Source of the DNA: Streptomyces achromogenes
GTDB taxonomy: Bacteria > Actinomycetota > Actinomycetes > Streptomycetales > Streptomycetaceae
Reading direction: 5' to 3'
Length of the DNA: 64,000 nucleotides
NCBI RefSeq assembly: GCF_030816715.1
Contig: NZ_JAUSYH010000001.1
Coordinates: 6,510,001 to 6,574,000 of the forward strand
Shown: in pieces, positions 1 to 64,000 of the stretch
Layout of the letters: each line of letters begins with the position of its first letter
Numbering within the stretch: the first letter of the stretch is position 1
The notes under the pieces: model-generated
Seen by the model: only the letters and a program-made list of their open reading frames with translations
Databases searched by the model: none
What the model was told of the DNA's origin: nothing
Program-made: the position numbers and the translations under genes

Positions 1-567
1 GGTGAACTCGGCTGCCGTCCAGGCGTCGGACACACCGGTGGGATACTTCACCCCGGCCGCGTCCAGCAGCTTCTTGCTGCCGTAGATGCCGAGCCCGGAG
101 TCGTACAAGCCCAGGCCGTAGTGCTTGCCGTCGATCTCACCCTCGGCCTTCACCGCGTCCGTGGCGTTGGCCAGGGTCTTGGCGGAGACGTAGTCGTCGA
201 TCGCGGCGAGCTTCCGGTTGTAGACGAAGCTCGCCATGGTCGGGCCGTCGAACTCCATCACGTCCGGCAGCTTGGAGGCGTCGGTGGTGGTGATGGTCTT
301 GGTGTAGTCGTTGTCGGGGATCAACGTCAGCTTGACCTTGACCTTCTTCTGTGAGGAGTTGAAGGTCTTCACCGCGTTCTGCACGGCGCTGGCCTCGCTC
401 TGCTGACCCTGGTGCGCCCAGACAGTGATGGTGCCCGTGCCGCTGCCCTTCTCGGCGGAGGTGTTGGTGCCGCTGCCCCCGCCGCAGGCGGCCAGCGCGG
501 CCAGCGGAAGGACGAGGGCCAGGGCCGTACAAGCCGTCCGGCGGGAACTTCTACTGCCGATGTTCAT
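1..567 (-). CDS. Sugar ABC transporter substrate-binding lipoprotein (N-terminal part)
   Basis: The first 189 codons of an extracellular solute-binding protein; the rest runs off the left edge. The ATG at 567 opens a lipoprotein signal with arginines, a hydrophobic stretch and the lipobox LAAC at about residues 29-32, then a Gly/Ser linker. The mature start (ITVWAHQGQQ, then VMEFDGPTMASF) matches the sugar-binding family of CUT1 importers, which capture oligosaccharides outside the membrane. It lies 133 bases downstream of the GH32 gene on the same strand, so a fructan or sucrose substrate is likely, but this is inferred from context. Permease genes would be expected further left. Confidence 0.85.
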   Translation of the reverse strand, partial: MNIGSRSSRRTACTALALVLPLAALAACGGGSGTNTSAEKGSGTGTITVWAHQGQQSEASAVQNAVKTFNSSQKKVKVKLTLIPDNDYTKTITTTDASKLPDVMEFDGPTMASFVYNRKLAAIDDYVSAKTLANATDAVKAEGEIDGKHYGLGLYDSGLGIYGSKKLLDAAGVKYPTGVSDAWTAAEFT

Positions 568-700
568 GGTGGGTGCCTCCGGTGCGTGGTGCGGGTCAGG
601 GTGGGAGGTGCGGATGGGGCGTGGAGGGTGGAGAACTGGGGTGGGGACGGGTCCTACGGCGTGGGCAGGGCTGCCTACGCGTGCGGAGAGAGGCGGGGGC

Positions 701-2170
701 TCATGCGGACTGTCCTCCGGGCTCGGCGGAGTTGCCGCTCGCCTCCTTGATCACGAGAGGCCGCAGCTCCCAGGCGTCGACCGCGTAGCCGAGGCGCTCG
801 TCGGGCGCGCTGCGTGCCTGTAGCCGCCACGGGCCGTCCCCGGTCGGGTAGAAGCGCAGAGTGAGGACCTGGCCGGTGGAGGTCAGGAAGACTTCGGCGA
901 TGGAGTGGTCGACGACGACGCGCAGGTCGACGGGTCGGTCGGCTGCGCAGGGCATCCGGTAGGAGCCGCCGCGGGCCCGGGGGTCCAGTGAGGCGTGGTC
1001 GCGGTCGACGACCAGTTCGCCTGTGTCGGCATCGAGGCGGATGTCGAGGTACTCGGAGCCGTCCGGGGTGGTGAGCAGCCGCAGACCGGCGTTTCCGGTC
1101 GGATCCAGACGGGCCGTCAGATCGAAGGCTCGGCCCACGCTGCCGAGGTCCACCGGGCCATCTGTCACGCCCTCGGTGTGGACGGCGTGCTCACCGCGCA
1201 GGTCGAGCAGTTCGGCGGCGGGTTGCTGGCGCAGCGTTTCGTCGCCGCCGACCGAGATCTCGCGAGGCAGGGTCAGCACGCCGGCCCATCCGTCCGTGAC
1301 CGCCCAGGCTTCCTCCCGGGCTTCCACGGACCAGCCCCACAGCAGCCATCTGCCGCCGGGTGCACGCAGCAGGGCGGGTGCATAGCAGTCAGGGCCGTGG
1401 TCCACGAGGACTGGCGCGCCGGCCTCGAAGACGTTGCCGTGTTCCTCGCCGACCAGAGCCGTGACGCACCGTGGGCTGTCGTCGTCGTTCCAGGCGCTGA
1501 AGATAAGAGCACCGGGCCGTCCGGACTGCGCCGGGAGGTACTGGGGACACTCCCAGCCCTCGCCGGTGTGCAGGTCGGTGCCGCCGACCGGCTCCTGCTC
1601 GCGGGCGTCGAAGGGACCCAGGTAGGTCCAGGTCTCCAGGTCGGGCGACTCGTAGAGCAGGGCCGCGCCACGGCCGTCCGCGAGGGCGGCGCCGACCAGC
1701 ATCCGCCAGCCGTCGCCGTCCTGCCAGACGTACGGGTCGCGGTACATGGTGCAGCTCTCGGGCCAAGCGGGGACGACCAGTTCGCCGCGCGGGCGGAAGG
1801 TCAGGCCGCCGTCATGGGAGGTGGCGTGGGTGACCGGCTGGTGCTGGGGGGAGCGGTCCTCGCGGTGCGCGGAGTAGAAGGCGACCAACCGGTCGCCATC
1901 GGAGACGGCGTTACCGGAGAAACAGCCGTCGGCGTCCACGCCACCCGGGGTCGGGGACAGGGCGATCGGCAGCGGCTCCCAGGTCAGCAGGTCGGGGCTG
2001 CGGAAGTGGCCCCAGTGCATGTTCGCGTGGGTCGACCCGTACGGGTTGTACTGGTAAAACGCGTGGTAGTGGCCGTCGTGGAAGACCAGCCCATTGGGGT
2101 CATTGATCCAGTTGCGGGGCGGGCGCAAGTGCGCAACGGGCCGGAACAGATCACGGGGCGCGGTGGACAC
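701..2170 (-). CDS. GH32 family beta-fructosidase (levanase/sucrose hydrolase type)
   Basis: 489 aa. Hydrolyses beta-fructosides such as sucrose, inulin or levan. The three GH32 signatures are present: WINDPNG with nucleophile Asp24, RDP with transition-state Asp145, and WECP with acid/base Glu207; FSGNAV is also there. The N-terminal five-bladed propeller is followed by a C-terminal beta-sandwich from about residue 340. No signal peptide is visible, so it probably acts on imported oligosaccharides. The start is a GTG at 2170 with AAAGG seven bases upstream. It sits between a LacI regulator and a sugar-binding lipoprotein on the same strand. Exact substrate cannot be told from sequence. Confidence 0.9.
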   Translation of the reverse strand: MSTAPRDLFRPVAHLRPPRNWINDPNGLVFHDGHYHAFYQYNPYGSTHANMHWGHFRSPDLLTWEPLPIALSPTPGGVDADGCFSGNAVSDGDRLVAFYSAHREDRSPQHQPVTHATSHDGGLTFRPRGELVVPAWPESCTMYRDPYVWQDGDGWRMLVGAALADGRGAALLYESPDLETWTYLGPFDAREQEPVGGTDLHTGEGWECPQYLPAQSGRPGALIFSAWNDDDSPRCVTALVGEEHGNVFEAGAPVLVDHGPDCYAPALLRAPGGRWLLWGWSVEAREEAWAVTDGWAGVLTLPREISVGGDETLRQQPAAELLDLRGEHAVHTEGVTDGPVDLGSVGRAFDLTARLDPTGNAGLRLLTTPDGSEYLDIRLDADTGELVVDRDHASLDPRARGGSYRMPCAADRPVDLRVVVDHSIAEVFLTSTGQVLTLRFYPTGDGPWRLQARSAPDERLGYAVDAWELRPLVIKEASGNSAEPGGQSA

Positions 2171-2641
2171 ACACGTGCCTTTCGGTGCGTACAGAGGGCA
2201 TGCGAAGGGCGGTCACCGGAGGAAAACGGCCACAATTCCTTCGCAGCACTCGAAGAAAGTCGCCTCCACCAGCACTCGCGGCAGGCCCCCGGTGGCATGC
2301 CAACGCAAAGCCAGGTCCGGCGCGATGCCGACGGCGAGCTGTGGGAGAGAGGCTTGCTGACGCGCCGACACCTGGTCGGCGAGGAGCGCGAGGCTCAGCA
2401 CCCTCGCGCTGAAGAGGCCGGGCCGCTGGAGGAGCGGGCCAAACTGACGCAGACCGATCCGCCCGCGCTTACCGGCGCGGCGGAGGCGGCGTCCAGCGCC
2501 GGCAGGCTGCGACGGCTCGACACCTCGTGGAAAGTCTCAGGGGACATGTGTGTACCCTCACTGTGTTCGAAGTACTGACAGGACCGACGACCGGTTGCGA
2601 CGGTCGCCTGTCATGGTGCGGAATGCTTCGCCGTCCCGGGG
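2171..2641. other. Intergenic region between LacI and GH32 genes
   Basis: A 471-base gap. No intact gene is convincing. On the minus strand, about 2410 to 2213, a 62-codon open stretch has protein-like composition (LSLALLADQVSARQ, then LPRVLVEATFFE) but no recognisable family; it could be a remnant. The GH32 promoter should lie here; I could not identify a clear operator. Confidence 0.4.
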
Positions 2642-3700
2642 TCAGAGTCGGGGCGGCGAAGCGACCGATGCCCGCGCCACCAGCGGGCAAAGCAGCATCT
2701 CCTGGCTGTCCGGGCCCGGTGGCCGGCCCGGCGTCTTGGTGAGTGCGAGCAGCTGGGCCACAGCCCGTGCCCCCATCTCGTAGTGCGGGAGCTGAACCGT
2801 GCTCAGCGCGGGGTAGACGGCCTCGCAGACCAGCTCCTGGTTGTCGAACCCGATGACCGACAGATCACCGGGGATGGACAGTCCCAACTCGGCCGCAGCC
2901 CGATAAGCACCGGCGGCCATCCGGTCGTTGAAACAGAACAGTGCCGTCGGGCGCCGTTCCGCCGTCAGCAGGCGCCGAGCAGCCCGGTAGCCCGCGTCCA
3001 CGTCGCCGACCGTCGTCCCGAAGGACACCGCCGTCTCCGCGGCGACCAAAGACGGGTCATAGGGGACACCGACCTCGGCCAGCGCCTTGCGGTAGCCCTC
3101 CAAGCGGCCATGCCGGGCGGGAACGTCGACGGTCTGCACAGTCATGCCGATCCTGCGGTGCCCGTGGTCGATCAGCTCACGCACCGCCGTGTATCCGCCC
3201 TGGACCTCATCGGGCACCACGAAGGGGATGGCGGGGTCCTCGGAGCGCGCGTCCAGCAGCACAGTGGGGGTCGAGCCCAGGCTCTCCGGCACGCGCACGT
3301 TCCGGTGATACATCGCCGCGTACAGCACGCCGTCCACCTGCCGCTGGAGCAGCATCTCGATGCTGGTGCGCTCCAGTTCGGCATCGCCGCTGGTGTTGAC
3401 CAGCAGCAGCACCAGGCCCTCGGCTGCGGCGGCCTCCTGGGCGCCCAGGATCGTGCGGCCGGCATGGGGGGTGGTGGCGATCTCATCGCTGACGAAGCCG
3501 ATGGTGTGCGACCGCTTCAGTCTCAGCCCCCGGGCGAGGCCGTTCGGCGCGTACCCGAGTTCGTCGGCGACCCGCAGGACGCGCTGCCGGGTCTCCGCAC
3601 TGGCCCGCTTGCCCTCGACGCCGTTCAGGATGTGCGACACGGTCGCGGTCGACACACCAGCCGCCGCGGCCACGTCCTTGATCCCGATCCGGCGCGCCAT
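2642..3700 (-). CDS. LacI family transcriptional regulator
   Basis: 352 aa. The N-terminal helix-turn-helix and hinge helix (IKDVAAAAGVSTATVSHILN, residues about 6-25) are typical of LacI/GalR repressors, followed by a periplasmic-binding-protein-like sensor domain that would bind a sugar effector. The ATG at 3700 has GCAGGGG just upstream. It lies directly upstream of the GH32 fructosidase and sugar-binding lipoprotein on the same strand, so it most likely represses that set in the absence of fructan or sucrose. The partner sugar is inferred from the GH32 enzyme, not from the regulator itself. Confidence 0.9.
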   Translation of the reverse strand: MARRIGIKDVAAAAGVSTATVSHILNGVEGKRASAETRQRVLRVADELGYAPNGLARGLRLKRSHTIGFVSDEIATTPHAGRTILGAQEAAAAEGLVLLLVNTSGDAELERTSIEMLLQRQVDGVLYAAMYHRNVRVPESLGSTPTVLLDARSEDPAIPFVVPDEVQGGYTAVRELIDHGHRRIGMTVQTVDVPARHGRLEGYRKALAEVGVPYDPSLVAAETAVSFGTTVGDVDAGYRAARRLLTAERRPTALFCFNDRMAAGAYRAAAELGLSIPGDLSVIGFDNQELVCEAVYPALSTVQLPHYEMGARAVAQLLALTKTPGRPPGPDSQEMLLCPLVARASVASPPRL

Positions 3701-3730
3701 TGCCCCTGCCCAAAGTAGTAGATACCGGGT

Positions 3731-3750
3731 TGGTTAATCGTTTAGTCAAC
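3731..3750. promoter_or_regulatory. Possible LacI-family operator upstream of the regulator
   Basis: The AT-rich stretch TTAATCGTTTAGTCAA lies 30-50 bases upstream of the LacI start in very GC-rich surroundings. It is an imperfect inverted repeat with a central CG, the shape of LacI-family operators. Autoregulation is an inference; symmetry is weak. Confidence 0.3.
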
Positions 3751-3874
3751 TGCGTGCACATGAGATTGCCCATGGCCGGAGCTCCTGTCAATGGCTTGTT
3801 ACGAACTCTTGGCCGTCGGATGTCCTATGCGGAGGTCCAGCAGCAACGTCGCGCCCACTCCCCTGACCAGCCCG

Positions 3875-4033
3875 AGCGAACCGGCCTTCGTCGCCCGCGA
3901 GAATGCCCGCAGCGAGGACGACGGCTATCTGCTGATCCTGTGGTGGAACCGCGCCACCAACCTTGGCGAACTGCTCATCCACGACGCCGCCGACCTGTGC
4001 CGTATCCCGCCGGCCCGGGTCAAGCTTTTGTAG
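3875..4033 (+). pseudogene. C-terminal remnant of a carotenoid oxygenase (RPE65/CCD family)
   Basis: A roughly 50-residue segment (EPAFVARENARSEDDGYLL, then HDAADL and PPARVKL) resembles the C-terminal strand region of carotenoid cleavage dioxygenases, where a final VPFGFHG-like tail is expected. Here the frame ends at a TAG before that tail, and none of the four iron-binding histidines of the family is present. The remaining 90% of a normal 450-residue enzyme is absent upstream. It is a relic, not a working enzyme. The family call rests on the pattern of conserved residues only. Confidence 0.6.
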
Positions 4034-4268
4034 TCCGGGTGGGTTGCTCGACCTGTTCCCCACCGTGCCGCAGTTCGCGCGGACGGATCGATCTTTGTAG
4101 CGCGCTGACCTGCGGATTCGTGAACGAGGTGCCTGCATCGGGGACGCTTTCAGAGCGTCGGGCGGAGATTCTTGACGCTCGAAGCGGAAGTCACCGCCGC
4201 AGGCGGTGCGGGTGACCATCCCGGCCCAGCGTTCTTGGGGGCCGAGGACGCGGCTCGACCGTGTCACT

Positions 4269-4287
4269 TGATACCGGTCAGGTATCA
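4269..4287. promoter_or_regulatory. Palindromic operator of the toxin-antitoxin operon
   Basis: TGATACC and GGTATCA form a perfect 7-bp inverted repeat with a 5-base spacer, ending 7 bases before the antitoxin start codon. Its position over the ribosome-binding site and probable promoter fits autorepression by the ribbon-helix-helix antitoxin, the usual arrangement in such operons. Confidence 0.7.
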
Positions 4288-4294
4288 TCTCTGC

Positions 4295-4489
4295 ATGGCG
4301 ATGACACTCCGACTCCCCGACGACCTTGACGCGAAGCTCACCGAGCGGGCTCGCCGGGAGGGCCGCAGCAAGCAGGAACTTGCCATTGAGGCCATCCGTG
4401 ACGCTCAGAACCGGGCCGAGCTGAAGGTCGATGACGTCTTGGCCGAGCTCATGGAAAGCGATGCGGAGATCCTGGACTACCTGAAGTGA
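4295..4489 (+). CDS. CopG/ribbon-helix-helix antitoxin
   Basis: 64 aa. The N-terminus (MAMTLRLPDDLDAKLTERAR) is a typical ribbon-helix-helix DNA-binding strand and helix; the acidic C-terminal part (DDVLAELMESDAEILDYL) would bind and neutralise the toxin. I chose the ATG at 4295 because the frame upstream is uncharged by any family feature and the operator ends just before it. The stop overlaps the toxin's GTG start by four bases (GTGA), so the two are translationally coupled. It should repress its own operon through the palindrome at 4269-4287. Confidence 0.88.
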   Translation: MAMTLRLPDDLDAKLTERARREGRSKQELAIEAIRDAQNRAELKVDDVLAELMESDAEILDYLK

Positions 4490-4878
4490 CCGGCGTGCGC
4501 TACATCCAGATCGACGAGATTCTGGCCATCGCCCGCACGGTCAACGGTACCGAGCACAGCGTGCGTGACATGGGCCTTCTGGTGTCGGCGATCGAGCGAC
4601 CCCGGACGAACGTGTTCGGAGCCGAGTTGTATCCCGCGCTGCACGAGAAGGCTGCGGCACTGCTGCACTCCGTCGCCCGCCATCACGCGCTGATCGACGG
4701 CAACAAGCGCACCGCCTGGCTCGCCATGCGTGTCTTCCTGCGGTTCAACGGCGTCAGCGCCAGTACCGTGCCGCCGCCCGTCTCCGTTGCCGGCCCGTTC
4801 GTCGAGGAAGTCGCGCAGGACAACGTCGATGTACCGGTCATCGCCAAGCGTCTGTCGGCCTGGTTCCCCATTTCCTGA
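4486..4878 (+). CDS. doc: Doc-type Fic-domain toxin
   Basis: 130 aa, the normal Doc length. The Fic core HHALIDGNKRTAW (residues 66-78) contains the motif His67, Asp71, Gly-Asn73-Lys-Arg75 that positions ATP. In known Doc proteins this fold phosphorylates EF-Tu and stops translation. Start is GTG at 4486, overlapping the antitoxin stop. The pairing of Doc with a ribbon-helix-helix antitoxin rather than Phd is common in actinomycetes. All motif residues are present, so it looks functional. The pair sits beside a truncated epimerase gene, which suggests it was inserted there. Confidence 0.9.
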   Translation: MTGVRYIQIDEILAIARTVNGTEHSVRDMGLLVSAIERPRTNVFGAELYPALHEKAAALLHSVARHHALIDGNKRTAWLAMRVFLRFNGVSASTVPPPVSVAGPFVEEVAQDNVDVPVIAKRLSAWFPIS

Positions 4879-4889
4879 CGTTCGACGTC

Positions 4890-5031
4890 GTGTCTCTTCC
4901 TCGGTTCCGTCCCCCGCGGGGCGCGCCGACGGGTCGCGGACGAGGCGGACGACCTGGTGGCCGTCGGTGAGCAGCGAGTGGGTCAGGGCGGATCCGATGA
5001 GTCCGGTGGACCCGGTGATCGCGACGCGCAT
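4890..5031 (-). pseudogene. N-terminal remnant of a TIGR01777 family NAD(P)-epimerase
   Basis: About 47 residues from an ATG at 5031. MRVAITGSTGLIGSALTHSL is the Rossmann nucleotide-binding start of the YfcH/TIGR01777 epimerase family, followed by a second strand with RLVRDP. Homology then stops and the frame runs into the antisense of the doc gene. A complete protein would be about 300 residues. The MarR gene stops 78 bases upstream on the same strand, so the two probably formed an operon before the toxin-antitoxin pair or a deletion removed the rest. Confidence 0.7.
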
Positions 5032-5108
5032 GGCGTTCTCCCGAACCGGCTTGGGCAGGTGGCCTTGTGGCCACCCGGGACGGTTGTCGGACTTCGGGGT
5101 TCTCGGAG

Positions 5109-5621
5109 TCAGCGGCGATGCCACGGCAGGGCCGACGGGTAAGAGTCCTCCTCGTCGGCCTGCTTGAGGGAGGCGAGCACGGTGGCGGTGATGGTGGCGA
5201 GCTGCTCCACCTGTTCGGGGCTGAGGGCGTCGAACACCACGCGGCGGACGGCAGTCGCATGGCCGGGGGCGGCCTTGGCCATCAACTCCATGCCGGCCTC
5301 GGTGAGTTCGGCCAGCTGTCCGCGTCCGTCGGCCGGATCCTCCCGGCGCCGCACGTAGTCCGACTCCTCCAGGCGGATCACCGCGCGCGTGAGGCGGCTG
5401 CGGGTGAACTTCAACTGCTCGGCGAGCAAGGACTTCCCCAGGGCGCGGTCGGGTGCCACGGACAGGCGGGCCAGGAGGCTGTAGTCCGCGTGCGTCATGG
5501 CCGCGTCGCGCCGCAACTGCTGATCGAGGTAGTCGCTCAGCAGCGTCGAGCTCGCCGAGGGCGGCGGTCTGCCCGAACTGCTCGACGCGGGCTCCGCGAT
5601 GCCCGTCGTACCGGCCGGCAC
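5109..5621 (-). CDS. MarR family transcriptional regulator
   Basis: 170 aa from a GTG at 5621, chosen because GGAG lies eight bases upstream and the length then matches the family. The winged helix-turn-helix runs from MTHADYSLLARLSVAPDR through LLAEQLKFTRSRLTRAVIRL to the wing YVRRREDPADGRGQ, followed by a dimerisation helix. Such proteins usually repress a neighbouring gene and respond to small aromatic or oxidising ligands. The gene downstream is only the epimerase remnant, so its original target may be lost. The first 30 residues (Ser/Pro rich) are not family-like and the true start could be different. Confidence 0.75.
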   Translation of the reverse strand: MPAGTTGIAEPASSSSGRPPPSASSTLLSDYLDQQLRRDAAMTHADYSLLARLSVAPDRALGKSLLAEQLKFTRSRLTRAVIRLEESDYVRRREDPADGRGQLAELTEAGMELMAKAAPGHATAVRRVVFDALSPEQVEQLATITATVLASLKQADEEDSYPSALPWHRR

Positions 5622-6085
5622 CCCCACGTCTCCGATGTCCGACTGCCGGCGCCGCTCCAGCCGCCCAGCGTGCGGGACTTCGTCACCTTCGAGGAAACAC
5701 GTCGAGGGCGTACGGTCGTGCCTGCGTGGGGGCTCCCGTGCGCGGGGGCGGGCTTCGGGCCGCCGTCCCGGGGGGGTGAACACGCTGTCTGCCCGCCCAG
5801 CGTGGAGATTGCCTCGCCGACCCGACCGCCTGGGCGAGACGGTTGCCCGGCCCCTCCGGCGAGCCGTGGCGGGCTCCTGACCGGCGTGTGACCCGTCGAC
5901 GCTCAGGCGATCGACGGCGGGCGTGAGCTGGTTCAGGGATCCCATCTCTTCGTCGAGGCGGCGCCGCGACGGAGGGTTGTCGATGTGTTACGCGAACGGT
6001 TGTTGCGGCCCCGCGACGACGGTGGTGTGTGCGGCGTGGGGGCAGGCGTATGGGATTTCCCTGAGATGGACTGGAGAAGTGCAGT

Positions 6086-6098
6086 GAAGCGCTTCGAT
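6086..6098. promoter_or_regulatory. Palindromic operator copy 1 (GAAGCGCTTC)
   Basis: A perfect 10-bp palindrome GAAGCGCTTC at 6086-6095 followed by GAT, sharing 13 bases with a longer copy at 6239-6254. A central CG-rich palindrome of this kind is typical of LacI-family operators at glycoside hydrolase genes in Streptomyces. Confidence 0.55.
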
Positions 6099-6238
6099 GC
6101 TCGTCAGAGCTCCAGGGCAGTGTCAAGAGAGCAATCTCGCCGCGTTGAGCAGAGCGCGCAGACCCCCTTGCCGCACCGGGACTGTCGTGGAATCGGCCCC
6201 TTGTGCGCCCTCAAGCCTTCACTTAACCTCGCAGCAAC

Positions 6239-6254
6239 ATCGAAGCGCTTCGAT
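6239..6254. promoter_or_regulatory. Palindromic operator copy 2 (16 bp)
   Basis: ATCGAAGCGCTTCGAT is a perfect 16-bp palindrome 116 bases before the GH74 remnant. With the copy at 6086 it marks the promoter of what was probably a xyloglucan-degradation operon. The cognate regulator is not obvious in the window. Confidence 0.6.
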
Positions 6255-6369
6255 TGTGCATCCGTCGCAGTAATGGGATGTCTGCTTTCAGCTCAGCCAA
6301 TTCCAGTCACGACACCGCAGCCGACGGCCCTGCGTCGGGTGTCCTGGTGCGCCATGAAGGGTTGACGCG

Positions 6370-6810
6370 ATGACGCCGAATGCCGACAGCGGCCAGACTT
6401 TCACCGCGCGGGCCACCGGCCTCAGCTCGGGCGGCACCGAGTTCCAGTCGGTCGCGGCACCCGGCCGCACCGGCGGCCTGTGGCTCAGCCTCCAGGGCGA
6501 CGGGCTCTGCCGCTCGACCGACGGCGGCGCGACCTTCACCGAGGTCAGCAGCTGCCACGCCTCACACACCCTGGGCTTCGGCAAGGCCGCCCGGGGCGCT
6601 TTCCACCCGGCCCTCTCCATGGTCGGCGCCATGGACACCATCACCGCCGTACACCGCTCCGACGACGAGGCGAAGACCTGGACACGGTTCGACGACGACC
6701 GTCACCCGTGGGGCTGGACCAAAGCCGCCGCCACCGGCGATCCCCGCGTGTGCGGACGGGGCTACATCGCCGCCGACGGACGCGGCGTGCAGTACGGGGA
6801 GCCCGCCTGA
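6370..6810 (+). pseudogene. C-terminal fragment of a GH74-like xyloglucanase
   Basis: 146 aa starting at an ATG but lacking a signal peptide and the first 80% of a GH74 enzyme. It contains two Asp-box (BNR) loops, STDGGATF and SDDEAKTW, and the terminal GRGYIAADGRGVQYGEP, closely parallel to the last 140 residues of the intact GH74 at 8680-11331 (TYGRVYVGTNGRGLQYGDP). Both catalytic aspartates of the family lie outside the fragment, so it should be inactive. Promoter-proximal operators remain upstream, suggesting that the body of the gene was deleted. It could still be transcribed. Confidence 0.7.
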
Positions 6811-6880
6811 CGCGCGACAGCGGCATATCGGCGTCGTCCGCACCGTCCACGGCACCTGACGGCCGCACCCGGCCACCCGG

Positions 6881-6988
6881 TGGGAGACCGCCTTCCGCGG
6901 CGGCTACGGCCGACACGGCGCCCTCGTGTTCGGCGATACGCATGCCGAGCAGATCGCCGTAACGCACCGCACCCTGATGCCCGCCGGG
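6881..6988 (+). pseudogene. N-terminal fragment resembling GH95-type glycosidase
   Basis: The segment WETAFRGGYGRHGALVFG then HAEQIAVTHRTLMPAG resembles the start of GH95-like glycosidases, where a W(x)8-10 NGRxGALVFG stretch is followed by a strand with LTHHTL. The frame lacks any start codon with a ribosome-binding site and runs straight into the leader of the SGNH gene, so it is a relic of about 35 residues. The assignment is by pattern only and moderately uncertain. Confidence 0.45.
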
Positions 6989-7039
6989 CGGCGATCAGCC
7001 CCGCTGAACAGCCATCACTCGCAGAAGAGAAGGAACTCC

Positions 7040-8146
7040 ATGAAAAAGTCTCGGATCCTACCCCTGGTCACGCTTGTGTCCGCCGTGCTCGGGCTGGCAG
7101 CGGCAGGTGTGACCCCTGCCTCCGCCGCCTCCGACACGCCTTTGCGGGTCATGCCGTTGGGCGACTCGATAACCTGGGGTGTGGGAAGCAGTACGGGCAA
7201 CGGCTACCGGGCGCCGTTGTGGGACAGACTCGCTTCGGACGGCCACCCGCTGGACTTCGTAGGCACCGGGCGGGCCGGTTCGATGTCCGATCCCGACAAC
7301 GAGGGCCACTCGGGGTACCGCATCGACCAGATCGCCGCACTCGCCGACGCCTCACTCACCCGCTACCGGCCCAATGTCGTCACGCTGCATATCGGCACCA
7401 ACGACCTCCAGGGGGCCTCCGAGGTCAACACCGCCATCGCCCGGCTCAAGTCGCTGGTCAACCAGATCACCGCCGACGCCCCCGACGCAACCGTCCTCGT
7501 CGCCTCCCTGGTCGTGTCCACCAGCAGCTCGGAGGAGCAGTTCCGGGGCGCGTACAACCAGGCCACCCGCCAGATCGTCAGCGAGGCACAGGCGGCGGGC
7601 AAACACGTCGCCCACGTCGACATGAGCAGCCTGACCACGGCCGACCTGGCCGATCCCCTGCACCCCGACGACTCGGGCTACCAGAAGATGGCCGACGCCT
7701 TCCACCGCGGCGTCCGGGCCGCGGACAGCGCCGGATGGCTGAAGAACCCCGCCCCCGCCCCCGCACGCGTCCAGTCCGGCATCGCCGGCAAGTGCATGGA
7801 CGTCAAAGGCGCCGCCACAGCCGACGGGACCGCCGTCCAGACGTGGAGCTGTGGCGGCGGTGCCAACCAGTTGTGGTCCGCCTACACCGACGGCACGCTG
7901 CGCTCCCTGGGCAAGTGCCTCGACGCCGCCGGCTGGGGCACCGCGAACGGAACCAAGGTGCAGCTCTGGTCCTGTCACGGCGGCGCCAACCAGGTCTGGC
8001 AGCCCTACAACGGCGGCTACCGCAACCCCGCTTCGGGCCGCTGCCTCGACGTTCCGGGCTCCTCCACGGCCGACGCCACGCAGCTCCACCTGTGGGACTG
8101 CAACGGCGGCTCCAACCAGAAGTGGACCACTCTGACCGCCGGATGA
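7040..8146 (+). CDS. Secreted SGNH/GDSL esterase with C-terminal ricin-type lectin domain
   Basis: 368 aa. A signal peptide (MKKSR, hydrophobic stretch, cleavage near ASA at residues 27-29) is followed by an SGNH hydrolase domain: block I GDSITWG with Ser43, block III GTNDL, and block V DPLHPDDSGY with the Asp/His pair. From about residue 245 three beta-trefoil repeats (GKCMDVKG, GKCLDAAG, GRCLDVPG, each with a QxW) form a CBM13-like carbohydrate-binding module. ATG at 7040 has AAGGA six bases upstream. It is probably a secreted acyl or acetyl esterase acting on plant polysaccharide, in keeping with the GH74 enzyme downstream. Confidence 0.88.
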   Translation: MKKSRILPLVTLVSAVLGLAAAGVTPASAASDTPLRVMPLGDSITWGVGSSTGNGYRAPLWDRLASDGHPLDFVGTGRAGSMSDPDNEGHSGYRIDQIAALADASLTRYRPNVVTLHIGTNDLQGASEVNTAIARLKSLVNQITADAPDATVLVASLVVSTSSSEEQFRGAYNQATRQIVSEAQAAGKHVAHVDMSSLTTADLADPLHPDDSGYQKMADAFHRGVRAADSAGWLKNPAPAPARVQSGIAGKCMDVKGAATADGTAVQTWSCGGGANQLWSAYTDGTLRSLGKCLDAAGWGTANGTKVQLWSCHGGANQVWQPYNGGYRNPASGRCLDVPGSSTADATQLHLWDCNGGSNQKWTTLTAG

Positions 8147-8153
8147 CCCCGCT

Positions 8154-8190
8154 CCGGGATCCGCGCCCCCTCCGGGGGTTCGGATCCCGG
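8154..8190 (+). terminator. Terminator after the SGNH esterase gene
   Basis: CCGGGATCCG and CGGATCCCGG form a perfect 10-bp stem enclosing a second CCCCC/GGGGG stem, starting 8 bases after the esterase stop. No U tract follows, as usual in Streptomyces. Confidence 0.75.
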
Positions 8191-8679
8191 AAGAACATCG
8201 GCAGCGGGCACCGCCGGGGACGGCATCCGACGCGGTCGGCTCATACCTGGCAGGGCAGTGATCGACGACAACCCGCTCGACGAGCACCTCGCAGCGACCG
8301 GGAGCCACGGTGAGGGAGCCTGCGGAGACGTCCCAGCGTCAGAGCAGCGGTCATTCGGCGCCCAAGCGCCGTCGCCTTCCTCACACCCCGTCACCTCCCG
8401 GGCCTGGTGCGTGAGTTGGGCCCGTGTCACGCGATCGGTCGGTGACTGAGGCGGCCAGACGCCCGGCGCGGTCCTCGTGGCCACGGCCGTCGACGCCGAC
8501 GAGGGCGGTGCCACCCAAGCGCTGAACACCTCCCGCCGCGCCGCGAGGCGACCTGGAAAGAGCTTCAGGATCACGGCAACCTTTCGCGCAGCGTGTGACC
8601 ACAAGGAATCGGATCCGGCCAGTTCGGTTGCAGAGATCCGGATTGCCACGTGAACAGCATGCAAGGAGAACGCCTTCCC
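8191..8679. other. Intergenic region between esterase and xyloglucanase genes
   Basis: About 490 bases. No intact gene. On the minus strand at about 8335-8235 the reading WDVSAGSLTVAPGRCEVLV resembles the fibronectin-like tail of GH3 beta-glucosidases, so another glycosidase relic is possible (weak). The GH74 promoter should lie within the last 150 bases; no copy of the GAAGCGCTTC palindrome is present here. Confidence 0.35.
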
Positions 8680-11331
8680 ATGAACCACCCCACGCACGGC
8701 GGGCGCCGCGGGCGTCACCGCCGCCGCTGGACCGCCACTGGTCTGGTGCTCGGTGTGCCCGCCGTCCTCGTGCCGTATCTCCTGTTCGCGCAGGAGGACT
8801 CGCAGGCGGCGACGGTCGACGGCGACGCCTATTACCGGCTGGTGTCCGTGCGCAGTGGCAAGGTGCTGGACGTCAACGGCTTCTCGACCGCCGACGGCAC
8901 CCGGGTCCAGCAGTGGACCGACCAGAACACGGCCAACCAGCAGTGGAAACTGAGGTCCGCCGGTGACGGCTACTACGAGCTGGTCAACCGCAACAGCGGC
9001 AAGGTGCTGGGCATAGCGGGCGACTCGACCGCTCAGGGGGCCGCCGCCGAGCAGCAGACCGACAGTTCCGCCACCTCGCAGGAGTGGAAGATCAGCGAGG
9101 TGAGCGGTTCCGACGCCGTCACCCTCACCTCTCGCAGGAGTGGCCAGGTCCTGGACGTCTCCGGGGGCTCCACGGCCCAGGGCGCGGCGCTCATCCAGTA
9201 TCCGAGCCGGGGCAGCACCAACCAGCAGTGGAAGCTGGTGAAGACGGGCGGGGCCCAGGCGGCCGGTACCGGCGGTGCGCAGACCACGGCATCGGCGGGA
9301 CCGTACAGGTGGGAGAACGCCCAGGTGGTGGGCGGCGGTTACGTCACCGGTCTGGTGTTCAACCAGAAGGAGAAGGGCCTGCTGTACGCGCGCACCGACA
9401 TGGGTGGCGCCTACCGCTGGGACACCGGGGCCGAGCAGTGGATCCCGCTGACCGACTGGATCGGCGAGAAGGACTGGAACCTGCTGGGCATCGACTCGCT
9501 GGCCACCGACCCCGTCGACCCCGGCCGGCTCTACCTCGGGACGGGCACCTACACCAACGAGTGGGCGGGCAACGGCGCGATCCTGCGCTCCAGCGACCGG
9601 GGCCGCACTTTCCAGCGCACCGATCTGCCGTTCAAGGTGGGCGGTAACGAGGACGGCCGTGGGGCGGGCGAGCGGCTCGTGGTCGACCCGGCGGACCACG
9701 GCACCTTGCTGCTGGGCACCCGCAAGAACGGCCTGTGGCGCAGCACCGACTTCGGCGTGACATGGAGGCAGGTCTCGTCGTTCCCCGTCAAGGACGGGGC
9801 GAGCAGCGGCGGGGGAATCTCCTTCGTGACGTTCGGCCCGGCCGGCAGCAAGACGATCTACGTCGGTGTCGGCGACAAGTCCACCTCCCTGTACCGGTCC
9901 ACCGACGGCGGCGGCACCTGGCAGGCCGTCTCCGGGCAGCCCGCCGGCCAGATGCCGCAGCACGGCGTCCTCTCCGGTGACGGCTCGCTGTACCTGACGT
10001 ACACCGACAACCTGGGGCCCAACGGCGTGACGGGGGGCTCGGTGTGGAAGTACACGGCGGCCCGCGGGGCGTGGAAGGACGTCTCCCCGTCCCGGGGCAG
10101 TTACGGGTTCTCCGGTCTGGCCGTCGACCCGCGCAAGCCGTCCACGGTGATGGTCACCACCCTCGGTCGCTGGTGGCCCCAGGACGAGATCTACCGGACC
10201 ACCGACGGCGGCGAGACCTGGAAGGCCCTGGCCGACAAGTCGGTGCGCAACGCCTCCGCCGCGCCTTACGTCGGCACCCACACCGGGCACTGGATGACCG
10301 CCCTGGCCATTGATCCCTTCGACTCCGGGCACGTGCTGTACGGCACCGGCAACGGCATCCTGCGCAGTACGGACGCGGCCGCGTCCGACAGCGGCGGCAC
10401 CAGCCACTGGAGCATGGGCGCCCGGGGACTGGAGGAGACCGCGCTGTCGGACGCGATCGCCCCGCCCGGCGGCGCCGCCGTCATCACCTCCATGGGCGAC
10501 CAGGGCGGCTTCCGCCACGACTCCCTGACCAAGGTGCCCTCCGGGCGGTTGAACAACCCGATGATGACCAACAGCACCGACATCGACTTCGCCCAGTCCA
10601 AGCCCGCGCTGATGGTCCGCGTCGGCCGGGGCGGCGCGCAGGACGGCGCCTACTCCACCGACGGCGGCAGCAGCTGGAACGGCTTCAAGGCAGAGCCGGT
10701 GGCCGGTGCCCAGGACGGCCGTGTCGCGCTCGCGGCGGACGGCTCCACCATCGTGTGGACCGAGGCCGGTCAGGCCCCCTACCGCTCGACCGACAACGGG
10801 TCGAGCTGGTCGAGGGTCAACGGCCTGGGCAACGACGCCGCAGTCGTCGCCGACCGCTCCTCGGCCAGGACCTTCTACTCACTGTCCGGCGGCACGCTCC
10901 ACGCCAGCACCGACGGCGGCGCGACCTTCACCGCTCGCGCCACCGGCCTGCCCTCCGGCCGGCTCACAGCGGTGCCCGGCATCGCCGGAGACCTGTGGAT
11001 CGCCGGCAGCACCAAGGGGCTGCTGCACTCCACCGACGGCGGCCGCACCTTCACCACGCTCAAGACGGTGCAGTCCGCCTCCGCCCTCGGCTTCGGCAAG
11101 GCCAAGCCGGGCAGCGACTACCAGGCGCTGTACCTGATCGGCACCGTCGAGGACGTCACCGGAGTCTTCCGCTCCACCGACAAGGGCGCCACCTGGCTCC
11201 GCGTCAACGACAAGGCCCACCAGTGGGGCGCCATCGGCGGCGTCGGCGTCATCACCGGCGACCCCGACACCTACGGCCGCGTCTACGTCGGCACCAACGG
11301 ACGCGGCCTCCAGTACGGCGACCCGTCCTGA
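8680..11331 (+). CDS. Secreted GH74 xyloglucanase with N-terminal ricin-type lectin domain
   Basis: 883 aa. The ATG at 8680 is preferred over a GTG at 8650 because AAGGAG precedes it by 11 bases. An Arg-rich start and a hydrophobic helix (residues about 20-37) form the export signal. Residues 45-195 hold three lectin repeats (KVLDVNG, KVLGIAG, QVLDVSG, each ending QQW or QEW). The GH74 double seven-bladed propeller follows: YARTDMGGAYRWD carries the first catalytic Asp, SMGDQGGFRHD the second, with many Asp-box loops (STDGGxTW). It cleaves the beta-1,4-glucan backbone of xyloglucan outside the cell. Having the lectin module before the catalytic domain is less usual than after it. Confidence 0.9.
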   Translation: MNHPTHGGRRGRHRRRWTATGLVLGVPAVLVPYLLFAQEDSQAATVDGDAYYRLVSVRSGKVLDVNGFSTADGTRVQQWTDQNTANQQWKLRSAGDGYYELVNRNSGKVLGIAGDSTAQGAAAEQQTDSSATSQEWKISEVSGSDAVTLTSRRSGQVLDVSGGSTAQGAALIQYPSRGSTNQQWKLVKTGGAQAAGTGGAQTTASAGPYRWENAQVVGGGYVTGLVFNQKEKGLLYARTDMGGAYRWDTGAEQWIPLTDWIGEKDWNLLGIDSLATDPVDPGRLYLGTGTYTNEWAGNGAILRSSDRGRTFQRTDLPFKVGGNEDGRGAGERLVVDPADHGTLLLGTRKNGLWRSTDFGVTWRQVSSFPVKDGASSGGGISFVTFGPAGSKTIYVGVGDKSTSLYRSTDGGGTWQAVSGQPAGQMPQHGVLSGDGSLYLTYTDNLGPNGVTGGSVWKYTAARGAWKDVSPSRGSYGFSGLAVDPRKPSTVMVTTLGRWWPQDEIYRTTDGGETWKALADKSVRNASAAPYVGTHTGHWMTALAIDPFDSGHVLYGTGNGILRSTDAAASDSGGTSHWSMGARGLEETALSDAIAPPGGAAVITSMGDQGGFRHDSLTKVPSGRLNNPMMTNSTDIDFAQSKPALMVRVGRGGAQDGAYSTDGGSSWNGFKAEPVAGAQDGRVALAADGSTIVWTEAGQAPYRSTDNGSSWSRVNGLGNDAAVVADRSSARTFYSLSGGTLHASTDGGATFTARATGLPSGRLTAVPGIAGDLWIAGSTKGLLHSTDGGRTFTTLKTVQSASALGFGKAKPGSDYQALYLIGTVEDVTGVFRSTDKGATWLRVNDKAHQWGAIGGVGVITGDPDTYGRVYVGTNGRGLQYGDPS

Positions 11332-11345
11332 CCTCGACACCCGAG

Positions 11346-11377
11346 CGGGTCCGCAGGCACTACCGCCTGCGGCCCCG
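11346..11377 (+). terminator. Terminator after the xyloglucanase gene
   Basis: CCGCAGGC and GCCTGCGG make an 8-bp perfect stem with a 6-base loop, extended by CGGG/CCCG after one mismatch, 15 bases past the stop codon. Confidence 0.75.
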
Positions 11378-11436
11378 CCATGGCCGAGGTACCTCGTGGA
11401 CCTGCCGAGCCGGCCTACGCGATGACGGGTCAGGGG

Positions 11437-11674
11437 TTACGGGAGCGCGCTCCACTTCTGGTTGTTCTGGCCGTTGCAGGTCCACAGGATGACCGGGGTC
11501 CCGTTGGCGGAGCCGGCCTCCTTGGCGTCGAGGCACAGCCCGGCGCGGACGTTGCGGACCGAGCCGTCGGAGCCGACCGTCCACTTCTGGTTGTGATCAG
11601 ATGTGCGCGGGTCAGCGCTTCAGGGTGAGCAGGCCCGGCCGGTACGGCAGGTTCACGTACATGGGATGAATCAA
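11437..11674 (-). pseudogene. Remnants of a ricin-type lectin domain and another C-terminus
   Basis: On the minus strand from about 11597 to a TAA at 11437 the reading HNQKWTVGSDGSVRN, GLCLDAKEAGS and NGQNNQKWSALP is the last one and a half repeats of a ricin-type (CBM13) lectin domain. Immediately upstream, at 11674-11620, a different frame reads HPMYVNLPYRPGLLTLKR then stop, which looks like the C-terminus of an unrelated protein that I cannot name. Neither has a start. Both are relics of secreted carbohydrate-active proteins. Confidence 0.6.
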
Positions 11675-11894
11675 CGGATACGGACGTTGCTCCTGTCTAG
11701 TCTCGCGACACGGAAATCCAAGGGACTCTGACCGCGGGGAGCTGCGAGTTCACTGTTCGTGCGACCGCGCCTCGCGGGCGACCAGGGTCAGCATCGGTGG
11801 TCCGTACTTCGTCGAGGCCGTCCTTCACGCAACCATGGTCGGGTCGGGACCGATCGGGTCGTCGGTTGATCTGTCGAGGGGCAGAGGGCGCGAA
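11675..11894. other. Leader of the LysR gene
   Basis: 220 bases without a gene. The LysR promoter must be here; no clear operator was recognised. Confidence 0.3.
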
Positions 11895-12779
11895 ATGGAT
11901 ATTCGGCAGCTGGAGTACTTCCTGGCGATTGTTGATCGTGGGGGGTTCAACCGTGCGGCCTCGGCTCTGTACGTGTCGCAGCCGTCGCTGTCGCAGGCCG
12001 TGCGGGCACTGGAGCGTGATCTCGGTTCCGAGTTGTTCCATCGCATCGGGCGCAGGGCAGTGCTGACGGAGGCCGGGAGGGCTCTGATCGAGCCTGCCCG
12101 GGAGGCCGTGCGGAGTCTGGGGACGGCGCGGGCGAGTGTGGCGGCTGTGCATGAGCTGCGTGAGGGGCGCCTGGACGTGGCGTCCATGCCGTCGCAGGCG
12201 GTGGAGCCGCTGACGAGCCTGGTGAGTGCCTTCAGCCACCGGTATCCCGGCGTCTCTGTGGCCATCAAGGCGGCGTTCACCTCGCGTGACGTGGTCGACA
12301 TGGTGCGCACGGGTGCCGTGGAGTTGGGGCTTCTGGCGTCCGCCGGTCCGGTCTCCGGCAAGGAGGTCGTCTCACACGCGCTGGGGCGGCAGCGCTTTGT
12401 GCTGATGGTGCCGGCCGACGGCCCGTTCGGTGACCGGACGGCGGTGGAGTGCCGGGAGCTTGCGGGACAGCGGCTGATCGTCGGGCAGCCGGGTACGGGG
12501 ATGCGCGCCTACGTCGACGGGCTGCGGGAGCAGGGCATCGAGTTCACCGTCGCCGCCGAGACCGAGCACCGGGTGTCTCTCATGCCCCTGGTACTGGCCG
12601 GGGTCGGGCTGGCGGTGGTCACGGATTCCTGGCGGGACGTCGCCCGGCGGCTGGGCGCCCGCGTCCTGGACATCGAGCCGGAGACCACCTTGGACGTCGC
12701 CCTCGTCAGCCGCCGCGGCAGCCTGTCGCCCGCGGCCGCCGCGTTCGTCACGGCCGCCGCCTCGTTCGCCGACAGCTGA
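11895..12779 (+). CDS. LysR family transcriptional regulator
   Basis: 294 aa. The N-terminal winged helix-turn-helix (MDIRQLEYFLAIVDRGGFNR, AASALYVSQPSLSQAVRALE) is the LysR signature; the rest is the periplasmic-binding-like effector domain. The ATG at 11895 starts the canonical MDIRQLEYF. It lies 73 bases upstream of, and on the same strand as, the D-malate/tartrate dehydrogenase gene, so it likely activates that gene in response to D-malate or tartrate. LysR genes are more often divergent from their target; here co-transcription is possible. The imperfect dyad CTGCTTATAAGGCAG between the two genes is a candidate binding site. Confidence 0.88.
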   Translation: MDIRQLEYFLAIVDRGGFNRAASALYVSQPSLSQAVRALERDLGSELFHRIGRRAVLTEAGRALIEPAREAVRSLGTARASVAAVHELREGRLDVASMPSQAVEPLTSLVSAFSHRYPGVSVAIKAAFTSRDVVDMVRTGAVELGLLASAGPVSGKEVVSHALGRQRFVLMVPADGPFGDRTAVECRELAGQRLIVGQPGTGMRAYVDGLREQGIEFTVAAETEHRVSLMPLVLAGVGLAVVTDSWRDVARRLGARVLDIEPETTLDVALVSRRGSLSPAAAAFVTAAASFADS

Positions 12780-12785
12780 TAGCAC

Positions 12786-12800
12786 CTGCTTATAAGGCAG
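12786..12800. promoter_or_regulatory. Dyad between LysR and dehydrogenase genes
   Basis: CTGCTTATAAGGCAG is an imperfect dyad 53 bases upstream of the dehydrogenase start, in an otherwise GC-rich gap. It may be a LysR site or a promoter -10 region. Position and symmetry only. Confidence 0.3.
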
Positions 12801-12852
12801 ATCCGCTTTGCGTCTTGGACGCGCCGCGGGCCGCCTTGCTGCAATCGACGGC

Positions 12853-13911
12853 ATGACGACGAATCACCGCATTGCCCTGATCCCCGGCGACGGCATCGGG
12901 GCCGAGGTGCTGCCCCCGGCACAGCAGGTGCTCGATGTTCTCGGCCGCCGCCACGGCTTCAGCCTGTCCTACACGTCGTACGACTGGTCGTGCGAGCGGT
13001 ACCTGCGGGAGGGCGCCATGATGCCCGCCGACGGGATCGACCAGCTGCGCGACAAGGACGCGATCCTGCTGGGCGCGGTGGGGTACCCGGGGGTGCCCGA
13101 CCATGTCTCCCTGTGGGGGCTGCTGATCCCCATCCGGCGCAGGTTCCGCCAGTACGTCAACCTCCGGCCCATCCGTGTCTTCGACGGCATCGACAGTCCG
13201 GTGCGCGGCGCACGGCCGGGCGAGGTCGACATCGTCGTCGTGCGGGAGAACGGCGAGGGCGAGTACAGCGAGATCGGCGGACGGCTGAACCAGGGCACCT
13301 CCGAGGAACTGGCTGTCCAGGAAGCGGTGTTCACCCGGGCCGGGGTCACCCGGATCGCCGACTACGCGTTCTCGCTCGCCGCCCGCCGCCGGGGGAAGCT
13401 CACCTCCGCCACCAAGTCCAACGGCATCATCCACACCATGCCGTTCTGGGACGAGCTGATCGCCGAGCGGGCGGCCGAGCACCCCGGCGTCACCTGGGAC
13501 CAGGAGCACATCGACGCGCTGGCGGCCAAGTTCGTCCTCGAACCCGCACGCTTCGACGTGGTCGTCGCCTCCAACCTCTTCGGCGACATCCTCAGCGACC
13601 TCGCGGCCGCGGTCGCCGGATCCATCGGCATCGCCCCGGCGGCCAACCTCAACCCCGAGCGGGACTTCCCCTCGATGTTCGAGCCGGTGCACGGCTCCGC
13701 GCCCGACATCGCGGGCCAGGGCATCGCCAACCCGCTGGGCGCGATCTGGTCCGCGGCCATGATGCTCGACCACCTGGGCCGTCCCGCCGCGGCCAGGGAC
13801 ATCACGGACGCGATCGCGTCGGTCCTGGCCAAGACCGATACCCGCACCCGTGACCTGGGCGGAACCGCGACCACCGCCGAGTTCACCGACAAGCTGACCG
13901 AGCTGCTCTGA
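12853..13911 (+). CDS. D-malate/tartrate dehydrogenase (decarboxylating)
   Basis: 352 aa, matching the isocitrate/isopropylmalate dehydrogenase family. IALIPGDGIG starts the fold; RENGEGEYSEIGGR and ATKSNGI are substrate-loop features of the TtuC/DmlA branch; NLFGDILSDLAA holds the metal-binding aspartates and EPVHGSAPDIAGQGIANP the NAD pocket. These enzymes oxidise D-malate, tartrate or related 2-hydroxy diacids to oxo acids with loss of CO2. The ATG at 12853 begins MTTNHRIAL; the upstream in-frame extension has no family similarity. The LysR gene upstream and the neighbouring catabolic island support a role in organic acid use. Substrate choice within the branch is not decidable from sequence. 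Confidence 0.85.
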   Translation: MTTNHRIALIPGDGIGAEVLPPAQQVLDVLGRRHGFSLSYTSYDWSCERYLREGAMMPADGIDQLRDKDAILLGAVGYPGVPDHVSLWGLLIPIRRRFRQYVNLRPIRVFDGIDSPVRGARPGEVDIVVVRENGEGEYSEIGGRLNQGTSEELAVQEAVFTRAGVTRIADYAFSLAARRRGKLTSATKSNGIIHTMPFWDELIAERAAEHPGVTWDQEHIDALAAKFVLEPARFDVVVASNLFGDILSDLAAAVAGSIGIAPAANLNPERDFPSMFEPVHGSAPDIAGQGIANPLGAIWSAAMMLDHLGRPAAARDITDAIASVLAKTDTRTRDLGGTATTAEFTDKLTELL

Positions 13912-13925
13912 GCCGTCTCCCTCCG

Positions 13926-13956
13926 CGGTGGGCGGCAGGGACGATGCCGCCCACCG
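13926..13956. terminator. Bidirectional terminator between dehydrogenase and PucR genes
   Basis: CGGTGGGCGGC and GCCGCCCACCG are a perfect 11-bp inverted repeat with a 9-base loop, between two convergent stop codons. Confidence 0.8.
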
Positions 13957-14007
13957 GTCACCGGGCACCCACCCCGGCGCCCGGCGCGGGACGGCAGACG
14001 TGCCCCG

Positions 14008-15645
14008 TCATACGCCGGGAAGAGTTGTTTCTCCCGCGTCCAGAACCAGCACCGCGACGTGCAGGGACGTGCGCTGCAGGCCTGATTCCAGGTCGCAGCC
14101 GAGGAGCCGTTCGATGGTGTGGAGGCGCTGGTAGTACGCCTGCCGGGACATGCCGGCGCGTTTCGCCGCGACCGACTTGTTCCCGGCCGCCGCCAGATAG
14201 GCGCGCAGTGCCGGGAGCAGATCGCCGCCGTTGCGGTCGTCGTGCTCGATGAGGCGGGTCAGTTGCCGTTCCGCGTACCGCTGCAGACGGGTGTCCTCCC
14301 GCAGGAGGCCCAGCAACTCCGGCAGCCGGACGTCGGCAGGGACGTAGAACCACCGCTCGGGGGAGGCCGGTGTGATGGCCTCGGCCGTCTGCTCCGCCTC
14401 CTGCCACGACCGGGCGATCCCGCCGAGATCGGTCACCCCGGGGCCGACGGCGACGACGGCCCGCGGTCCGAGCTCCTCCCGGGTCAGCCGGCCGATCCGC
14501 TCGGCGACCGGCTGCCAGGCGCTCGCCTGTGCCAGTGCCATGAGCACGCCGATCCGGCCCGGGGCCGTCTCGCCGACGAGGGCGCGCACGCCCGTGTGCG
14601 CCAGCGCCTTCGCGATCCGTTCGTCGAGGTGCTCGTCCTCGGTGGCGGTGTACGGGTGGCGGATGACCACGGCGAAGAGCCGGTGCCCGAAGGCCGGCAG
14701 CCCCAGCGCCTCGGCGCGGGCGCGCGCGTCCGCGGGGGAGCGGAAACGCCGCTCGTACAGGTCCCGCAGTACCGAGCGGTGGGCCCTGCGCTCCCACCAG
14801 GCCTGTCCGGCCTGGCGCGCCATGGTCAGCGCGACCGCCGCACGTTCCAGCACGAGGACGTGTTCCGGGTCGGGCTCGGCGTTCAGCCGGTCCTCCAGCA
14901 GCACCAGCCGCCCCCACGGCCCGTGGTGGTCCTGCACCGCAGCGATCAGCCACCCCTCGGGGCCGCTCGGTGTGATCCTCTCCGGCGTCGGTGCGGCCCG
15001 CGAACGCCGCGACCAGGCCGACACCACCGGCTCGTACGGCCGGCCGAGCAGCTCGCACATCAGGACCCGGTGGGTGAGATCCTCCAGCACCACGGGGGCT
15101 CCGGTGAGCTCCGCGGTGGTGTGCACCAGTTCCTCGGGGTCCGCGCCCCGCAGCGTCAGGGCGGTGAAGATGTCCTGGATGTCCCGCCCGCGGCGCAGCA
15201 GGGCCCCCTGAGCGTCGAGGATGAGCGCGTGCACCGTCTGCGTGACGTCGATGAACCGGACGCCACGGGCCAGCTCGACGAGCGGCACGTCACGGGCTCG
15301 GCACGCCGCCACCAGCTCGTGGGGCACCTTCCGGTACCGGTAGCCGAGCTCCACGATCAGGCCGGCCGCTCCGATGTCCGCGAGCTGGTCGACGTAACCG
15401 CGCAGCTCGGAGGCGTCCTCGGGATGCGGCATTCCCGTCGTCAGCACCAGCTCGCCGCCCTCCAGGAAATCGGCGGGGTTGAGCAGCTCGGTGACATGCA
15501 CCCAGCGCACCGGGCCGTCCAGCTGTGACTCGCCGGCCAGCACGCGCGGCATCCCTTCGGCGAGGACGGGCAGGCGCAGTACCTCCCTCAGTGTGGGGAA
15601 GTGCCCGCGTACATGATGTCTGGGCGGCATAGAGGGTGCTTTCAT
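14008..15645 (-). CDS. PucR family transcriptional regulator
   Basis: 545 aa. The N-terminal third (LREVLRLPVLAEGMPRVLAG, WVHVTELLNPADFLEGGELV) is the PucR domain, the middle is the GGDEF-like CdaR domain, and the C-terminus (AAAGNKSVAAKRAGMSRQAYY) is the HTH_30 DNA-binding helix pair. Such regulators activate catabolic genes, classically for purines, proline or aminobutyrate. It is divergent from the FAD oxidase operon across a 262-base gap and most likely controls it. The start may instead be the second ATG at 15630; neither has a strong ribosome-binding site. Confidence 0.9.
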   Translation of the reverse strand: MKAPSMPPRHHVRGHFPTLREVLRLPVLAEGMPRVLAGESQLDGPVRWVHVTELLNPADFLEGGELVLTTGMPHPEDASELRGYVDQLADIGAAGLIVELGYRYRKVPHELVAACRARDVPLVELARGVRFIDVTQTVHALILDAQGALLRRGRDIQDIFTALTLRGADPEELVHTTAELTGAPVVLEDLTHRVLMCELLGRPYEPVVSAWSRRSRAAPTPERITPSGPEGWLIAAVQDHHGPWGRLVLLEDRLNAEPDPEHVLVLERAAVALTMARQAGQAWWERRAHRSVLRDLYERRFRSPADARARAEALGLPAFGHRLFAVVIRHPYTATEDEHLDERIAKALAHTGVRALVGETAPGRIGVLMALAQASAWQPVAERIGRLTREELGPRAVVAVGPGVTDLGGIARSWQEAEQTAEAITPASPERWFYVPADVRLPELLGLLREDTRLQRYAERQLTRLIEHDDRNGGDLLPALRAYLAAAGNKSVAAKRAGMSRQAYYQRLHTIERLLGCDLESGLQRTSLHVAVLVLDAGETTLPGV

Positions 15646-15907
15646 CCGAGGGAATCGGGCTCACCCTCGCACCGGCCACCCACGGTGACAAGAGGGGGAT
15701 CGGTATTGGTGCAGCCCGTTCGCCCGCTGTGACAGACCGTCTCGAGAAGGCCCCGAGGCGGAACACAGTGTGGGTTGACCTGCAGGTTCCCCTGGGCGGA
15801 AAGTGAACGCCATCCCCAGCAGGGACCGAACCGGAAAGGTCCGCACGGTGTCCGGACAGTGCTGGGGCCCGACTGCCACCCATCCCACCATCGAGAGGAG
15901 CGACCTC
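15646..15907. promoter_or_regulatory. Divergent promoter region of pucR-like gene and amine operon
   Basis: A 262-base gap between divergent genes. It contains the palindrome ACACAGTGT at 15763-15771 directly followed by TTGACC at 15775-15780, a plausible -35 hexamer for the rightward operon. GAGGAG at 15894 is the ribosome-binding site of the oxidase. PucR binding here is inferred from arrangement. Confidence 0.4.
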
Positions 15908-17044
15908 ATGCGCATCCCGAAGCGCGTCGCCGTGATCGGTGCCGGCAGCATGGGCAGCCAGGCCATGTGGCGACTGGCGGCCCGCGGAGCCGAGGTCATC
16001 GGCTACGACCGGTACGCACCGGGTCACGACCGCGGCGCGGCCGGGGGCGAGAGCCGCATCTACCGAGCCGCCCACCTCGGCGAGCCGGGGTACATTCCGC
16101 TGCTGCGGCTCGCGGACCGGATGTGGGAGCAGCTCCAGGCGGAGACGGGCCGGTCGCTGCGACGCCGCAGCGGGAGCCTGGTGATGGGAGAGGCCTCCTC
16201 ACCGTCCATGAGTCTCCTCCTCTCCACCAGCGCCGCCCAGGGGCTGGATCACGAGGTGCTGGACCGGGAGGAACTCGCCCGCCGCTACCCGCAGCACCGG
16301 CTCCCGGACGGACACACCGCCGTCCTCGACCGGTCGGGCGCCGTCATCAGGCCGGAGGCGTCGATCCAGGCCGCCGCCGCCCGTGCCGAGCAGCTGGGCG
16401 CCCGGCTGCACCGCTACACCACGGTGCGCGAGGTCGTCCCCGAGGCGGGTGGCGGGGTGCGGGTCGTCACCGACCGGGGCACGGACCATGTGGACGCCGC
16501 CGTGGTGACCGTGGGCCCGTGGATCAACACCCTGCTCCCGGACCTCCCCCGGACCATCGACGTCCGCCGGGTGATCTGTTCCTGGCACCTGCCCACCCGC
16601 CACGACTGGTTCGCCGGCGGTGCCCCTTCCTTCGTGCGCGCCACACCCCACGACTGCTTCGGAATCCCGTCGCCCGACGGCATCTCCGTCAAGCTCGGTC
16701 TCTCCTTCAGATACCACGCGCCGGTGCCCGAGCCCGACCGGCTCGAACGTACGGTCCGCCCCGAAGAACTCGGCGTCTTCCGCGAGCTCATCGGTGCACT
16801 CATGCCCGACCTGAACCCCGACCCCATCAGGATGTCGGCCTACATGGAGGGCTACACGGAGTCCGGAAACCCGCTCGTCGGTCATCTCCCCGGCGAGGAC
16901 GACATCATCGTCATGGCCGGGTTCTCCGGCAGCGGCTTCAAGTTCTCGCCCGCGATGGGAGAGATCGCCGCCGACCTGGCGCTCGACGGATCCACGCAGC
17001 AGCCCGTCGACTTCCTCGCCCCGGCAGGAGTCGGCGCCGCCTGA
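15908..17044 (+). CDS. FAD-dependent amine oxidase (sarcosine oxidase/N-methyltryptophan oxidase type)
   Basis: 378 aa. VAVIGAGSMGSQAMWRLAAR is the N-terminal FAD-binding Rossmann motif (GxGxxG at residues 10-15), and GAAGGESRIYRAAH matches the conserved RGSSHGxSRIIR-like loop of monomeric sarcosine oxidase and SolA. MAGFSGSGFKFSPAMGE near the end is the second FAD contact of that family. In the family a Cys in a SG(C)xYT-like position often holds FAD covalently; that residue is not obvious here, so FAD may be non-covalent. It should oxidise an N-methyl or primary amine to an aldehyde or oxo acid plus peroxide. ATG at 15908 follows GAGGAG. First gene of the rightward operon. Confidence 0.85.
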   Translation: MRIPKRVAVIGAGSMGSQAMWRLAARGAEVIGYDRYAPGHDRGAAGGESRIYRAAHLGEPGYIPLLRLADRMWEQLQAETGRSLRRRSGSLVMGEASSPSMSLLLSTSAAQGLDHEVLDREELARRYPQHRLPDGHTAVLDRSGAVIRPEASIQAAAARAEQLGARLHRYTTVREVVPEAGGGVRVVTDRGTDHVDAAVVTVGPWINTLLPDLPRTIDVRRVICSWHLPTRHDWFAGGAPSFVRATPHDCFGIPSPDGISVKLGLSFRYHAPVPEPDRLERTVRPEELGVFRELIGALMPDLNPDPIRMSAYMEGYTESGNPLVGHLPGEDDIIVMAGFSGSGFKFSPAMGEIAADLALDGSTQQPVDFLAPAGVGAA

Positions 17045-17061
17045 TCCCGGCGATCGTCGAC

Positions 17062-17112
17062 GTCATCACCCCCGCTCACGGTCATCACCCCCCACTCGCG
17101 GTCATCACCCCC
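17062..17112 (+). repeat. Three direct repeats of GTCATCACCCCC
   Basis: GTCATCACCCCC occurs exactly at 17062, 17081 and 17101, spacing 19 and 20 bases, in the gap between the FAD oxidase stop and the HAD gene. Helically phased direct repeats of this kind can be multi-copy regulator sites; they may also be a decayed coding duplication. Confidence 0.65.
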
Positions 17113-17199
17113 ACTGGCGACATCTCCGTCATGAGCATGCCCAAAAGGGTCCGTGCCGGCCCTGACCAGTTCCCCGAAGCAAGAAAGTGGAGCACTTCC

Positions 17200-17880
17200 A
17201 TGCCCATTCCCTCGTTCCGGTTCCGCCCGAAGTACGTCTCGTTCGACTGCTACGGCACGTTGATCGAGTGGCCGATGACCCCCATCACCCGTGAGCTCGT
17301 CGGCGACCAGATCCCGGCCGAGCACTGGGACCAGTTCGTCAAGGAGTTCCGCGGCTACCGCTACGACTCGGTCCTCGGCAAGTACTACCCCTACGAGGAG
17401 ACTCTGCAGGACGCCTTCGAGGGGGTCTGCCGCAAGTGGGGCGTGAAGGCCGCCCCGGACGCCGGCAAGCGGTTCGCCGACGGCGTGCGCAGCTGGGGCC
17501 CGCACGCGGACGTGCCGGAACCGCTGAAGAAGATGGGCGAGAACTACAAGCTGGTGATCCTCTCCAACGCCGGCGACGCCTTCCTCGAGGAGAGCGTGCC
17601 CCGGCTCGGAGCGGACTTCCACGCGGTCTTCACCGCGGAGCAGGCCGGCTACTACAAGCCCCGGTACGCGGCGTTCGAGTACATGCTCGACCAGCTCGAC
17701 GCGTCCCCGGAGGACTTCGTGCACGTCTCCTCCCACACCCGTTACGACCTGATGCCGATGCACGACATGGGCTTCCGCAACCTCGTCCTCCTGGACCGCG
17801 GCTGCGACCCGGTCACCCACGGATACGACTACGTGACGGTGAAGTCCCTGGACGAGCTCAACACCATGCTCGGCATCTGA
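17200..17880 (+). CDS. Haloacid dehalogenase type II family hydrolase
   Basis: 226 aa. HAD motif I is FDCYGTLIEW (nucleophile Asp in DCYGT), motif II ILSNAGD, motif III the Lys in GYYKPRY, and the acidic motif IV YDLMPMHDMG. The overall pattern is that of the L-2-haloacid dehalogenase branch (HAD-like type II, Cys in position two of the motif). Its place inside an amine-catabolic operon argues against a halogenated substrate; it may be a phosphatase or detoxify a side product. The gap of 155 bases from the oxidase holds three direct repeats. The start ATG at 17200 leads into the conserved FRPKYVSFDCYGT. Confidence 0.85.
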   Translation: MPIPSFRFRPKYVSFDCYGTLIEWPMTPITRELVGDQIPAEHWDQFVKEFRGYRYDSVLGKYYPYEETLQDAFEGVCRKWGVKAAPDAGKRFADGVRSWGPHADVPEPLKKMGENYKLVILSNAGDAFLEESVPRLGADFHAVFTAEQAGYYKPRYAAFEYMLDQLDASPEDFVHVSSHTRYDLMPMHDMGFRNLVLLDRGCDPVTHGYDYVTVKSLDELNTMLGI

Positions 17881-18063
17881 CCCGCGACGCACACCCGCTC
17901 ACGCAGCACCTTCTTCCCGACAGGCGCCCGGTCTCGTGTGGCCGCCCATGAGCCCGGCACGTTTCCGGGCGCCGCCCGACGAGGTCCCGCCCCGGCGGAA
18001 CCCGTACGTCGTCCCCGCATCACGGACTCCCCGCATCCCAGCGCTTCTTCAGGAGGCACCGCC

Positions 18064-19083
18064 ATGGAAAGCAACCGGACAGGCCGCAGAACCGTACTCC
18101 GCACCGCAGGCGCTGTGGCCGCCGCCATGCAGGTCAACAGAAACTTGAGTGTCCCGATCGTCACGGCGGCCCTGGCTCTCGCGCTCGCCGCGTGCGGGGC
18201 GAGCGGCACGCCGCAGAACGTGGGGGCCAAGGGCACGGCGCAGGGCGGAGGTTCCGGTGCGTCGGCCGAGCACACCGACGACGTCTCGGTGGGCGTGAAG
18301 CCGGATGCCAAGGCCGTGAAGCTGCTGCCCGCGGCGGTGAAGGCCGAGGGCAAGCTCTCGGTGGCCATGGACCTGGCCTACCCGCCCACCACGTTCATGG
18401 CGTCGGACAACAAGACCCCGATCGGGTTCAACCCGGACATGGCCCGGCTGATCGCCGCCAAGCTCGGCCTGAAGCTGCAGATCAACAACGTCAAGTTCGA
18501 CACCATCATCACCGGACTGCAGGCCGGTCGGTACGACTTCACGGCCTCCACCATGGGCGCCACGAAGGACCGGCTGAAGGTGCTCGACATGGTCGACTAC
18601 TTCAAGGCCGGGACCGGAGTCTCCGTCCCCTACGGGAACCCGCAGAAGCTGGGCACCCACACGCTGTGCGGGCACCGCGTCGGTGTCACGTCCGGCAGCA
18701 CCCAGGAGCTGCAGTGGGTGCCGCTGCTGTCCAAGCAGGACTGTACGAGCAAGGGCAAGCCGGCCATCGAGGCGGTGACCCTGCCCAGCGTGAACGACGC
18801 GCTCACCCAGCTGGTCTCCAAGCGGCTCGACGCGGTGATGTACGACTTCACCGCGCTCGGGTGGGCGGCCGAGCAGCAGCCCAAGACGTTCGAGGTCCTC
18901 AAGCCCATGGTGACCGCCAAGACCGTGGCCGTCGCGCTGAAGAAGGACTCGCCGCTGACCCCCGCGGTGCAGGCTGCCGTCCAGTCGATCATCGACAGCC
19001 CCGAGTACGCCGAGGCTCTGGGCCGCTGGGGTTTCCCGGATCTCGGGATCACGACCGCGGCCATGGCCGTCCCGCAGGACTGA
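18064..19083 (+). CDS. Amino-acid-type ABC transporter substrate-binding lipoprotein
   Basis: 339 aa. The mature part (KLSVAMDLAYPPTTFMA, IGFNPDMARLIAAKLGL, DFTASTMGATKDRLKVLD) is a family 3 periplasmic binding protein for polar amino acids, amines or opines. The N-terminus is odd: after an AGGAGG site the ATG at 18064 encodes RTGRRTVLRTAGAVAAA, like a twin-arginine signal, then a second Met at 18127 begins a normal lipoprotein signal with lipobox LAAC. Either the two signals are stacked or the second ATG is the true start. It precedes its permease by one base. It sets the substrate specificity of the island. Confidence 0.88.
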   Translation: MESNRTGRRTVLRTAGAVAAAMQVNRNLSVPIVTAALALALAACGASGTPQNVGAKGTAQGGGSGASAEHTDDVSVGVKPDAKAVKLLPAAVKAEGKLSVAMDLAYPPTTFMASDNKTPIGFNPDMARLIAAKLGLKLQINNVKFDTIITGLQAGRYDFTASTMGATKDRLKVLDMVDYFKAGTGVSVPYGNPQKLGTHTLCGHRVGVTSGSTQELQWVPLLSKQDCTSKGKPAIEAVTLPSVNDALTQLVSKRLDAVMYDFTALGWAAEQQPKTFEVLKPMVTAKTVAVALKKDSPLTPAVQAAVQSIIDSPEYAEALGRWGFPDLGITTAAMAVPQD

Positions 19084-19084
19084 C

Positions 19085-20044
19085 ATGAGCACGGATCTGA
19101 TCGGTACGAAGACCAGGAGCCGGCCGGTGCCCGAACTGCTGCCCGAAGAAAAGAAGCGGATCACGCCGAAGCGTCCGCGCGACTACGTCGCCTGGGTGGT
19201 CGCGATCGCGATCGTCGCCGGTCTGGTGTGGACCGCGGTGACGAACGAGAACTATCGCTGGCCGGTGGTGTTCAGCTACTTCACCACGCAGACCATTCTC
19301 GACGGTCTGCTGGTCACGCTGATTCTGACCGTGGCGAGCATGGCCCTGGGCACGCTGCTGGGGCTGGTGCTGGCGGTGATGCGCATGTCGCCGCAGCGGC
19401 CCGTCTCCGGGCTGGCCCAGCTCTACATCACCTTCTTCCGCGGCACCCCGGTGCTGGTGCAGCTGGTCTTCTGGTTCAACATCGCGGCGCTCTACCCGAA
19501 CCTGTCGGTCGGTATCCCGTTCACCGGCGTCTCCACACCGGTGAACGTGAACGCGATCATGACCCCGATGACCGCGGCCGTCGTGGGGCTCACCCTGAAC
19601 CAGGCCGCGTACATGTCGGAGATCATCCGCGGCGGGTTCGCGTCGGTCAGCCGCGGACAGCACGAGGCCGCGGAGTCCCTGGGCATGTCGGGGTTCACCA
19701 AGCTCCGCCATGTGATCATCCCGCAGACCATGCCGGCGATCATTCCGGCCACCGGCAACCAGGTGATCGGCATGCTCAAGGAGACCTCGCTGGTGAGCGT
19801 GCTCGGCGTCGCCGACCTGCTGAACAGCGCACAGGCCATCTACGCCCGCAACTACCAGACGATTCCGCTGCTGATCGTGGCCAGCCTCTGGTACCTGATC
19901 ATGACGCTGGTGCTGAGCGTGCCGCAGTCCATGATCGAGCGCCGTTTCTCCCGCTCGACCCGGGCGCGGCTGACCCCGGCCGCCACCGCGGCCGAGCCCG
20001 GAGCCGGACAGCCAGTTCCCACCACGAGGGAGTCCCTGCTGTGA
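19085..20044 (+). CDS. Amino acid ABC transporter permease (HisM/GlnP type)
   Basis: 319 aa. A cytoplasmic start of about 30 residues is followed by a lone helix ([16 protein letters not shown]) and then the five-helix permease core. The coupling-helix signature [21 protein letters not shown]-like EAA loop (residues about 195-215) contacts the ATPase. Only one permease is encoded, so it probably acts as a homodimer. ATG at 19085 follows the binding-protein stop by one base, and its stop overlaps the ATPase GTG by four bases (GTGA), so the three are one translational unit. Confidence 0.9.
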
Positions 20045-20808
20045 ACGCCGACGGAACGATCGTCGCACGCAAGCTGTGCAAGAGCTTCGGACGCCACCAG
20101 GTCCTGCGCGACATCGACCTGACCGTCGCGGCCGGGGAGATCTCCTGCATCATCGGGCCGAGCGGATCGGGCAAATCGACACTGCTGCGGTGCATCAACG
20201 GGCTGGAGACCGTGGACCGCGGAGTCCTGAAGGTCAACGGAGAGGACTTCGGCTATGTCGAGAAGGACGACGCCTACCACGCCGTCCGCCCGCAACGGCT
20301 GGCCGAGCAGCGCGCCCGCATCGGCATGGTGTTCCAGCAGTTCAACCTGTTCCCGAACATGACCGCCGAGAGCAACGTCATGTCCGGACCGGTGCTGGTG
20401 CAGAAGAAGGACCGCGCCGCCTGCCGGGAACGGGCACAGGAGCTGCTGGCCAAGGTCGGCCTCGAGGGCTGCGGCCACAAGTACCCCGCCCAACTCTCCG
20501 GCGGTCAGCAGCAGCGCGTGGCCATCGCCCGCGCGCTCGCGATGGATCCCACCATCATGCTGTTCGACGAACCCACCAGCGCACTGGACCCCGAACGCGT
20601 GGGCGAAGTACTCGCCGTCATGCGCGACCTCGCCGGCAACGGAATGACCATGCTGCTCGTCACCCACGAGATGGGCTTCGCCCGCGAGGTCGCCGACGAG
20701 GTGCTGTTCATGGACGACGGCATCGCAGTCGAACGCGGCGACGCACGCGAGGTCCTGGCCAACCCCCGCGAGAAACGCACCCAGGCCTTCCTCGAAAGGG
20801 TGCTGTAG
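20041..20808 (+). CDS. Amino acid ABC transporter ATP-binding protein (GlnQ type)
   Basis: 255 aa. Walker [10 protein letters not shown] at residues 39-47, Q-loop [11 protein letters not shown], signature [16 protein letters not shown], Walker [14 protein letters not shown] and switch His in [10 protein letters not shown] are all intact. It powers import by the preceding permease and binding protein. Start is GTG overlapping the permease stop. An insertion of about 15 residues between Walker A and the Q-loop ([15 protein letters not shown]) is seen in one subgroup of these ATPases. Confidence 0.92.
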
Positions 20809-21018
20809 AAGCGGCCCGGACCCGCGGCAGCGGACCCGGCAGCGAGTCCGGCAGCGAGTCCGGAGAAGACGCCGGTCGACTGCGTCCGTCCCGTAGAACC
20901 CCTCACCCGCGCCTTGCGCCGGCACGGACCGCGCCGGCGCTGACAGCGCCGCCCGCCGGGCTCCTGGTCGCGCGCCCCGGCCGCGCCCCCCTTTGAAACT
21001 CCCCGCTAAGGACCCGAC
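20809..21018. other. Gap between transporter and second oxidase
   Basis: 210 bases without a gene. Holds two tandem copies of GGCAGCGAGTCC near 20840-20865 and an A-free GC-rich stretch; no hairpin strong enough to call a terminator, so transcription may continue into the oxidase. Confidence 0.4.
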
Positions 21019-22299
21019 ATGAAGACGATTCCCTACTGGATAGACACCGCTGGGGCGTTTCCCGACCGGTCCGGCAAGCCGCTGACCGAGGACACCGACC
21101 TGGTGGTCGTCGGCGCCGGACTGACGGGTCTGTCCACCGCCCTGCACTCCGCCCGCAAGGGCGCCCGCGTCACCCTCGTCGAGAAGGGCCAGATCGGCTC
21201 CGGCGCCTCCGCACGCAACGGCGGCATGGCCAACCTGGGATTCACCATCGGCGTGGGCCAGGCCGTCCGCCGGTACGGACTCGAACGGGCCCGGGAGATC
21301 TACAACTCCTACGGCGAGGCCGTGGACACCGTCGAGCGGCTCGTGAACGAGGAGTCCATCGACTGCCAGTTCCGCCGTGTCGGACGCCTGGGCGTCGCCT
21401 CCCGCCCCGCGCACTTCGAGAACAAGAAAACCCAACAGCGCGACCTGGCCAAGTACTTCGGACACGAGACGACTCTGGTCGGCAAGTCCGAGCTGCGTTC
21501 GGAGATCGGATCCGACGCCTACCACGGCGGCCTGCTCGACCCGTTCAGCGCCGCCCTGCACGTCGGCCGCTTCGTGCGCGGTATGGCCGACGCGTGCGAG
21601 CGCACCGGTGTCGAGATCCACGAGCGCAACGCGGCCATCGGTGTGCGGCGCACCGCCGCCGGCCGGTTCGAGGTCAGTACCGAGCGCGGTGTCATCCGCG
21701 CCGGGCAGGTCATGATGGCCACCGACGCCTACACCGACCAGAACTTCCCGTGGCTGCGCCGCCAACAGGTCTGCGTGGGCAGCTTCATCATCGTCACCGA
21801 GCCGCTCGGCGAGGAGCTCGCCCGGGACATCATCCCCAAGGCCCGCCTCATCGTCGACTCCAACAAGGTCTGCCACTACTTCCGGCTCACCCCGGACAAC
21901 CGGCTGCTGTTCGGCGGCCGCGCCCGCTTCGCACCGTCGGACCCGACCTCGGACAAGAAGAGCGGGGCCGTCCTGTTCCGTGAGATGTGCGGGATCTTCC
22001 CCCAGCTCTCCCGCACCAGGATCGAGTACGTGTGGGGCGGCTCCGTCGGTTTCGCCATGGACCGCATCGTGCACGCCGGGCAGACCGAGGACGGCGTCCA
22101 CTACTCCATGGGATACGCGGGCCACGGCGTGCAGATGGCCACCCACATGGGGCAGGTCATGGCCGAGGTGATGGACGGCCACCCCGAGGTCAGCCCCGTC
22201 CGCGACCTCGCCCCGCCCCGCATTCCCCTCTACAACGGCACTGCCTGGTTCCTGCCCTTCGCGGGCGCCTACTACAAGACGCTGGACCGCATCCGCTGA
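21019..22299 (+). CDS. FAD-dependent oxidoreductase (gamma-glutamylputrescine oxidase-like)
   Basis: 426 aa. LVVVGAGLTGLSTALHSARK (residues about 28-47) is the FAD-binding fold of the DAO family; the acidic end of strand two is TLVEKG. ASARNGGMANLG matches the conserved GxSGRNGG loop of PuuB-type oxidases, and SMGYAGHGVQMATHMG the C-terminal FAD contact. Family members oxidise a primary or secondary amine, such as gamma-glutamylputrescine, to an aldehyde. The aldehyde dehydrogenase follows 41 bases later, forming a classic amine-to-acid pair. The island thus has two different FAD amine oxidases. ATG at 21019 follows a weak GCTAAGGA site. Confidence 0.87.
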   Translation: MKTIPYWIDTAGAFPDRSGKPLTEDTDLVVVGAGLTGLSTALHSARKGARVTLVEKGQIGSGASARNGGMANLGFTIGVGQAVRRYGLERAREIYNSYGEAVDTVERLVNEESIDCQFRRVGRLGVASRPAHFENKKTQQRDLAKYFGHETTLVGKSELRSEIGSDAYHGGLLDPFSAALHVGRFVRGMADACERTGVEIHERNAAIGVRRTAAGRFEVSTERGVIRAGQVMMATDAYTDQNFPWLRRQQVCVGSFIIVTEPLGEELARDIIPKARLIVDSNKVCHYFRLTPDNRLLFGGRARFAPSDPTSDKKSGAVLFREMCGIFPQLSRTRIEYVWGGSVGFAMDRIVHAGQTEDGVHYSMGYAGHGVQMATHMGQVMAEVMDGHPEVSPVRDLAPPRIPLYNGTAWFLPFAGAYYKTLDRIR

Positions 22300-22340
22300 C
22301 CGGTCGGCAGCCCCTCTGCACCTACAAGGAGATATCCACG

Positions 22341-23792
22341 ATGACTGTCGTCCGTGATGTACCCAAGCAGCTGTTCATCGGCGGCGATTGGCAGGACGCG
22401 GAGTCCGGCCGGACGCTGTCCGTCGACAACCCGGCCACCGGCGAGCAACTGTGCCGGGTCGCCGACGCCTCACCCGCCGACGGCCGGCGTGCCGTCGAGG
22501 CGGCGGTGGCCGCGCAGGCCGCCTGGGCCGCCACCCCACCGCGCGTGCGCAGCGAGATCCTGCGCCGCGCCTACGACATCATCATCGCGCGCACCGAGGA
22601 CCTCGCACTGCTGATGACCCTGGAGATGGGCAAACCCCTGGCCGAGGCACGTGCCGAGGTCGCCTACGGCGCGGAGTTCTTCCGCTGGTTCTCCGAGGAG
22701 GCCGTCCGTGTCGACGGCGGCATGATGACCGCCCCCGACGGCAGGAACCGGCTGCTGGTCACCCGTCAGCCCGTCGGCCCCTGCCTGCTCGTCACCCCCT
22801 GGAACTTCCCCCTGGCGATGGGCACCCGCAAGATCGGCCCCGCGATCGCCGCCGGCTGCACCATCGTCCTCAAACCCGCCCCCCAGACTCCCCTGGCCAG
22901 CCTCGCCCTGGCGGAGATCCTCACCGAAGCGGGTCTGCCGGCCGGAGTGCTGAACATCGTCACCACCTCAGACGCCGCCGGCGTCGTCGAACCCCTGCTG
23001 CGCGGCGGGAAGATCCGTAAGCTCTCCTTCACCGGCTCCACCCAGGTCGGCCGGATCCTGCTGGCCCAGTGCGCCGACACGGTCATCCGCACCTCCATGG
23101 AACTGGGCGGCAACGCCCCCCTCGTCGTCTTCGACGACGCCGACCTCGACGTCGCCGTCGAGGGCACCATGGTCGCCAAGATGCGCAACATGGGCGAATC
23201 CTGCTGCGCGGCCAACCGCATCTTCGTCCACACCTCCGTCGCCGCGGAGTTCGCCTCCCGCCTCGCCGCACGCATGGCCGCCCTCACCGTCGGGCCCGGC
23301 ACCGAACCCGGCACCGACGTCGGTCCCCTCATCGACCTCGCCGGCCGCAGCAAGGCCCACGACCTGGTGCGGGACGCCGTCAAGCGCGGCGCCACCGTCC
23401 TGACCGGCGGTGAACTCCCCGAAGGGCCTGGCTGCTTCTATCCGCCCACCGTCCTCACCGGTGTCGCACCCGACTCCGCGATCATCGACACCGAGATCTT
23501 CGGCCCCGTCGCCGCGATCCGTTCCTTCGAGACCGAGGACGAGGCCGTCGCGGCCGCCAACGACACCGAATTCGGACTGGCCGCCTACCTGTTCACCCAG
23601 AACCTCGACCGTGCCCTGCGGGTCGCCGAACGCCTCGAAAGCGGCATGATCGGCATCAACACCGGACTGGTCTCCAACCCCGCCGCGCCCTTCGGCGGCG
23701 TCAAGCAGTCGGGCCTGGGCCGCGAAGGCGGTCGCGTCGGCATCGACGAGTTCCTGGAGTACAAGTACCTGGCCGTCCCCGTCGGAGCCTGA
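22341..23792 (+). CDS. NAD(P)-dependent succinate-semialdehyde dehydrogenase family protein
   Basis: 483 aa, normal for GabD-type aldehyde dehydrogenases. PWNFPLAMGTRKIGPAIAAG and FTGSTQVGR form the cofactor site, MELGGNAP carries the general-base Glu, and MGESCCAANRI the catalytic Cys, where the usual GQTC is replaced by GESC and two cysteines are adjacent. EIFGPVAAIRSF and the GLVSNPAAPFGGVKQSGLGREGG end are typical. It should oxidise the semialdehyde made by the upstream amine oxidase to the acid. ATG at 22341 has AAGGAG ten bases upstream. It is followed by the hydroxyacid dehydrogenase after one base. Confidence 0.9.
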   Translation: MTVVRDVPKQLFIGGDWQDAESGRTLSVDNPATGEQLCRVADASPADGRRAVEAAVAAQAAWAATPPRVRSEILRRAYDIIIARTEDLALLMTLEMGKPLAEARAEVAYGAEFFRWFSEEAVRVDGGMMTAPDGRNRLLVTRQPVGPCLLVTPWNFPLAMGTRKIGPAIAAGCTIVLKPAPQTPLASLALAEILTEAGLPAGVLNIVTTSDAAGVVEPLLRGGKIRKLSFTGSTQVGRILLAQCADTVIRTSMELGGNAPLVVFDDADLDVAVEGTMVAKMRNMGESCCAANRIFVHTSVAAEFASRLAARMAALTVGPGTEPGTDVGPLIDLAGRSKAHDLVRDAVKRGATVLTGGELPEGPGCFYPPTVLTGVAPDSAIIDTEIFGPVAAIRSFETEDEAVAAANDTEFGLAAYLFTQNLDRALRVAERLESGMIGINTGLVSNPAAPFGGVKQSGLGREGGRVGIDEFLEYKYLAVPVGA

Positions 23793-23793
23793 C

Positions 23794-24777
23794 ATGCGCG
23801 ACCGACTCGTCGTCCTCTACCGCGGCAACCGGCCCCCCGCCACCGCACGCATCGAAAGCCTCGCGGACACCGTCTACGCCACAGAGGAGGAACTGCCCTA
23901 CCTCCTCCCCGGCGCCGACGTCCTCCTGGCCTGGGTGACCATCACCCCGGCCATCCGGGAGGCGTGGCCCGACGATCCGCAGAAGGCGCCCCGCTGGGTC
24001 CACGCGTCCTCCGCGGGCGTGGACTCCTTCCTGTTCCCCGCCCTGGTGGACGAGCCGCGCGTTGTCCTGACCAACGCCCGGGGGGTCTACGAGCAGCCGA
24101 CCGCCGAGTACGTCCTCGGCCTGATCCTCGCCCTCGCCAAGGACTTCCCCGGCACCTGGGAGCACCAGCGGCGCCGCGAGTGGCGTCCGCGCCCCAGTGA
24201 CGGCATCACCGGACGCACCGTGCTGGTCTGGGGGACGGGGCCGATCGGCCGGGCCATCGCCCGGCTGCTGCGCGCCGTCGGGATGCGGGTGAGCGGTGCG
24301 GGCCGCACGTCCCGTACGGACGACCCCGACTTCGGCACGGTCCACGGTGCGACGACCCTGCGCTCCGCCCTGTCGGAAGCGGACTACGTCGTCCTGGCCG
24401 CCCCCCTCACCCGGGACACCCGGGGCATGGTCGACGCTCCCGTGCTCGCCGCCATGAAGCCGGGGGCGCGGCTGATCAACGTAGGCCGGGGGGGACTCGT
24501 CGACGAGGAGGCGCTGGTCGACCACCTCGCCGCCGGACGGCTCGCCGGCGCGGCCCTGGACGTGTTCGCCCAGGAACCGCTGCCTGCCGAATCACCCCTG
24601 TGGAACATGCCCGGCGTGATGATCTCCCCGCACACGGCGGGCGAGACCACCAGCGAACGGCAGGAGCTCGTCGAGTTGTTCCTCGACAACTTCACCCGGT
24701 ACAGCGAGGGCCGGCCGCTGCGCAACGTGGTGGACAAGCGGCGCGGATACGTGGTCGAGGACACGCGCCCCGCCTGA
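23794..24777 (+). CDS. D-2-hydroxyacid dehydrogenase family protein
   Basis: 327 aa. The NAD-binding domain has VLVWGTGPIGRAIARLLRAV (GxGxxG), and the catalytic triad appears as Arg in INVGRGGLVDE, Glu in VFAQEPLP and His in SPHTAGET. Such enzymes reduce 2-oxo acids to D-2-hydroxy acids or the reverse. It begins one base after the aldehyde dehydrogenase stop and is the last gene before a very strong terminator. With the D-malate dehydrogenase-like enzyme at the other end of the island it suggests hydroxy-acid intermediates. Confidence 0.87.
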   Translation: MRDRLVVLYRGNRPPATARIESLADTVYATEEELPYLLPGADVLLAWVTITPAIREAWPDDPQKAPRWVHASSAGVDSFLFPALVDEPRVVLTNARGVYEQPTAEYVLGLILALAKDFPGTWEHQRRREWRPRPSDGITGRTVLVWGTGPIGRAIARLLRAVGMRVSGAGRTSRTDDPDFGTVHGATTLRSALSEADYVVLAAPLTRDTRGMVDAPVLAAMKPGARLINVGRGGLVDEEALVDHLAAGRLAGAALDVFAQEPLPAESPLWNMPGVMISPHTAGETTSERQELVELFLDNFTRYSEGRPLRNVVDKRRGYVVEDTRPA

Positions 24778-24839
24778 AGGCGAGCAGCACGCGTCCCGGC
24801 CGGTGACTCCTCCCGGCCGGGACGCGTGCTGCTCGCCTT
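24777..24839 (+). terminator. Perfect 27-bp hairpin terminator of the amine operon
   Basis: Arms at 24777-24803 and 24813-24839 are exactly complementary over 27 bases with a 9-base loop, beginning at the last base of the stop codon and followed by TTTCTCTCTCT. One of the strongest terminators in the window. Confidence 0.93.
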
Positions 24840-24905
24840 TCTCTCTCTGGCCTGCGGCTGCGGCCGGTACGGATGCCCGGTCCGTCGCCGCCCGGCACGA
24901 GCGGC

Positions 24906-24932
24906 GGGACCGGGCGGTGGCCGCCCGGTCCC
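24906..24932 (-). terminator. Terminator of the convergent cupin gene
   Basis: GGGACCGGGCGG and CCGCCCGGTCCC form a perfect 12-bp stem with a 3-base loop, 30 bases past the cupin stop on the minus strand. Confidence 0.8.
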
Positions 24933-24962
24933 ATCGCCTCACACCGCGTCGCTGAGCCGGGT

Positions 24963-25316
24963 CTATGAAACGGTCAGGTAGATCTTGCGCACGGTTTCGA
25001 TGGTCTTCCAGACCCCGACGAAGCCCGGCTTCATGACAAAGCTGTCCCCTGCCCTGTAGACGACCGGCTCGCCGTCTTGCGGCGTGAGCTCGATGACGCC
25101 GGAAAGGATGTGGCAGAACTCGAAGAGCTCGCCCTTGACCGAACGCGTCTCGCCGGGCGTGGCTTCCCAGACACCCGTTTTGATCGTTTCCTCGCGGGCG
25201 GCGTCCTGGGCCCACGTCTTGAAGGTCGGGTTGCCGGAAATCAGGCGCTCCGGCAGCGGGCCGGACTCCTGGGGTGCGAAGGAGGGGTGGGGATCGATGG
25301 TCTTCAGGAGCGACAT
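24963..25316 (-). CDS. Cupin domain protein (DUF861/EutQ-like)
   Basis: 117 aa from an ATG at 25316 with GAAGGA just upstream. A small single-domain cupin: TGVWEATPGETRSVKGELFE then EFCHILSGVIELTPQDG and RAGDSFVMKPGFVGVWKTIE follow the two cupin motifs of the DUF861 group, in which one metal-binding histidine is often missing. Members occur beside amine and ureide degradation genes. It faces the operon ending in the hydroxyacid dehydrogenase. Function is unproven; it may bind a pathway metabolite. Confidence 0.82.
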   Translation of the reverse strand: MSLLKTIDPHPSFAPQESGPLPERLISGNPTFKTWAQDAAREETIKTGVWEATPGETRSVKGELFEFCHILSGVIELTPQDGEPVVYRAGDSFVMKPGFVGVWKTIETVRKIYLTVS

Positions 25317-25913
25317 GGCTTTTCCTTCGGTGGATGTGAACAAGGACGAAAACCGGGAGCGGACATACCGGGCGTCACCGGGCCGAGTTCGGCCAGACTC
25401 GTCGCGTGTCTCGGAGCAGGGACTGACGGCTGCCGTCACGGTCTCGCGTGCGGTGGACCGATGTGTCCGGGTGGGCGGTCACCAGACCGGTACAGCTCTC
25501 GAGACCGGCGCACATGAGGGTGGTGGTGACGGCGTGCCGATCACCGAAGGCGACCTGATGGGCGGCCTCGGCAAGCACCGGATCGACGGTGCCGGAACCG
25601 GCCCGCACAGGCGGCGTGGAGCGTGCGACTGCTCCGGTCCGTCGAGTATCTCCGACACCTCGCAACGAGCCCACGCGTGATCTGTCCGTTGCGGGCACGA
25701 TGTTCGGACGTTGTGTCAGGCGGGAAGCCGGGAGCGGCGTTCACGGCCCCGGTCGGCCGGGGAGAACTGAGAGCTCGTTCGGCCGGGGAGAGCGGTGTCC
25801 GTGCCGCCTGGCTCGCGACGCGTGTCTTCCTGCGGTTCGGTCATCGCCAGGCGCCTGTCGGCCTGGTTCCCCGATTCCTCACGCCTGACGTGCTGTGCGG
25901 GCGCAGCGGGCCC
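25317..25913. other. Intergenic region with gene remnants
   Basis: 597 bases between two minus-strand genes. Besides the doc relic (listed separately), minus-strand bases about 25600-25450 read DPVLAEAAHQVAFGDRHAV then TTLMCAGLESCTGLV, which has the composition of a real protein core but which I cannot assign; it lacks a start and is probably decayed. Confidence 0.4.
25804..25888 (+). pseudogene. Decayed second copy of the doc toxin gene
   Basis: GTGTCTTCCTGCGGTTC and CTGTCGGCCTGGTTCCCC are both exact matches to the doc gene at 4730-4870, but here the roughly 100 bases between them are deleted. The two pieces read AWLATRVFLRF and, in a shifted frame, the AKRLSAWFP region. The Fic motif and the antitoxin are absent, so it is a non-functional relic. 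Confidence 0.75.
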
Positions 25914-27038
25914 TCAGGCGGGGTACGCGTGGGTCTGGGTCGCCTTGACCGTCGCCCAGACCGCGGCGCCCGGATACAGGCCGAGCTCCGCCGCCGCGAC
26001 CGTGGTGAGGTCGGCGGCGAGCGGAAGTCCGCCGGTGAGGTCGGCGCGGATCTGGTCGCCGTGGGTCTCCATGCCGGCGACCTCGCACCGCCAGAGGTTG
26101 CGTGCGCTGGAGCAGGTGGGGCGGTCCCGGTGCAGGGTGACCGCACTGGGCGGGAAGGCGACGAAGACCGGGCCGGCGAGGTCCTCGGTGGTCGTGATGC
26201 CGGTCGTGATGCCGGATCCGCCGTCGACGCGGACCGTGTGTCCTTGCGCCTCGCCCCGGTAGAGGTTGAGGCCGACGAGGTGGGCGATGTAGTCGGTGCG
26301 CGGGTGGCGGGCGATGTGGGCGGGGCTGCCCTGCTGGACGATGCGGCCGTCCTCGATGACGACGAGGTGGTCGGCGAGGACCATCGCGTCCAACGGGTCG
26401 TGCGTGACGAGCACGGCTACCGCTTCGAACTCGGCCAGGTGGTGCCGGAGTTGGGCGCGGACGTCGAGGCGGGTGCGGGCGTCGAGGGCGGCGAGCGGCT
26501 CGTCGAGGAGCAGCAGACGCGGGTGGGTGGCCAGGGCCCGGGCGAGGGCGACGCGTTGCGCCTGGCCGCCGGAGAGCTTGCGGGGCTTGCTCCCGGCGTG
26601 GTCGGCGAGGCCCATGCGGTCCAGCCACTTCGCGGCCTCGGCGCGTGCCTGCGCCTTGGTCGCACCGTGGCAGCGCGGCCCGAACGCCACGTTGTCCAGC
26701 GCGGTCAGGTGGGGGAAGAGCAGGTAGTCCTGGAACACGACGCCGACCGGACGGGACTCCGGCGAGGTGCGGTGCAACTCGGCCCCGTCCAGGCGGAGGT
26801 GGCCGTCGGTGAGCGGGACGAGGCCGGCGAGGGCGCGCAGCGCGGTCGTCTTGCCGGCGCCGTTGGGACCGAGGAGCGCGACGACGTCACCCGGCGCCGC
26901 GGTCAGCGCCACGTCGAGGCGGAAGGAGCCGCGCTCGACCAGCAGTCGGGCGTCGAGCCCTTCTCCGGCCGGGGCGGGCGCGCCGACCGGTTCCTGCGCG
27001 TGGTGCGCGTCGCGTGCGGTCTTCTCGGTGCCGCTCAT
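25914..27038 (-). CDS. modC: Molybdate ABC transporter ATP-binding protein
   Basis: 374 aa. Walker A GPNGAGKTT at residues 57-65, signature LSGGQAQRVALARALA, Walker B LLLLDEPLAALDA and switch THDPLDAM are intact. The C-terminal 130 residues (from about 245) form a TOBE/Mop-type domain that senses molybdate. It drives import through ModB. Start ATG at 27038 overlaps the modB stop (ATGA). The N-terminal 30 residues are a His- and Pro-rich extension without family similarity, so an internal start is possible. Confidence 0.92.
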   Translation of the reverse strand: MSGTEKTARDAHHAQEPVGAPAPAGEGLDARLLVERGSFRLDVALTAAPGDVVALLGPNGAGKTTALRALAGLVPLTDGHLRLDGAELHRTSPESRPVGVVFQDYLLFPHLTALDNVAFGPRCHGATKAQARAEAAKWLDRMGLADHAGSKPRKLSGGQAQRVALARALATHPRLLLLDEPLAALDARTRLDVRAQLRHHLAEFEAVAVLVTHDPLDAMVLADHLVVIEDGRIVQQGSPAHIARHPRTDYIAHLVGLNLYRGEAQGHTVRVDGGSGITTGITTTEDLAGPVFVAFPPSAVTLHRDRPTCSSARNLWRCEVAGMETHGDQIRADLTGGLPLAADLTTVAAAELGLYPGAAVWATVKATQTHAYPA

Positions 27039-27910
27039 GAGGCGGTCATCCAGCGGTCGCGCAGCCCGGCCAGCACCGCGATCGAGACGGCCAGCAGCAC
27101 GAGGCTCAGGGCGATCGCGGCCTCCGGGTCGCTCTGCAGCGCCAGGTACACGGCGAGCGGCATGGTCTGGGTGCGGCCGGGGAAGTTGCCGGCGAAGGTG
27201 ATCGTCGCGCCGAACTCGCCGAGCGCCCGGGCCCACGCCAGCACGGCGCCGGCCGCGATGCCGGGGGCGATGAGCGGCAGCGTGACCCGGCGGAACGCGG
27301 TGAAGCGCGAGGCGCCCAGCGTCGTGGCAGCCTCCTCGTAGCGCGGGTCGGCGGCGCGCAGGGTGCCCTCGACGCTGATGACGAGGAACGGCATCGCCAC
27401 GAAGGCTTCCGCGACGACGACCCCGGCGGTGGTGAACGGCAGGGTGATCCCGAACCAGGAGTCCAGCCACCGGCCCATGACCCCGTTGCGGCCGAGCGCC
27501 ATCAGCAGGGCCACGCCGCCCACCACCGGCGGCAGTACCAGCGGAAGGGTGACCAACGCCCGGAGAAGGCCGCGTCCGGGGAACTCGACCCGTGCCAGCA
27601 GCCAGGCCAGCGGCACCCCCAGCACCAGGCTCACCGCGGTCGCCGCCGTCGCGCAGACCAGGGACAACTGGAGCGCCTGCCACACCTCGGTGCTGGTCAG
27701 CAGCTCGGGCATGCTCCGCCAGGGGGCCCGGATCAGCAGGGCGACGAGGGGGAGGACCAGGAACGCCAGCCCGATCAGCGCGGGCAGGAGAAGGGGCAGC
27801 GGGGCGCCTCCGCCGACGCCGCGGCCCTTCGGGGCTCCGCGGACGCGGCGCCGCGGGCCGCCGGTCAGGGTGTCCGCGGCGCCGGCCTTGTGCAGGGGCG
27901 GGGAGGTCAC
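27035..27910 (-). CDS. modB: Molybdate ABC transporter permease
   Basis: 291 aa. Five to six membrane helices begin with LPLLLPALIGLAFLVLPLVA, and the ATPase-contact loop EEAATTLGASRFTAFRRVTLP is present. The residues ALGEFGATI in helix five are the ModB/CysT-type signature. It forms the channel for molybdate. GTG start at 27910 overlaps the modA stop and its own stop overlaps the modC start, so modABC is one coupled unit. Confidence 0.92.
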   Translation of the reverse strand: MTSPPLHKAGAADTLTGGPRRRVRGAPKGRGVGGGAPLPLLLPALIGLAFLVLPLVALLIRAPWRSMPELLTSTEVWQALQLSLVCATAATAVSLVLGVPLAWLLARVEFPGRGLLRALVTLPLVLPPVVGGVALLMALGRNGVMGRWLDSWFGITLPFTTAGVVVAEAFVAMPFLVISVEGTLRAADPRYEEAATTLGASRFTAFRRVTLPLIAPGIAAGAVLAWARALGEFGATITFAGNFPGRTQTMPLAVYLALQSDPEAAIALSLVLLAVSIAVLAGLRDRWMTAS

Positions 27911-28731
27911 GGCTGGAGAAACCCGGCGTCGGTCAGGACCTTCTGGCCGTCGGCGGACTGCACGAGCGCGATGAACGCCTTGGCGGTCCCGACGTTCTTC
28001 GAGCCCTTGAGCAGGGTGATCGGGTATTCGTTGACGGCCTGCGCCGACTCGGGGAAGTCCACGCCCTCCACCTTGTCACCCGCGGCCTTCACATCGGTCC
28101 TGTAGACCACCGCGGCGTCGGCCTCCTTCAGGACCACCTTGTTCAGGGCCGACCTGACGTCCTCCTCGTAGGAGACCGGGGTGAGCTTCAGCCTGCTCGC
28201 GTCCAGGGCCTTCTGGGCGGCGGCGCCGCACGGCACCGTCCTGTCGCAGAGCACGACCTTCAGCGAGGACTTCGTGAGGTCCTTCAGGGACGCGATCCCG
28301 TCCGGGTTGCCCGGCAGGGCGGCGATCTCCAGCTGGTTGCGGACGAAGGTGGCGGGCGTGCCCTGCGCGTCGCCCTCGTCCGTCACGATGGCCATGGTCC
28401 TGGGGCTGGCCGAGGCGAACACGTCGGCGGGGGCGCCGGCGGTGATGCTCGCGGCGAGGGTGTCGCTGCCGCCGAAGCTGAAGGTGACCTTCGTACCCGG
28501 GTGGGCCTTCTCGAACTCCTTGCCCAGCGTCGTGAAGCTCTCCTTCAGCGAGGCGGCGGCGAAGACGGTGACCGTGCCGGACAGCTTGTCCGAGGCGGAG
28601 TCCGACGGGGCGGAGCCCGACGTCGTGGACGAGCCGGAGTCGGACGACGAGCAGGCGCTCAGGGCCAGCAGGGCGGCGCCTGCGCCGGTCACCTGCAGCA
28701 TCCGGCGGGTCCGGCGCGCGGAACGGGTCAT
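27907..28731 (-). CDS. modA: Molybdate-binding lipoprotein
   Basis: 274 aa from the ATG at 28731, ten bases after AGGGAG; an upstream GTG at 28764 lacks such a site. The lipobox LSAC follows a hydrophobic signal, then a Ser/Asp-rich linker. LSGTVTVFAAASLKESFTTL, GSDTLAASITAGAPADVFAS and KVVLCDRTVPCG carry the oxyanion-binding residues of ModA. It captures molybdate or tungstate outside the membrane. First gene of the modABC unit. Confidence 0.93.
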   Translation of the reverse strand: MTRSARRTRRMLQVTGAGAALLALSACSSSDSGSSTTSGSAPSDSASDKLSGTVTVFAAASLKESFTTLGKEFEKAHPGTKVTFSFGGSDTLAASITAGAPADVFASASPRTMAIVTDEGDAQGTPATFVRNQLEIAALPGNPDGIASLKDLTKSSLKVVLCDRTVPCGAAAQKALDASRLKLTPVSYEEDVRSALNKVVLKEADAAVVYRTDVKAAGDKVEGVDFPESAQAVNEYPITLLKGSKNVGTAKAFIALVQSADGQKVLTDAGFLQP

Positions 28732-28766
28732 CACGGGTGAACTCCCTCTGGTCCTGACGGGCACAC

Positions 28767-28880
28767 CTACGGTCTCTCGTCGCGTTCGGCGGCCGGATTC
28801 CCGCCGTGGACCAGCCGCCCTTCGGCGTCGGCGCCGAAGCCGGGCAAGACGGCCGCGTTCCCGATCCGGTAGGTGTGCAT
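28767..28880 (-). pseudogene. Truncated ModE-like/TOBE regulator gene
   Basis: A 37-codon open frame, MHTYRIGNAAVLPGFGADAE to AAERDERP, lies 35 bases upstream of modA on the same strand. MHTYRIGxAA is the typical start of the small MerR/excisionase-helix plus TOBE proteins that usually precede modA in actinomycetes, and the short tail fits their DNA-binding wing. The helix-turn-helix core and the whole TOBE domain are missing, so it is probably a deletion remnant. It might survive as a leader peptide. Confidence 0.5.
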
Positions 28881-28962
28881 GAGCCGATCATACTGCCGCA
28901 GATGCCAGGCAAAAGCCCCCTGTCGCTTCGTATGAGCCGGACCATGGACCTAACGTCCTGGC

Positions 28963-29341
28963 ATGTGCGTTTGCACGGCAAGCGGTCCGGGTGCGGCCGT
29001 CCGGGAGGTGCAGCCCCCGAGTCGGTGTTCGCAGCCGCCGGTATCGACGGGCGAACTGACGGGTGTACCGGGCTCGCCGGGCATGCCGTCGTCCTCGGCG
29101 TCCTCGCCGCAGACCGGGCTCGCGGCCGCCCCGCCGCCGCCCGTGTCCCTCGAACCTGCGCTCCCGGCGATCGTCGCGGCGTACCTGGGGGAGATCGCGG
29201 CGGCCGAAGGGGAACGGGCCGAGGCCCGCTACTGGTTCGAGCGCGCCCTTCACTCCGCGCCCGCAGGCCCGTGAACTGGCGGCCGCGCGCCTGGCGGTCC
29301 TCGACACCGCTGCCGGAGGTGAGCCGGGCGTACCCGGGTAG
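28963..29341 (+). pseudogene. Small TPR-like gene, probably frameshifted
   Basis: Frame one from an ATG at 28963 ends at 29274 and reads LPAIVAAYLGEIAAAEGER then ARYWFERALHSAPAGP, which has the helix pattern of one tetratricopeptide repeat. A second frame, open to 29341, continues the same helix pattern as QARELAAARLAVLDTAAGG. A one-base slip near 29262-29272 (in a run of CGCGCCCGCAGG) would join them into one protein of about 125 residues. The first 60 residues are low-complexity and may not be coding. No named family. Confidence 0.4.
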
Positions 29342-29610
29342 CCGGCCCGGCGAGAGCCGGGCGGCCACGCCGGCCGACCCGTCGCCGCGAAGCCGCCGCA
29401 GCGGTTCACCCTCGACCGGGCGCGGGGCCCGGTGTCGACCCCGGCGATGTCGCGTCGAGGCCGGGTTGCGTTGTCCTTCGCCGTGATCGCGCCGTTGGTT
29501 AGGGTGGCAGGCAGGGACTGGCTCCGGAGCGGGCCACGTCGGACACGACGGGGGGCGTCGGTGGGGAGTCGGCAGGCGGACGCGACGGACACGGTGGGCG
29601 CGGTGGGCTG
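29342..29610. other. Leader of the PAP2 gene
   Basis: 269 bases with no gene seen. TTGGTTAGGGTGGCAGGC near 29494 is the only AT-leaning stretch and could be part of the promoter. Confidence 0.3.
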
Positions 29611-30369
29611 GTGAACGGCCGTTCGGCGCACGCGGCGCTGCCGCCCTCGCTGCGCTCGTCGCTCGGGCCGATCGCGGGGCTAGCCGCGCTGGTGGTCCTC
29701 GCGCTGGGGGTGCTGTACGCCGGCGACGGCGAGCCCGGCAGGGTGGACCGGTGGGTCGTCCGGCCTACGGCGGACAGTGTGCGGCCGCCGTGGCGGAACG
29801 TGGCCCTGGCCCTGGACTTCCTGGGGGAGCCCGTGGGGGCGGCGATGCTGCTCGTCGCCGTCGTGGCGGGCTGTCTGCTGCTCCGACGTCCCCGAACGGC
29901 GGTGCTCGCCGTCGCCGGCGCCGGCCTGACCGTGGGGGCGGCGACGCTGCTCAAGTCTGTGGTGGGACGCACCATCCACGGGGACGACAACCTGTCCTAC
30001 CCGAGCGGACACACTGCCTTCGCGACCGCGCTCGCCCTCGTGGTGGCGCTCCTCGCGGTCGGCCGGCTCGGCCTCGCCAGGACGGCCGGCACCTCACTCG
30101 CGCTCACCGCGGCGCTGGTCGCCGGCGCGTCCATGGGCTGGGCGCAGGTCGCCCTGGGCGCGCACTACCCGACCGACGTCCTCGGCGGCTGGTGCGCCGC
30201 GCTGACGGTGGTGCCGGCCACCGCGTGGCTGATCGACCGGTGGGCCGATCGGCTGGAGGGCCGGCTGGAGGGCCGGTCGGCGGACGGGTCGGCCGACCCG
30301 GTCGTCACCCCGCCGACCGGTCCGATCGCCGGTCCGCCGGCCGACGCCGGTCGGCAGGAGCGTCGCTGA
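29611..30369 (+). CDS. PAP2 family membrane phosphatase
   Basis: 252 aa with about six membrane helices. The acid phosphatase signature is split as KSVVGRTIHG (Lys and Arg, with Thr replacing the usual Pro), YPSGHTAFATALA (PSGH, catalytic His) and ALGAHYPTDVLGG (His/Asp). Such enzymes dephosphorylate lipid phosphates, including undecaprenyl pyrophosphate released by polymer synthesis. It is convergent with the exopolysaccharide locus 75 bases away, so lipid-carrier recycling for that locus is possible but unproven. GTG start at 29611. Confidence 0.85.
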   Translation: MNGRSAHAALPPSLRSSLGPIAGLAALVVLALGVLYAGDGEPGRVDRWVVRPTADSVRPPWRNVALALDFLGEPVGAAMLLVAVVAGCLLLRRPRTAVLAVAGAGLTVGAATLLKSVVGRTIHGDDNLSYPSGHTAFATALALVVALLAVGRLGLARTAGTSLALTAALVAGASMGWAQVALGAHYPTDVLGGWCAALTVVPATAWLIDRWADRLEGRLEGRSADGSADPVVTPPTGPIAGPPADAGRQERR

Positions 30370-30375
30370 CCGCAC

Positions 30376-30430
30376 GGCACGTGCCACCGTTCCGTCAGGT
30401 CACGCCGTGTCGCATCATGCCGTGTGGCAT
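30376..30430. terminator. Weak hairpins between convergent genes
   Basis: The palindrome GGCACGTGCC at 30376-30385 and the small stem ATGCC/GGCAT at 30417-30430 are the only structures in the 75-base gap between the PAP2 stop and the aminotransferase stop. Confidence 0.35.
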
Positions 30431-30444
30431 CGCGTCGTCCTGCG

Positions 30445-31788
30445 TCACGCCTGGCGGCGGAACACGGGCTTCACCGGCCGTCCGGCCATCCAGGGGGTGG
30501 GGTCACCGGCGTCCAGGGCCTTGCGGTACACCGCGCACGCCTGGGCCACCACGTCGACGGTGTGGTCGATGTCGGCGTCGTCGAGCGCGCTGCTCACCAC
30601 GAACGACGGGGCCAGCACCCCGCCCGCGAGGAGCCGGCGCAGGAACAGGGTGCGGTACTCCTGGGACGGCCGCCCGTGCTCGTCGAGGGTGGCGAAGACC
30701 AGGTTGCTGGCCCGGCCCCGGACGACGAGGTGGTCGCCGACGCCCATGCCGGCCGCGGCCTCGCGGACACCGGCGGCCAGCCGTTCGCCGAGGGCGTGCA
30801 GCCGGGCGGTGACGCCCTCCTCCACGTAGGTGCTGAGCACGGCCGTCGCGGCGGCCAGGGAGTGCGTCTCCGCACCGTGGGTCGTGGACAGCAGGAACAC
30901 CCGGTCGCCGGAGTGGCGCAGCCCGCCCCGTTCCATCAGGTCGCGGCGCCCGGCCAGCGCGGAGACGGCGAACCCGTTGCCCAGGGCCTTGCCGAACGTG
31001 GAAAGGTCGGGGACGACGCCGTACAGGCCCTGGGCGCCCGCCTCGGACCAGCGGAAGCCGGTGATCATCTCGTCGAAGACCAGGACGCAGCCGTGCCGGT
31101 CGGCCAGTTCGCGCAGGCCCTGGAGGTACCCGGGCGGCGGCTCGGAGTGGGTGGCGGGTTCGAGGATCAGACAGGCGACCTCGCCCCGGTGCCGGGAGAG
31201 CAGCTCCTCGGTGGCGGCCAGGTCGCCGTAGGGGAACGTCACGGTGAGTTCGTTGGTGGCGTCCGGGATGCCGGCGGACATCGGCGTGGTGCCGATGAAC
31301 CAGTCGTCGGTGGAGAAGAACGGATGGTCGGCGCAGAGTGCCACCCGCGGGCGGCCGGTGGCGGCGCGGGCGAGGCGCACCGCGGCGGTGGTGGCGTCGG
31401 AGCCGTTCTTCGCGAACTTCACCATCTCGGCGGTCGGCACGGTCGCCAGGAAGGTTTCCGCGGCCTCGACCTCCACGATGGACGGCCGGACGAAGTTGCC
31501 GCCGCGGTCGAGTTGCCGTCGCACGGCCTCGACCACCCGGGGGTGGGCGTGGCCGAGGCTGACCGACCGCAGGCCGGAGCCGTACTCGATGTACCGGTTG
31601 CCGTCGACGTCCCACACATGGGCGCCGTGACCGTGGCTGATGACCGGGGCCAGGTTCTCGGGGTACTGGTCGTCGCCCTTGGCGTAGGTGTGCGCGCCCC
31701 CGGGGACCAGGGCGTGCAGCCGCTCGTTCGCCGCCCGCGACCGGGGCAGGAGCAGCTCTGCGGTGTCTTCGGTGGCTTCGGTGTCCAC
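30445..31788 (-). CDS. Class III PLP-dependent aminotransferase (glutamate-1-semialdehyde aminomutase-like)
   Basis: 447 aa. HVWDVDGNRYIEYGSGLRSV, LVFDEMITGFRW and STFGKALGNGF (PLP lysine) are class III hallmarks closest to glutamate-1-semialdehyde 2,1-aminomutase. Here it is the last gene of the polysaccharide locus, seven bases after the 3,5-epimerase, and no haem gene is near. It therefore more likely transfers an amino group to a nucleotide sugar or a sugar substituent than makes aminolevulinate. Start ATG at 31788. The terminal KPVFRRQA tail is unusual for HemL. Confidence 0.83.
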   Translation of the reverse strand: MDTEATEDTAELLLPRSRAANERLHALVPGGAHTYAKGDDQYPENLAPVISHGHGAHVWDVDGNRYIEYGSGLRSVSLGHAHPRVVEAVRRQLDRGGNFVRPSIVEVEAAETFLATVPTAEMVKFAKNGSDATTAAVRLARAATGRPRVALCADHPFFSTDDWFIGTTPMSAGIPDATNELTVTFPYGDLAATEELLSRHRGEVACLILEPATHSEPPPGYLQGLRELADRHGCVLVFDEMITGFRWSEAGAQGLYGVVPDLSTFGKALGNGFAVSALAGRRDLMERGGLRHSGDRVFLLSTTHGAETHSLAAATAVLSTYVEEGVTARLHALGERLAAGVREAAAGMGVGDHLVVRGRASNLVFATLDEHGRPSQEYRTLFLRRLLAGGVLAPSFVVSSALDDADIDHTVDVVAQACAVYRKALDAGDPTPWMAGRPVKPVFRRQA

Positions 31789-31795
31789 GCGGACC

Positions 31796-32347
31796 TCAAC
31801 TCTCCTTGTGCTTCAGGACGTCGGCGAGGCTCGGCGCCTCCCGGTCCCGCTGGGACATCGACGTGACCGGCAGCGGCCAGGGAACGGCCAGCTCCGGGTC
31901 GTCGAAGGCGATGGTCACGTCCTCGGCCGGATCGTGCGGACGGTCGATCCGGTACGAGGTGTCGGCGGTCTCGGTCAGCGCCTGGAAGCCGTGCGCGCAC
32001 CCCGCCGGGATGTACAGGGTCGTCTGCGTCTCGCCGGACAGCTCGAAGGAGGCCACGTTGCGAAAGGTCGGCGAGTTTGTCCGCAGGTCCACGACGACGT
32101 CGAAGATCCTCCCGTACGAGCAGCGCACCAGTTTGGCCTCGCCGGCGCCGGAGCGCAGGTGCAGGCCGCGCAGCACGCCGCCGGCCGAGCGGGACAGGCT
32201 GTCCTGCACGAACGCGTGGGGGTCGAGGCCCACCGAGCGGAGCACGTCGGCGTCGAAGGTGCGGCAGAAGAAGCCGCGTTCGTCGGCGTACGGCGTCGGT
32301 TCGAACAGGTAGGCGCCGGAGATCTCCGGGACTTCGATCGCCTTCAC
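31796..32347 (-). CDS. dTDP-4-dehydrorhamnose 3,5-epimerase family protein (RmlC-like)
   Basis: 183 aa, RmlC length. FEPTPYADERGFFCRTFD, QDSLSRSAGGVLRGLH and AKLVRCSYGRIFDVVVDLR hold the conserved cupin residues including the catalytic His in RGLH, and YIPAGCAHGFQAL the second active-site loop. It epimerises a 4-keto nucleotide sugar at C3 and/or C5. No other rml genes (A, B, D) are in the locus, so its substrate probably comes from the CDP-sugar module nearby. GTG start overlaps the pyruvyltransferase stop. Confidence 0.88.
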   Translation of the reverse strand: MKAIEVPEISGAYLFEPTPYADERGFFCRTFDADVLRSVGLDPHAFVQDSLSRSAGGVLRGLHLRSGAGEAKLVRCSYGRIFDVVVDLRTNSPTFRNVASFELSGETQTTLYIPAGCAHGFQALTETADTSYRIDRPHDPAEDVTIAFDDPELAVPWPLPVTSMSQRDREAPSLADVLKHKES

Positions 32348-33636
32348 GGGGTCTCCTGCCGGGTGTGGCCCTGGGCGCGGGCGTGGTCTTGGTTGCGGGC
32401 CGGGGCCGGGGCCGGGGCCGGGGCGCGGGTGCGGCCGGTCGCCGGGAACAGCGCCGCGGTCAGGGCCGTGAAATGGCGGTCGAGTCGCTGGGCGGCGGCC
32501 CGGTTCCGTTCGGTGAGGGTCTCCCGCAGTTCCGCCGATCGTTTCTCCAGCGACCGGAACTGCTCCAGCAGCCGGTCGGCGTCGACCTCGCGCGCCGGAT
32601 GGCAGTACGCGCCGAGGCCCATCTCCGCCATGAGCGCGTCGCTCTTCGCCGCATAGCTGAGCGAGAGCGTCGGGGTGCCGGACCGCAGTGCGCAGACCAG
32701 GTTGTGGTAGCGGGTCGCCACCACGGCGTCGGCGGCCGCCGTCTCCTTCATCAGGTCGGCGAGCGAGGCCGCCTCGGCGGCGGTGACCAGCGGCGAGTCC
32801 ACCGCGTCGAGGATCGCGGCGACCACCGGCGCGTCGCACGCGTCGCCGGTGAGCAGCCGGACCGGCCTGCCGTCCTCGACCAGCGCGCGGACGAAGCGGG
32901 TCGTCCCCTCGAGGTAGCGCCGGTGGATCTCCTCGCCGCGGTCGCGGTCGTCGTCGCCGCCGTGGAAGTCCATGACGCCGACGCAGACGCGGCCCGGCGC
33001 CACCGGGGGCTGGCCCGCCGGCGGCGCCGGCAGGGCGAACGCGAGGTCCGGGTGGACCTCGTCGCGCGCGGTGTCCACGCCCATCGCCCGCATCGCGTCG
33101 CGGGACGGGACGTCCCGGTACGACCGGTAGGCGGCCAGCCGCGCCGACCAGCGCACCAGGGCACGGGTCGACGGGTTGGCGATCGGGGCGGCGCCGACGC
33201 CGACCAGCGCGACCCGGCTGCCGGACAGCCGGCCGCTCGCGCACAGCAGGAACAGCGCGTACGGGAAGCCCCACGGCCGCAGCGGCAGCGTGGCCTCCAG
33301 GACGCCCATGCCCGGCACGATCACCACGTCGTGCCGGCGCACCCAGGCGGCGGTGCGGAAGGCGTCGACGAGTTTGCCGAGCCCCTTGCCGGCGATCGCG
33401 CCCGCCCGCGAAGCCGTCCGGTACTCCCCGCGGTACCAGTGCAGCCGCGTCGCGGGGATGCCGTACCGGGCCGTGACGACCTCGGGTCCACCGCACAGCG
33501 CGTCCACGACCGCCTCCGGGTGCTCCGCGCGGAGGTATCCGAGCACCGCCTCGAGCGACCCGTCGTTGCCGAGGTTGCCGGAGCCGAGCAGCCCGAACAC
33601 CCCGACGCGCACGGGGGATCCGCCCGCGGACGTCAT
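32344..33636 (-). CDS. Polysaccharide pyruvyl transferase family protein
   Basis: 430 aa. VFGLLGSGNLGNDGSLEAVL at residues about 13-32 is the start motif of the CsaB/WcaK-type pyruvyltransferases, with the glycosyltransferase-B-like fold; VVATRYHNLVCALRSGTP, SLSYAAKSDALM and the acidic GDACDAP loop follow. Family members place pyruvate ketals on sugars using phosphoenolpyruvate, giving acidic polymer. The C-terminal 35 residues are a Pro/Ala-rich tail. ATGA overlap with the upstream glycosyltransferase. Confidence 0.86.
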   Translation of the reverse strand: MTSAGGSPVRVGVFGLLGSGNLGNDGSLEAVLGYLRAEHPEAVVDALCGGPEVVTARYGIPATRLHWYRGEYRTASRAGAIAGKGLGKLVDAFRTAAWVRRHDVVIVPGMGVLEATLPLRPWGFPYALFLLCASGRLSGSRVALVGVGAAPIANPSTRALVRWSARLAAYRSYRDVPSRDAMRAMGVDTARDEVHPDLAFALPAPPAGQPPVAPGRVCVGVMDFHGGDDDRDRGEEIHRRYLEGTTRFVRALVEDGRPVRLLTGDACDAPVVAAILDAVDSPLVTAAEAASLADLMKETAAADAVVATRYHNLVCALRSGTPTLSLSYAAKSDALMAEMGLGAYCHPAREVDADRLLEQFRSLEKRSAELRETLTERNRAAAQRLDRHFTALTAALFPATGRTRAPAPAPAPARNQDHARAQGHTRQETP

Positions 33637-34580
33637 GCCCGCCTCCCCTCGCGGCCGGCGACGAGGGCGTCGACGGAGACGGTGAGCCGGGCCGGATCGA
33701 CCGGGGCGCGGTCCTCGACCCGCTCGCCGGCGCCCGGCCGGACCCGGCTGGTCATCCACGCGGCCAGGTGGCCGAAACACGCGCGCCGGTCCGCCGCGGA
33801 CAGCGGCGCCCGCCGGATCGCCGAGGCGAAACCCCAGACGTACTCGGCGAGCAGCCGGGGCGTCGGGTGCAGGAGGCCCGCCCGGCGCGGATCGAGGTTG
33901 ACGCACCGGGAGCGTTTGGAGGGGTTCGCCCGCTCGGCGCGGGTGGGATGGTCGCGGCGGAAGTACAGCAGCTCCGGCACCTGGTGGAAGGGCCCGTGCA
34001 GGGTGATCTCGGCGACGAACGTGCGGTCCGCGTGGTGGTAGCTGTCGTGCGGCTTCACCCGGCGCAGCATGTCGGCCCGCATCACCCCGTAGAAGTCGTC
34101 GCCACCGGGCTCGAAGAGCAGGCTGCGGAAGCGCTCCGGCGCGTGCGGCGAGTCGGTGGCGAGCCCGTACTCGTAGGGGACCTTCACCTGGCCGTCGCCG
34201 TCGATGACCGCCTGGCCGCTGTGCGCGAGGACCACGTCCGGCCGTTCGTCCAGCGCCTGGACGCAGCGCAGCAGCAGGTCCCGGGCGTACAGGTCGTCGT
34301 GGGAGGCCCACTTGAACAGCTCGCCGCGGCACTCGGTGAACACGTAATTGTGGTTGGGCGCGGCGCCGATGTTGCGGGGCAGCCGGAGGTACCGGATGCG
34401 CGAGTCCTTCGCGGCGTACCGGCGGCAGATGTCCTCGGTCCCGTCGGTCGAGGCGTTGTCGGAGACGACCAGTTCGAAGTCCTCGTAGGTCTGGCCGAGC
34501 AGGGCGTCGAACGACTCGGCCAGGTACTCCTCGCCGTTGTACACGGGCAGGCCGATGCTCAGCCTGGGGTGGGCGGTCAT
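33633..34580 (-). CDS. Family 2 glycosyltransferase
   Basis: 315 aa. LSIGLPVYNGEEYLAESFDA, ELVVSDNASTDGT and the metal-binding loop WASHDDLYARD (in place of DXD) define a GT-A fold family 2 enzyme. It should add one sugar to a lipid-linked repeat on the cytoplasmic face; donor and linkage cannot be told. No membrane helix. ATG start at 34580 overlaps the flippase stop and its own stop overlaps the pyruvyltransferase start. Confidence 0.9.
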   Translation of the reverse strand: MTAHPRLSIGLPVYNGEEYLAESFDALLGQTYEDFELVVSDNASTDGTEDICRRYAAKDSRIRYLRLPRNIGAAPNHNYVFTECRGELFKWASHDDLYARDLLLRCVQALDERPDVVLAHSGQAVIDGDGQVKVPYEYGLATDSPHAPERFRSLLFEPGGDDFYGVMRADMLRRVKPHDSYHHADRTFVAEITLHGPFHQVPELLYFRRDHPTRAERANPSKRSRCVNLDPRRAGLLHPTPRLLAEYVWGFASAIRRAPLSAADRRACFGHLAAWMTSRVRPGAGERVEDRAPVDPARLTVSVDALVAGREGRRA

Positions 34581-35890
34581 GAGGTCCTCACTTCGCGAAT
34601 GGTGTTCCGGTGGTGCTCGCGCGACGCGGACCGCAGCTGCAGCCACCACACGGCCGAGCTGCCGACGGTCGCGGCGGCGACGCCCCAGGCCGAGCCGACC
34701 GTGCCGGCCACGGCCGCCCCGCCGAGTCCGCCGCCGACGTAGCAGGCGGAGGCGAACAGTTGGCAGCGCAGGCTGCGCCGGGCCGCGGCGAGCGCGCGCA
34801 GTCCGGCCGCCGCGCCGGTGCCGAGGCCGGCGCCGGCGACGCCGAGGGTGGCCGGCACGATGAGCTGCGAGGCGGAGGGCCAGACGTCGCCGAGCACGAA
34901 CGCGCCGGCCCGGTCCGGCATCAGCAGCAGCGCGGCGCCCCACAGCAGCGCGGCGGCGGCCTGCCCGCCGCCCAGCAGCAGGCAGAACCTGCCCAGCCGC
35001 TGAGGGGCCCGCCGCAGGACGCGTGCCGCCTCCGCGACGGTGACCAGCGACAGTCCCATCAGCAGCGCGAGGAACGGGCCGAGCAGGAGCTCCGCGCCCC
35101 GGACCGCGCCCACCGCGCCGACGCCGACGATCGCGCCGAGCCCGTACGCCCGCAGCTGGCTCGCGCCGCTGAGGCTGACGTTCTCGACCAGGTACCGGTA
35201 GCCGAGGTCGCGCTGCTCGCGCAGCCACCCGCGCGTCCCCGTCGTCCGGGGCCGGATCCCGGACTGGAGGCAGCCGTACCCCGCGGCCACCGCGGCGGAC
35301 GCGCCCCAGGCGAGCACGAACGCGGCCACGCTGTCCACGCGCGCCGCCACCACCATCGCCGGGACGAGCGCGACGCCCCACACGAGGTCGTTGACGAACG
35401 CCTTGCGTCCGGCCCCGGCGGCGAAGAACGCGAACCGCCAGGCGTCCTGCAGCAGCAGCGCGGGCAGCACGACGCCGAGGCAGACGAACGCGGGCCCCAC
35501 GCGGCCGCCGAGGCCGAGCCCGACCAGCAGACACACCGCGCCGAGGGCGGTGCCGACGCCGAGCGCGGCGCCCGACGACCGGGCGGCCGCCGCGCGCCAG
35601 GACGCCTCCGGCACGCCGCTGAAGCGCACCACGAGCGGATCGGTGGCCAGCCCGCGGGCGACGTTCAGCACCACGCCGTAGGTCAGCCAGGCCAGGCTGA
35701 ACACGCCGAACGCGGTCAGCCCCAGCGAGCGGGCCACATAGATCCCCACCGCGAAGTTGGTCATGCTGGAGGCCGCCTGGTCGGCCAGTCCCCAGGACAG
35801 CCGGCCGACGACGGCCCGCCGGGCGGTCCGCCGGGCGTCCGTGGCCCCGTCCGCCGTCGCCTTCCCCTCCCCGGTGGTCATCGGCGTCAT
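34577..35890 (-). CDS. Polysaccharide flippase-like membrane protein (Wzx/MATE-like)
   Basis: 437 aa with about 12 hydrophobic helices, starting RLSWGLADQAASSMTNFAVG, a common opening of oligosaccharide flippases. It would move the lipid-linked repeat unit across the membrane for the Wzy-type polymerase encoded at 42146-43393. ATG at 35890 overlaps the stop of the DUF4910 gene. Similarity is by topology and N-terminal pattern rather than a strict motif. Confidence 0.8.
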   Translation of the reverse strand: MTPMTTGEGKATADGATDARRTARRAVVGRLSWGLADQAASSMTNFAVGIYVARSLGLTAFGVFSLAWLTYGVVLNVARGLATDPLVVRFSGVPEASWRAAAARSSGAALGVGTALGAVCLLVGLGLGGRVGPAFVCLGVVLPALLLQDAWRFAFFAAGAGRKAFVNDLVWGVALVPAMVVAARVDSVAAFVLAWGASAAVAAGYGCLQSGIRPRTTGTRGWLREQRDLGYRYLVENVSLSGASQLRAYGLGAIVGVGAVGAVRGAELLLGPFLALLMGLSLVTVAEAARVLRRAPQRLGRFCLLLGGGQAAAALLWGAALLLMPDRAGAFVLGDVWPSASQLIVPATLGVAGAGLGTGAAAGLRALAAARRSLRCQLFASACYVGGGLGGAAVAGTVGSAWGVAAATVGSSAVWWLQLRSASREHHRNTIREVRTS

Positions 35891-37161
35891 GCCTTGATCA
35901 GCTCGGCGTCGTGCAGGGCTCCGGCCGCCGCGGCGACGGTGTCGAACGGCAGCCCGGAGCGCTCGGCCACGTCCAGCAGACTGTGCTCGCCGTCGGAGAG
36001 GCTGAGCACCCAGAGCATGGCCAGCTGGGCCTCTTTCGCGTCGCTGCGGCCGCCGAGCGAGTCGTACAGCCCGCGCCGGCCGAGCTGCGGCTCGCCGTAG
36101 GGGCTGAGGTTGACGTACCGCCGGTTGCGGTCCAGGACGCCGAACGCCTCGAGGCAGACGTCGAGCGTGTCCTGCATCGCCTCCGGGGAGACGAAGCCGG
36201 GGTCGTCCGCCGAGGTGTGGTACTCGGGGTAGCCCGCGTACGGGGTCCGGCTGAGCGATCCCACGCCGAGGTCGAACCCCGGTGAGCAGTACTGCCGCTC
36301 GTCGTAGCCGTAGGGAGTGAACTCCTTGATGTCGTGCGGGCGTCCGGAGGCCGTCAGCACATGGCGCAGCACCCGGTCGATCTCCGCGTCGCCGCGCCTG
36401 CTCTGCTTGTACGTCAGGTGCCCCCGGTCGCCGGCGCAGGCCAGCACCAGCCCGTGCTTGACCCGTTCCACCCGTTCCGCGTTGCGGGCCAGCCAGGTGA
36501 TCGCCCCGATGGTGCCGGGCGCGAAGATGAACCGGTAGGTGTAGTACGGCGTCCGCTCCGCCAGCGACCGGGCCAGGTACGTCGCCACCGCGATGCCGGC
36601 CAGGTTGTCGTTGGCCAGCGACGGGTGGCAGACGTGGCAGGAGACGATGACCTCGTCGGCGACCTGCCCGGGGACCACGTGCTCGGCGTAGGTGAGATGG
36701 CCGTCGGCGAGCGTGGAGTCGACGCGCACCTCGTAATCGCCGTCCGGCAGCGCGTCCAGGGTCTCCTGGGCCAGGCAGAACCCCCACTCCGGCTTGTAGT
36801 AGCTGGTGCGGTAGGGCACCCAGGACGGGTGGTCCGGCAGGGTGTGCAGGTGTCCGCGCAGCTCGTCCAGCGGCATGGTCGCCGACACCGGCACGCTGTA
36901 GCCGAGCACGTGCAGGCTGGACGCGGCGAAGTCGACGACCCGCTTCCCGGCGGCGTCGGCGATGTACGCGTCCCGGATGTTCCACTCCTGCGGCACCGTC
37001 CAGTCCAGCACCCGGGTCCCCGTCGGCACCTCGTGCACCCGCAACGGGACGTACTCGCCGACGATGTCCAGGGTGGCGCGCACCCCGTCGCCGGTGATGC
37101 TCCGGCACAGCGGGTACAGCCGCTCCACCAGCGCGTGCATCTCGTCGCCTGCCACGGTCAT
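35887..37161 (-). CDS. DUF4910 domain protein (aminopeptidase-like fold with winged helix)
   Basis: 424 aa. The central part has SCHVCHPSLANDNLAGIAVA, where His and Asp correspond to M28-type metal ligands, then PGTIGAITWLARN, CAGDRGHLTYKQSR and PEYHTSADDPGF with another candidate His ligand. The N-terminal DUF2172 jelly-roll insert (residues about 60-150) and a C-terminal winged helix (about 360-424) are typical of the family. Such genes sit in many surface-sugar loci beside an epimerase, PIG-L protein and cytidylyltransferase, but no reaction is established. An amide hydrolase or ligase-like role on a sugar substituent is possible. Confidence 0.8.
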   Translation of the reverse strand: MTVAGDEMHALVERLYPLCRSITGDGVRATLDIVGEYVPLRVHEVPTGTRVLDWTVPQEWNIRDAYIADAAGKRVVDFAASSLHVLGYSVPVSATMPLDELRGHLHTLPDHPSWVPYRTSYYKPEWGFCLAQETLDALPDGDYEVRVDSTLADGHLTYAEHVVPGQVADEVIVSCHVCHPSLANDNLAGIAVATYLARSLAERTPYYTYRFIFAPGTIGAITWLARNAERVERVKHGLVLACAGDRGHLTYKQSRRGDAEIDRVLRHVLTASGRPHDIKEFTPYGYDERQYCSPGFDLGVGSLSRTPYAGYPEYHTSADDPGFVSPEAMQDTLDVCLEAFGVLDRNRRYVNLSPYGEPQLGRRGLYDSLGGRSDAKEAQLAMLWVLSLSDGEHSLLDVAERSGLPFDTVAAAAGALHDAELIKA

Positions 37162-38183
37162 CGGCGCCACCGCAGGGTGTCGTCGACGGCGCCGGCGTCG
37201 GACGCCGCGCGCAGCACGGCGAGCCGGGTGAAGCGCTGCTCGAAGGCCTCCCGGGTCAGCCCGTGCGCGCGGTAGGCGTCGGCGAGTTCGAGCGCGCCCC
37301 GCTTCACCGACCACTCGCAGTCGAAGCCGGGGATCGCAGTGCGGAACCGGGAGAAGTCCACCCGGTACGACCGCGGATCGGCGCCGTTCTCCCCGGTGAT
37401 GACCACCTCGGCGCCGGACACCGCCTCGGCGACCTGCCCGGCGATCTCGGCGACCGTGACGTTGTTGGACTCGCTGCCGATGTTGAACGCCCGGTCGTGC
37501 ACCGCCTCGCGCGGCGCGGCCAGCGCGGCCGCGAAGGCGCGGGCGATGTCGGCGGCGTGCACCAGCGGCCGCCAGGGCGTGCCGTCGGAGAGCACGAGCA
37601 CCTCGCCGGACAGGAGCGCGTGACCCACCAGGTTGTTCAGCACGATGTCGGCGCGCAGCCGCGGCGAGTAGCCGAAAGCGGTGGCGTTGCGCATGTACAC
37701 CGGGCTGAAGTCGCCGTCGGCGAGCGCGTGCAGGTCGTCCTCCACCCGCACCTTGGACTCCGCGTACGGGGTCACCGGGCGCAGCGGGGCGTCCTCGGCG
37801 ACCAGGTCGTCGCCGCCGGCGGCGCCGTACACCGAGCAGGTCGACGCGTACAGGAAGCGCCCCACCCCGGCCTCGCGGGCCAGCCGGGCCAGCCGCACGG
37901 AGGCGTGGTGGTTGATGTCGTAGGTGAGGTCCGGCGCCAGCGATCCCAGCGGGTCGTTGGACAGCGCGGCCAGGTGGATCACGGCGTCCACCCCGGCCAC
38001 GTGCTCGGCCGTGACGTCGCGCAGGTCCACCCGGTGCCCCGGCGGGTCGGCGGGCATCGGACCGAGGACGCAGTCGGCGAACAGCCCGGCGTCCAGACCG
38101 ACGACCTCGTGGCCGGCGGCGGCGAGCACGGGGGCCATCACGGTTCCCAGATAGCCCTGGTGTCCGGTCAGCAGTACGCGCAT
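37158..38183 (-). CDS. NAD-dependent nucleotide-sugar epimerase/dehydratase (extended SDR)
   Basis: 341 aa. MRVLLTGHQGYLGTVMAPVL holds the GxxGxxG cofactor motif; the catalytic Ser lies in STCSVYGA and the YxxxK pair in PYAESKVRVEDD. RPLVHAADIARAFAAAL is the usual substrate-domain helix. It belongs to the broad family containing CDP-sugar epimerases and 4-ketosugar reductases. It is not a clear 4,6-dehydratase, since the DE pair after Thr in the active site is not obvious. ATGA overlaps on both sides tie it to the DUF4910 and PIG-L genes. Confidence 0.85.
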   Translation of the reverse strand: MRVLLTGHQGYLGTVMAPVLAAAGHEVVGLDAGLFADCVLGPMPADPPGHRVDLRDVTAEHVAGVDAVIHLAALSNDPLGSLAPDLTYDINHHASVRLARLAREAGVGRFLYASTCSVYGAAGGDDLVAEDAPLRPVTPYAESKVRVEDDLHALADGDFSPVYMRNATAFGYSPRLRADIVLNNLVGHALLSGEVLVLSDGTPWRPLVHAADIARAFAAALAAPREAVHDRAFNIGSESNNVTVAEIAGQVAEAVSGAEVVITGENGADPRSYRVDFSRFRTAIPGFDCEWSVKRGALELADAYRAHGLTREAFEQRFTRLAVLRAASDAGAVDDTLRWRR

Positions 38184-38186
38184 GGT

Positions 38187-38834
38187 TCATTCCCCCAGGT
38201 CGAGAGTGAGTTTGGTGACGGCGAACGCCTCGGCGTAGCGCGCGTGGCATTCGATGCCGCGGATCCGGGCCAGCCCGAGGAAGGCCTCCCGGTCGTACCA
38301 GGGCCGGTGCCGCTGCGAGGGGTAGTGCTCCTGCAACAGCCGCACCTTCTCCTCGGCGACCTCCGCGGACAGCGGCTGGTACCCGGACGGACGGCCGAGA
38401 TCGCCGTCCCACTTGACGATCTCGTAGCCGAGCACGAGGTGGTCGCGGAACGCGGTGCGCACCAGTTTCGCCAGCCCTCGGTGGTCCTGGTGCGCGTCGT
38501 CGGTGCGCGGCGCGAGGACGAGATCCGGTTCGGTCTGCGCACGCAGCTCCTCCACCGCGTCCTTCGCCTCACCCCAGTGCGACGGCAGTCGGCCGTCCGG
38601 CAGCTTGAGCACGGTCAGCCGCAGGTCGGCACCCGGGCAGAAGGCCGCGAGCGCGGCCCGCTCCTCCTGCTCGCGCTCACCGCCGCCGCCGGAGAGCACC
38701 AGCGCGTCGACGCGGATGCCCGGCCGCGCGAGGCACAGCGTCAGCAGGGTGCCGCCGGCGCCGATGGCGATGTCGTCGCAGTGCGCGCCCACCGCGACGA
38801 CCCGGTCCAGGCGCCCCGCGCCGAGCCGGATCAC
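38187..38834 (-). CDS. PIG-L/LmbE family deacetylase
   Basis: 215 aa from a GTG at 38834 that overlaps the upstream stop (GTGA). VVAVGAHCDDIAIGAGGTLL carries the zinc motif HxDD, and RTDDAHQDHRGLAKL the second metal/catalytic histidines (HxDH-like). The family removes N-acetyl groups from amino sugars such as GlcNAc-inositol or teicoplanin GlcNAc. Placed between the cytidylyltransferase and an epimerase, it likely deacetylates a nucleotide amino sugar or glycan. Confidence 0.88.
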   Translation of the reverse strand: MIRLGAGRLDRVVAVGAHCDDIAIGAGGTLLTLCLARPGIRVDALVLSGGGGEREQEERAALAAFCPGADLRLTVLKLPDGRLPSHWGEAKDAVEELRAQTEPDLVLAPRTDDAHQDHRGLAKLVRTAFRDHLVLGYEIVKWDGDLGRPSGYQPLSAEVAEEKVRLLQEHYPSQRHRPWYDREAFLGLARIRGIECHARYAEAFAVTKLTLDLGE

Positions 38835-39640
38835 ACGGCCCCCGTCCCGGCACCCGCGCGGGCGCCGTCCCGCTCCCACACGGCCCACGGGCGCTCGCCC
38901 CGGGCGTACGCCTCGTCGAGCGCGGCCCGCTCCTTCACCGTGTCGGTCGGCTTCCAGAAGCCGCGGTGCTGGTGCGCGACCAGCCGCCCGCGCTTGGCCA
39001 GTTGTCCGCACCCGTCGGCCACCAGGTCACCGCCCTCCGGGATGTGGTCGAAGACCTCCTGCCGGAGCACGAAGTAGCCGCCGTTCTCCCACAGCGGCAT
39101 GTCGCTCACCGCGGTGATACCCCCCACCAGGCCGTCCTCGCCCAGATCCACGCAGTGGAACGAGGACTGCGGCGGCACCACCATCATCGACGCACCGGCG
39201 TCGCGCCGGGCGAAGTTGTCGATCATCTCCGGCAGCGGGGCGTCGGTCAGCACGTCGGCGTAGTTGGCGAGGAACATCTCGTCGCCGTCCAGGTGGTGCC
39301 GCACCCGGCGCAGACGCTCCCCGATCGGCGACTCGATGCCGGTCTGCGCGAACGTGATCGTCCAGTCCGAGATGTCGGTGGACAACAGCTCCGTCCGCCC
39401 GCCTCTCAGCACGAAGTCGTTGGACGTCGTCTCCTCGTAGTTGAGGAAGAAGTCCTTGATGTGGTGGGCCCCGTACCCGAGGCACAGGACGAACTCGGTG
39501 TGCCCGAAGTGCGCGTAGTAGCGCATGACGTGCCAGATCAGCGGCCGCGGGCCGACCATCGCCATCGGCTTGGGCACGTCGTCCGCGGCGCCGCTGCGCA
39601 TCCGCATCCCGTAGCCGCCGCAGAACAGTACGACCTTCAT
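38831..39640 (-). CDS. Glucose-1-phosphate cytidylyltransferase family protein (RfbF-like)
   Basis: 269 aa. KVVLFCGGYGMRMR is the nucleotide-binding loop, with KPMAMVGPRPLIWHVMRYYA and FVLCLGYGAHHIKDFFLNYE characteristic of the RfbF branch that makes CDP-glucose from CTP and glucose 1-phosphate. NGGYFVLRQEV and GFWKPTDTVKER are also RfbF-like. CDP-glucose feeds 3,6-dideoxy or branched sugars. The CDP-glucose 4,6-dehydratase that should follow is not in the window. Confidence 0.88.
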   Translation of the reverse strand: MKVVLFCGGYGMRMRSGAADDVPKPMAMVGPRPLIWHVMRYYAHFGHTEFVLCLGYGAHHIKDFFLNYEETTSNDFVLRGGRTELLSTDISDWTITFAQTGIESPIGERLRRVRHHLDGDEMFLANYADVLTDAPLPEMIDNFARRDAGASMMVVPPQSSFHCVDLGEDGLVGGITAVSDMPLWENGGYFVLRQEVFDHIPEGGDLVADGCGQLAKRGRLVAHQHRGFWKPTDTVKERAALDEAYARGERPWAVWERDGARAGAGTGAV

Positions 39641-40872
39641 GACGTGACCTCGACGATGCTCAGTTCCGGTATGGGAAAGACCAGTCGGCCGCCCCAGGAA
39701 TGCACGAACGACAACTGCTCGACCAGCTCGGCCCGCAGGTTCCACGGCAGGACCAGGACGTAGTCCGGCCGGTCCACGGCGATCTGCTCGGGCGCCAGGA
39801 TCGGGATGCGGGTGCCCGGGGTGAACCTGCCGTGCTTGTAGGGGTTGCGGTCGACCGTGTAAGCCAGCAGGTCGGGCCGGATGCCGCAGTGGTTGAGCAG
39901 GGTGTTGCCCTTGCCCGGCGCGCCGTAGCCGACGACCGTCTCGCCGCGCTCGGCCGCCTCGATGAGGAACCGCAGCAGATCCCGGCGCACCTTGGCCACC
40001 CGGGCGGAGAACTCGGTGTACCCGGACAGCTCCTGCAGCCCGGCCGCCTTCTCCCGGTCCAGCACCTCGGCCACCCGCGCGGTCGGCTCGCCGGCCACCT
40101 CGGCCGGCCGGGCCCACAGCCGGATGGAGCCGCCGTGCGTCGGCAGCAACTCGACGTCCACCAGCGTGAGTCCGCCGCTCGCCAGCGCCCGGATCGCGGA
40201 CGCGACCGTGTAGTACTGGAAGTGCTCGTGGTAGATCGTGTCGTACTGGTTCTCCTCGATCAGGGTCAGCAGGTGCTGCACCTCGACGGAGACCCAGCCG
40301 TCGTCGGCGACCAGGGCGCGCAGCCCCTGGGTGAACCCGACCACGTCCGGGATGTGCGCGTACACGTTGTTGGCCACGACCAGGTCCGCCGGGCCGTGCT
40401 CGGCGCGGACGGCCGAGCCGGTGTCCGGGCTCAGGAACTCCGTGAGCGTGGGCACGCCCGCGTCCCGTGCAGCCGCGCCGACGTTCACCGACGGCTCGAC
40501 GCCGAGGCAGCGGATCCCCCGGTCCACCACGTGCCTCAGCAGGTACCCGTCGTTGCTCGCGACCTCGACCACGAAGGCGTCGGGGCCCAGACCCACCCGC
40601 TCCACGGCGTCGGCGACGAACGAGCGCGCGTGCTCCACCCACGAGGTGGAGAAGGAGGAGAAGTACGCGTACTCCTTGAACGTCTCCTCCGGCGTGATCA
40701 GCGGAGGGATCTGCGCGAGCCAGCAGTCGGTGCAGACCCGCAGATGCAGCGGGTACGCCGGTTCCGGATCGTCCAGTCGGTCCGCGGCGAGAAAGCTCTC
40801 GCACGGCGGGGTCGCCCCCAGATCGACGACGCTCGCCAGCGCCGCCGAGCCGCAGAGTCGGCATCGTGTCAT
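39637..40872 (-). CDS. Sugar C-methyltransferase (class I SAM, zinc-binding)
   Basis: 411 aa. Two CxxC pairs, CRLCG at residues 4-8 and CTDCW at about 47-51, bind zinc as in TylC3/TcaB9-type enzymes. The SAM site is VVEVASNDGYLLRH, and the C-terminal Methyltransf_14 domain has VVGYGAPGKGNTLLNHCGI. Known relatives methylate C3 of 4-keto nucleotide sugars, giving branched sugars. It lies directly upstream of the cytidylyltransferase with ATGA overlap, so a CDP-linked C-methyl sugar is plausible. Confidence 0.9.
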   Translation of the reverse strand: MTRCRLCGSAALASVVDLGATPPCESFLAADRLDDPEPAYPLHLRVCTDCWLAQIPPLITPEETFKEYAYFSSFSTSWVEHARSFVADAVERVGLGPDAFVVEVASNDGYLLRHVVDRGIRCLGVEPSVNVGAAARDAGVPTLTEFLSPDTGSAVRAEHGPADLVVANNVYAHIPDVVGFTQGLRALVADDGWVSVEVQHLLTLIEENQYDTIYHEHFQYYTVASAIRALASGGLTLVDVELLPTHGGSIRLWARPAEVAGEPTARVAEVLDREKAAGLQELSGYTEFSARVAKVRRDLLRFLIEAAERGETVVGYGAPGKGNTLLNHCGIRPDLLAYTVDRNPYKHGRFTPGTRIPILAPEQIAVDRPDYVLVLPWNLRAELVEQLSFVHSWGGRLVFPIPELSIVEVTS

Positions 40873-42143
40873 CTACTGCCCCCATCCCGCTCGCGGGGGC
40901 GCCCCCGCCGCGAGCCAGTGCTGTTGTCCCCTACCGACGGCGGGCTGTCCCCGCCGCCGGACCGACCCGCTATCGCGGTGCGGTACCCCTCCACCAGGCG
41001 CTCCAGGCCGACGGCCGGGCTGAAGCCCTGCTCGTAACGGCGCCGGGCCGCCCGGCCCATCTCCTGGTTGCGGACCGATCCGTCCGTGATCTCACGCAGG
41101 CACGACGCGAGCGAGGCCGCCTCGCCCGGCCGGTGCAGCAGCCCGGTCACCCCCTCCTCGACGAGTTCGACGAAGGCGCCGTGTCCGGCGGCGACGACCG
41201 GGACCCCGGCCGCCATCGCCTCCACCACCACCAGGCCGAACGCCTCCAGCCAGGTGGAGGGAACCACCACGGCCACCGACCGGGCGACGGCCTTGCGGCA
41301 CTCCGCCGAGTCGTACAGGCCGACGTAGCGCACGTCGTCGCGGCCCGCCGCCCAGGCGGCCACCTCCCGCTCCAGCGGCCCCGTGCCCGCGATCACGAGC
41401 GGCACGCCCACACCGCCGCCGGCGGCGATCTCGTCCCAGGCGGCCATGAGCAGCCGCACGCCCTTGGCCTCCGCGAGCCGGCCGAGGTAGAGCAGATGCT
41501 CGCCGGCGCCCACACGGCGGTCGTCCGGATCGGGCACGAAGTTGTGCTTCACCGCCAGCCGCTCGGCCGGCATGCCGGACCGCACCAGGACGTCGCGCTG
41601 CGCCGCGGAGATGCAGAAGAACCGCTCCACGCCGGACCACCACCGCCGCCGGTTGACCGACAGGCTCACCGCGAGCGGCACCGTCGCCAGCCGGGAGTTG
41701 CGGTAGCAGCCGTGCCGGACGGCGGGCAGCGGCGCGGACCCGACGCACTCGGTGCACGGCCTGCCGTCCCGCTGCAGCGTGCCGGGCGGACAGACCTGGG
41801 TGTAGTTGTGCAGTGTGGCGACGGCGGGCACACCGGCGTCGGCGCAGGCCGCCAGCACCGCCGGCGACAGCAGCGGGAAGACGTTGTGGACGTGCACCAC
41901 GTCCGGCCGCTCGGCGCGCAGCTTCGCCGCGAGTTCCCCGCGCACCGCCGGGTTCCACGGCACCAGCAGCGGTATCGCGACCTTGCCCGGCAACGACCGG
42001 GCGGCGATGTCGTCGCTGCGCCGCTCGAACACCTCGACCCGGTGCCCGGCATCGCGAAGCAGCGCCACCTCCTGGTCGACGACCTTGTTCTCCCCGCTCG
42101 GCTGCGCCGAGGCGTAGCGGTTGTGCACCACGACGACGTGCAT
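40869..42143 (-). CDS. Family 4 glycosyltransferase
   Basis: 424 aa. The N-terminal GT-B half begins MHVVVVHNRYASAQPSGENK with VVHVHNVFPLLSPAVL; the C-terminal donor half has HLLYLGRLAEAKGVRLLM and the ExFGLxxxE signature LEAFGLVVVEAMAAGVPVVA. A cysteine group (CPPGTLQRDGRPCTEC) in the middle is shared by a subset of GT4 enzymes and may bind metal. It adds a sugar to the lipid-linked repeat. Two bases separate it from the polymerase gene. Confidence 0.9.
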   Translation of the reverse strand: MHVVVVHNRYASAQPSGENKVVDQEVALLRDAGHRVEVFERRSDDIAARSLPGKVAIPLLVPWNPAVRGELAAKLRAERPDVVHVHNVFPLLSPAVLAACADAGVPAVATLHNYTQVCPPGTLQRDGRPCTECVGSAPLPAVRHGCYRNSRLATVPLAVSLSVNRRRWWSGVERFFCISAAQRDVLVRSGMPAERLAVKHNFVPDPDDRRVGAGEHLLYLGRLAEAKGVRLLMAAWDEIAAGGGVGVPLVIAGTGPLEREVAAWAAGRDDVRYVGLYDSAECRKAVARSVAVVVPSTWLEAFGLVVVEAMAAGVPVVAAGHGAFVELVEEGVTGLLHRPGEAASLASCLREITDGSVRNQEMGRAARRRYEQGFSPAVGLERLVEGYRTAIAGRSGGGDSPPSVGDNSTGSRRGRPRERDGGSR

Positions 42144-42145
42144 GC

Positions 42146-43393
42146 TCAGGTCACCTCCGAGGTACGGGCCCAGCGCGGGACGGGACGTCGGGGCGCGTCG
42201 GGCCTCGACGGGGGAGCGGGTTCGGCGGGCGCCGCCAGCAGCGAGGCGGCCACGGCCAGATGCAGGAGATACGGCGAGGCGTCGCCGAGACCGGCCTCGG
42301 TGTACGAGGCGATCGCGCAGTAGCTGATCAGGAAGATCGCGCAGGCCCTCGACAGCGACGGCGGCCGCAGCAACGCGACGCCGCCCAGCACGATGATGAT
42401 CGTCGCCACCAGGGCGATGCCGGTCACGCCCTGTTCGTTGTAGACGGCCAGCCAGCTGTTGTCGATCGGCAGCCCGCCGAACGACTTGTCGCCCAGGCCC
42501 GTGCCGAACAGGTGCTCCGTGGTCGTCCGGGGCGCCGCCAGCAGGGCGTGCCAGACCTTGGCCCGGCCGGTGAGGCTGGCGAAGTTCTCCTGGCTCTGCC
42601 CGCGCAGGAACCACGCCTGGAGGGCGGAGCTGAACCCCACCGCGGCCACCGCCGCGCACAGCACCGCCCAGGAGAAGACCCGGCGGGCGGCGGCGCTGGT
42701 CAGCACGAGCGAGGTGATCGCCAGCACCAGCGCGATGATCAGGCCGAGCGTGGCCGTGCGGGTGTGGGTCAGTGCGAGCAGGCCGAGGGACGGCACGACG
42801 ACCACGGCGGCGCTCCTGCGGTCGGTGCGGTGGCCGAGGAGGAGCAGCACGGTGAGCCCGATGATCACCGCGGCGTACTGGCCGATCTGCGGCGGGGTGA
42901 GCGGCCACAGCGCGCCCACCAGCCGTCCGCCGTAGAGGTCGGGCATGGCGGCGCCCGGTGAGACGACCAGGCCGGCGGCCACCGAGGCGAGCACCGCGAA
43001 GTACATCCGGATGTGGTGCCGGACGAACGTCGGGCCGCCGTCCCACCAGCGGCTGAGCAGCCACAGCGTGCCGACGAACAGCGCCAGCCGGAAGCAGCGG
43101 AACAGCGCGCCGAGCCCGGCCCCCTGGTCCACGCTGGAGATCAGGCTCGGCACCAGCAGCAGGGTGAGCAGGAACACGTAGGCGCTGGCCCGGACACGCA
43201 CCCGGGGGTTGGCCACGAGCGCCAGCGAGAACGCGGCGACCAGCGAGCCCATGGTGACCATCTGGATGAGGGAGCGGGGCAGCGGGACGATGGTCACCGC
43301 CCCGGCGGAGCCGAGGGTGTTGAGGACGAGCAGCCCCCAGACCGTCCCGACGATCTTCGACGTGTGCTCGGCGGTGGTGTCCGTGGACCTCAT
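42146..43393 (-). CDS. O-antigen polymerase/ligase-like membrane protein (Wzy type)
   Basis: 415 aa from an ATG at 43393; a GTG at 43402 is an alternative. About 11 membrane helices with one longer extracytoplasmic loop (ENFASLTGRAKVWHALLAAP, then GTGLGDKSFGGLPIDNSWL) that carries the conserved R...D/H/S pattern of O-antigen ligase/polymerase proteins. It should polymerise exported repeat units. Starts one base after the beta-helix stop. Confidence 0.82.
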   Translation of the reverse strand: MRSTDTTAEHTSKIVGTVWGLLVLNTLGSAGAVTIVPLPRSLIQMVTMGSLVAAFSLALVANPRVRVRASAYVFLLTLLLVPSLISSVDQGAGLGALFRCFRLALFVGTLWLLSRWWDGGPTFVRHHIRMYFAVLASVAAGLVVSPGAAMPDLYGGRLVGALWPLTPPQIGQYAAVIIGLTVLLLLGHRTDRRSAAVVVVPSLGLLALTHTRTATLGLIIALVLAITSLVLTSAAARRVFSWAVLCAAVAAVGFSSALQAWFLRGQSQENFASLTGRAKVWHALLAAPRTTTEHLFGTGLGDKSFGGLPIDNSWLAVYNEQGVTGIALVATIIIVLGGVALLRPPSLSRACAIFLISYCAIASYTEAGLGDASPYLLHLAVAASLLAAPAEPAPPSRPDAPRRPVPRWARTSEVT

Positions 43394-43394
43394 C

Positions 43395-44918
43395 TCAACC
43401 ACCGTCCCCGGCGCGGAAGGTGCTGCCCGCGTCCTGCCGGTACGGCGCGGCCTGCCACTGCTTGACGCCGACCGTCCGGCTCGCGTCGTGCACGACGAAG
43501 GTCCACGGCCCGACGTAGACGTTGTCGTGCCAGCGGTTGTGCTGCCGGCCGGTGATCGCCTCGGCCACCCGCTCGCCCTGGTAGGGCGACCAGTCCGGGT
43601 AGGTGCCGTAGTTGGACAGCACCGCCATCAGGTCGCACTTCGCCGTGCAGCCGACGACGGACTTGTCCAGCACGAAGCGGTTGTCGTGGATGTCCACCCG
43701 TTGGGTCTTCCACCGGCAGTCGGAGTACAGCGGTGCGCCGGCGATCGCGGGCTGCACACAGCGGCCGGCGTCCTTCACCAGCAACGTGCAGTCCCCGGAC
43801 GAGGTGTTGGCCGGGCTGTTGCAGAACCGGTCGGCGTTCTCCCACAGGGTGATCCCGGACCAGTTGTTCTCCAGCACGTTCCGGTAGATCTCGAGCTTGT
43901 CCGTCCGAGCCCGGACACGCGGCTCGCCCCCCGACTCGGACACGTAGACGGTCGCGAACGGGAACGTGTCGCCGGCGGCCGCGTAGGCGCGGCCCTCGAC
44001 CCAGTTGTTCCGCCGGATCGTGTTGTTCCGGATGATCGCGTTGTAGCTGATCTCGTAGATCAGCGCGGCGCCGTCGTTGTCCTCGATGAGGTTGCCCTCG
44101 ATGAGGAAGTCGTTGTTGTTGGTGTCCGCCCACAGCCCGGTACCCCGGTTGCCGTGCACCCAGTTGCCGCGGACGACCGCGCCGTTCACGGCCCAGAACT
44201 TGACGCCCCCACTGCAGCCGCAGTCCGGCCGCTGCCGCTCCCAGTCGTCCGTGTTGTTGCCCACGATCTCGTTGCCCTCGACCACCAGGCCGCCGACGTC
44301 GCCGGCCTTGTACGCGTTCATCCCGTACTGGCCGTTGTCGCGCAGACAGCTGGCGCGGACCTGCTGGCGGGCCCCGGCCATCAGCCCGGCACCGGAGTTG
44401 TCCCGGATCGTCGCGTGCTCGATCACCCACCCGTCGGCCGAGTCGTGGTTGACCACGCCCTCGTCACGGGGCGCGACGAAGTTCTGCACGGTCAGGTGGC
44501 GGATGGTGACGTCCGCGGCGGCGCCGCCGAACGCGTAGTGGTTGCTCTCGCGGCCGTCGAGCACCGCGCCCGGCGCCCCGACGTAGACGTCCCCCTCCTT
44601 GGGGATCACCTGGTCGTAGCGGTTCGACAGGAGCGTGTGCCTGCCCGGCCGAAGCCAGAAGGTGGAGTGCGGGGGACTGCTCTCGGTCTTCGCGGCCAGG
44701 TCGCCGGGCACCGCGGGGTCGATCGTCACCGCGCCCGCCGGCGCCTTCGCCGGCCCGGCGGCCGGCTTGGCGCACACCCTGACCACGGACGTCGGGGGCG
44801 CGGAGGGCACGGCGGTCGGTCTCGGCGTCGCGTCCGTCGTGCCGCCGTCACAGCCGGTCGCCGCTGCCAGCGCCAGCGCTGCCGCCGGCAGCGCCCGGTG
44901 CCGCCACGTGATCCCCAC
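43395..44918 (-). CDS. Exported beta-helix lipoprotein (pectate lyase/AlgG-like fold)
   Basis: 507 aa from a GTG at 44918 with GGGAGG six bases upstream. The signal ends in lipobox ATGC (residues about 20-23), so it is a membrane-anchored lipoprotein. The body has many parallel beta-helix turns (VTIRHLTVQNFV, LVVEGNEIVGNN, FLIEGNLIEDNDG, AIIRNNTIRRNN), the fold of pectate lyases, C5-epimerases and polysaccharide lyases. Three cysteine-containing loops occur in the C-terminal third. In a locus with a GDP-mannose dehydrogenase-like enzyme it may epimerise or trim a uronate polymer outside the cell; catalytic residues cannot be fixed by eye. Confidence 0.82.
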   Translation of the reverse strand: MGITWRHRALPAAALALAAATGCDGGTTDATPRPTAVPSAPPTSVVRVCAKPAAGPAKAPAGAVTIDPAVPGDLAAKTESSPPHSTFWLRPGRHTLLSNRYDQVIPKEGDVYVGAPGAVLDGRESNHYAFGGAAADVTIRHLTVQNFVAPRDEGVVNHDSADGWVIEHATIRDNSGAGLMAGARQQVRASCLRDNGQYGMNAYKAGDVGGLVVEGNEIVGNNTDDWERQRPDCGCSGGVKFWAVNGAVVRGNWVHGNRGTGLWADTNNNDFLIEGNLIEDNDGAALIYEISYNAIIRNNTIRRNNWVEGRAYAAAGDTFPFATVYVSESGGEPRVRARTDKLEIYRNVLENNWSGITLWENADRFCNSPANTSSGDCTLLVKDAGRCVQPAIAGAPLYSDCRWKTQRVDIHDNRFVLDKSVVGCTAKCDLMAVLSNYGTYPDWSPYQGERVAEAITGRQHNRWHDNVYVGPWTFVVHDASRTVGVKQWQAAPYRQDAGSTFRAGDGG

Positions 44919-44929
44919 GCGCCCTCCCC

Positions 44930-46906
44930 CTAACCCTCGAACCCGAGCACGGTGGTGAAGCTCTCCGTGCCGTCGGTGAAGCCGGCGCCGACCAGGGTGG
45001 TGGCGGGCTCCTTGCGCCCGAAGCCGGCGGAGTACCAGCCGAGCGGCGGGTCGCTCTCCCCCCGGTGCGCCGTCCAGGACAGCTGTGCTGGCAGGTCGAG
45101 CACCGCGGAGCGGTCCTCGCCGTCCCGCGTCCAGGTGAGCTGCGCCCGGTTCCCCGCCAGCTCGGCGGTGACCGCCGGGCCGAGGTGGAACGCCAGACGC
45201 ACGGCCCGCCGCGGGCCGCGGACCTCGTCGACCACCCGCAGCTCCCCGCTCGCGGCCGTCAGCTCCACCCGTCGGCGGTGCACCGAGGGCAGGTAACCGT
45301 CGTGCTCGGCGCACCAGCGGACCGTCCCCCCGTCACCGGCGCCGGACGTGTCCGCGACCAGGACCCGGCTGCGGGCGTGCCGGGTCCACAGGAACGGGCC
45401 GCCGGAGACGGACTGGTCCTCGCCGTCCAGCTCCAGGGTGTTGTGGCCGAGGGTCGAGCGGAAGTACCGCCGCCACTCGGGCTGCCCGTGGTAGCAGAAC
45501 GTCCCCGGGTCGGCGAGCACGTCGACCCCGTCGTGCCGCACCTCCACGGACAGCGCGTCCGCGTGGGCGTGCGCGGCGATGGACAGGAATCCGTGCGGGC
45601 CGCCGTCGCAACGGCACCAGATCTTCCCCGGACCCCGCAGCACGGTCATGCCGGCGTCGGCGAAACGGTCCGGCCGGTTCGCCGGGCGGGACACGGCCGG
45701 CCCGGTTCCCTCCTTCGCGTACGGCCGGACGAGCGCGGCCAACAGCCCGGTGCGCACATCGGTGCCGGTCACGGCCGGCCACCAGGCGAGCCTGCCGAAC
45801 ACGGCCTCGCCGGTCGCCAGCAGCGAGCCCCAGCGGTCGGTGCCCGCGCCGTCGACGACCAGACCGTGCCCGTCGTCCGCGTCGCCCTGGCGCGGCGGCC
45901 TCAGCCGGTCGTCCACGACGGCCGCGAGCGCGTCGGTCATCCGCAGCAGCACCAGCCGCACCGTCGCGGGGACCGGCACGTGCGCGGCGTCCGCCTCGGC
46001 CACCGCCGCCAGACCGAGCTCCAGCACCAGCCCGTGGTACTCGCTCGCCAGCTCGCGGTTGAGGCCGGAGGGGAAGGTGTTGGCGCGCAACTGCCGCTCC
46101 AGCGACCGCAGCGCGTCGGCCCGCCAGCGCGCCGAGGCGGGGAACCAGTCGAACGCGCAGGCCGCGGCGAACTGCCCGGCGGTCTCGGCGATGACGTGGT
46201 TGTTCGCCGACGACCCCCGGCTGGGGAAGGCCGCCAGCCAGCGCTGGTGGTGCCAGATCTGCCGGTGCGCCACCGGGTTGCCCTCGAACAGCTCGGCCGC
46301 GCCCGGCCAGCCGTCGAGCAGCCGGCGGACCCACACCCAGGACAGCAGCCGGATCCCCAGCTCGATGCCGCTGGTCCAGTGCACCCCGCACAGCGGCGCG
46401 TTGGCCGCCCACCACGACCGCAGGTGCGCGGCCACCCGCTGGGCGTACCGCTCGTCCCCGGTGACCGCGTAGGCCGCGGCGAGCACGGTGAGGTGGTGGT
46501 GCCTGGACAGCTCCCAGATCTGCTTGACGTCGCCGACCGTGTCCTCGTCGCGGTACGGCACGTCGAAGGCGTAGCCCTCCGGCGCCCGGCGCCCGGTCTT
46601 CGGGTCGTGGAACCAGTCCGGGTCGGCCAGGTCGTCGCGGGCCACCCCGAAGTACTCGGCGTGCCCCGCCATCAGCCGGTCCGCATCGGCGACGAGCCGT
46701 TTCGCGGCGTCCGGCGGCACCGCGTCGAGCGTCCCCGCGGGCAGGACCGCGGTGAACCGGGCGCCGGTCACGCTCGGGCCGTCCGGCAGCGCCGACCGCC
46801 ACCGCCGCCTGCGCACCGTGTCGCCGACCCGGCCGCCGATCTCCCGCGGCCCCATCCGGGACAGCCGCCGCAGGTACCAGCCCGGGCTCCCCGCGCTCAC
46901 CGTCAT
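44930..46906 (-). CDS. Heparinase II/III family protein
   Basis: 658 aa. The N-terminal alpha/alpha toroid (WTSGIELGIRLLSWVWVRRL, SSANNHVIAETAGQFAAACA with the catalytic Asn/His, SEYHGLVLELG with Tyr/His) is followed by a C-terminal beta-sandwich starting near HAHADALSVEVRHDGVDVLA. These residues match the active site of uronate polymer lyases. There is no signal peptide, unlike most secreted lyases, so it may act on lipid-linked or cytosolic sugar or be exported another way. ATGA overlap with the bi-domain oxidoreductase, a pairing found in many exopolysaccharide loci. Confidence 0.87.
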   Translation of the reverse strand: MTVSAGSPGWYLRRLSRMGPREIGGRVGDTVRRRRWRSALPDGPSVTGARFTAVLPAGTLDAVPPDAAKRLVADADRLMAGHAEYFGVARDDLADPDWFHDPKTGRRAPEGYAFDVPYRDEDTVGDVKQIWELSRHHHLTVLAAAYAVTGDERYAQRVAAHLRSWWAANAPLCGVHWTSGIELGIRLLSWVWVRRLLDGWPGAAELFEGNPVAHRQIWHHQRWLAAFPSRGSSANNHVIAETAGQFAAACAFDWFPASARWRADALRSLERQLRANTFPSGLNRELASEYHGLVLELGLAAVAEADAAHVPVPATVRLVLLRMTDALAAVVDDRLRPPRQGDADDGHGLVVDGAGTDRWGSLLATGEAVFGRLAWWPAVTGTDVRTGLLAALVRPYAKEGTGPAVSRPANRPDRFADAGMTVLRGPGKIWCRCDGGPHGFLSIAAHAHADALSVEVRHDGVDVLADPGTFCYHGQPEWRRYFRSTLGHNTLELDGEDQSVSGGPFLWTRHARSRVLVADTSGAGDGGTVRWCAEHDGYLPSVHRRRVELTAASGELRVVDEVRGPRRAVRLAFHLGPAVTAELAGNRAQLTWTRDGEDRSAVLDLPAQLSWTAHRGESDPPLGWYSAGFGRKEPATTLVGAGFTDGTESFTTVLGFEG

Positions 46907-49116
46907 CGGGCCCCCGTGAGCGTCACCGGCGCGCCGCCGGCGAGGCCGGTCCGCACGGCGAGGGTGGCCGCCGTGGTGGCGACCAGCGACTCCAGCGGCA
47001 CCGGCATCGGCCCGCCGGTCCGCACGGCCCGCACGAACGCGGCCAGTTCGGCCGACTGGCCCTTGTCCCGGGCCTTGGGCAGTCGCGAACTGACCCACCG
47101 CTTGCGCCCGTACACCGAGGCACGGACGAAGTCGTCCAGCCGCAGCACCTTGCCGTCGGCGACCAGGTCCAGCGTCTCCTTGGGGAAGCCGGGCGCGCCG
47201 GTGGTGACGTAGCTGATGGTGGCGGTGGAGCCGTCCGGGTAGCGCAGCACGACCTGGAGGTCCTCGTTGCCGGGCGCCGCCGTCGCGTACACCGAGACCG
47301 GGTCGGCGTCGAGCAGCCAGCTCGCCGTGTCGATGAAGTGACCGCCCTCGCCGGCGAACCGTGAGCCCTCGGTGCCCTGCCGGAGGTACCAGCTGCCGTG
47401 ATCGAGGCGGCCGGCGTTGACCAGGTAGCGCAGGCTCGCCGGTCCGGTCCGGGCGCCGAACCGCTTCCTGGCCTCGTTGAGCAGCGGCGCGAAGCGGCGG
47501 TTGAAGCCCACCTGCAGCCGGTCGTTGCCGGACTCCTCCACCGCGGCGAGCACCCCGGCCAGCTCGTCCTCGGACAGCGCCAGCGGCTTCTCGACGAACA
47601 CCGTCTTGCCGGCCAGCAGCGCCTTGCGGGTCAGTTCGGCGTGCGAGCTGTGGCGGGTGACCACGAACACCGCGTCGACCGACGGATCGCCGAGCACGGC
47701 GTCGAGATCGGTGGTCGCCGCGGCGAAGCCGAACTTCCGCTGCGCGTTGGCCGCGGACAGCGCAGTCGTGGTGACGACCGTGGACAGCTCCACGCCGTCG
47801 CGCTGCGCCAGATGCGGCAGGAGCATCGACGTCGCGTAGTTCCCGGCGCCGACGAACGCCAGCCGCACCGGCGCCGTGGCGGCCCGGGCCGGGGAGGGCG
47901 CCGCCGTGCCGCGACGCACCGCGGGCACGGTCACCGCGGGGGCCTCCGCCTCCGGGGCCCGCGCCGCGTCCTCCTTCTGGTCGGGCTCCTGCTGCTCCGG
48001 GTACCGGAACAGCACGGCCACGGCCTTCAACTCGCCGTCCTTCAGCCGCTGATACGTCGGGACGGCGTCGTCGAAGTCGGCGATGTGGGAGATCAGGGGC
48101 TCCACGTCGACCCGGCCGCGTGCGGCGAGGTCGAGGAAGCACGCCAGGTTGCGCCGCTCGGTCCAGCGCACATAGCCGATCGGGTAGTCCCGCCCCTCCA
48201 GCTCGTACGCCGGGTCGTAGCGCCCGGGGCCGTAACTGCGGGAGAACCGGACGTCGAGCTCCTTCTCGTAGTACGCGTTCCACGGCAGGTCCAGGCGGCA
48301 CTTGCCGATGTCGACGACCCGGCCGCGGTCCCGGCACAGCCGGGCGGCCAGCTCGACGGGCTGGTTGCTGCCGCCGCCGGCGGCCAGGTACACCTGGTCC
48401 ACGCCGTGCCCGTCGGTGAGTTCGGCGACGGCGTGCTCCACCGCTGCGGACCCGGGATCGCCGCAGGCCGCCGCGCCCAGCCGCTCGGCGAGCTCGCAGC
48501 GCACCGGATCGGGGTCGGCCCCGACGACCCGGACCCCCGAGGCGGCCAGCAGCTGCACCACCAGCTGCCCGATCAGCCCGAGGCCGATGACCAGGGCCAC
48601 TTCGCCGAGCCGTGACTCGCCCTGACGGACGCCCTGCATCGCGATCGACCCGACGGTGCCGAAGGCCGCGTGCCGCGGCGCGAGGCCGTCCGGCACCGGG
48701 GCGTAGAGGTTCTTCGGCACCCAGTTCAGCTCGGCGTGCAGCGCGTGCTCGTTGCCGGCGCAGGCCACGAGGTCGCCGACCTTCACGTCGTCGATGCCGG
48801 CGCCGACCTGCTCGACCACCCCGCACAGCGAGTAGCCCAGCGGCGTGTACGAGTCCAGCTTGCCCATCACCTTGCGATACGTGGCGGGCACCCCGTTGGC
48901 GGCCACGCTCTGCACGACCTTGGCCACCTGGTCGGGACGGGAACGGGCCTTGCCCAGCATCGACATGCCGGCCTCGGACACCTTCATCAGCTCGGTCCCG
49001 GTGGAGATCAGCGAGTAGGCGCTGCGCACCAGCACACCGTCCGCCTTGCACCCCGGCACCGGCACGTCGAGCAGCGCCAGCTCACCGCTCTTGTAGTTCT
49101 GTACGACCTGTTTCAC
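46903..49116 (-). CDS. Bi-domain oxidoreductase: zinc alcohol dehydrogenase-like plus Gfo/Idh/MocA
   Basis: 737 aa from a GTG at 49116 preceded by AGAGGA. Residues 1-350 are a medium-chain dehydrogenase (VVEQVGAGIDDVKVGDLVAC, VALVIGLGLIGQLVVQLLAA); a Lys/Glu/Ala-rich linker follows, and residues from about 390 are a Gfo/Idh/MocA domain (RLAFVGAGNYATSMLLPHLA, VFVEKPLAL with the catalytic Lys). Fused proteins like this are restricted to surface-polysaccharide loci next to heparinase-like genes; they are thought to oxidise or reduce a sugar nucleotide, but the reaction is not known. Confidence 0.87.
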   Translation of the reverse strand: MKQVVQNYKSGELALLDVPVPGCKADGVLVRSAYSLISTGTELMKVSEAGMSMLGKARSRPDQVAKVVQSVAANGVPATYRKVMGKLDSYTPLGYSLCGVVEQVGAGIDDVKVGDLVACAGNEHALHAELNWVPKNLYAPVPDGLAPRHAAFGTVGSIAMQGVRQGESRLGEVALVIGLGLIGQLVVQLLAASGVRVVGADPDPVRCELAERLGAAACGDPGSAAVEHAVAELTDGHGVDQVYLAAGGGSNQPVELAARLCRDRGRVVDIGKCRLDLPWNAYYEKELDVRFSRSYGPGRYDPAYELEGRDYPIGYVRWTERRNLACFLDLAARGRVDVEPLISHIADFDDAVPTYQRLKDGELKAVAVLFRYPEQQEPDQKEDAARAPEAEAPAVTVPAVRRGTAAPSPARAATAPVRLAFVGAGNYATSMLLPHLAQRDGVELSTVVTTTALSAANAQRKFGFAAATTDLDAVLGDPSVDAVFVVTRHSSHAELTRKALLAGKTVFVEKPLALSEDELAGVLAAVEESGNDRLQVGFNRRFAPLLNEARKRFGARTGPASLRYLVNAGRLDHGSWYLRQGTEGSRFAGEGGHFIDTASWLLDADPVSVYATAAPGNEDLQVVLRYPDGSTATISYVTTGAPGFPKETLDLVADGKVLRLDDFVRASVYGRKRWVSSRLPKARDKGQSAELAAFVRAVRTGGPMPVPLESLVATTAATLAVRTGLAGGAPVTLTGAR

Positions 49117-49166
49117 CCGAAGTCCTCTTGTCTCTGCGCCGTCGTCAGTGGTCAAGTCGTCAGTGG

Positions 49167-51092
49167 TCAATGGGAGTTCTGGCCGGACCCGGTGGTCGCG
49201 CCGCGATACCAGTGCTCGAGGGTCAGGACGTGCCACAGATGCTTGGAGAAGTCCCGCTGCCCGGCGGCGTCCTCGGCGACCATGCGCGCCAGCGCGTCAC
49301 GGCGCAGGATCCCGGAACGGACCAGCTCGCCGTCGTTCACCACCTCACGCACCAGCGGCGCCAGATCCCGGCTCATCCAGGCCCGCAGCGGGGCGCTGAA
49401 CAGGCCCTTGGGCCGGTACACGATCTCCCGGGGCAGGACCGAGACCGCCGCCTCCTTGAGGACGGCCTTGCCCTGCCGCCCGACGATCTTGCGGGCGCCG
49501 GGCACGGCGAACGCCGCCCGGACCACCTCGACGTCCACGTACGGCACGCGCACCTCCATCGACGCGGCCATGCTCGACCGGTCGGTGTAGGCGAGGTTCA
49601 GGCCCGGCAGGAACATGCGGGCGTCGCCCAGGCACATACGGTTGACGAAGTCGTCGAGGTCGTTGTCCCGGTAGACGTCCGCGTGTTCGGTCAGCACGTC
49701 GTCGACCGTCCCGGCCAGGTCCGGATCGATCAGGTCCAGCAACTCGCCCCGGTCGTACATGGTGTAGCTGCGCCGGAACGCGGTCTCCTCCGGCAGATCG
49801 GCGAACGACAGGAACCGCTTGGCGAAGCGCACCGACCGGTACCCGCGGCGGGCCGAGGCGACCGGCAGCCGGTCCACCGCCGCCGACAGTCCGCGCCGAA
49901 CGGGCCGCGGGACGCGCTGGTAGCGCAGCGCCAGCAGGTTGGCCAGGTGCTTGCGGTACCCGGCGAACAGCTCGTCGGCGCCCATCCCCGACAGCATCAC
50001 CTTGACCCCGGCCTCCCGGGCGGCCGAGCAGATCAGGAACGTGTTGATCGCGGCCGGGTCGCCGATCGGCTCGTCCAGGTGGTACGTCATCCGCGGCAGC
50101 AGGTCGAGCACGTTCGGGGCGATCTCGATCTCGTGCAGGTCGACGCCGAACCGCCCGGCCACCTGCCGGGCGTAGCGCAGGTCGTCCGGCATCGCCTCGA
50201 ACCTGGCGTCCTCGGCGCGGAACCCGATCGTGTAGGCGGAGATCCCGGGCCGGTCGCGGGCCGCCAGGGCCGTCAGATAGCTGGAGTCGAGCCCCCCGGA
50301 GAGGAAGGTCGCGACGGGAACGTCGGAGATCAGGTGGCGCCGGGTCGACTCCTCGACGACGGCCGCGATGTCCGGCTGCTCGCCGGCCAGAATCCGCTCC
50401 CTGCCCTCGGCGGCGACGTCCCGCAGGTTCCAGAACCGGCCGCGCTCCACCCGGCCGTCGGGCCGGCACCTGAGCCAGCTCCCCGGCGGCAGCTTCTCCG
50501 CCTCACGGAACGCGCACCGAGAGTCGGGCACCCAGTAGTAGAGCAGCGACGCCACCAGCGCCGAGTGGTCCACCTCCAGCGACCCGCCCGTCACGGCGGC
50601 GAGCGCCTTCAGTTCGGAGGCGAACACCAGGCCCTCGCCGCGCCGGAGCAGGAACAGCGGCTTGATGCCGAGCTGGTCGCGGACGAGCACCAGGTCGCCC
50701 GTCCGCTCGTCGAAGATCCCGAACGCGAACATGCCGCGCAGCCGGGGCAGACAGTCCGTGCCCCAGCGCCGCCAGGCCTCCAGCAGCACCTCGGTGTCGG
50801 AGGTGCCGCGAAAGCGCACCCCGGCGGCCGCCAGCTCGGCACGCAGCTCGGGCGCGTTGTACAGCTCGCCGTTGTACGTCAGCACGAGGCCGTCCGAGAC
50901 CATCGGCTGGGCGCCGGTCTCGGACAGGTCGATGATGGCCAGCCGGCGGTGCCCGAGGTGCACCTCGCCGTCCCCGACGGCGTGGCCGTAGCGGCCCGCC
51001 CCGTCCGGACCGCGGTGCGCGAGGGTGTCGGTGAGCCGGTCGGTCACGACCTTTCCGTCCGGCCATCGGTAGGTACCTGCGATGCCACACAT
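49167..51092 (-). CDS. asnB: Asparagine synthase (glutamine-hydrolysing) family protein
   Basis: 641 aa. MCGIAGTY supplies the N-terminal nucleophile Cys2 after Met removal, with TYNGELYNAPELRAEL in the glutaminase domain; the synthetase domain has the ATP loop FLSGGLDSSYL and LSGMGADELFAGYRKHL. Both halves look active. In polysaccharide loci such proteins are thought to amidate a sugar carboxylate (for example a uronate) rather than make free asparagine. It starts three bases after the co-polymerase stop, within the continuous operon. Confidence 0.88.
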   Translation of the reverse strand: MCGIAGTYRWPDGKVVTDRLTDTLAHRGPDGAGRYGHAVGDGEVHLGHRRLAIIDLSETGAQPMVSDGLVLTYNGELYNAPELRAELAAAGVRFRGTSDTEVLLEAWRRWGTDCLPRLRGMFAFGIFDERTGDLVLVRDQLGIKPLFLLRRGEGLVFASELKALAAVTGGSLEVDHSALVASLLYYWVPDSRCAFREAEKLPPGSWLRCRPDGRVERGRFWNLRDVAAEGRERILAGEQPDIAAVVEESTRRHLISDVPVATFLSGGLDSSYLTALAARDRPGISAYTIGFRAEDARFEAMPDDLRYARQVAGRFGVDLHEIEIAPNVLDLLPRMTYHLDEPIGDPAAINTFLICSAAREAGVKVMLSGMGADELFAGYRKHLANLLALRYQRVPRPVRRGLSAAVDRLPVASARRGYRSVRFAKRFLSFADLPEETAFRRSYTMYDRGELLDLIDPDLAGTVDDVLTEHADVYRDNDLDDFVNRMCLGDARMFLPGLNLAYTDRSSMAASMEVRVPYVDVEVVRAAFAVPGARKIVGRQGKAVLKEAAVSVLPREIVYRPKGLFSAPLRAWMSRDLAPLVREVVNDGELVRSGILRRDALARMVAEDAAGQRDFSKHLWHVLTLEHWYRGATTGSGQNSH

Positions 51093-51095
51093 GTG

Positions 51096-52649
51096 TTACT
51101 GAGCCTCCTGGTCGCTGTCCGGCACCCGTGCCGCCCACATCGGCTGCCGCTCCGTCCGCCGCGGGACCTCCCCCACTGCCTGGACGGCGTGGGAGGTACC
51201 CCCACCCATCTGCCGGGCCGGCCGCTCGTTGCGGCCGCGCAGCGCGGTGTGCGGCCCGTCCCACAGCGTGCCGTCGGTCCGGTCACGCGGGTCGGGGTCG
51301 ATCAGCACCACACCGATGACCGCGATGTGCTGGTCCGCGAGCTGGCGTGCCACGGTGTGCAGCCATGCGGCGCTGCCGTGCCCGGCACGTACGACGAGGA
51401 CGGCCCGGGTGCCGAGGTACTGCAGGTCGGTCCACGCCGTGCCGGGCGCCACCGAGCCGACGCCGATCCTGCGCCCCTGCGGCGACTCGGCCGCGGCGCG
51501 CTCGCCGGTGACCACGGCCGGGTCCCCGGGCTTCGGACGGCGATCGGCGAGCTGCCGGCCCGGCAGACCGTCGACGACCACCACCGGCCCCTCCGCCGCC
51601 AGTGCCCCGGCGAGGTCCAGGGCGAGCACGCTCGTGTTGCGCGCGCAGCCCAGTTCCAGCAGCGACACCGGTTCCGCGGAGCCGCGCACGGCGCGGGCCA
51701 GGGACAGGGCGAGCCGTTCGCGTGCCGCCCGGACCCGGCGGCGCCGCCATCGGCCGCCCGGCCGGTGGGGCAGCTCCGCGACGACCGAGGCGCCGAGGTT
51801 GGCGGCGATCTCCCGGCGCAGCACGGGACGGTCCGCCACCACCGCGCCGACCGCCGCCAGCGCGAGCCCGAGGAACAGGCCGAGGAACAGCCCGATCGCG
51901 GCGTCCCTGGCAGCGGTCCCGGGCAGGGAGTGCCGCACCGCGTACGGGGCGTCCACGATCTGCGTGCCGGCGACGAGCCGGGGCGTGCCGATGCTCGCCT
52001 CCCCGGCGCGCTGGCTGAAATCGGTGATCTGCGAGGTGAGTTCGGCCCGGCGGGCGTACAGGGACTCCAGGTCCGCCGACGACCCCGGCCCGCTCGCCTC
52101 GGTGCCGTCCCCGATCGTCTTGTTGACCTGGGCCAGTTGGGTCTTCAGCTGGTCACGCTGGTCGATCAGGGCCTTGGCCTCGGCTTTCGAGGCCTCCTGG
52201 ATCCGCCTCACATGGTCGGCGACGAACGCGTCCGCCAACGCCTTGGCGCGGGCCACCGCCTCCGCGTCGCTGTCACCGGTCACGGTGATCTGCAGCACGT
52301 TGTTGGTCACGCCGGTACCGCTGTAGTCCTGCATGAAGTCCTCGGCTTTCTCCGGGGACCGCAGGGACTTCAGCGCCTGCTCGGCGATCCGGGTGGTCTG
52401 CAGCAGCGCGACGTCGGTACGGATGAGCGTTCCGGGGTCGTTCGGCTGGTCCTCCTCGTGCGCGACCAGCACCTTGGTCACCGCGGTCGGCGGCGCCGGC
52501 AGCAGGAACGCCACCGCCGCGCCGACGAGCAGCCCCAGCAGCGCGAGGGAACCCCACAGGCGGCGCCGTCGGCGCACCGCCGCCACCAGGGTCTGCAGGT
52601 CCAGCAGCGGAGCGGCGGTCGACGACGCCGCGGTCGTACTCGTCGTCAC
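51096..52649 (-). CDS. Polysaccharide co-polymerase (Wzz/chain-length type) with degenerate kinase-like tail
   Basis: 517 aa from a GTG at 52649 with AGGAG upstream. A first helix (LWGSLALLGLLVGAAVAFLL) and a second (DAAIGLFLGLFLGLALAAVG, about residue 270) bracket a coiled-coil extracytoplasmic domain (ADHVRRIQEASKAEAKALID). The cytoplasmic tail resembles a BY-kinase: LELGCARNTSVLALDLAGAL is where Walker A should be but lacks the Gly-Lys-Ser/Thr, and VVVVDG replaces LLVDAD. It is thus probably a non-kinase regulator of chain length. GTGA overlap with a second protein of the same type. Confidence 0.82.
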   Translation of the reverse strand: MTTSTTAASSTAAPLLDLQTLVAAVRRRRRLWGSLALLGLLVGAAVAFLLPAPPTAVTKVLVAHEEDQPNDPGTLIRTDVALLQTTRIAEQALKSLRSPEKAEDFMQDYSGTGVTNNVLQITVTGDSDAEAVARAKALADAFVADHVRRIQEASKAEAKALIDQRDQLKTQLAQVNKTIGDGTEASGPGSSADLESLYARRAELTSQITDFSQRAGEASIGTPRLVAGTQIVDAPYAVRHSLPGTAARDAAIGLFLGLFLGLALAAVGAVVADRPVLRREIAANLGASVVAELPHRPGGRWRRRRVRAARERLALSLARAVRGSAEPVSLLELGCARNTSVLALDLAGALAAEGPVVVVDGLPGRQLADRRPKPGDPAVVTGERAAAESPQGRRIGVGSVAPGTAWTDLQYLGTRAVLVVRAGHGSAAWLHTVARQLADQHIAVIGVVLIDPDPRDRTDGTLWDGPHTALRGRNERPARQMGGGTSHAVQAVGEVPRRTERQPMWAARVPDSDQEAQ

Positions 52650-54034
52650 CCTGTGACTCCTGTCGCGTCGTCCCGTTCGCCGTCGAAGCTCGTGGGCGTG
52701 GGGGCGGGCGCGGGTACGGCGGTGCGCCGAGGGCGGTCGGCCGACCGCGTCGCACGGACCGGACCGGCGAGGACGACGCCGACGACCGCGTGCCCCGCGT
52801 CCGCACACGCCTCGGAGACGCCGGCGAGCTCCCCCGCGGTCCAACTGCCGGCGCTGAGCACGACCAGCGCGCCCGACTCGCGCTCGCGGTCCGGCACCAT
52901 CGGCCGGGACACCGGGACCGCCACCGCGCGCAGCAGCGGATCGCTCCCGGCCACGTCGACGAGCTGCCCCGCCGCCCGGCGGGCGATCTCGTCGCCCTCG
53001 GGGAAGACGACCAGGAGCCGCTGCGGGGACGGCAGCCGGTCCCGCAGCCGCGAGCACACCCGCCGGTAGCGGATCTGCCTGCTGGCCTCGTCGCCGGACA
53101 GCTGCGGGGCCGGGATGTTCCACCGGACGTCGAGGCCCAGCAGCCGGCGGATCCACGCCCGCGGACCACGGCCCGCCGACCGGTGCGTGGGCCGTTCGAC
53201 GGGTACGTCGACGGTTCCCAGCAGCGTCGAGCCCAGCGCCGCGGCGATCTCCGGTTCGCCGCGCAGCCGGCGGCTCATCCGCGCGGCGGCGAGATGGCCG
53301 ATCACCGCGAACAGCAGGAACAGCAGCGCTCCGCCGGCGACGAGCTGCGTCCTCGTCGGCGGCGCCTCGCCGGTCGGCCGGGCCGCCGACCCCATGACGA
53401 CCATGTTCTTCGCCTCGTCGTCGACCGGGTCGGCCTGCTTGATGGTGCTGATGGCCTCGCGCAGCGCGGTGCGCAGCTTCTCCAGCTCGGTGCGGGTCTG
53501 CACGCTCTCGACGGTCTCCCCGGGATCGGTCGCGTCGGCCAGCTTGCTGATGCGGCGGCTGGTGTCCTCCACCGACTGCTGGAGCGCGGCGAGCTCCTCC
53601 GCCGCCCCGGGGTCGGCGGTTTCGCTCGCGATCCGGGTGGCGTAGGAGACGAACTCCTTGGCCACCTGGTCGGAGAGGCGCTGCGCACGCTCCGGGGTCT
53701 CGGCGGTGCCGGAGATCTTGATGATGTTCCCGTCCGTGGCCTTGGCGCCGACCTGATCCCGCAGGTCGCTGCCGCTCACCCCGCTCCAGCCGAGCGTGGC
53801 GGCCGCGCGGTCGACCACCACCGAACTGGTCGCCACCTCCGTCTGCGTCAGCAGCTCACGCTCCTCCCACGTCCCCGGCAGCAGCACCGACGCCGAGGTC
53901 GTGTAGCGCGGCGGGAACAGCAGGGACGCGCCGTACCCGACGAGCGCACCCAGCAGGGCGAAGACGGTGAGCAGCCGCCAACGCCGGCGGACAATCCGCC
54001 CGATGGTGACCAGGCGTATCGTGTCATCGCTCAA
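52646..54034 (-). CDS. Second polysaccharide co-polymerase with degenerate kinase-like tail
   Basis: 462 aa from a TTG at 54034 (GAAGG eight bases upstream); it overlaps the upstream glycosyltransferase by 11 bases. Helix one is LLTVFALLGALVGYGASLLF, and helix two VAGGALLFLLFAVIGHLAAA near residue 245; LLPGTWEERELLTQTEVATS is the typical start of Wzz-type extracytoplasmic domains. The tail after residue 290 has RLLVVFPEGDEIARRAAGQL in place of Walker A, without a P-loop Lys. Two such proteins in tandem probably form a mixed chain-length regulator. No separate tyrosine kinase or phosphatase is in the locus. Confidence 0.8.
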   Translation of the reverse strand: MSDDTIRLVTIGRIVRRRWRLLTVFALLGALVGYGASLLFPPRYTTSASVLLPGTWEERELLTQTEVATSSVVVDRAAATLGWSGVSGSDLRDQVGAKATDGNIIKISGTAETPERAQRLSDQVAKEFVSYATRIASETADPGAAEELAALQQSVEDTSRRISKLADATDPGETVESVQTRTELEKLRTALREAISTIKQADPVDDEAKNMVVMGSAARPTGEAPPTRTQLVAGGALLFLLFAVIGHLAAARMSRRLRGEPEIAAALGSTLLGTVDVPVERPTHRSAGRGPRAWIRRLLGLDVRWNIPAPQLSGDEASRQIRYRRVCSRLRDRLPSPQRLLVVFPEGDEIARRAAGQLVDVAGSDPLLRAVAVPVSRPMVPDRERESGALVVLSAGSWTAGELAGVSEACADAGHAVVGVVLAGPVRATRSADRPRRTAVPAPAPTPTSFDGERDDATGVTG

Positions 54035-55295
54035 TGGTGCGGCCTTCCCCTGCCGGGTCAGGGTCGCGCGCCGTGACCGGGGCCCGGTCACCGCAGGCAG
54101 CCTCGTAGGCGGCGAGCAGCGATCGCTGGGAGTTCCGCCAGGACAGCGGCCCGCCGATCCGCTCCTGGCCGATCTTGCCCATCAGGGCCCGCTTCTCCGG
54201 GTCGTCCAGCAGCAGGGCGATCAGCCGGGCGAACTCGGCCTCGTCGTCGGCGGCCGCGTACACGGCGGCGTCACCGGCGGAGACCCGCGCCTCGCGCAGG
54301 TCGAACGAGACGACCGGCCGGCCCATCACCATGTACTCGAGGACCTTGTTCATGGTCGACACGTCGTTGAGCGGATTGTTCGGGTCGGGGGAGAGGCACA
54401 CGTCCGCGGTGGACAGGTAGCGCACCAGGTCGGCGTCCGGAATACGCCCGGTGAACTGCACCTGCTCCGAGAGCCCGAGCCGCCCGGACAGCTCCACCAT
54501 CGCGTCGAACGTGTCGCCGCCGCCCACGAACACCGCGTGCCAGTCGCTCCGCCCGACCTCGTCGCGCAGCTTCGCCAGGGCCCGCAAGGCGTAGTCGACG
54601 CCGTCCTGCGGACCCATGACGCCGAGATAGCACAGCAGATGAGGCTTGCCGCGCTTCAACTCCGGCTCGGGCGGCACGGGGTGGAACCGCTCGACGTCGG
54701 GCGCGCTGCGCACCACGAAGACGTCCGCCGGCCGCTTGCCGCCGCGGCGCACCGCGACGTCCCGGTAGCTCTCGTTCGTGGCGAGCACGACGTCGGCGGC
54801 CCGGTAGGTCCGCCGTTCCAGCGCGCACACGGCGCGGTAGAGCAGGTCCTTGCCGCGGCCGAACCGGGAGAGGTACAGCTCGGGCACCAGGTCGTGCTGG
54901 TCGAAGACGAACCGCGCGCCGCGCCGCTTCAGCCACAGGGCGGGCAGGAACAGCAGGTCGGGCGGGTTGCAGGCGTGGACCACGTCGACCGGGCCGACCT
55001 TGCGGGCCAGCCGGACCGTGTGCCACAACGCCGAGCCGTACTCCCGCAGATAGCCGGACGGCCCCCCGGTGGCCGCGCGCAACGGGTAGCGGTGGATCCG
55101 CACCCCCTCGATCACTGCCTCCGGCTCGGTGTCCCGCTTCGTGCCCTGCGGACAGATGACGTGCACCGTCCAGCCCGCGTCGCGCAGCGTCGTGCACTCC
55201 TGCCACACCCGCCGGTCGAACGGCACCGACAGGTTCTCCACCAGGATCAGCGCGCGCCGGCCCGGCCGGTCGCCGCTTCCCGCATCACCAGGCAA
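54024..55295 (-). CDS. Family 4 glycosyltransferase
   Basis: 423 aa from a TTG at 55295 overlapping the dehydrogenase stop by 11 bases. The acceptor half opens ALILVENLSVPFDRRVWQEC, with VVHACNPPDLLFLPALWLKR; the donor half has LCYLGVMGPQDGVDYALRAL and LSPDPNNPLNDVSTMNKVLE with the EYMVMGRPVVSFD end, a variant of the GT4 E-x7-E pattern. Probably adds the second sugar after the priming transferase. The TTG start is uncertain. Confidence 0.87.
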   Translation of the reverse strand: MPGDAGSGDRPGRRALILVENLSVPFDRRVWQECTTLRDAGWTVHVICPQGTKRDTEPEAVIEGVRIHRYPLRAATGGPSGYLREYGSALWHTVRLARKVGPVDVVHACNPPDLLFLPALWLKRRGARFVFDQHDLVPELYLSRFGRGKDLLYRAVCALERRTYRAADVVLATNESYRDVAVRRGGKRPADVFVVRSAPDVERFHPVPPEPELKRGKPHLLCYLGVMGPQDGVDYALRALAKLRDEVGRSDWHAVFVGGGDTFDAMVELSGRLGLSEQVQFTGRIPDADLVRYLSTADVCLSPDPNNPLNDVSTMNKVLEYMVMGRPVVSFDLREARVSAGDAAVYAAADDEAEFARLIALLLDDPEKRALMGKIGQERIGGPLSWRNSQRSLLAAYEAACGDRAPVTARDPDPAGEGRTIER

Positions 55296-56601
55296 GGCCC
55301 ACGTACCCCTGTTCGGCCCGGCGCGCGTCGGCGTCGGGAAGGTGGACGAGATCGATGATCACCGGGGCGTCGCCGTGCGGCAGCGCCGACAGCACGGCCG
55401 GATCCTTCGTCCCGACCAGGCACACCTCGGCGTGCTCGAGCACCTCCTCGACGGAATCGGCGAGCAGTTGCGCGAGATGCGGCAGCCGGGTCTCGATGTA
55501 CTCGCGGTTCGCGCCGAGCAGCCGGGACAGGCTCACGTTCGCGTCGTAGATCTTCAGGTCGTACCCCTTGCCGAAAAGCCGCTCGGCCAGCTCGACGAGC
55601 GGGCTCTCGCGGAGGTCGTCGGTGCCGGGCTTGAAGGACAGCCCGAACAGGCCCGCCCGGCGTTTCCCGGTGCGCTCCACCAACTCCACCGCGCGCTGCA
55701 GATGGTCGGAGTTGGACGGCAGCACATGGGACAGGATCGGCACCGAGACGTCCGCCCGCTGCGCCGCGTGCACCAGGCTGCGCAGGTCCTTGGGCAGGCA
55801 GGAGCCGCCGAAGGCGAAGCCGGGCCGCAGATAGGCGGGGCTGATGTTCAGCTTGCGGTCGGCCAGGAACACGTCCATCACCTGGTGCGAGTCCACCCCG
55901 AGGGCCTGGCACACCGCGCCCAGCTCGTTCGCGAAGCCGATCTTGAGACCGTGGAACGCGTTGTCCGCGTACTTGATCGCCTCGGCCGTCGGGACCGGCA
56001 CCCGGAACACCTCGCCGGGCAGGTCCTGGTACAGCGCCGCCACCGCGTCGCCGCTCGCCGCGTCGAGCTCGCCGATGACGGTCTTGGGCGGGTCGAAGAA
56101 GTCCCGCACGCTTGTGCCCTCGCGCAGGAACTCCGGGTTGACCGCGACCCCGACGTCCACCCCGGCCGTGCCGCCGACGTACTTCTCCAGGATCGGCAGC
56201 AGCAGGTTCAGGCAGGTGCCCGGCAGCATGGTGCTGCGGAACACCACGGTGTGCCGCCCGCCCCGCTCGGCCAGTGCCGCGCCGATCTCCTCGGTGACCC
56301 GCTCCAAGTACGTCGTGCACAGGCTGCCGTTGGGCTCCGACGGCGTGCCCACGCAGACCAGCGAGATCTCACTGTCCATGATCGCCTCGCGGACGTCGCC
56401 GGTGGCGCGCAGCGCCCCGGTCCGCACGACGTCGGCGATGAGCTCGCCGATCCGCTCCTCGACCACCGGGGCCTTGCCGTCGTTGACCAGGTCGACCTTC
56501 ACCTGGTTGACGTCGACCCCGATGACCTCGTGCCCCATGCTGGCAAGGCACGCGGCCGACACGCAGCCCACGTAGCCGAGCCCGAAAACGCTGACCTTCA
56601 T
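55285..56601 (-). CDS. Nucleotide-sugar 6-dehydrogenase (GDP-mannose dehydrogenase/AlgD-like)
   Basis: 438 aa. The N-terminal MKVSVFGLGYVGCVSAACLA is the NAD site; VCVGTPSEPNGSL, RSTMLPGT and VNPEFLREGT are conserved; the catalytic Cys lies in GFAFGGSCLPKDLRSL. The pattern is nearer to GDP-mannose dehydrogenase (AlgD) than to UDP-glucose dehydrogenase, notably VAVNPEFLREGTSV and IKYADNAFHGLKIGFANELG. It makes a uronic acid donor with two NAD. ATG at 56601 after GGAGGAA. The leader shares a repeat element with the sugar transferase gene. Specificity should be tested. Confidence 0.87.
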   Translation of the reverse strand: MKVSVFGLGYVGCVSAACLASMGHEVIGVDVNQVKVDLVNDGKAPVVEERIGELIADVVRTGALRATGDVREAIMDSEISLVCVGTPSEPNGSLCTTYLERVTEEIGAALAERGGRHTVVFRSTMLPGTCLNLLLPILEKYVGGTAGVDVGVAVNPEFLREGTSVRDFFDPPKTVIGELDAASGDAVAALYQDLPGEVFRVPVPTAEAIKYADNAFHGLKIGFANELGAVCQALGVDSHQVMDVFLADRKLNISPAYLRPGFAFGGSCLPKDLRSLVHAAQRADVSVPILSHVLPSNSDHLQRAVELVERTGKRRAGLFGLSFKPGTDDLRESPLVELAERLFGKGYDLKIYDANVSLSRLLGANREYIETRLPHLAQLLADSVEEVLEHAEVCLVGTKDPAVLSALPHGDAPVIIDLVHLPDADARRAEQGYVGLAW

Positions 56602-56607
56602 GACCCG

Positions 56608-56631
56608 TTCCTCCCCCCGGGCAGGCCCTCG
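56608..56631 (-). promoter_or_regulatory. Leader element shared with the sugar transferase gene
   Basis: On the plus strand TTCCTCCCCCCGGG plus AGGCCC is the same element as at 58229-58250; it contains the Shine-Dalgarno (GGAGGAA on the minus strand) of the dehydrogenase gene and a partly matching anti-Shine-Dalgarno (GCCTGCCC). Confidence 0.6.
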
Positions 56632-56701
56632 CGGCCTGCGTTCCGCACGCCGGCGGGGTCGTCGGACCCCAGCCCCCCGCGCATCAGTTGCCCCCCGCAC
56701 A

Positions 56702-58225
56702 TCAGTAGGCCCCCTGGCCGTAGAGCACCGCACGCATCGTCTTCCACAAGATCACCGTGTCCAGGGCGAGCGACCAGTCCTCCACGTACCGCAGGTCCAG
56801 CCGCACCGCCTCCTCCCACGACAGGTCACTGCGTCCGCTGATCTGCCACAGGCCGGTGAGGCCGGGCTTGACCAGCAGCCGCCGCCGGATGTCCGGGCCG
56901 TACGCGGCGGACTCCTCCGGCAGCGGAGGCCGCGGACCGACGAGCGACATCGATCCGGTGAGCACGTTGAACAGCTGCGGGAGTTCGTCGATCGAGTACC
57001 GGCGCAGCACTGCTCCCACCCGGGTCACCCGCGGATCCCGGCGGAGCTTGAACAGCGGGCCGGCGCCCTCGTTGAGGTCGGCCAGCTGGGCCCGCGCCCG
57101 GTCGGCGTCGGCCACCATGGTGCGGAATTTGAGAATGGTGAACTCGCCGCCGTCCTTGCCGACTCTGCGCTGGCGGTAGAACACCCCGCCCCGGCTGTCC
57201 ATCAGCACGAGCAGCCCGACGACCGCCATCAGCGGCGCGAACAGGACCAGCAGGACCGCCGCGCCCATCCGGTCGACGACGCCCTTGACCGCCCGGCGCC
57301 CCCCGGTGAAGGTCGGCATGCTGACCCGCAGCAGAGGTATCCCGAGCACCGCGTCGACGTGCAGCCGCGGGCCGGCCACCTCCATCAGCACGGGGGCCAC
57401 GACCATCTCGGCGTCGGTGCCTTCGAGGTTCCAGGCCAGCCGCTGGAGCCGCTCCGGCGACCAGTGCGGGTCCGGCGTGACCGCGACGACACGGTAGCCG
57501 TCGCCGTGAACGTGCTTGGCGACGTCGGCCAGCTGGCCGACCACCGGGACTCCGTCCAGCAGATCACCGTCGAGCCCGGGACCGTCCGTCGTGCACACCG
57601 CGTCCACCCGCCAGCCCAGATGCGGGAACTTACGGGTGCGGGTGATCAGGTCGCTCACCGTGGCGGGGCTGCCGGCGGCGAGCACCGGTCGCAGGCACCG
57701 GCCTTCCTTGCGCTGCCTGTGCAGCGAGAGGCGCAGCAGATAGCGCGCGGTCATGGTGACGAGCGCGATCGCGGGGATCGCGACGAAGATCCAGAGCTTG
57801 ATGTTGCGCGAGGTGAGCGCGATCCCGCCGAGCGCCAGGACGACGGTCGCGGCGAACAGCGAGCGTCCGAGCCGGCGGAACTCCTCGGCGCCCTGGCCGA
57901 GCACGGCCGGCGCCCACGACCGGCTGACCGCGAGCGCCCCCAGCACCAGCAGCTCGGTGCCGAACGCGAGAATGCCCCATTTCTCATGCCAGTTGGCAGC
58001 GTCCCGGGCTCCGAAGAAGTTGCCGATCCCCGCCACCACGAAGGCGGTGGCCGCCGTGTCGCTCATGATCACGGTACGTCGGTACCGCTGCTCCCAGTCG
58101 ATCGCGGGCCGGCTGATCGTGTCGTTCTCCAGACGCCCGCGCGCCGACGGAAACGGGCTGACTAGCTCCCCTTGCCGCACAGAACCCCCCAGGTTCCCCA
58201 GTGGTTCGACGTGTTCGCCTAACAC
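56702..58225 (-). CDS. Polyprenyl-phosphate sugar-1-phosphate transferase (priming enzyme)
   Basis: 507 aa from a GTG at 58225, five bases after GGGAGG. Four or five membrane helices in the first 200 residues are followed by a CoA-binding-like region and a C-terminal catalytic domain with VFYRQRRVGKDGGEFTILKF, FKLRRDPRVTRVGAVLRRYS, DELPQLFNVLTGSMSLVGPR and ISGRSDLSWEEAVRLD. These are the hallmarks of WbaP/CpsE-type enzymes that load the first sugar-phosphate on undecaprenyl phosphate. Codon two is TTA (58220-58222), a rare leucine codon read by the bldA tRNA, so synthesis should be limited to developmental stages. First gene of the locus. Confidence 0.9.
   Translation of the reverse strand: MLGEHVEPLGNLGGSVRQGELVSPFPSARGRLENDTISRPAIDWEQRYRRTVIMSDTAATAFVVAGIGNFFGARDAANWHEKWGILAFGTELLVLGALAVSRSWAPAVLGQGAEEFRRLGRSLFAATVVLALGGIALTSRNIKLWIFVAIPAIALVTMTARYLLRLSLHRQRKEGRCLRPVLAAGSPATVSDLITRTRKFPHLGWRVDAVCTTDGPGLDGDLLDGVPVVGQLADVAKHVHGDGYRVVAVTPDPHWSPERLQRLAWNLEGTDAEMVVAPVLMEVAGPRLHVDAVLGIPLLRVSMPTFTGGRRAVKGVVDRMGAAVLLVLFAPLMAVVGLLVLMDSRGGVFYRQRRVGKDGGEFTILKFRTMVADADRARAQLADLNEGAGPLFKLRRDPRVTRVGAVLRRYSIDELPQLFNVLTGSMSLVGPRPPLPEESAAYGPDIRRRLLVKPGLTGLWQISGRSDLSWEEAVRLDLRYVEDWSLALDTVILWKTMRAVLYGQGAY
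58220..58222 (-). promoter_or_regulatory. TTA codon at position 2 of the priming transferase gene
   Basis: Minus-strand GTG TTA GGC GAA CAC: the second codon is TTA. In Streptomyces this codon depends on bldA tRNA-Leu and marks developmentally controlled genes. I found no other in-frame TTA among the genes I called. Confidence 0.8.
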
Positions 58226-58230
58226 TGATT

Positions 58231-58333
58231 CCTCCCCCCGGGAGGCCCCCGCCCCCCGTACCGTCCCTCCCCTCGGGAGGCCCCCGCCTCCCGTGTCGCG
58301 CCGGTCCTCCCGCGGCAGGCCCCCGCCTCCCGC
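58231..58333 (-). repeat. Three tandem leader repeats with embedded Shine-Dalgarno hairpin
   Basis: Units begin at about 58231, 58266 and 58306 (plus strand CCTCCCC..CGGGAGGCCCCCGCC). On the minus strand each has GGGAGG and an upstream CCTCCC three bases away, so the copy next to the start (58231-58245) can fold a 6-bp hairpin over the ribosome-binding site. This lies in the long leader of the sugar transferase gene. Confidence 0.7.
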
Positions 58334-58940
58334 GCATGACATCCCGGTATTCCGGCGCTACTCGAACACCCACCCCGGCGGCAGTGGACTCGTATGTCCC
58401 GCCCGACTCTCGAGGTGTGCGGCGACCCGTCGAAGACCTTGAGTGCTCCCCGCACCCAAGCCCCTCTCGGGCCCCAGGAATTGATCACCCCCACGTCCGG
58501 CGTCGAGGACGCGCTTACCGGCCTTCCGCAGCGCCAGACCAATAGATCATTACGGTCGCCTCGTGTTCGAACGGCCGAAGCAAGGTCAATCTAGACCATG
58601 AGGAGCCGGTATGAAGAGAGGATGTGTGTAATTTGTGTTTAAGGTTTGGGGCTGCTCCGTCGGCCGGTGACCGCCTTCGGGTTCGTTGTGACCGACGCGC
58701 GTTGCGCCAGCTCGCCCGGCACTTGGGCCCGGCTCCCGCGCGTTGGCGGGCGGCGAGCCGCAACTGCCCCTCCGCGCAAGCGGGTTCGGTGGCGACCGCC
58801 CGGTTTGCGCACGATCGTGTGCCGCTTCGGGCGTCGAGGTGGCGGGCCGCTCGGCGGGCCGCCGCGACCGCATGAATTGATCATGAATGGTCCGCGGTGA
58901 CATCCCCCGGGTGAGCGAATCCGTTTCGGTGTCACGTCTT

Positions 58941-58962
58941 CCGGCCGTCGGCCGACGGCCGG
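58941..58962. repeat. 22-bp perfect palindrome
   Basis: CCGGCCGTCGG and CCGACGGCCGG face each other without a spacer. Not followed by T residues. May be a protein-binding site or a terminator. Confidence 0.7.
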
Positions 58963-59011
58963 GGATTCCCTCCGGACTCGCGCGAGAATATGCCAAAGGC
59001 AATTCACCACA

Positions 59012-59037
59012 CTCTCGCCTTCGCGGCAGGGCGAGAG
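59012..59037. terminator. Hairpin, possible terminator or attenuator
   Basis: CTCTCGCC and GGCGAGAG form an 8-bp perfect stem with a 10-base loop, in the 1.2-kb intergenic region; no gene ends nearby, so its role is unclear. Confidence 0.4.
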
Positions 59038-59192
59038 CGTCAAGAGGGGCAACCGGCTTGCTTTGCGGCAGCGGAACCTGATGATCGATCGGTGAGGCGG
59101 CTCGAGCGCATCCGGTCGAACGCCACCCCACGGAACCGCATCACGCAGTCGGAGCGCGCCACGTAAGCGGAACGGCGCGGGCGCAACCGCGC

Positions 59193-59230
59193 CCTGCGGC
59201 CGGAACCGCGTCCTGCGGCCGGAACCGCGT
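59193..59230. repeat. Tandem 19-bp duplication
   Basis: CCTGCGGCCGGAACCGCGT occurs twice back to back with no spacer, with degenerate echoes on both sides (CGGAACCGCAT, GCAACCGCG). Probably slipped-strand duplication. Confidence 0.7.
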
Positions 59231-59445
59231 CACCGACGGGGCTCCGGCCGTGACCCGCTCGGCATCATCGGGGCCGTCAGCCCGCAGGCCGGCCTGACGA
59301 CGCCCCGGTCCCCGTGGGCGGGGTGAGTGGGCGCCGTCCGGGACCGGTGCGGTGGCGGTCCGTGTCGCTGTTGGGCCGAACGGGTGACTTGGCGTAAGAA
59401 TTGACTGGTGCACGCATTGAAGGCGAGTCAGTTCTGGGGGTGCCG

Positions 59446-59835
59446 GTGAACCGTTACGACGTCACCGATGAACAGTGGGAAGGGCTCGCTCAGGTCGTTC
59501 CGCTGCGCGGCCGGGACGCGTGGCCCTCGGCGGTGGACCACCGCTCGCTCCCGGACGCCGAGACGGAGACCCGACGCCGTTTCGTCGTCCTGCGGGTCAA
59601 CGTCTTCGCGGACGCCCGTGAGGTCGCCGAGACGCTGATGGCGGGCATCCCGGTGCTGCTCGACCTGACCGGGGCGGAGACCGACACCGCCAAACGGGTG
59701 CTGGACTTCTCCACCGGCGTCGTCTTCGGCCTGGCGAGCGGTATGCACCGGGTCGACCGCAACGTCTTCCTGCTCACCCCGCCGGGCACCGAGGTCGGCG
59801 GGATCATGGAGGGGGCGGGCGCACCGGGGGTCTGA
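59446..59835 (+). CDS. SepF-like cell division protein (paralogue)
   Basis: 129 aa from a GTG at 59446 after GGGGG. VLRVNVFADAREVAETLMAG, IPVLLDLTGAETDTAKRVLD and FSTGVVFGLASGMHRVDRNV then FLLTPPG are the SepF (DUF552) core that polymerises and binds FtsZ. The N-terminal membrane-targeting helix of true SepF is missing and replaced by YDVTDEQWEGLAQVVPLRGR. It is away from the division cluster, so it is one of the extra SepF-like copies known in Streptomyces and may adjust sporulation septation. The exact start is uncertain by two codons. Confidence 0.85.
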   Translation: MNRYDVTDEQWEGLAQVVPLRGRDAWPSAVDHRSLPDAETETRRRFVVLRVNVFADAREVAETLMAGIPVLLDLTGAETDTAKRVLDFSTGVVFGLASGMHRVDRNVFLLTPPGTEVGGIMEGAGAPGV

Positions 59836-59917
59836 GGGCGCGGGGCACGTCGCTCGATGGTGGGAAGCTTGTCGGGGCGTAACGGTTCGGCTGACGGCGG
59901 AGTCCTACCGTCCGGAC

Positions 59918-61276
59918 ATGCCCTCGTCGCTTTCCTCCTCCACCCCTCTGCCGCCCACCGCCCCCCTGCCGCCCACCGCGCACGGCGGAGCGCCGATCGG
60001 GGAGACGGCCCCCACCGTGCCCGCGCAGGCGCACTGCGCGGCGGAGCAGCAGGCCGCGTCCCGCGGCGGCGCCGTGCGGTCGGCGGCCGGCGGCGGGCTC
60101 GCGTCACCGCGCGCCCGTCCGGCGTCCGAGCCCGCCGGCGCCGCGCCCGCGCGGTACCCGCGCTCGTGTGTCACCGAGTTGCGGCTCTCCGCTTTCGCGG
60201 GGCACCGGCGCGCGCGGTTCCCGCTGGGAGCCGTCACCTTGTTCACGGGGGCCAGCGGCAGCGGCAAGAGCACGGCGCTGCGGGCGTACGAGGCGCTGGC
60301 GCGGCTCGGGGGAGGGGCCCGGCTCGCCGAGGTGTTCGCCGATCCGGTCGCGTGCGTGCCGCAGGGGGCGCGGCCCGACGCGCAGCGACGCCGGGGGTTC
60401 CGCATCGGCTGCACGGCCGACGGCCCCGCAGGGCCGGTCCGGCTCGACGTCGCCGTGCAGGCCGAGCCGGAACTGCGCATCGTGGGCGAACGGCTGAGCG
60501 CTGGCGGCGTCGTGCTGCTGGAGACGGCCCTGCGCGATCCCGGACGGCGCACGGTGCAGGCGGCCTGGCACACCGGCGGCTCCGCGCCGGTGACGCGCGC
60601 CCCGCTGCCCGACGACCGGCTCGGCACCGCGCTGCTGCCGCTGCGCGTGGCGGGCAAGACCGACGGCCAGCGGCAGGTGCTGGCCGCCGCCGAGCAGATG
60701 GTGGTCGCCCTGCGGTCCGTCTTCCCCTGCGACCCCCAGCCCGACTGGATGGGCGTCCCCGTCCCCGCCGGCTCCGGTCGCCTCCTGACCGGCTGCGACA
60801 ACCTCGCCGACGTCCTGTGGCGCACCCGCCAGGAGTGCGGACGGCGGCATGCGGCCCTGGTGGCCGCGCTGTCCGCCGGATCCGCCGGACCCGCGGGGCC
60901 GGTGGTGGACCTGCGCGCCGAACCGCTGGCCGACGGCACGGTCCGCGCGGTGCTCGACCGCGCCTCGGGCGGGCCCACGGAACTCGCCCGGCTGGGATAC
61001 GGCGAACTGCGCTACCTCGCCCTCGCCCTGGTGCTGCTCACCGGGCCGGACGTCCTCGACGTGGACCCGGCCGGCGAGGTTCCGGCCGCGACACAGACCC
61101 TCACCCTGCTCGCCGACGGCCTGGACCGAGGCCTCGACGTCCGCCAGCGCGCCGAACTGCTGCGCCTGGCGGTGCGGATGGCCGAGCGCGGGCACATCCG
61201 CTGCGTCGCGGCGGTCGGCGACGGCTCCTGGGCCGCCCGTACCGACGGGGTGACGGTGGTAGACCTGGGTCCGTGA
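59918..61276 (+). CDS. P-loop ATPase of unknown role
   Basis: 452 aa. The first 85 residues are Pro/Ala/Ser-rich and probably disordered; the true start may be nearer CVTELRLSAFAGHRRARFPL. Walker A is FTGASGSGKST (residues 109-119), and GYGELRYLALALVLLTGPDV resembles an ABC-type signature followed by Walker B-like VLDVDPAG. The arrangement is that of an AAA_15/RecF-like ATPase. GTGA overlap with the MazG-like gene downstream shows tight coupling. Function is unknown. Confidence 0.75.
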   Translation: MPSSLSSSTPLPPTAPLPPTAHGGAPIGETAPTVPAQAHCAAEQQAASRGGAVRSAAGGGLASPRARPASEPAGAAPARYPRSCVTELRLSAFAGHRRARFPLGAVTLFTGASGSGKSTALRAYEALARLGGGARLAEVFADPVACVPQGARPDAQRRRGFRIGCTADGPAGPVRLDVAVQAEPELRIVGERLSAGGVVLLETALRDPGRRTVQAAWHTGGSAPVTRAPLPDDRLGTALLPLRVAGKTDGQRQVLAAAEQMVVALRSVFPCDPQPDWMGVPVPAGSGRLLTGCDNLADVLWRTRQECGRRHAALVAALSAGSAGPAGPVVDLRAEPLADGTVRAVLDRASGGPTELARLGYGELRYLALALVLLTGPDVLDVDPAGEVPAATQTLTLLADGLDRGLDVRQRAELLRLAVRMAERGHIRCVAAVGDGSWAARTDGVTVVDLGP

Positions 61277-61602
61277 CAGAACGACACCTGGATGTGGCGA
61301 AACTGCAGAGCCGACTGGCCGAGTTCGCGGCCGTGCGGAACTGGCAGCCCTTCCACACGCCCAAGAACCTCGTCGCCGCACTCAGCGTGGAGGCGTCCGA
61401 ACTCGTCGAGATCTTCCAGTGGCTGACGCCGGAGGAGTCGGCCCGCGTGATGGACGACCCGGACACCGCCCACCGGGTGACGGACGAGGTCGCCGACGTG
61501 CTCGCGTATCTCCTGCAACTGTGCGAGGTGCTCGGGATCGACCCGCTGGCCGCGCTGGACGCGAAGATCGACCGCAACGAGCGCAGATTTCCCGCACCCT
61601 AG
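61273..61602 (+). CDS. MazG-like nucleotide pyrophosphohydrolase
   Basis: 109 aa from a GTG overlapping the ATPase stop. Metal ligands sit at Glu40, Glu43 and the DEVADVLAYLLQL helix (Glu72, Asp75), the all-alpha NTP-PPase pattern; LVAALSVEASELVEIFQWLT is the family's first helix. Such small proteins hydrolyse aberrant dNTPs or dCTP. It is the single-domain RS21-C6/MazG-like type. It may clean up a substrate for the upstream ATPase or simply share its promoter. Confidence 0.87.
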   Translation: MTERHLDVAKLQSRLAEFAAVRNWQPFHTPKNLVAALSVEASELVEIFQWLTPEESARVMDDPDTAHRVTDEVADVLAYLLQLCEVLGIDPLAALDAKIDRNERRFPAP

Positions 61603-61805
61603 CGGCGCTCCACAGCGGCCACTTCGGCGGAGCAGTCCGATCCGCTTTCACTCTCCGCAGTCGACCGGCGGACCGAAATCGATTTGTTGTCCACAGATTT
61701 CCGTCATCCTCTGGCTTTTCGCCCCTCATGCCCTCACTCTGGGTAGTGGACACGGGTGTTCGGGCGGACGTGCGAACCAGCACGTCGGGACAGACGGGGC
61801 GGCGT
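61603..61805. promoter_or_regulatory. Intergenic region with DnaA-box-like sequence
   Basis: 203 bases. TTGTCCACA at 61687-61695 matches the Streptomyces DnaA box consensus; a single box does not make an origin. AT-rich bases 61675-61710 are probably the promoter of the DUF6099-like gene. Confidence 0.45.
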
Positions 61806-62285
61806 ATGGACGCGGTGCGGCTCATCCTGACGAGCAGACGCGAGTTGGCGGGCAGCGGCGAGGGCGCGGAGATCCTCACGCAGGTATGGCAGGCGCAGGC
61901 CCTGGCGCAGGCGATCGGCAGCCGCCTCGCCGTCTCGGGCCCGCCCGAACTGCGCGGCGAGGCGCTCGGCCTGACCGAACTGGCCGGGCGGGGCTGCGGC
62001 GTGCTGGGCGCTCCTGACCTCGATCCGGGCGATCTGCTCGCCGCCCGACTGACCGAGCTGGAGGACGCCCGCCAGGCGCTGCTCGATCTGTCCGGCCTGC
62101 TCGGCGAGGTCGGCATCGCCCTGGTAGGCCTGGCGAGCTCGGCGGACGACCAGGGCACGTACTGGAAGTGCATGGAGGCCATCGACGCGGCGGACGAGTC
62201 CAGGGACCGGGTCCTGGAGATGCTCCGCAAACTGACGGCACGCGAGGAACGCGAGGAACGGGAGGCCGCCTTACCGGAGCGATGA
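61806..62285 (+). CDS. DUF6099-like protein of unknown function
   Basis: 159 aa from an ATG at 61806 (MDAVRLILTSRRELAGSGEG). Alpha-helical, no membrane segment; WQAQALAQAIGSRLAVSGPP and GTYWKCMEAIDAADESRDRV recall the actinomycete-only DUF6099 family. Acidic with a basic C-terminal tail (REEREEREAALPER). No function is known. It stands alone between a MazG-like gene and an F420 oxidoreductase. Confidence 0.72.
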   Translation: MDAVRLILTSRRELAGSGEGAEILTQVWQAQALAQAIGSRLAVSGPPELRGEALGLTELAGRGCGVLGAPDLDPGDLLAARLTELEDARQALLDLSGLLGEVGIALVGLASSADDQGTYWKCMEAIDAADESRDRVLEMLRKLTAREEREEREAALPER

Positions 62286-62459
62286 GCGCTGCACCGGGGC
62301 GACGGGAGCGATGAGCACCTTGCCTGCGCGACGACGGTGACGGGGGGCCCTGCCGGCGAGACGGGAGCGACGGGAGCCTCGCCGGGACGACGAGAACTCG
62401 GGTCCGGTGGCGGCCGGGGTCTTGTGGGCGACGGGCCGGCCGGCGTGCAGGATGGAGAC

Positions 62460-63383
62460 ATGGATCTTCGCATCTTCACCGAGCCCCAGCAGGGGGCGAC
62501 CTACGACACCCTCCTCACCGTGGCGAAAGCCACCGAGGACCTCGGGTTCGACGCCTTCTTCCGGTCCGATCACTATCTGAAGATGGGCGACGTGAGCGGT
62601 CTCCCGGGCCCCACGGACGCCTGGATCACCCTCGCCGGTCTCGCCCGGGAGACGAAGCGCATCCGCCTCGGCACCCTGATGACCGCCGGCACCTTCCGGC
62701 TGCCCGGCGTGCTCGCCATCCAGGTCGCCCAGGTGGACCAGATGTCCGGTGGGCGCATCGAACTGGGTCTCGGCGCGGGCTGGTTCGAGGAGGAGCACAC
62801 GGCGTACGGCATCCCCTTCCCGAAGGAGAAGATCGGCCGGCTGGAGGAGCAGCTGGAGATCGTCACGGGTCTGTGGGCCACCGAGCCCGGCAAGACCTTC
62901 GACTTCCACGGCACGTACTACGAGCTCACCGGCTCGCCCGCGCTGCCCAAGCCCGCACAGGCGAAAGTCCCCGTGCTGATCGGCGGCAACGGGGCGACCC
63001 GGACACCGCGGCTCGCCGCCCGGTTCGCCGACGAGTTCAACATGCCGTTCGGCACGGTCGAGGACAGCGAGCGGCAGTTCGGCCGGGTGCGGGCGGCCGC
63101 CGAGGAGATCGGACGGGACGCGGACGCGATCACTCTGTCCAACGCCCTCGTCGTCTGCGTCGGCAAGGACGACCAGGAGCTCGCCCGGCGGGCCGCCGCG
63201 ATCGGCCGCGAGGTCGACGAGCTGCGCGCCAACGGGCTGGCCGGTTCCCCGGCCGAGGTCGTCGACAGGATCGGCCGCTTCGCCGAGGCCGGCTCCCGGC
63301 GGATGTACCTCCAGGTCCTGGACCTGCACGACCTGGACCACCTGGAACTGATCTCCGCGCAGGTGCAGTCCCAGCTGCCGTAG
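62460..63383 (+). CDS. LLM class F420-dependent oxidoreductase
   Basis: 307 aa. MDLRIFTEPQQGATYDTLLT opens a luciferase-like TIM barrel; AFFRSDHYLK, LARETKRIRLGTLMTAGTFR and GRIELGLGAGWFEEEHTAYG are the F420/substrate elements of the LLM family in actinomycetes (MSMEG-type). It should reduce or oxidise an unknown organic molecule with coenzyme F420. ATG at 62460; GGAG lies only two bases upstream, so the ribosome-binding site is probably the GGATGGAG just before. Alone in its unit. Confidence 0.88.
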   Translation: MDLRIFTEPQQGATYDTLLTVAKATEDLGFDAFFRSDHYLKMGDVSGLPGPTDAWITLAGLARETKRIRLGTLMTAGTFRLPGVLAIQVAQVDQMSGGRIELGLGAGWFEEEHTAYGIPFPKEKIGRLEEQLEIVTGLWATEPGKTFDFHGTYYELTGSPALPKPAQAKVPVLIGGNGATRTPRLAARFADEFNMPFGTVEDSERQFGRVRAAAEEIGRDADAITLSNALVVCVGKDDQELARRAAAIGREVDELRANGLAGSPAEVVDRIGRFAEAGSRRMYLQVLDLHDLDHLELISAQVQSQLP

Positions 63384-63388
63384 GGCGC

Positions 63389-63451
63389 GGGAGGGCGGGG
63401 CGGGAGGGCGGGGCGCCCCTCCGCCGGCCTTCCCCCGCCCCTCCGCCGGCC
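63389..63451. repeat. GC-rich repeat block with tandem 13-mers
   Basis: GGGAGGGCGGGGC occurs twice in tandem (63389-63414), and GCCCCTCCGCCGGCC twice (63414-63428 and 63437-63451). The G-rich and C-rich halves can pair, acting as the terminator of the F420 oxidoreductase gene, and the G-rich half could form a quadruplex. Confidence 0.6.
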
Positions 63452-63634
63452 GGGTCGGCCGTCCGCCCGGACCCGGGAAGTCGGGGGCTTTCCCACGGCT
63501 GACCAGGGCCGACGGGTGTCGGGCCGTAACGAAATTCCTGCGTGCCCACAAAGGGATGTCGATAGGTTGGAGCACGCGACACACGCTTCCGCACCCCCTT
63601 CGCACCCCGTCCGCACTCTTCCGAGGCGCCCACC

Positions 63635-64000
63635 GTGTTCCTGACGATCAGCACCACCGGCATCCCCGAACGCCCCGCCACCGACCTGGGCTTCCTGCTG
63701 CACAAGCACCCCGGGAAAGCGCAGGCGTTCTCGACCTCCTACGGCACGGCCCATGTCTTCTATCCACAGGCCGATGCCGAGCGCTGCACCGCGGCGCTGC
63801 TGCTGGAGGTCGACGCCGTGGCGCTGGTCCGGCGCGGCAAGGGCAAGGGCCGCGGCGGCGCCCCCGACGCGGCCCTCGCCCAGTACGTCAACGACCGCCC
63901 CTACGCGGCCTCCTCGCTGCTCGCGGTCGCCCTCAGCGGAGTGTTCTCCAGCGCGATGCGCGGCGTCTGCACAGCGAAGCCTGAACTGCCCGCCCAGAAA
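63635..64000 (+). CDS. 3'-terminal RNA ribose 2'-O-methyltransferase Hen1 (N-terminal part)
   Basis: First 122 codons, running off the right edge. The start MFLTISTTGIPERPATDLGF and LLHKHPGKAQAFSTSYGTAH then FYPQADAERC match the N-terminal domain of bacterial Hen1, and RPYAASSLLAVALSGVFSSA follows. Hen1 methylates the 3' end of cleaved RNA (for example tRNA) so that the partner Pnkp can seal it. The GTG at 63635 follows GAGG. A pnkp gene is expected beyond the edge. Confidence 0.9.
   Translation, partial: MFLTISTTGIPERPATDLGFLLHKHPGKAQAFSTSYGTAHVFYPQADAERCTAALLLEVDAVALVRRGKGKGRGGAPDAALAQYVNDRPYAASSLLAVALSGVFSSAMRGVCTAKPELPAQK

Follow-up and report, generated by a model that had tools for sequence, protein, structure and literature searches.

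A gene block of Streptomyces achromogenes as the very probable orthologue of the Ebosin (ste) and SCO0381-SCO0401 exopolysaccharide locus, with a predicted CDP-sugar module

In this work, we analyzed a window of 64,000 nucleotides from Streptomyces achromogenes (contig NZ_JAUSYH010000001.1), to which all coordinates refer. The results indicate that its block at 30445-58225 is very probably orthologous to the clusters of Ebosin (ste5-ste25) and SCO0381-SCO0401 and represents a Wzx/Wzy-dependent exopolysaccharide locus. The block, of ~28 kb, is an uninterrupted run of minus-strand genes, 21 in total rather than the 19 counted in a previous sequence-only reading. The single-strand, tightly packed run described there was borne out, as intergenic spacing is of -4 to +11 bp with three exceptions: the two gaps that had been noticed near 49.1 and 56.6 kb, of 50 bp (49117-49166) and 100 bp (56602-56701), and a third of 43 bp (55242-55284) that is start-dependent and vanishes with an earlier start. 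A PAP2 phosphatase gene on the plus strand (29611-30369; PF01569) faces the block, and an ORF without Pfam match, SepF and others lie upstream of 58225.

Order and annotation of the block agree at 21 of 21 positions with S. coelicolor SCO0381-SCO0401, a comparison of annotations that used the product list of PMC3610822. These genes, labeled a "deoxysugar synthase/glycosyltransferase cluster" and described as a possible single operon, have been termed orthologous to ste (PMC4398421). Of the published primers for ste2, ste5, ste8 and ste17 of Streptomyces sp. 139, 11 out of 12 were exact in genome G026, which we infer to be Streptomyces sp. 139; among 80 control loci, no exact match of the ste2, ste5 or ste8 primers was found. 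Between the G026 locus and the window, 21 of 21 genes are collinear (58-92% protein identity), and PAP2 is also there. In the window itself, primer ste17F matches exactly at 39276-39292 and ste8R with two mismatches at 53308, and the published functions of ste5, ste7, ste8, ste15, ste17 and ste22 fall at block positions 1, 3, 4, 11, 13 and 18. The difference from the ste locus of Streptomyces sp. 139 is that the dasR-dasABC-like genes ste1-ste4 are absent from the window beside the ste5 position, which touches regulation and not the polymer genes.

All ~110 loci checked were collinear, and the block occurs in ~37% of Streptomyces as well as in four sister genera. The same gene order in 20 of 20 Streptomyces genomes, 10 of 10 sister-genus genomes and the covered parts of 80 further loci argues that the block is not due to chance; in two of the ten sister-genus genomes, the priming-transferase match was missing from the examined stretch. 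The PAP2 gene is retained beside the block in every locus reaching that end. Gene content was invariant across the loci examined, Wzy and Wzx included, and a capsule (serotype) locus with a variable center between conserved ends was thus rejected. There are hints of horizontal spread of the block; for the gyrB comparison, genes were picked with a motif anchor.

As for assembly, the priming transferase at position 1 (56702-58225; ste5/SCO0381; PF02397, E 6.9e-65; TIGR03025 above cut-off) would put hexose-1-phosphate onto undecaprenyl phosphate. A repeat of about four sugars would be built by three glycosyltransferases, two of them GT4 enzymes with PF13692 and PF00534 at the ste7 (SCO0383; 54024-55241) and ste15 (SCO0391; 40869-42143) positions, and the third a GT2 enzyme at the ste22 position (SCO0398; 33633-34580; PF00535, E 8.1e-28). 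The repeat would be flipped by the probable Wzx (SCO0397; 34577-35881) and then polymerized by Wzy (SCO0390; 42146-43393; ~8 or more TM helices) under two Wzz co-polymerases, ste8/SCO0384 (52646-54091; PF02706, E 3.2e-6) and SCO0385 (51096-52649; PF02706, E 2.6e-10; no Walker A/P-loop), whereas PAP2 would recycle the carrier. For a Wzx/Wzy-type system, the priming transferase and Wzz are clear, while Wzy is below the gathering score (PF04932, E 2.3e-6) and Wzx is a weak assignment. The latter is a multi-helix membrane protein for which no Pfam match was obtained in the window; Polysacc_synt_3 was detected in 3 of 18 orthologues (best E 0.042), a profile search of the PDB returned nothing relevant, and its AlphaFold model (mean pLDDT 43) was too poor to use. 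Apart from this flippase, the families named in the sequence-only reading were recovered, namely the priming transferase, AlgD-like dehydrogenase, two Wzz, heparinase II/III, beta-helix protein, Wzy, cytidylyltransferase, C-methyltransferase, PIG-L and pyruvyltransferase.

GDP-mannuronate would be supplied by a GDP-mannose 6-dehydrogenase of the AlgD type (SCO0382; 55285-56601; FGGSCLPKD motif). A UDP-glucose dehydrogenase was dropped as an assignment for this protein, as the match to the GDP-mannose dehydrogenase 1mfz (E 2.6e-141) compares with 1.4e-62 for the nearest UDP-glucose dehydrogenase. The block shares this enzyme with alginate biosynthesis but contains no gene for the synthase Alg8/Alg44. 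A carboxyl group might be amidated by an AsnB-type glutamine amidotransferase (SCO0386; 49167-51092; PF00733, PF13537; Cys2 and SGGLDSS), which scores 443.7 bits against TIGR03108, below its cut-off, and a ketal might be added by the polysaccharide pyruvyltransferase (SCO0399; 32344-33636; PF04230, E 1.5e-24). The chain could be trimmed or processed by a heparinase II/III/alginate lyase family protein (SCO0388; 44930-46906; PF07940, E 2.4e-48), with NNH, EYHG and HAHAD motifs 98-100% conserved in 98 loci, and by a beta-helix lipoprotein (SCO0389; 43395-44918; PF13229) with a lipobox-like Cys23 that is 99% conserved. The bi-domain oxidoreductase (SCO0387; 46903-49116; zinc ADH, PF00107, and GFO/IDH/MocA, PF01408) was present in 118 of 296 genomes of the genus, and a literature search found no paper on the pair that it forms with the heparinase-like protein. 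Likewise, the search terms used revealed no genes shared with an Actinoplanes exopolysaccharide paper.

Seven genes constitute a CDP module: a sugar 3-C-methyltransferase (SCO0392; 39637-40872; PDB 4rv9, E 9.1e-89), a glucose-1-phosphate cytidylyltransferase (ste17/SCO0393; 38831-39640; PDB 1tzf, E 2.2e-41), a PIG-L deacetylase (SCO0394; 38187-38834; PF02585, E 2.3e-15; AHCDD motif), an SDR nucleotide-sugar oxidoreductase (SCO0395; 37158-38183; PF01370), a DUF4910/HTH_47 protein (SCO0396; 35887-37161; PF16254, E 3e-114; PDB 3k9t, E 3.1e-147), an RmlC-like 3,5-epimerase (SCO0400; 31796-32347; PF00908, E 1.1e-55; TIGR01221 just above cut-off) and a GSAM-like class III aminotransferase (SCO0401; 30445-31788; NF004856 720 bits, cut-off 486). 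The module recurs in Alphaproteobacteria, rhizobia included, without a CDP-glucose 4,6-dehydratase. No such enzyme (RfbG, TIGR02622) was detected over cut-off in the strain's own genome or in 26 other genomes or records, in a search validated by a positive control genome, and the dehydratase Asp was missing from the SCO0395-type SDR in 24 of 24 cases. Given the lack of RfbG over threshold, the canonical CDP-6-deoxyhexose route is disfavored. The nearest PDB match of the SDR is 6vo6, which we take to be Cj1427 of Campylobacter. In the heptose modification of this organism, a C4-dehydrogenase (Cj1427) and a C3/C5 epimerase act, that is, C4 oxidation without dehydration is followed by an RmlC-like epimerase. 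In contrast, the block probably uses CDP and not GDP, adds a C-methyltransferase, PIG-L, DUF4910 and an aminotransferase, and has activities that are predicted from its genes. DUF4910 (CA_C2195-like) genes adjoining an SDR, a nucleotidyltransferase and a sugar methyltransferase had been described in carbohydrate neighborhoods (PMC4000134), whereas the CDP set defined here has seven genes, PIG-L, RmlC-like and GSAM-like members among them, and occurs in Streptomycetaceae and Alphaproteobacteria.

The product of the module is thus predicted to be a CDP-linked, C-methyl-branched sugar, made probably via C4 oxidation keeping the 6-OH and probably along a pathway not described so far. A more complete proposal, which we put forward tentatively, is that in Streptomycetaceae and Alphaproteobacteria the module is an uncharacterized route to a possibly amino sugar of this kind, that non-dehydrating C4 oxidation replaces RfbG, that DUF4910 performs a sugar-nucleotide step and not peptide hydrolysis, and that the sugar is an overlooked component of Ebosin-type polymers. 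It is also possible, if doubtful, that a 4,6-dehydratase encoded elsewhere in the genome, such as RmlB, serves the module, which would then yield an ordinary 6-deoxy sugar linked to CDP or dTDP: dehydratase-like SDRs below the CDP-specific cut-off are present in the genome, and the 3-C-methyltransferases with solved structures, which belong to antibiotic pathways, use 6-deoxy sugars as substrates. Nevertheless, the nucleotidyltransferase gene of the module encodes a cytidylyltransferase and not a thymidylyltransferase, RfbG was over threshold in 0 of 27 genomes or records, and the module recurs across phyla without it.

Regarding the polymer, the uronate, amide, pyruvate and C-methyl chemistry proposed in the sequence-only reading finds support in the families and their intact catalytic motifs. 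The composition deduced there, a pyruvylated, amidated, uronate-containing polymer with branched sugar, is, like the substrate of every enzyme, a prediction, and it is partly at odds with the bulk composition of Ebosin. The published sugars (Glc, Man, Ara, Gal, Fuc, Xyl, Rha and galacturonate) include neither mannuronate nor a C-methyl sugar, which counts against the Ebosin-type reading. A C-methyl amino sugar, mannuronate, pyruvate or an amide group is hardly likely to have come to light in the published analyses. Besides, the block contains no GDP-fucose genes despite the reported fucosyltransferase role of Ste7.

In S. coelicolor, SCO0381-SCO0401 are expressed together with chaplin and rodlin genes, and their expression rises in sporulating mycelium (PMC3610822). 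TTA codons have been reported there in SCO0383 and SCO0399, whereas in the window the priming-transferase gene at position 1 carries TTA as its second codon; such UUA (bldA) codons cluster at the start of the block, where 28 of 49 loci have TTA within the first two genes. We infer a developmental timing in this strain as well. The expression pattern in S. coelicolor, together with a gene set that is invariant, unlike typical capsules, would also suit a glycopolymer bound to the wall or surface of aerial hyphae or spores instead of a free exopolysaccharide, but we consider it unlikely, as Ebosin is isolated from culture supernatant and an anchoring ligase was not seen in the block. Least probable by far is the view of the sequence-only reading that this is an undescribed exopolysaccharide cluster whose gene set is new: complete collinearity with SCO0381-SCO0401 and with the ste-type G026 locus refutes it, in line with the refuting condition set there of near-identical loci with an assigned polymer, even though labels such as "deoxysugar synthase cluster" obscure the nature of the cluster and the composition of the product has been described at a coarser level than the genes.

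The cluster itself is therefore already described and widely shared among Streptomyces. Altogether, these results connect Ebosin with the SCO0381-SCO0401 operon, which is under developmental regulation, and with the sugar neighborhoods of DUF4910, three subjects that were mostly treated apart before, and they reveal a single unchanged Wzx/Wzy-type locus across a large part of the Streptomycetaceae, whereas such loci usually vary. As the genes predict mannuronate (or its amide), a pyruvate ketal and a C-methyl amino sugar that are hard to see in the published Ebosin analyses, the polymer merits re-analysis.

The block at 30445-58225 on the minus strand contains 21 genes, overlapping or separated by very short gaps; the sequence-only reading had counted 19, and its description is otherwise sound. 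In transcription order, and as assigned with Pfam, NCBIfam and PDB, these genes encode a priming transferase, an AlgD-type dehydrogenase, a GT4 glycosyltransferase, two Wzz proteins, AsnB, a bi-domain oxidoreductase, a heparinase II/III protein, a beta-helix lipoprotein, Wzy, another GT4, a C-methyltransferase, a cytidylyltransferase, a PIG-L protein, an SDR, a DUF4910 protein, a probable Wzx, a GT2, a pyruvyltransferase, an RmlC-like protein and a GSAM-like aminotransferase. The PAP2 phosphatase gene at 29611-30369 (plus strand), a conserved companion, should be counted with the block since it travels alongside it. The C-terminal part of the Wzz encoded at 51096-52649 (minus) resembles a tyrosine-kinase domain with its P-loop lost. 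Outside the block, 25914-28734 (minus) holds a three-gene ABC importer (ATPase with TOBE domain, permease and SBP_bac_11 binding protein), of molybdate type by family. The genome is a single contig of 9.17 Mb, and the relatives that carry a name are almost exclusively Streptomyces.

The block is the orthologue of a known cluster. SCO0381-SCO0401 of S. coelicolor comprises 21 genes with the same order and annotation (PMC3610822), and has been called orthologous to the ste cluster of Streptomyces sp. 139, which is needed for the exopolysaccharide Ebosin (PMC4398421). The published functions of ste5 (priming), ste8 (Wzz), ste17 (glucose-1-phosphate cytidylyltransferase) and the glycosyltransferases ste7, ste15 and ste22 correspond to positions 1, 4, 13, 3, 11 and 18 of the block, respectively. 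We tested this orthology with 12 primers for ste5, ste8, ste17 and ste2 of sp. 139 (PMC8902715). Eleven matched loci of comparison genome G026 exactly and the remaining one with one mismatch, and no exact ste5, ste8 or ste2 primer match was found in 80 control loci. The ste17 forward primer, which is short and lies in a conserved stretch, was exact in 25 of these controls and is also exact in the window, at 39276-39292 within the cytidylyltransferase gene. We infer that G026 is Streptomyces sp. 139; its locus is collinear with the window over all 21 genes (58-92% identity) and has the PAP2 gene as well. On the opposite strand, 1.2 kb upstream of the block, is a SepF-like gene (59440-59835, plus). 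G026 carries an 86% identical SepF-like gene, likewise on the opposite strand, at an upstream distance of about 9 kb; the ste2 (dasA-like) region lies in between. No such gene was seen in the other 20 loci fetched.

At E <= 1e-100 the bi-domain oxidoreductase has matches in 118 of the 296 genus genomes, with 85-98% identity in about 110, while Wzy occurs in 26 of 121 family genomes and in 5 of 17 genera. Each of the 20 Streptomyces and 10 sister-genus genomes fetched kept the gene order and the PAP2 gene; for two of the sister-genus genomes, the fetched stretch gave no priming-transferase match. The order was likewise kept in the covered parts of 80 further loci found with Wzy, and on the 578-kb linear plasmid of Streptomyces sp. 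KN37. On that plasmid the block adjoins a cluster for a class III lanthipeptide (SapB/AmfS-like; L131, 28365-35325), a further surface system of aerial growth. Distance matrices of cluster and gyrB correlated only moderately (Mantel r 0.55; none of 2000 permutations as high), 7 of 27 splits were common to both, and distant genera resembled each other more closely in the cluster than in gyrB; against this single marker, these results suggest some horizontal spread. Streptomyces sp. NEAU-Y11 has the locus on two contigs (L115, L116; Wzy 83% in each), either a duplication or a mixed assembly. A second, 42-43% identical bi-domain oxidoreductase in a few Streptomyces (G140, G217, G286, G168, G100, G176, G239) probably marks another exopolysaccharide locus, and one sister-genus Wzy (G714:C103:137920-139149) has an in-frame TGA, possibly a pseudogene or a sequencing error.

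SCO0381-SCO0401 has been described as a possible single, bldA-dependent operon, and genes belonging to it are reduced in a bldA mutant (PMC2000904). Expression of all 21 is up in sporulating mycelium of S. coelicolor (PMC3610822), and several are up in a dasR mutant (PMC4398421). Cluster genes are also reduced in an adpA mutant of S. lividans and, along with chaplin and rodlin genes, in a mutant of the ECF sigma factor SCO4117. A TTA codon occurs in gene 1 or 2 in 28 of 49 loci, at 1.30 and 0.88 per 1000 codons, respectively, against 0-0.12 in the next four genes. TTA positions vary among the loci, so the codons may well have arisen more than once, although the loci are related to one another. 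In the window, TTA is codon 2 of the first gene with the start taken at 58225, and a UUA checkpoint heading the operon would be a reasonable reading.

Within this known cluster, it is the chemistry of the CDP-sugar module that merits testing. A search of the window genome and of 26 further genomes and records, in which plasmids were covered by their own records, gave no CDP-glucose 4,6-dehydratase at threshold. All 24 SDRs examined, including that of the window (37158-38183, minus), carry S-S/T-C-x at the motif position where 4,6-dehydratases have an acidic residue. Among solved structures, 6vo6 is the closest to the SDR; we take it to be Cj1427, a C4-dehydrogenase acting without dehydration. 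This activity of Cj1427 is described in PMC10680097, where the PDB code does not appear. Taken together, the lack of a dehydratase match at threshold, the SDR motif and the likeness to 6vo6 favor a C4-oxidation route, in which the SDR would oxidise a CDP-hexose at C4, followed by 3-C-methylation, RmlC-type epimerisation and, last, amination or reduction.

Outside Streptomyces, DUF4910 matches on plasmids led to alphaproteobacterial loci, from Agrobacterium pusense, Shinella, Mesorhizobium, Neorhizobium, Qingshengfaniella, Ochrobactrum and S. fredii, and to one record under the label Roseateles. In these the SDR, DUF4910, RmlC-like, C-methyltransferase, cytidylyltransferase and PIG-L genes occur together, in most cases with the GSAM-like gene. 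Nonomuraea has the C-methyltransferase, cytidylyltransferase, PIG-L, SDR and DUF4910 genes in the Streptomyces order (73-79%). In Nonomuraea gerenzanensis (L132) this five-gene module stands with an AlgD-type gene and the GT4 (76-77%), beside other polymer genes and with no Wzy match, as a recombined relative. DUF4910 occurs without the module in Halorussus, Maritalea and A. salinitolerans; in the archaeon Halorussus (L138) its neighbours are an aminotransferase and a gene of the N-acetylneuraminate synthase family. The family, already tied to sugar-modifying neighbourhoods (PMC4000134), thus has more than one sugar context.

The sugars reported for Ebosin and its derivatives are Glc, Man, Ara, Gal, Fuc, Xyl and Rha, plus galacturonic acid, the uronic acid having been determined by carbazole. 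Carbazole does not distinguish between uronic acids, and alditol-acetate GC is blind both to uronates and to an unexpected branched amino sugar. The AlgD-type enzyme argues for mannuronate, at odds with the published composition. Of the corrections that can be drawn from the sequence, this one is the most useful.
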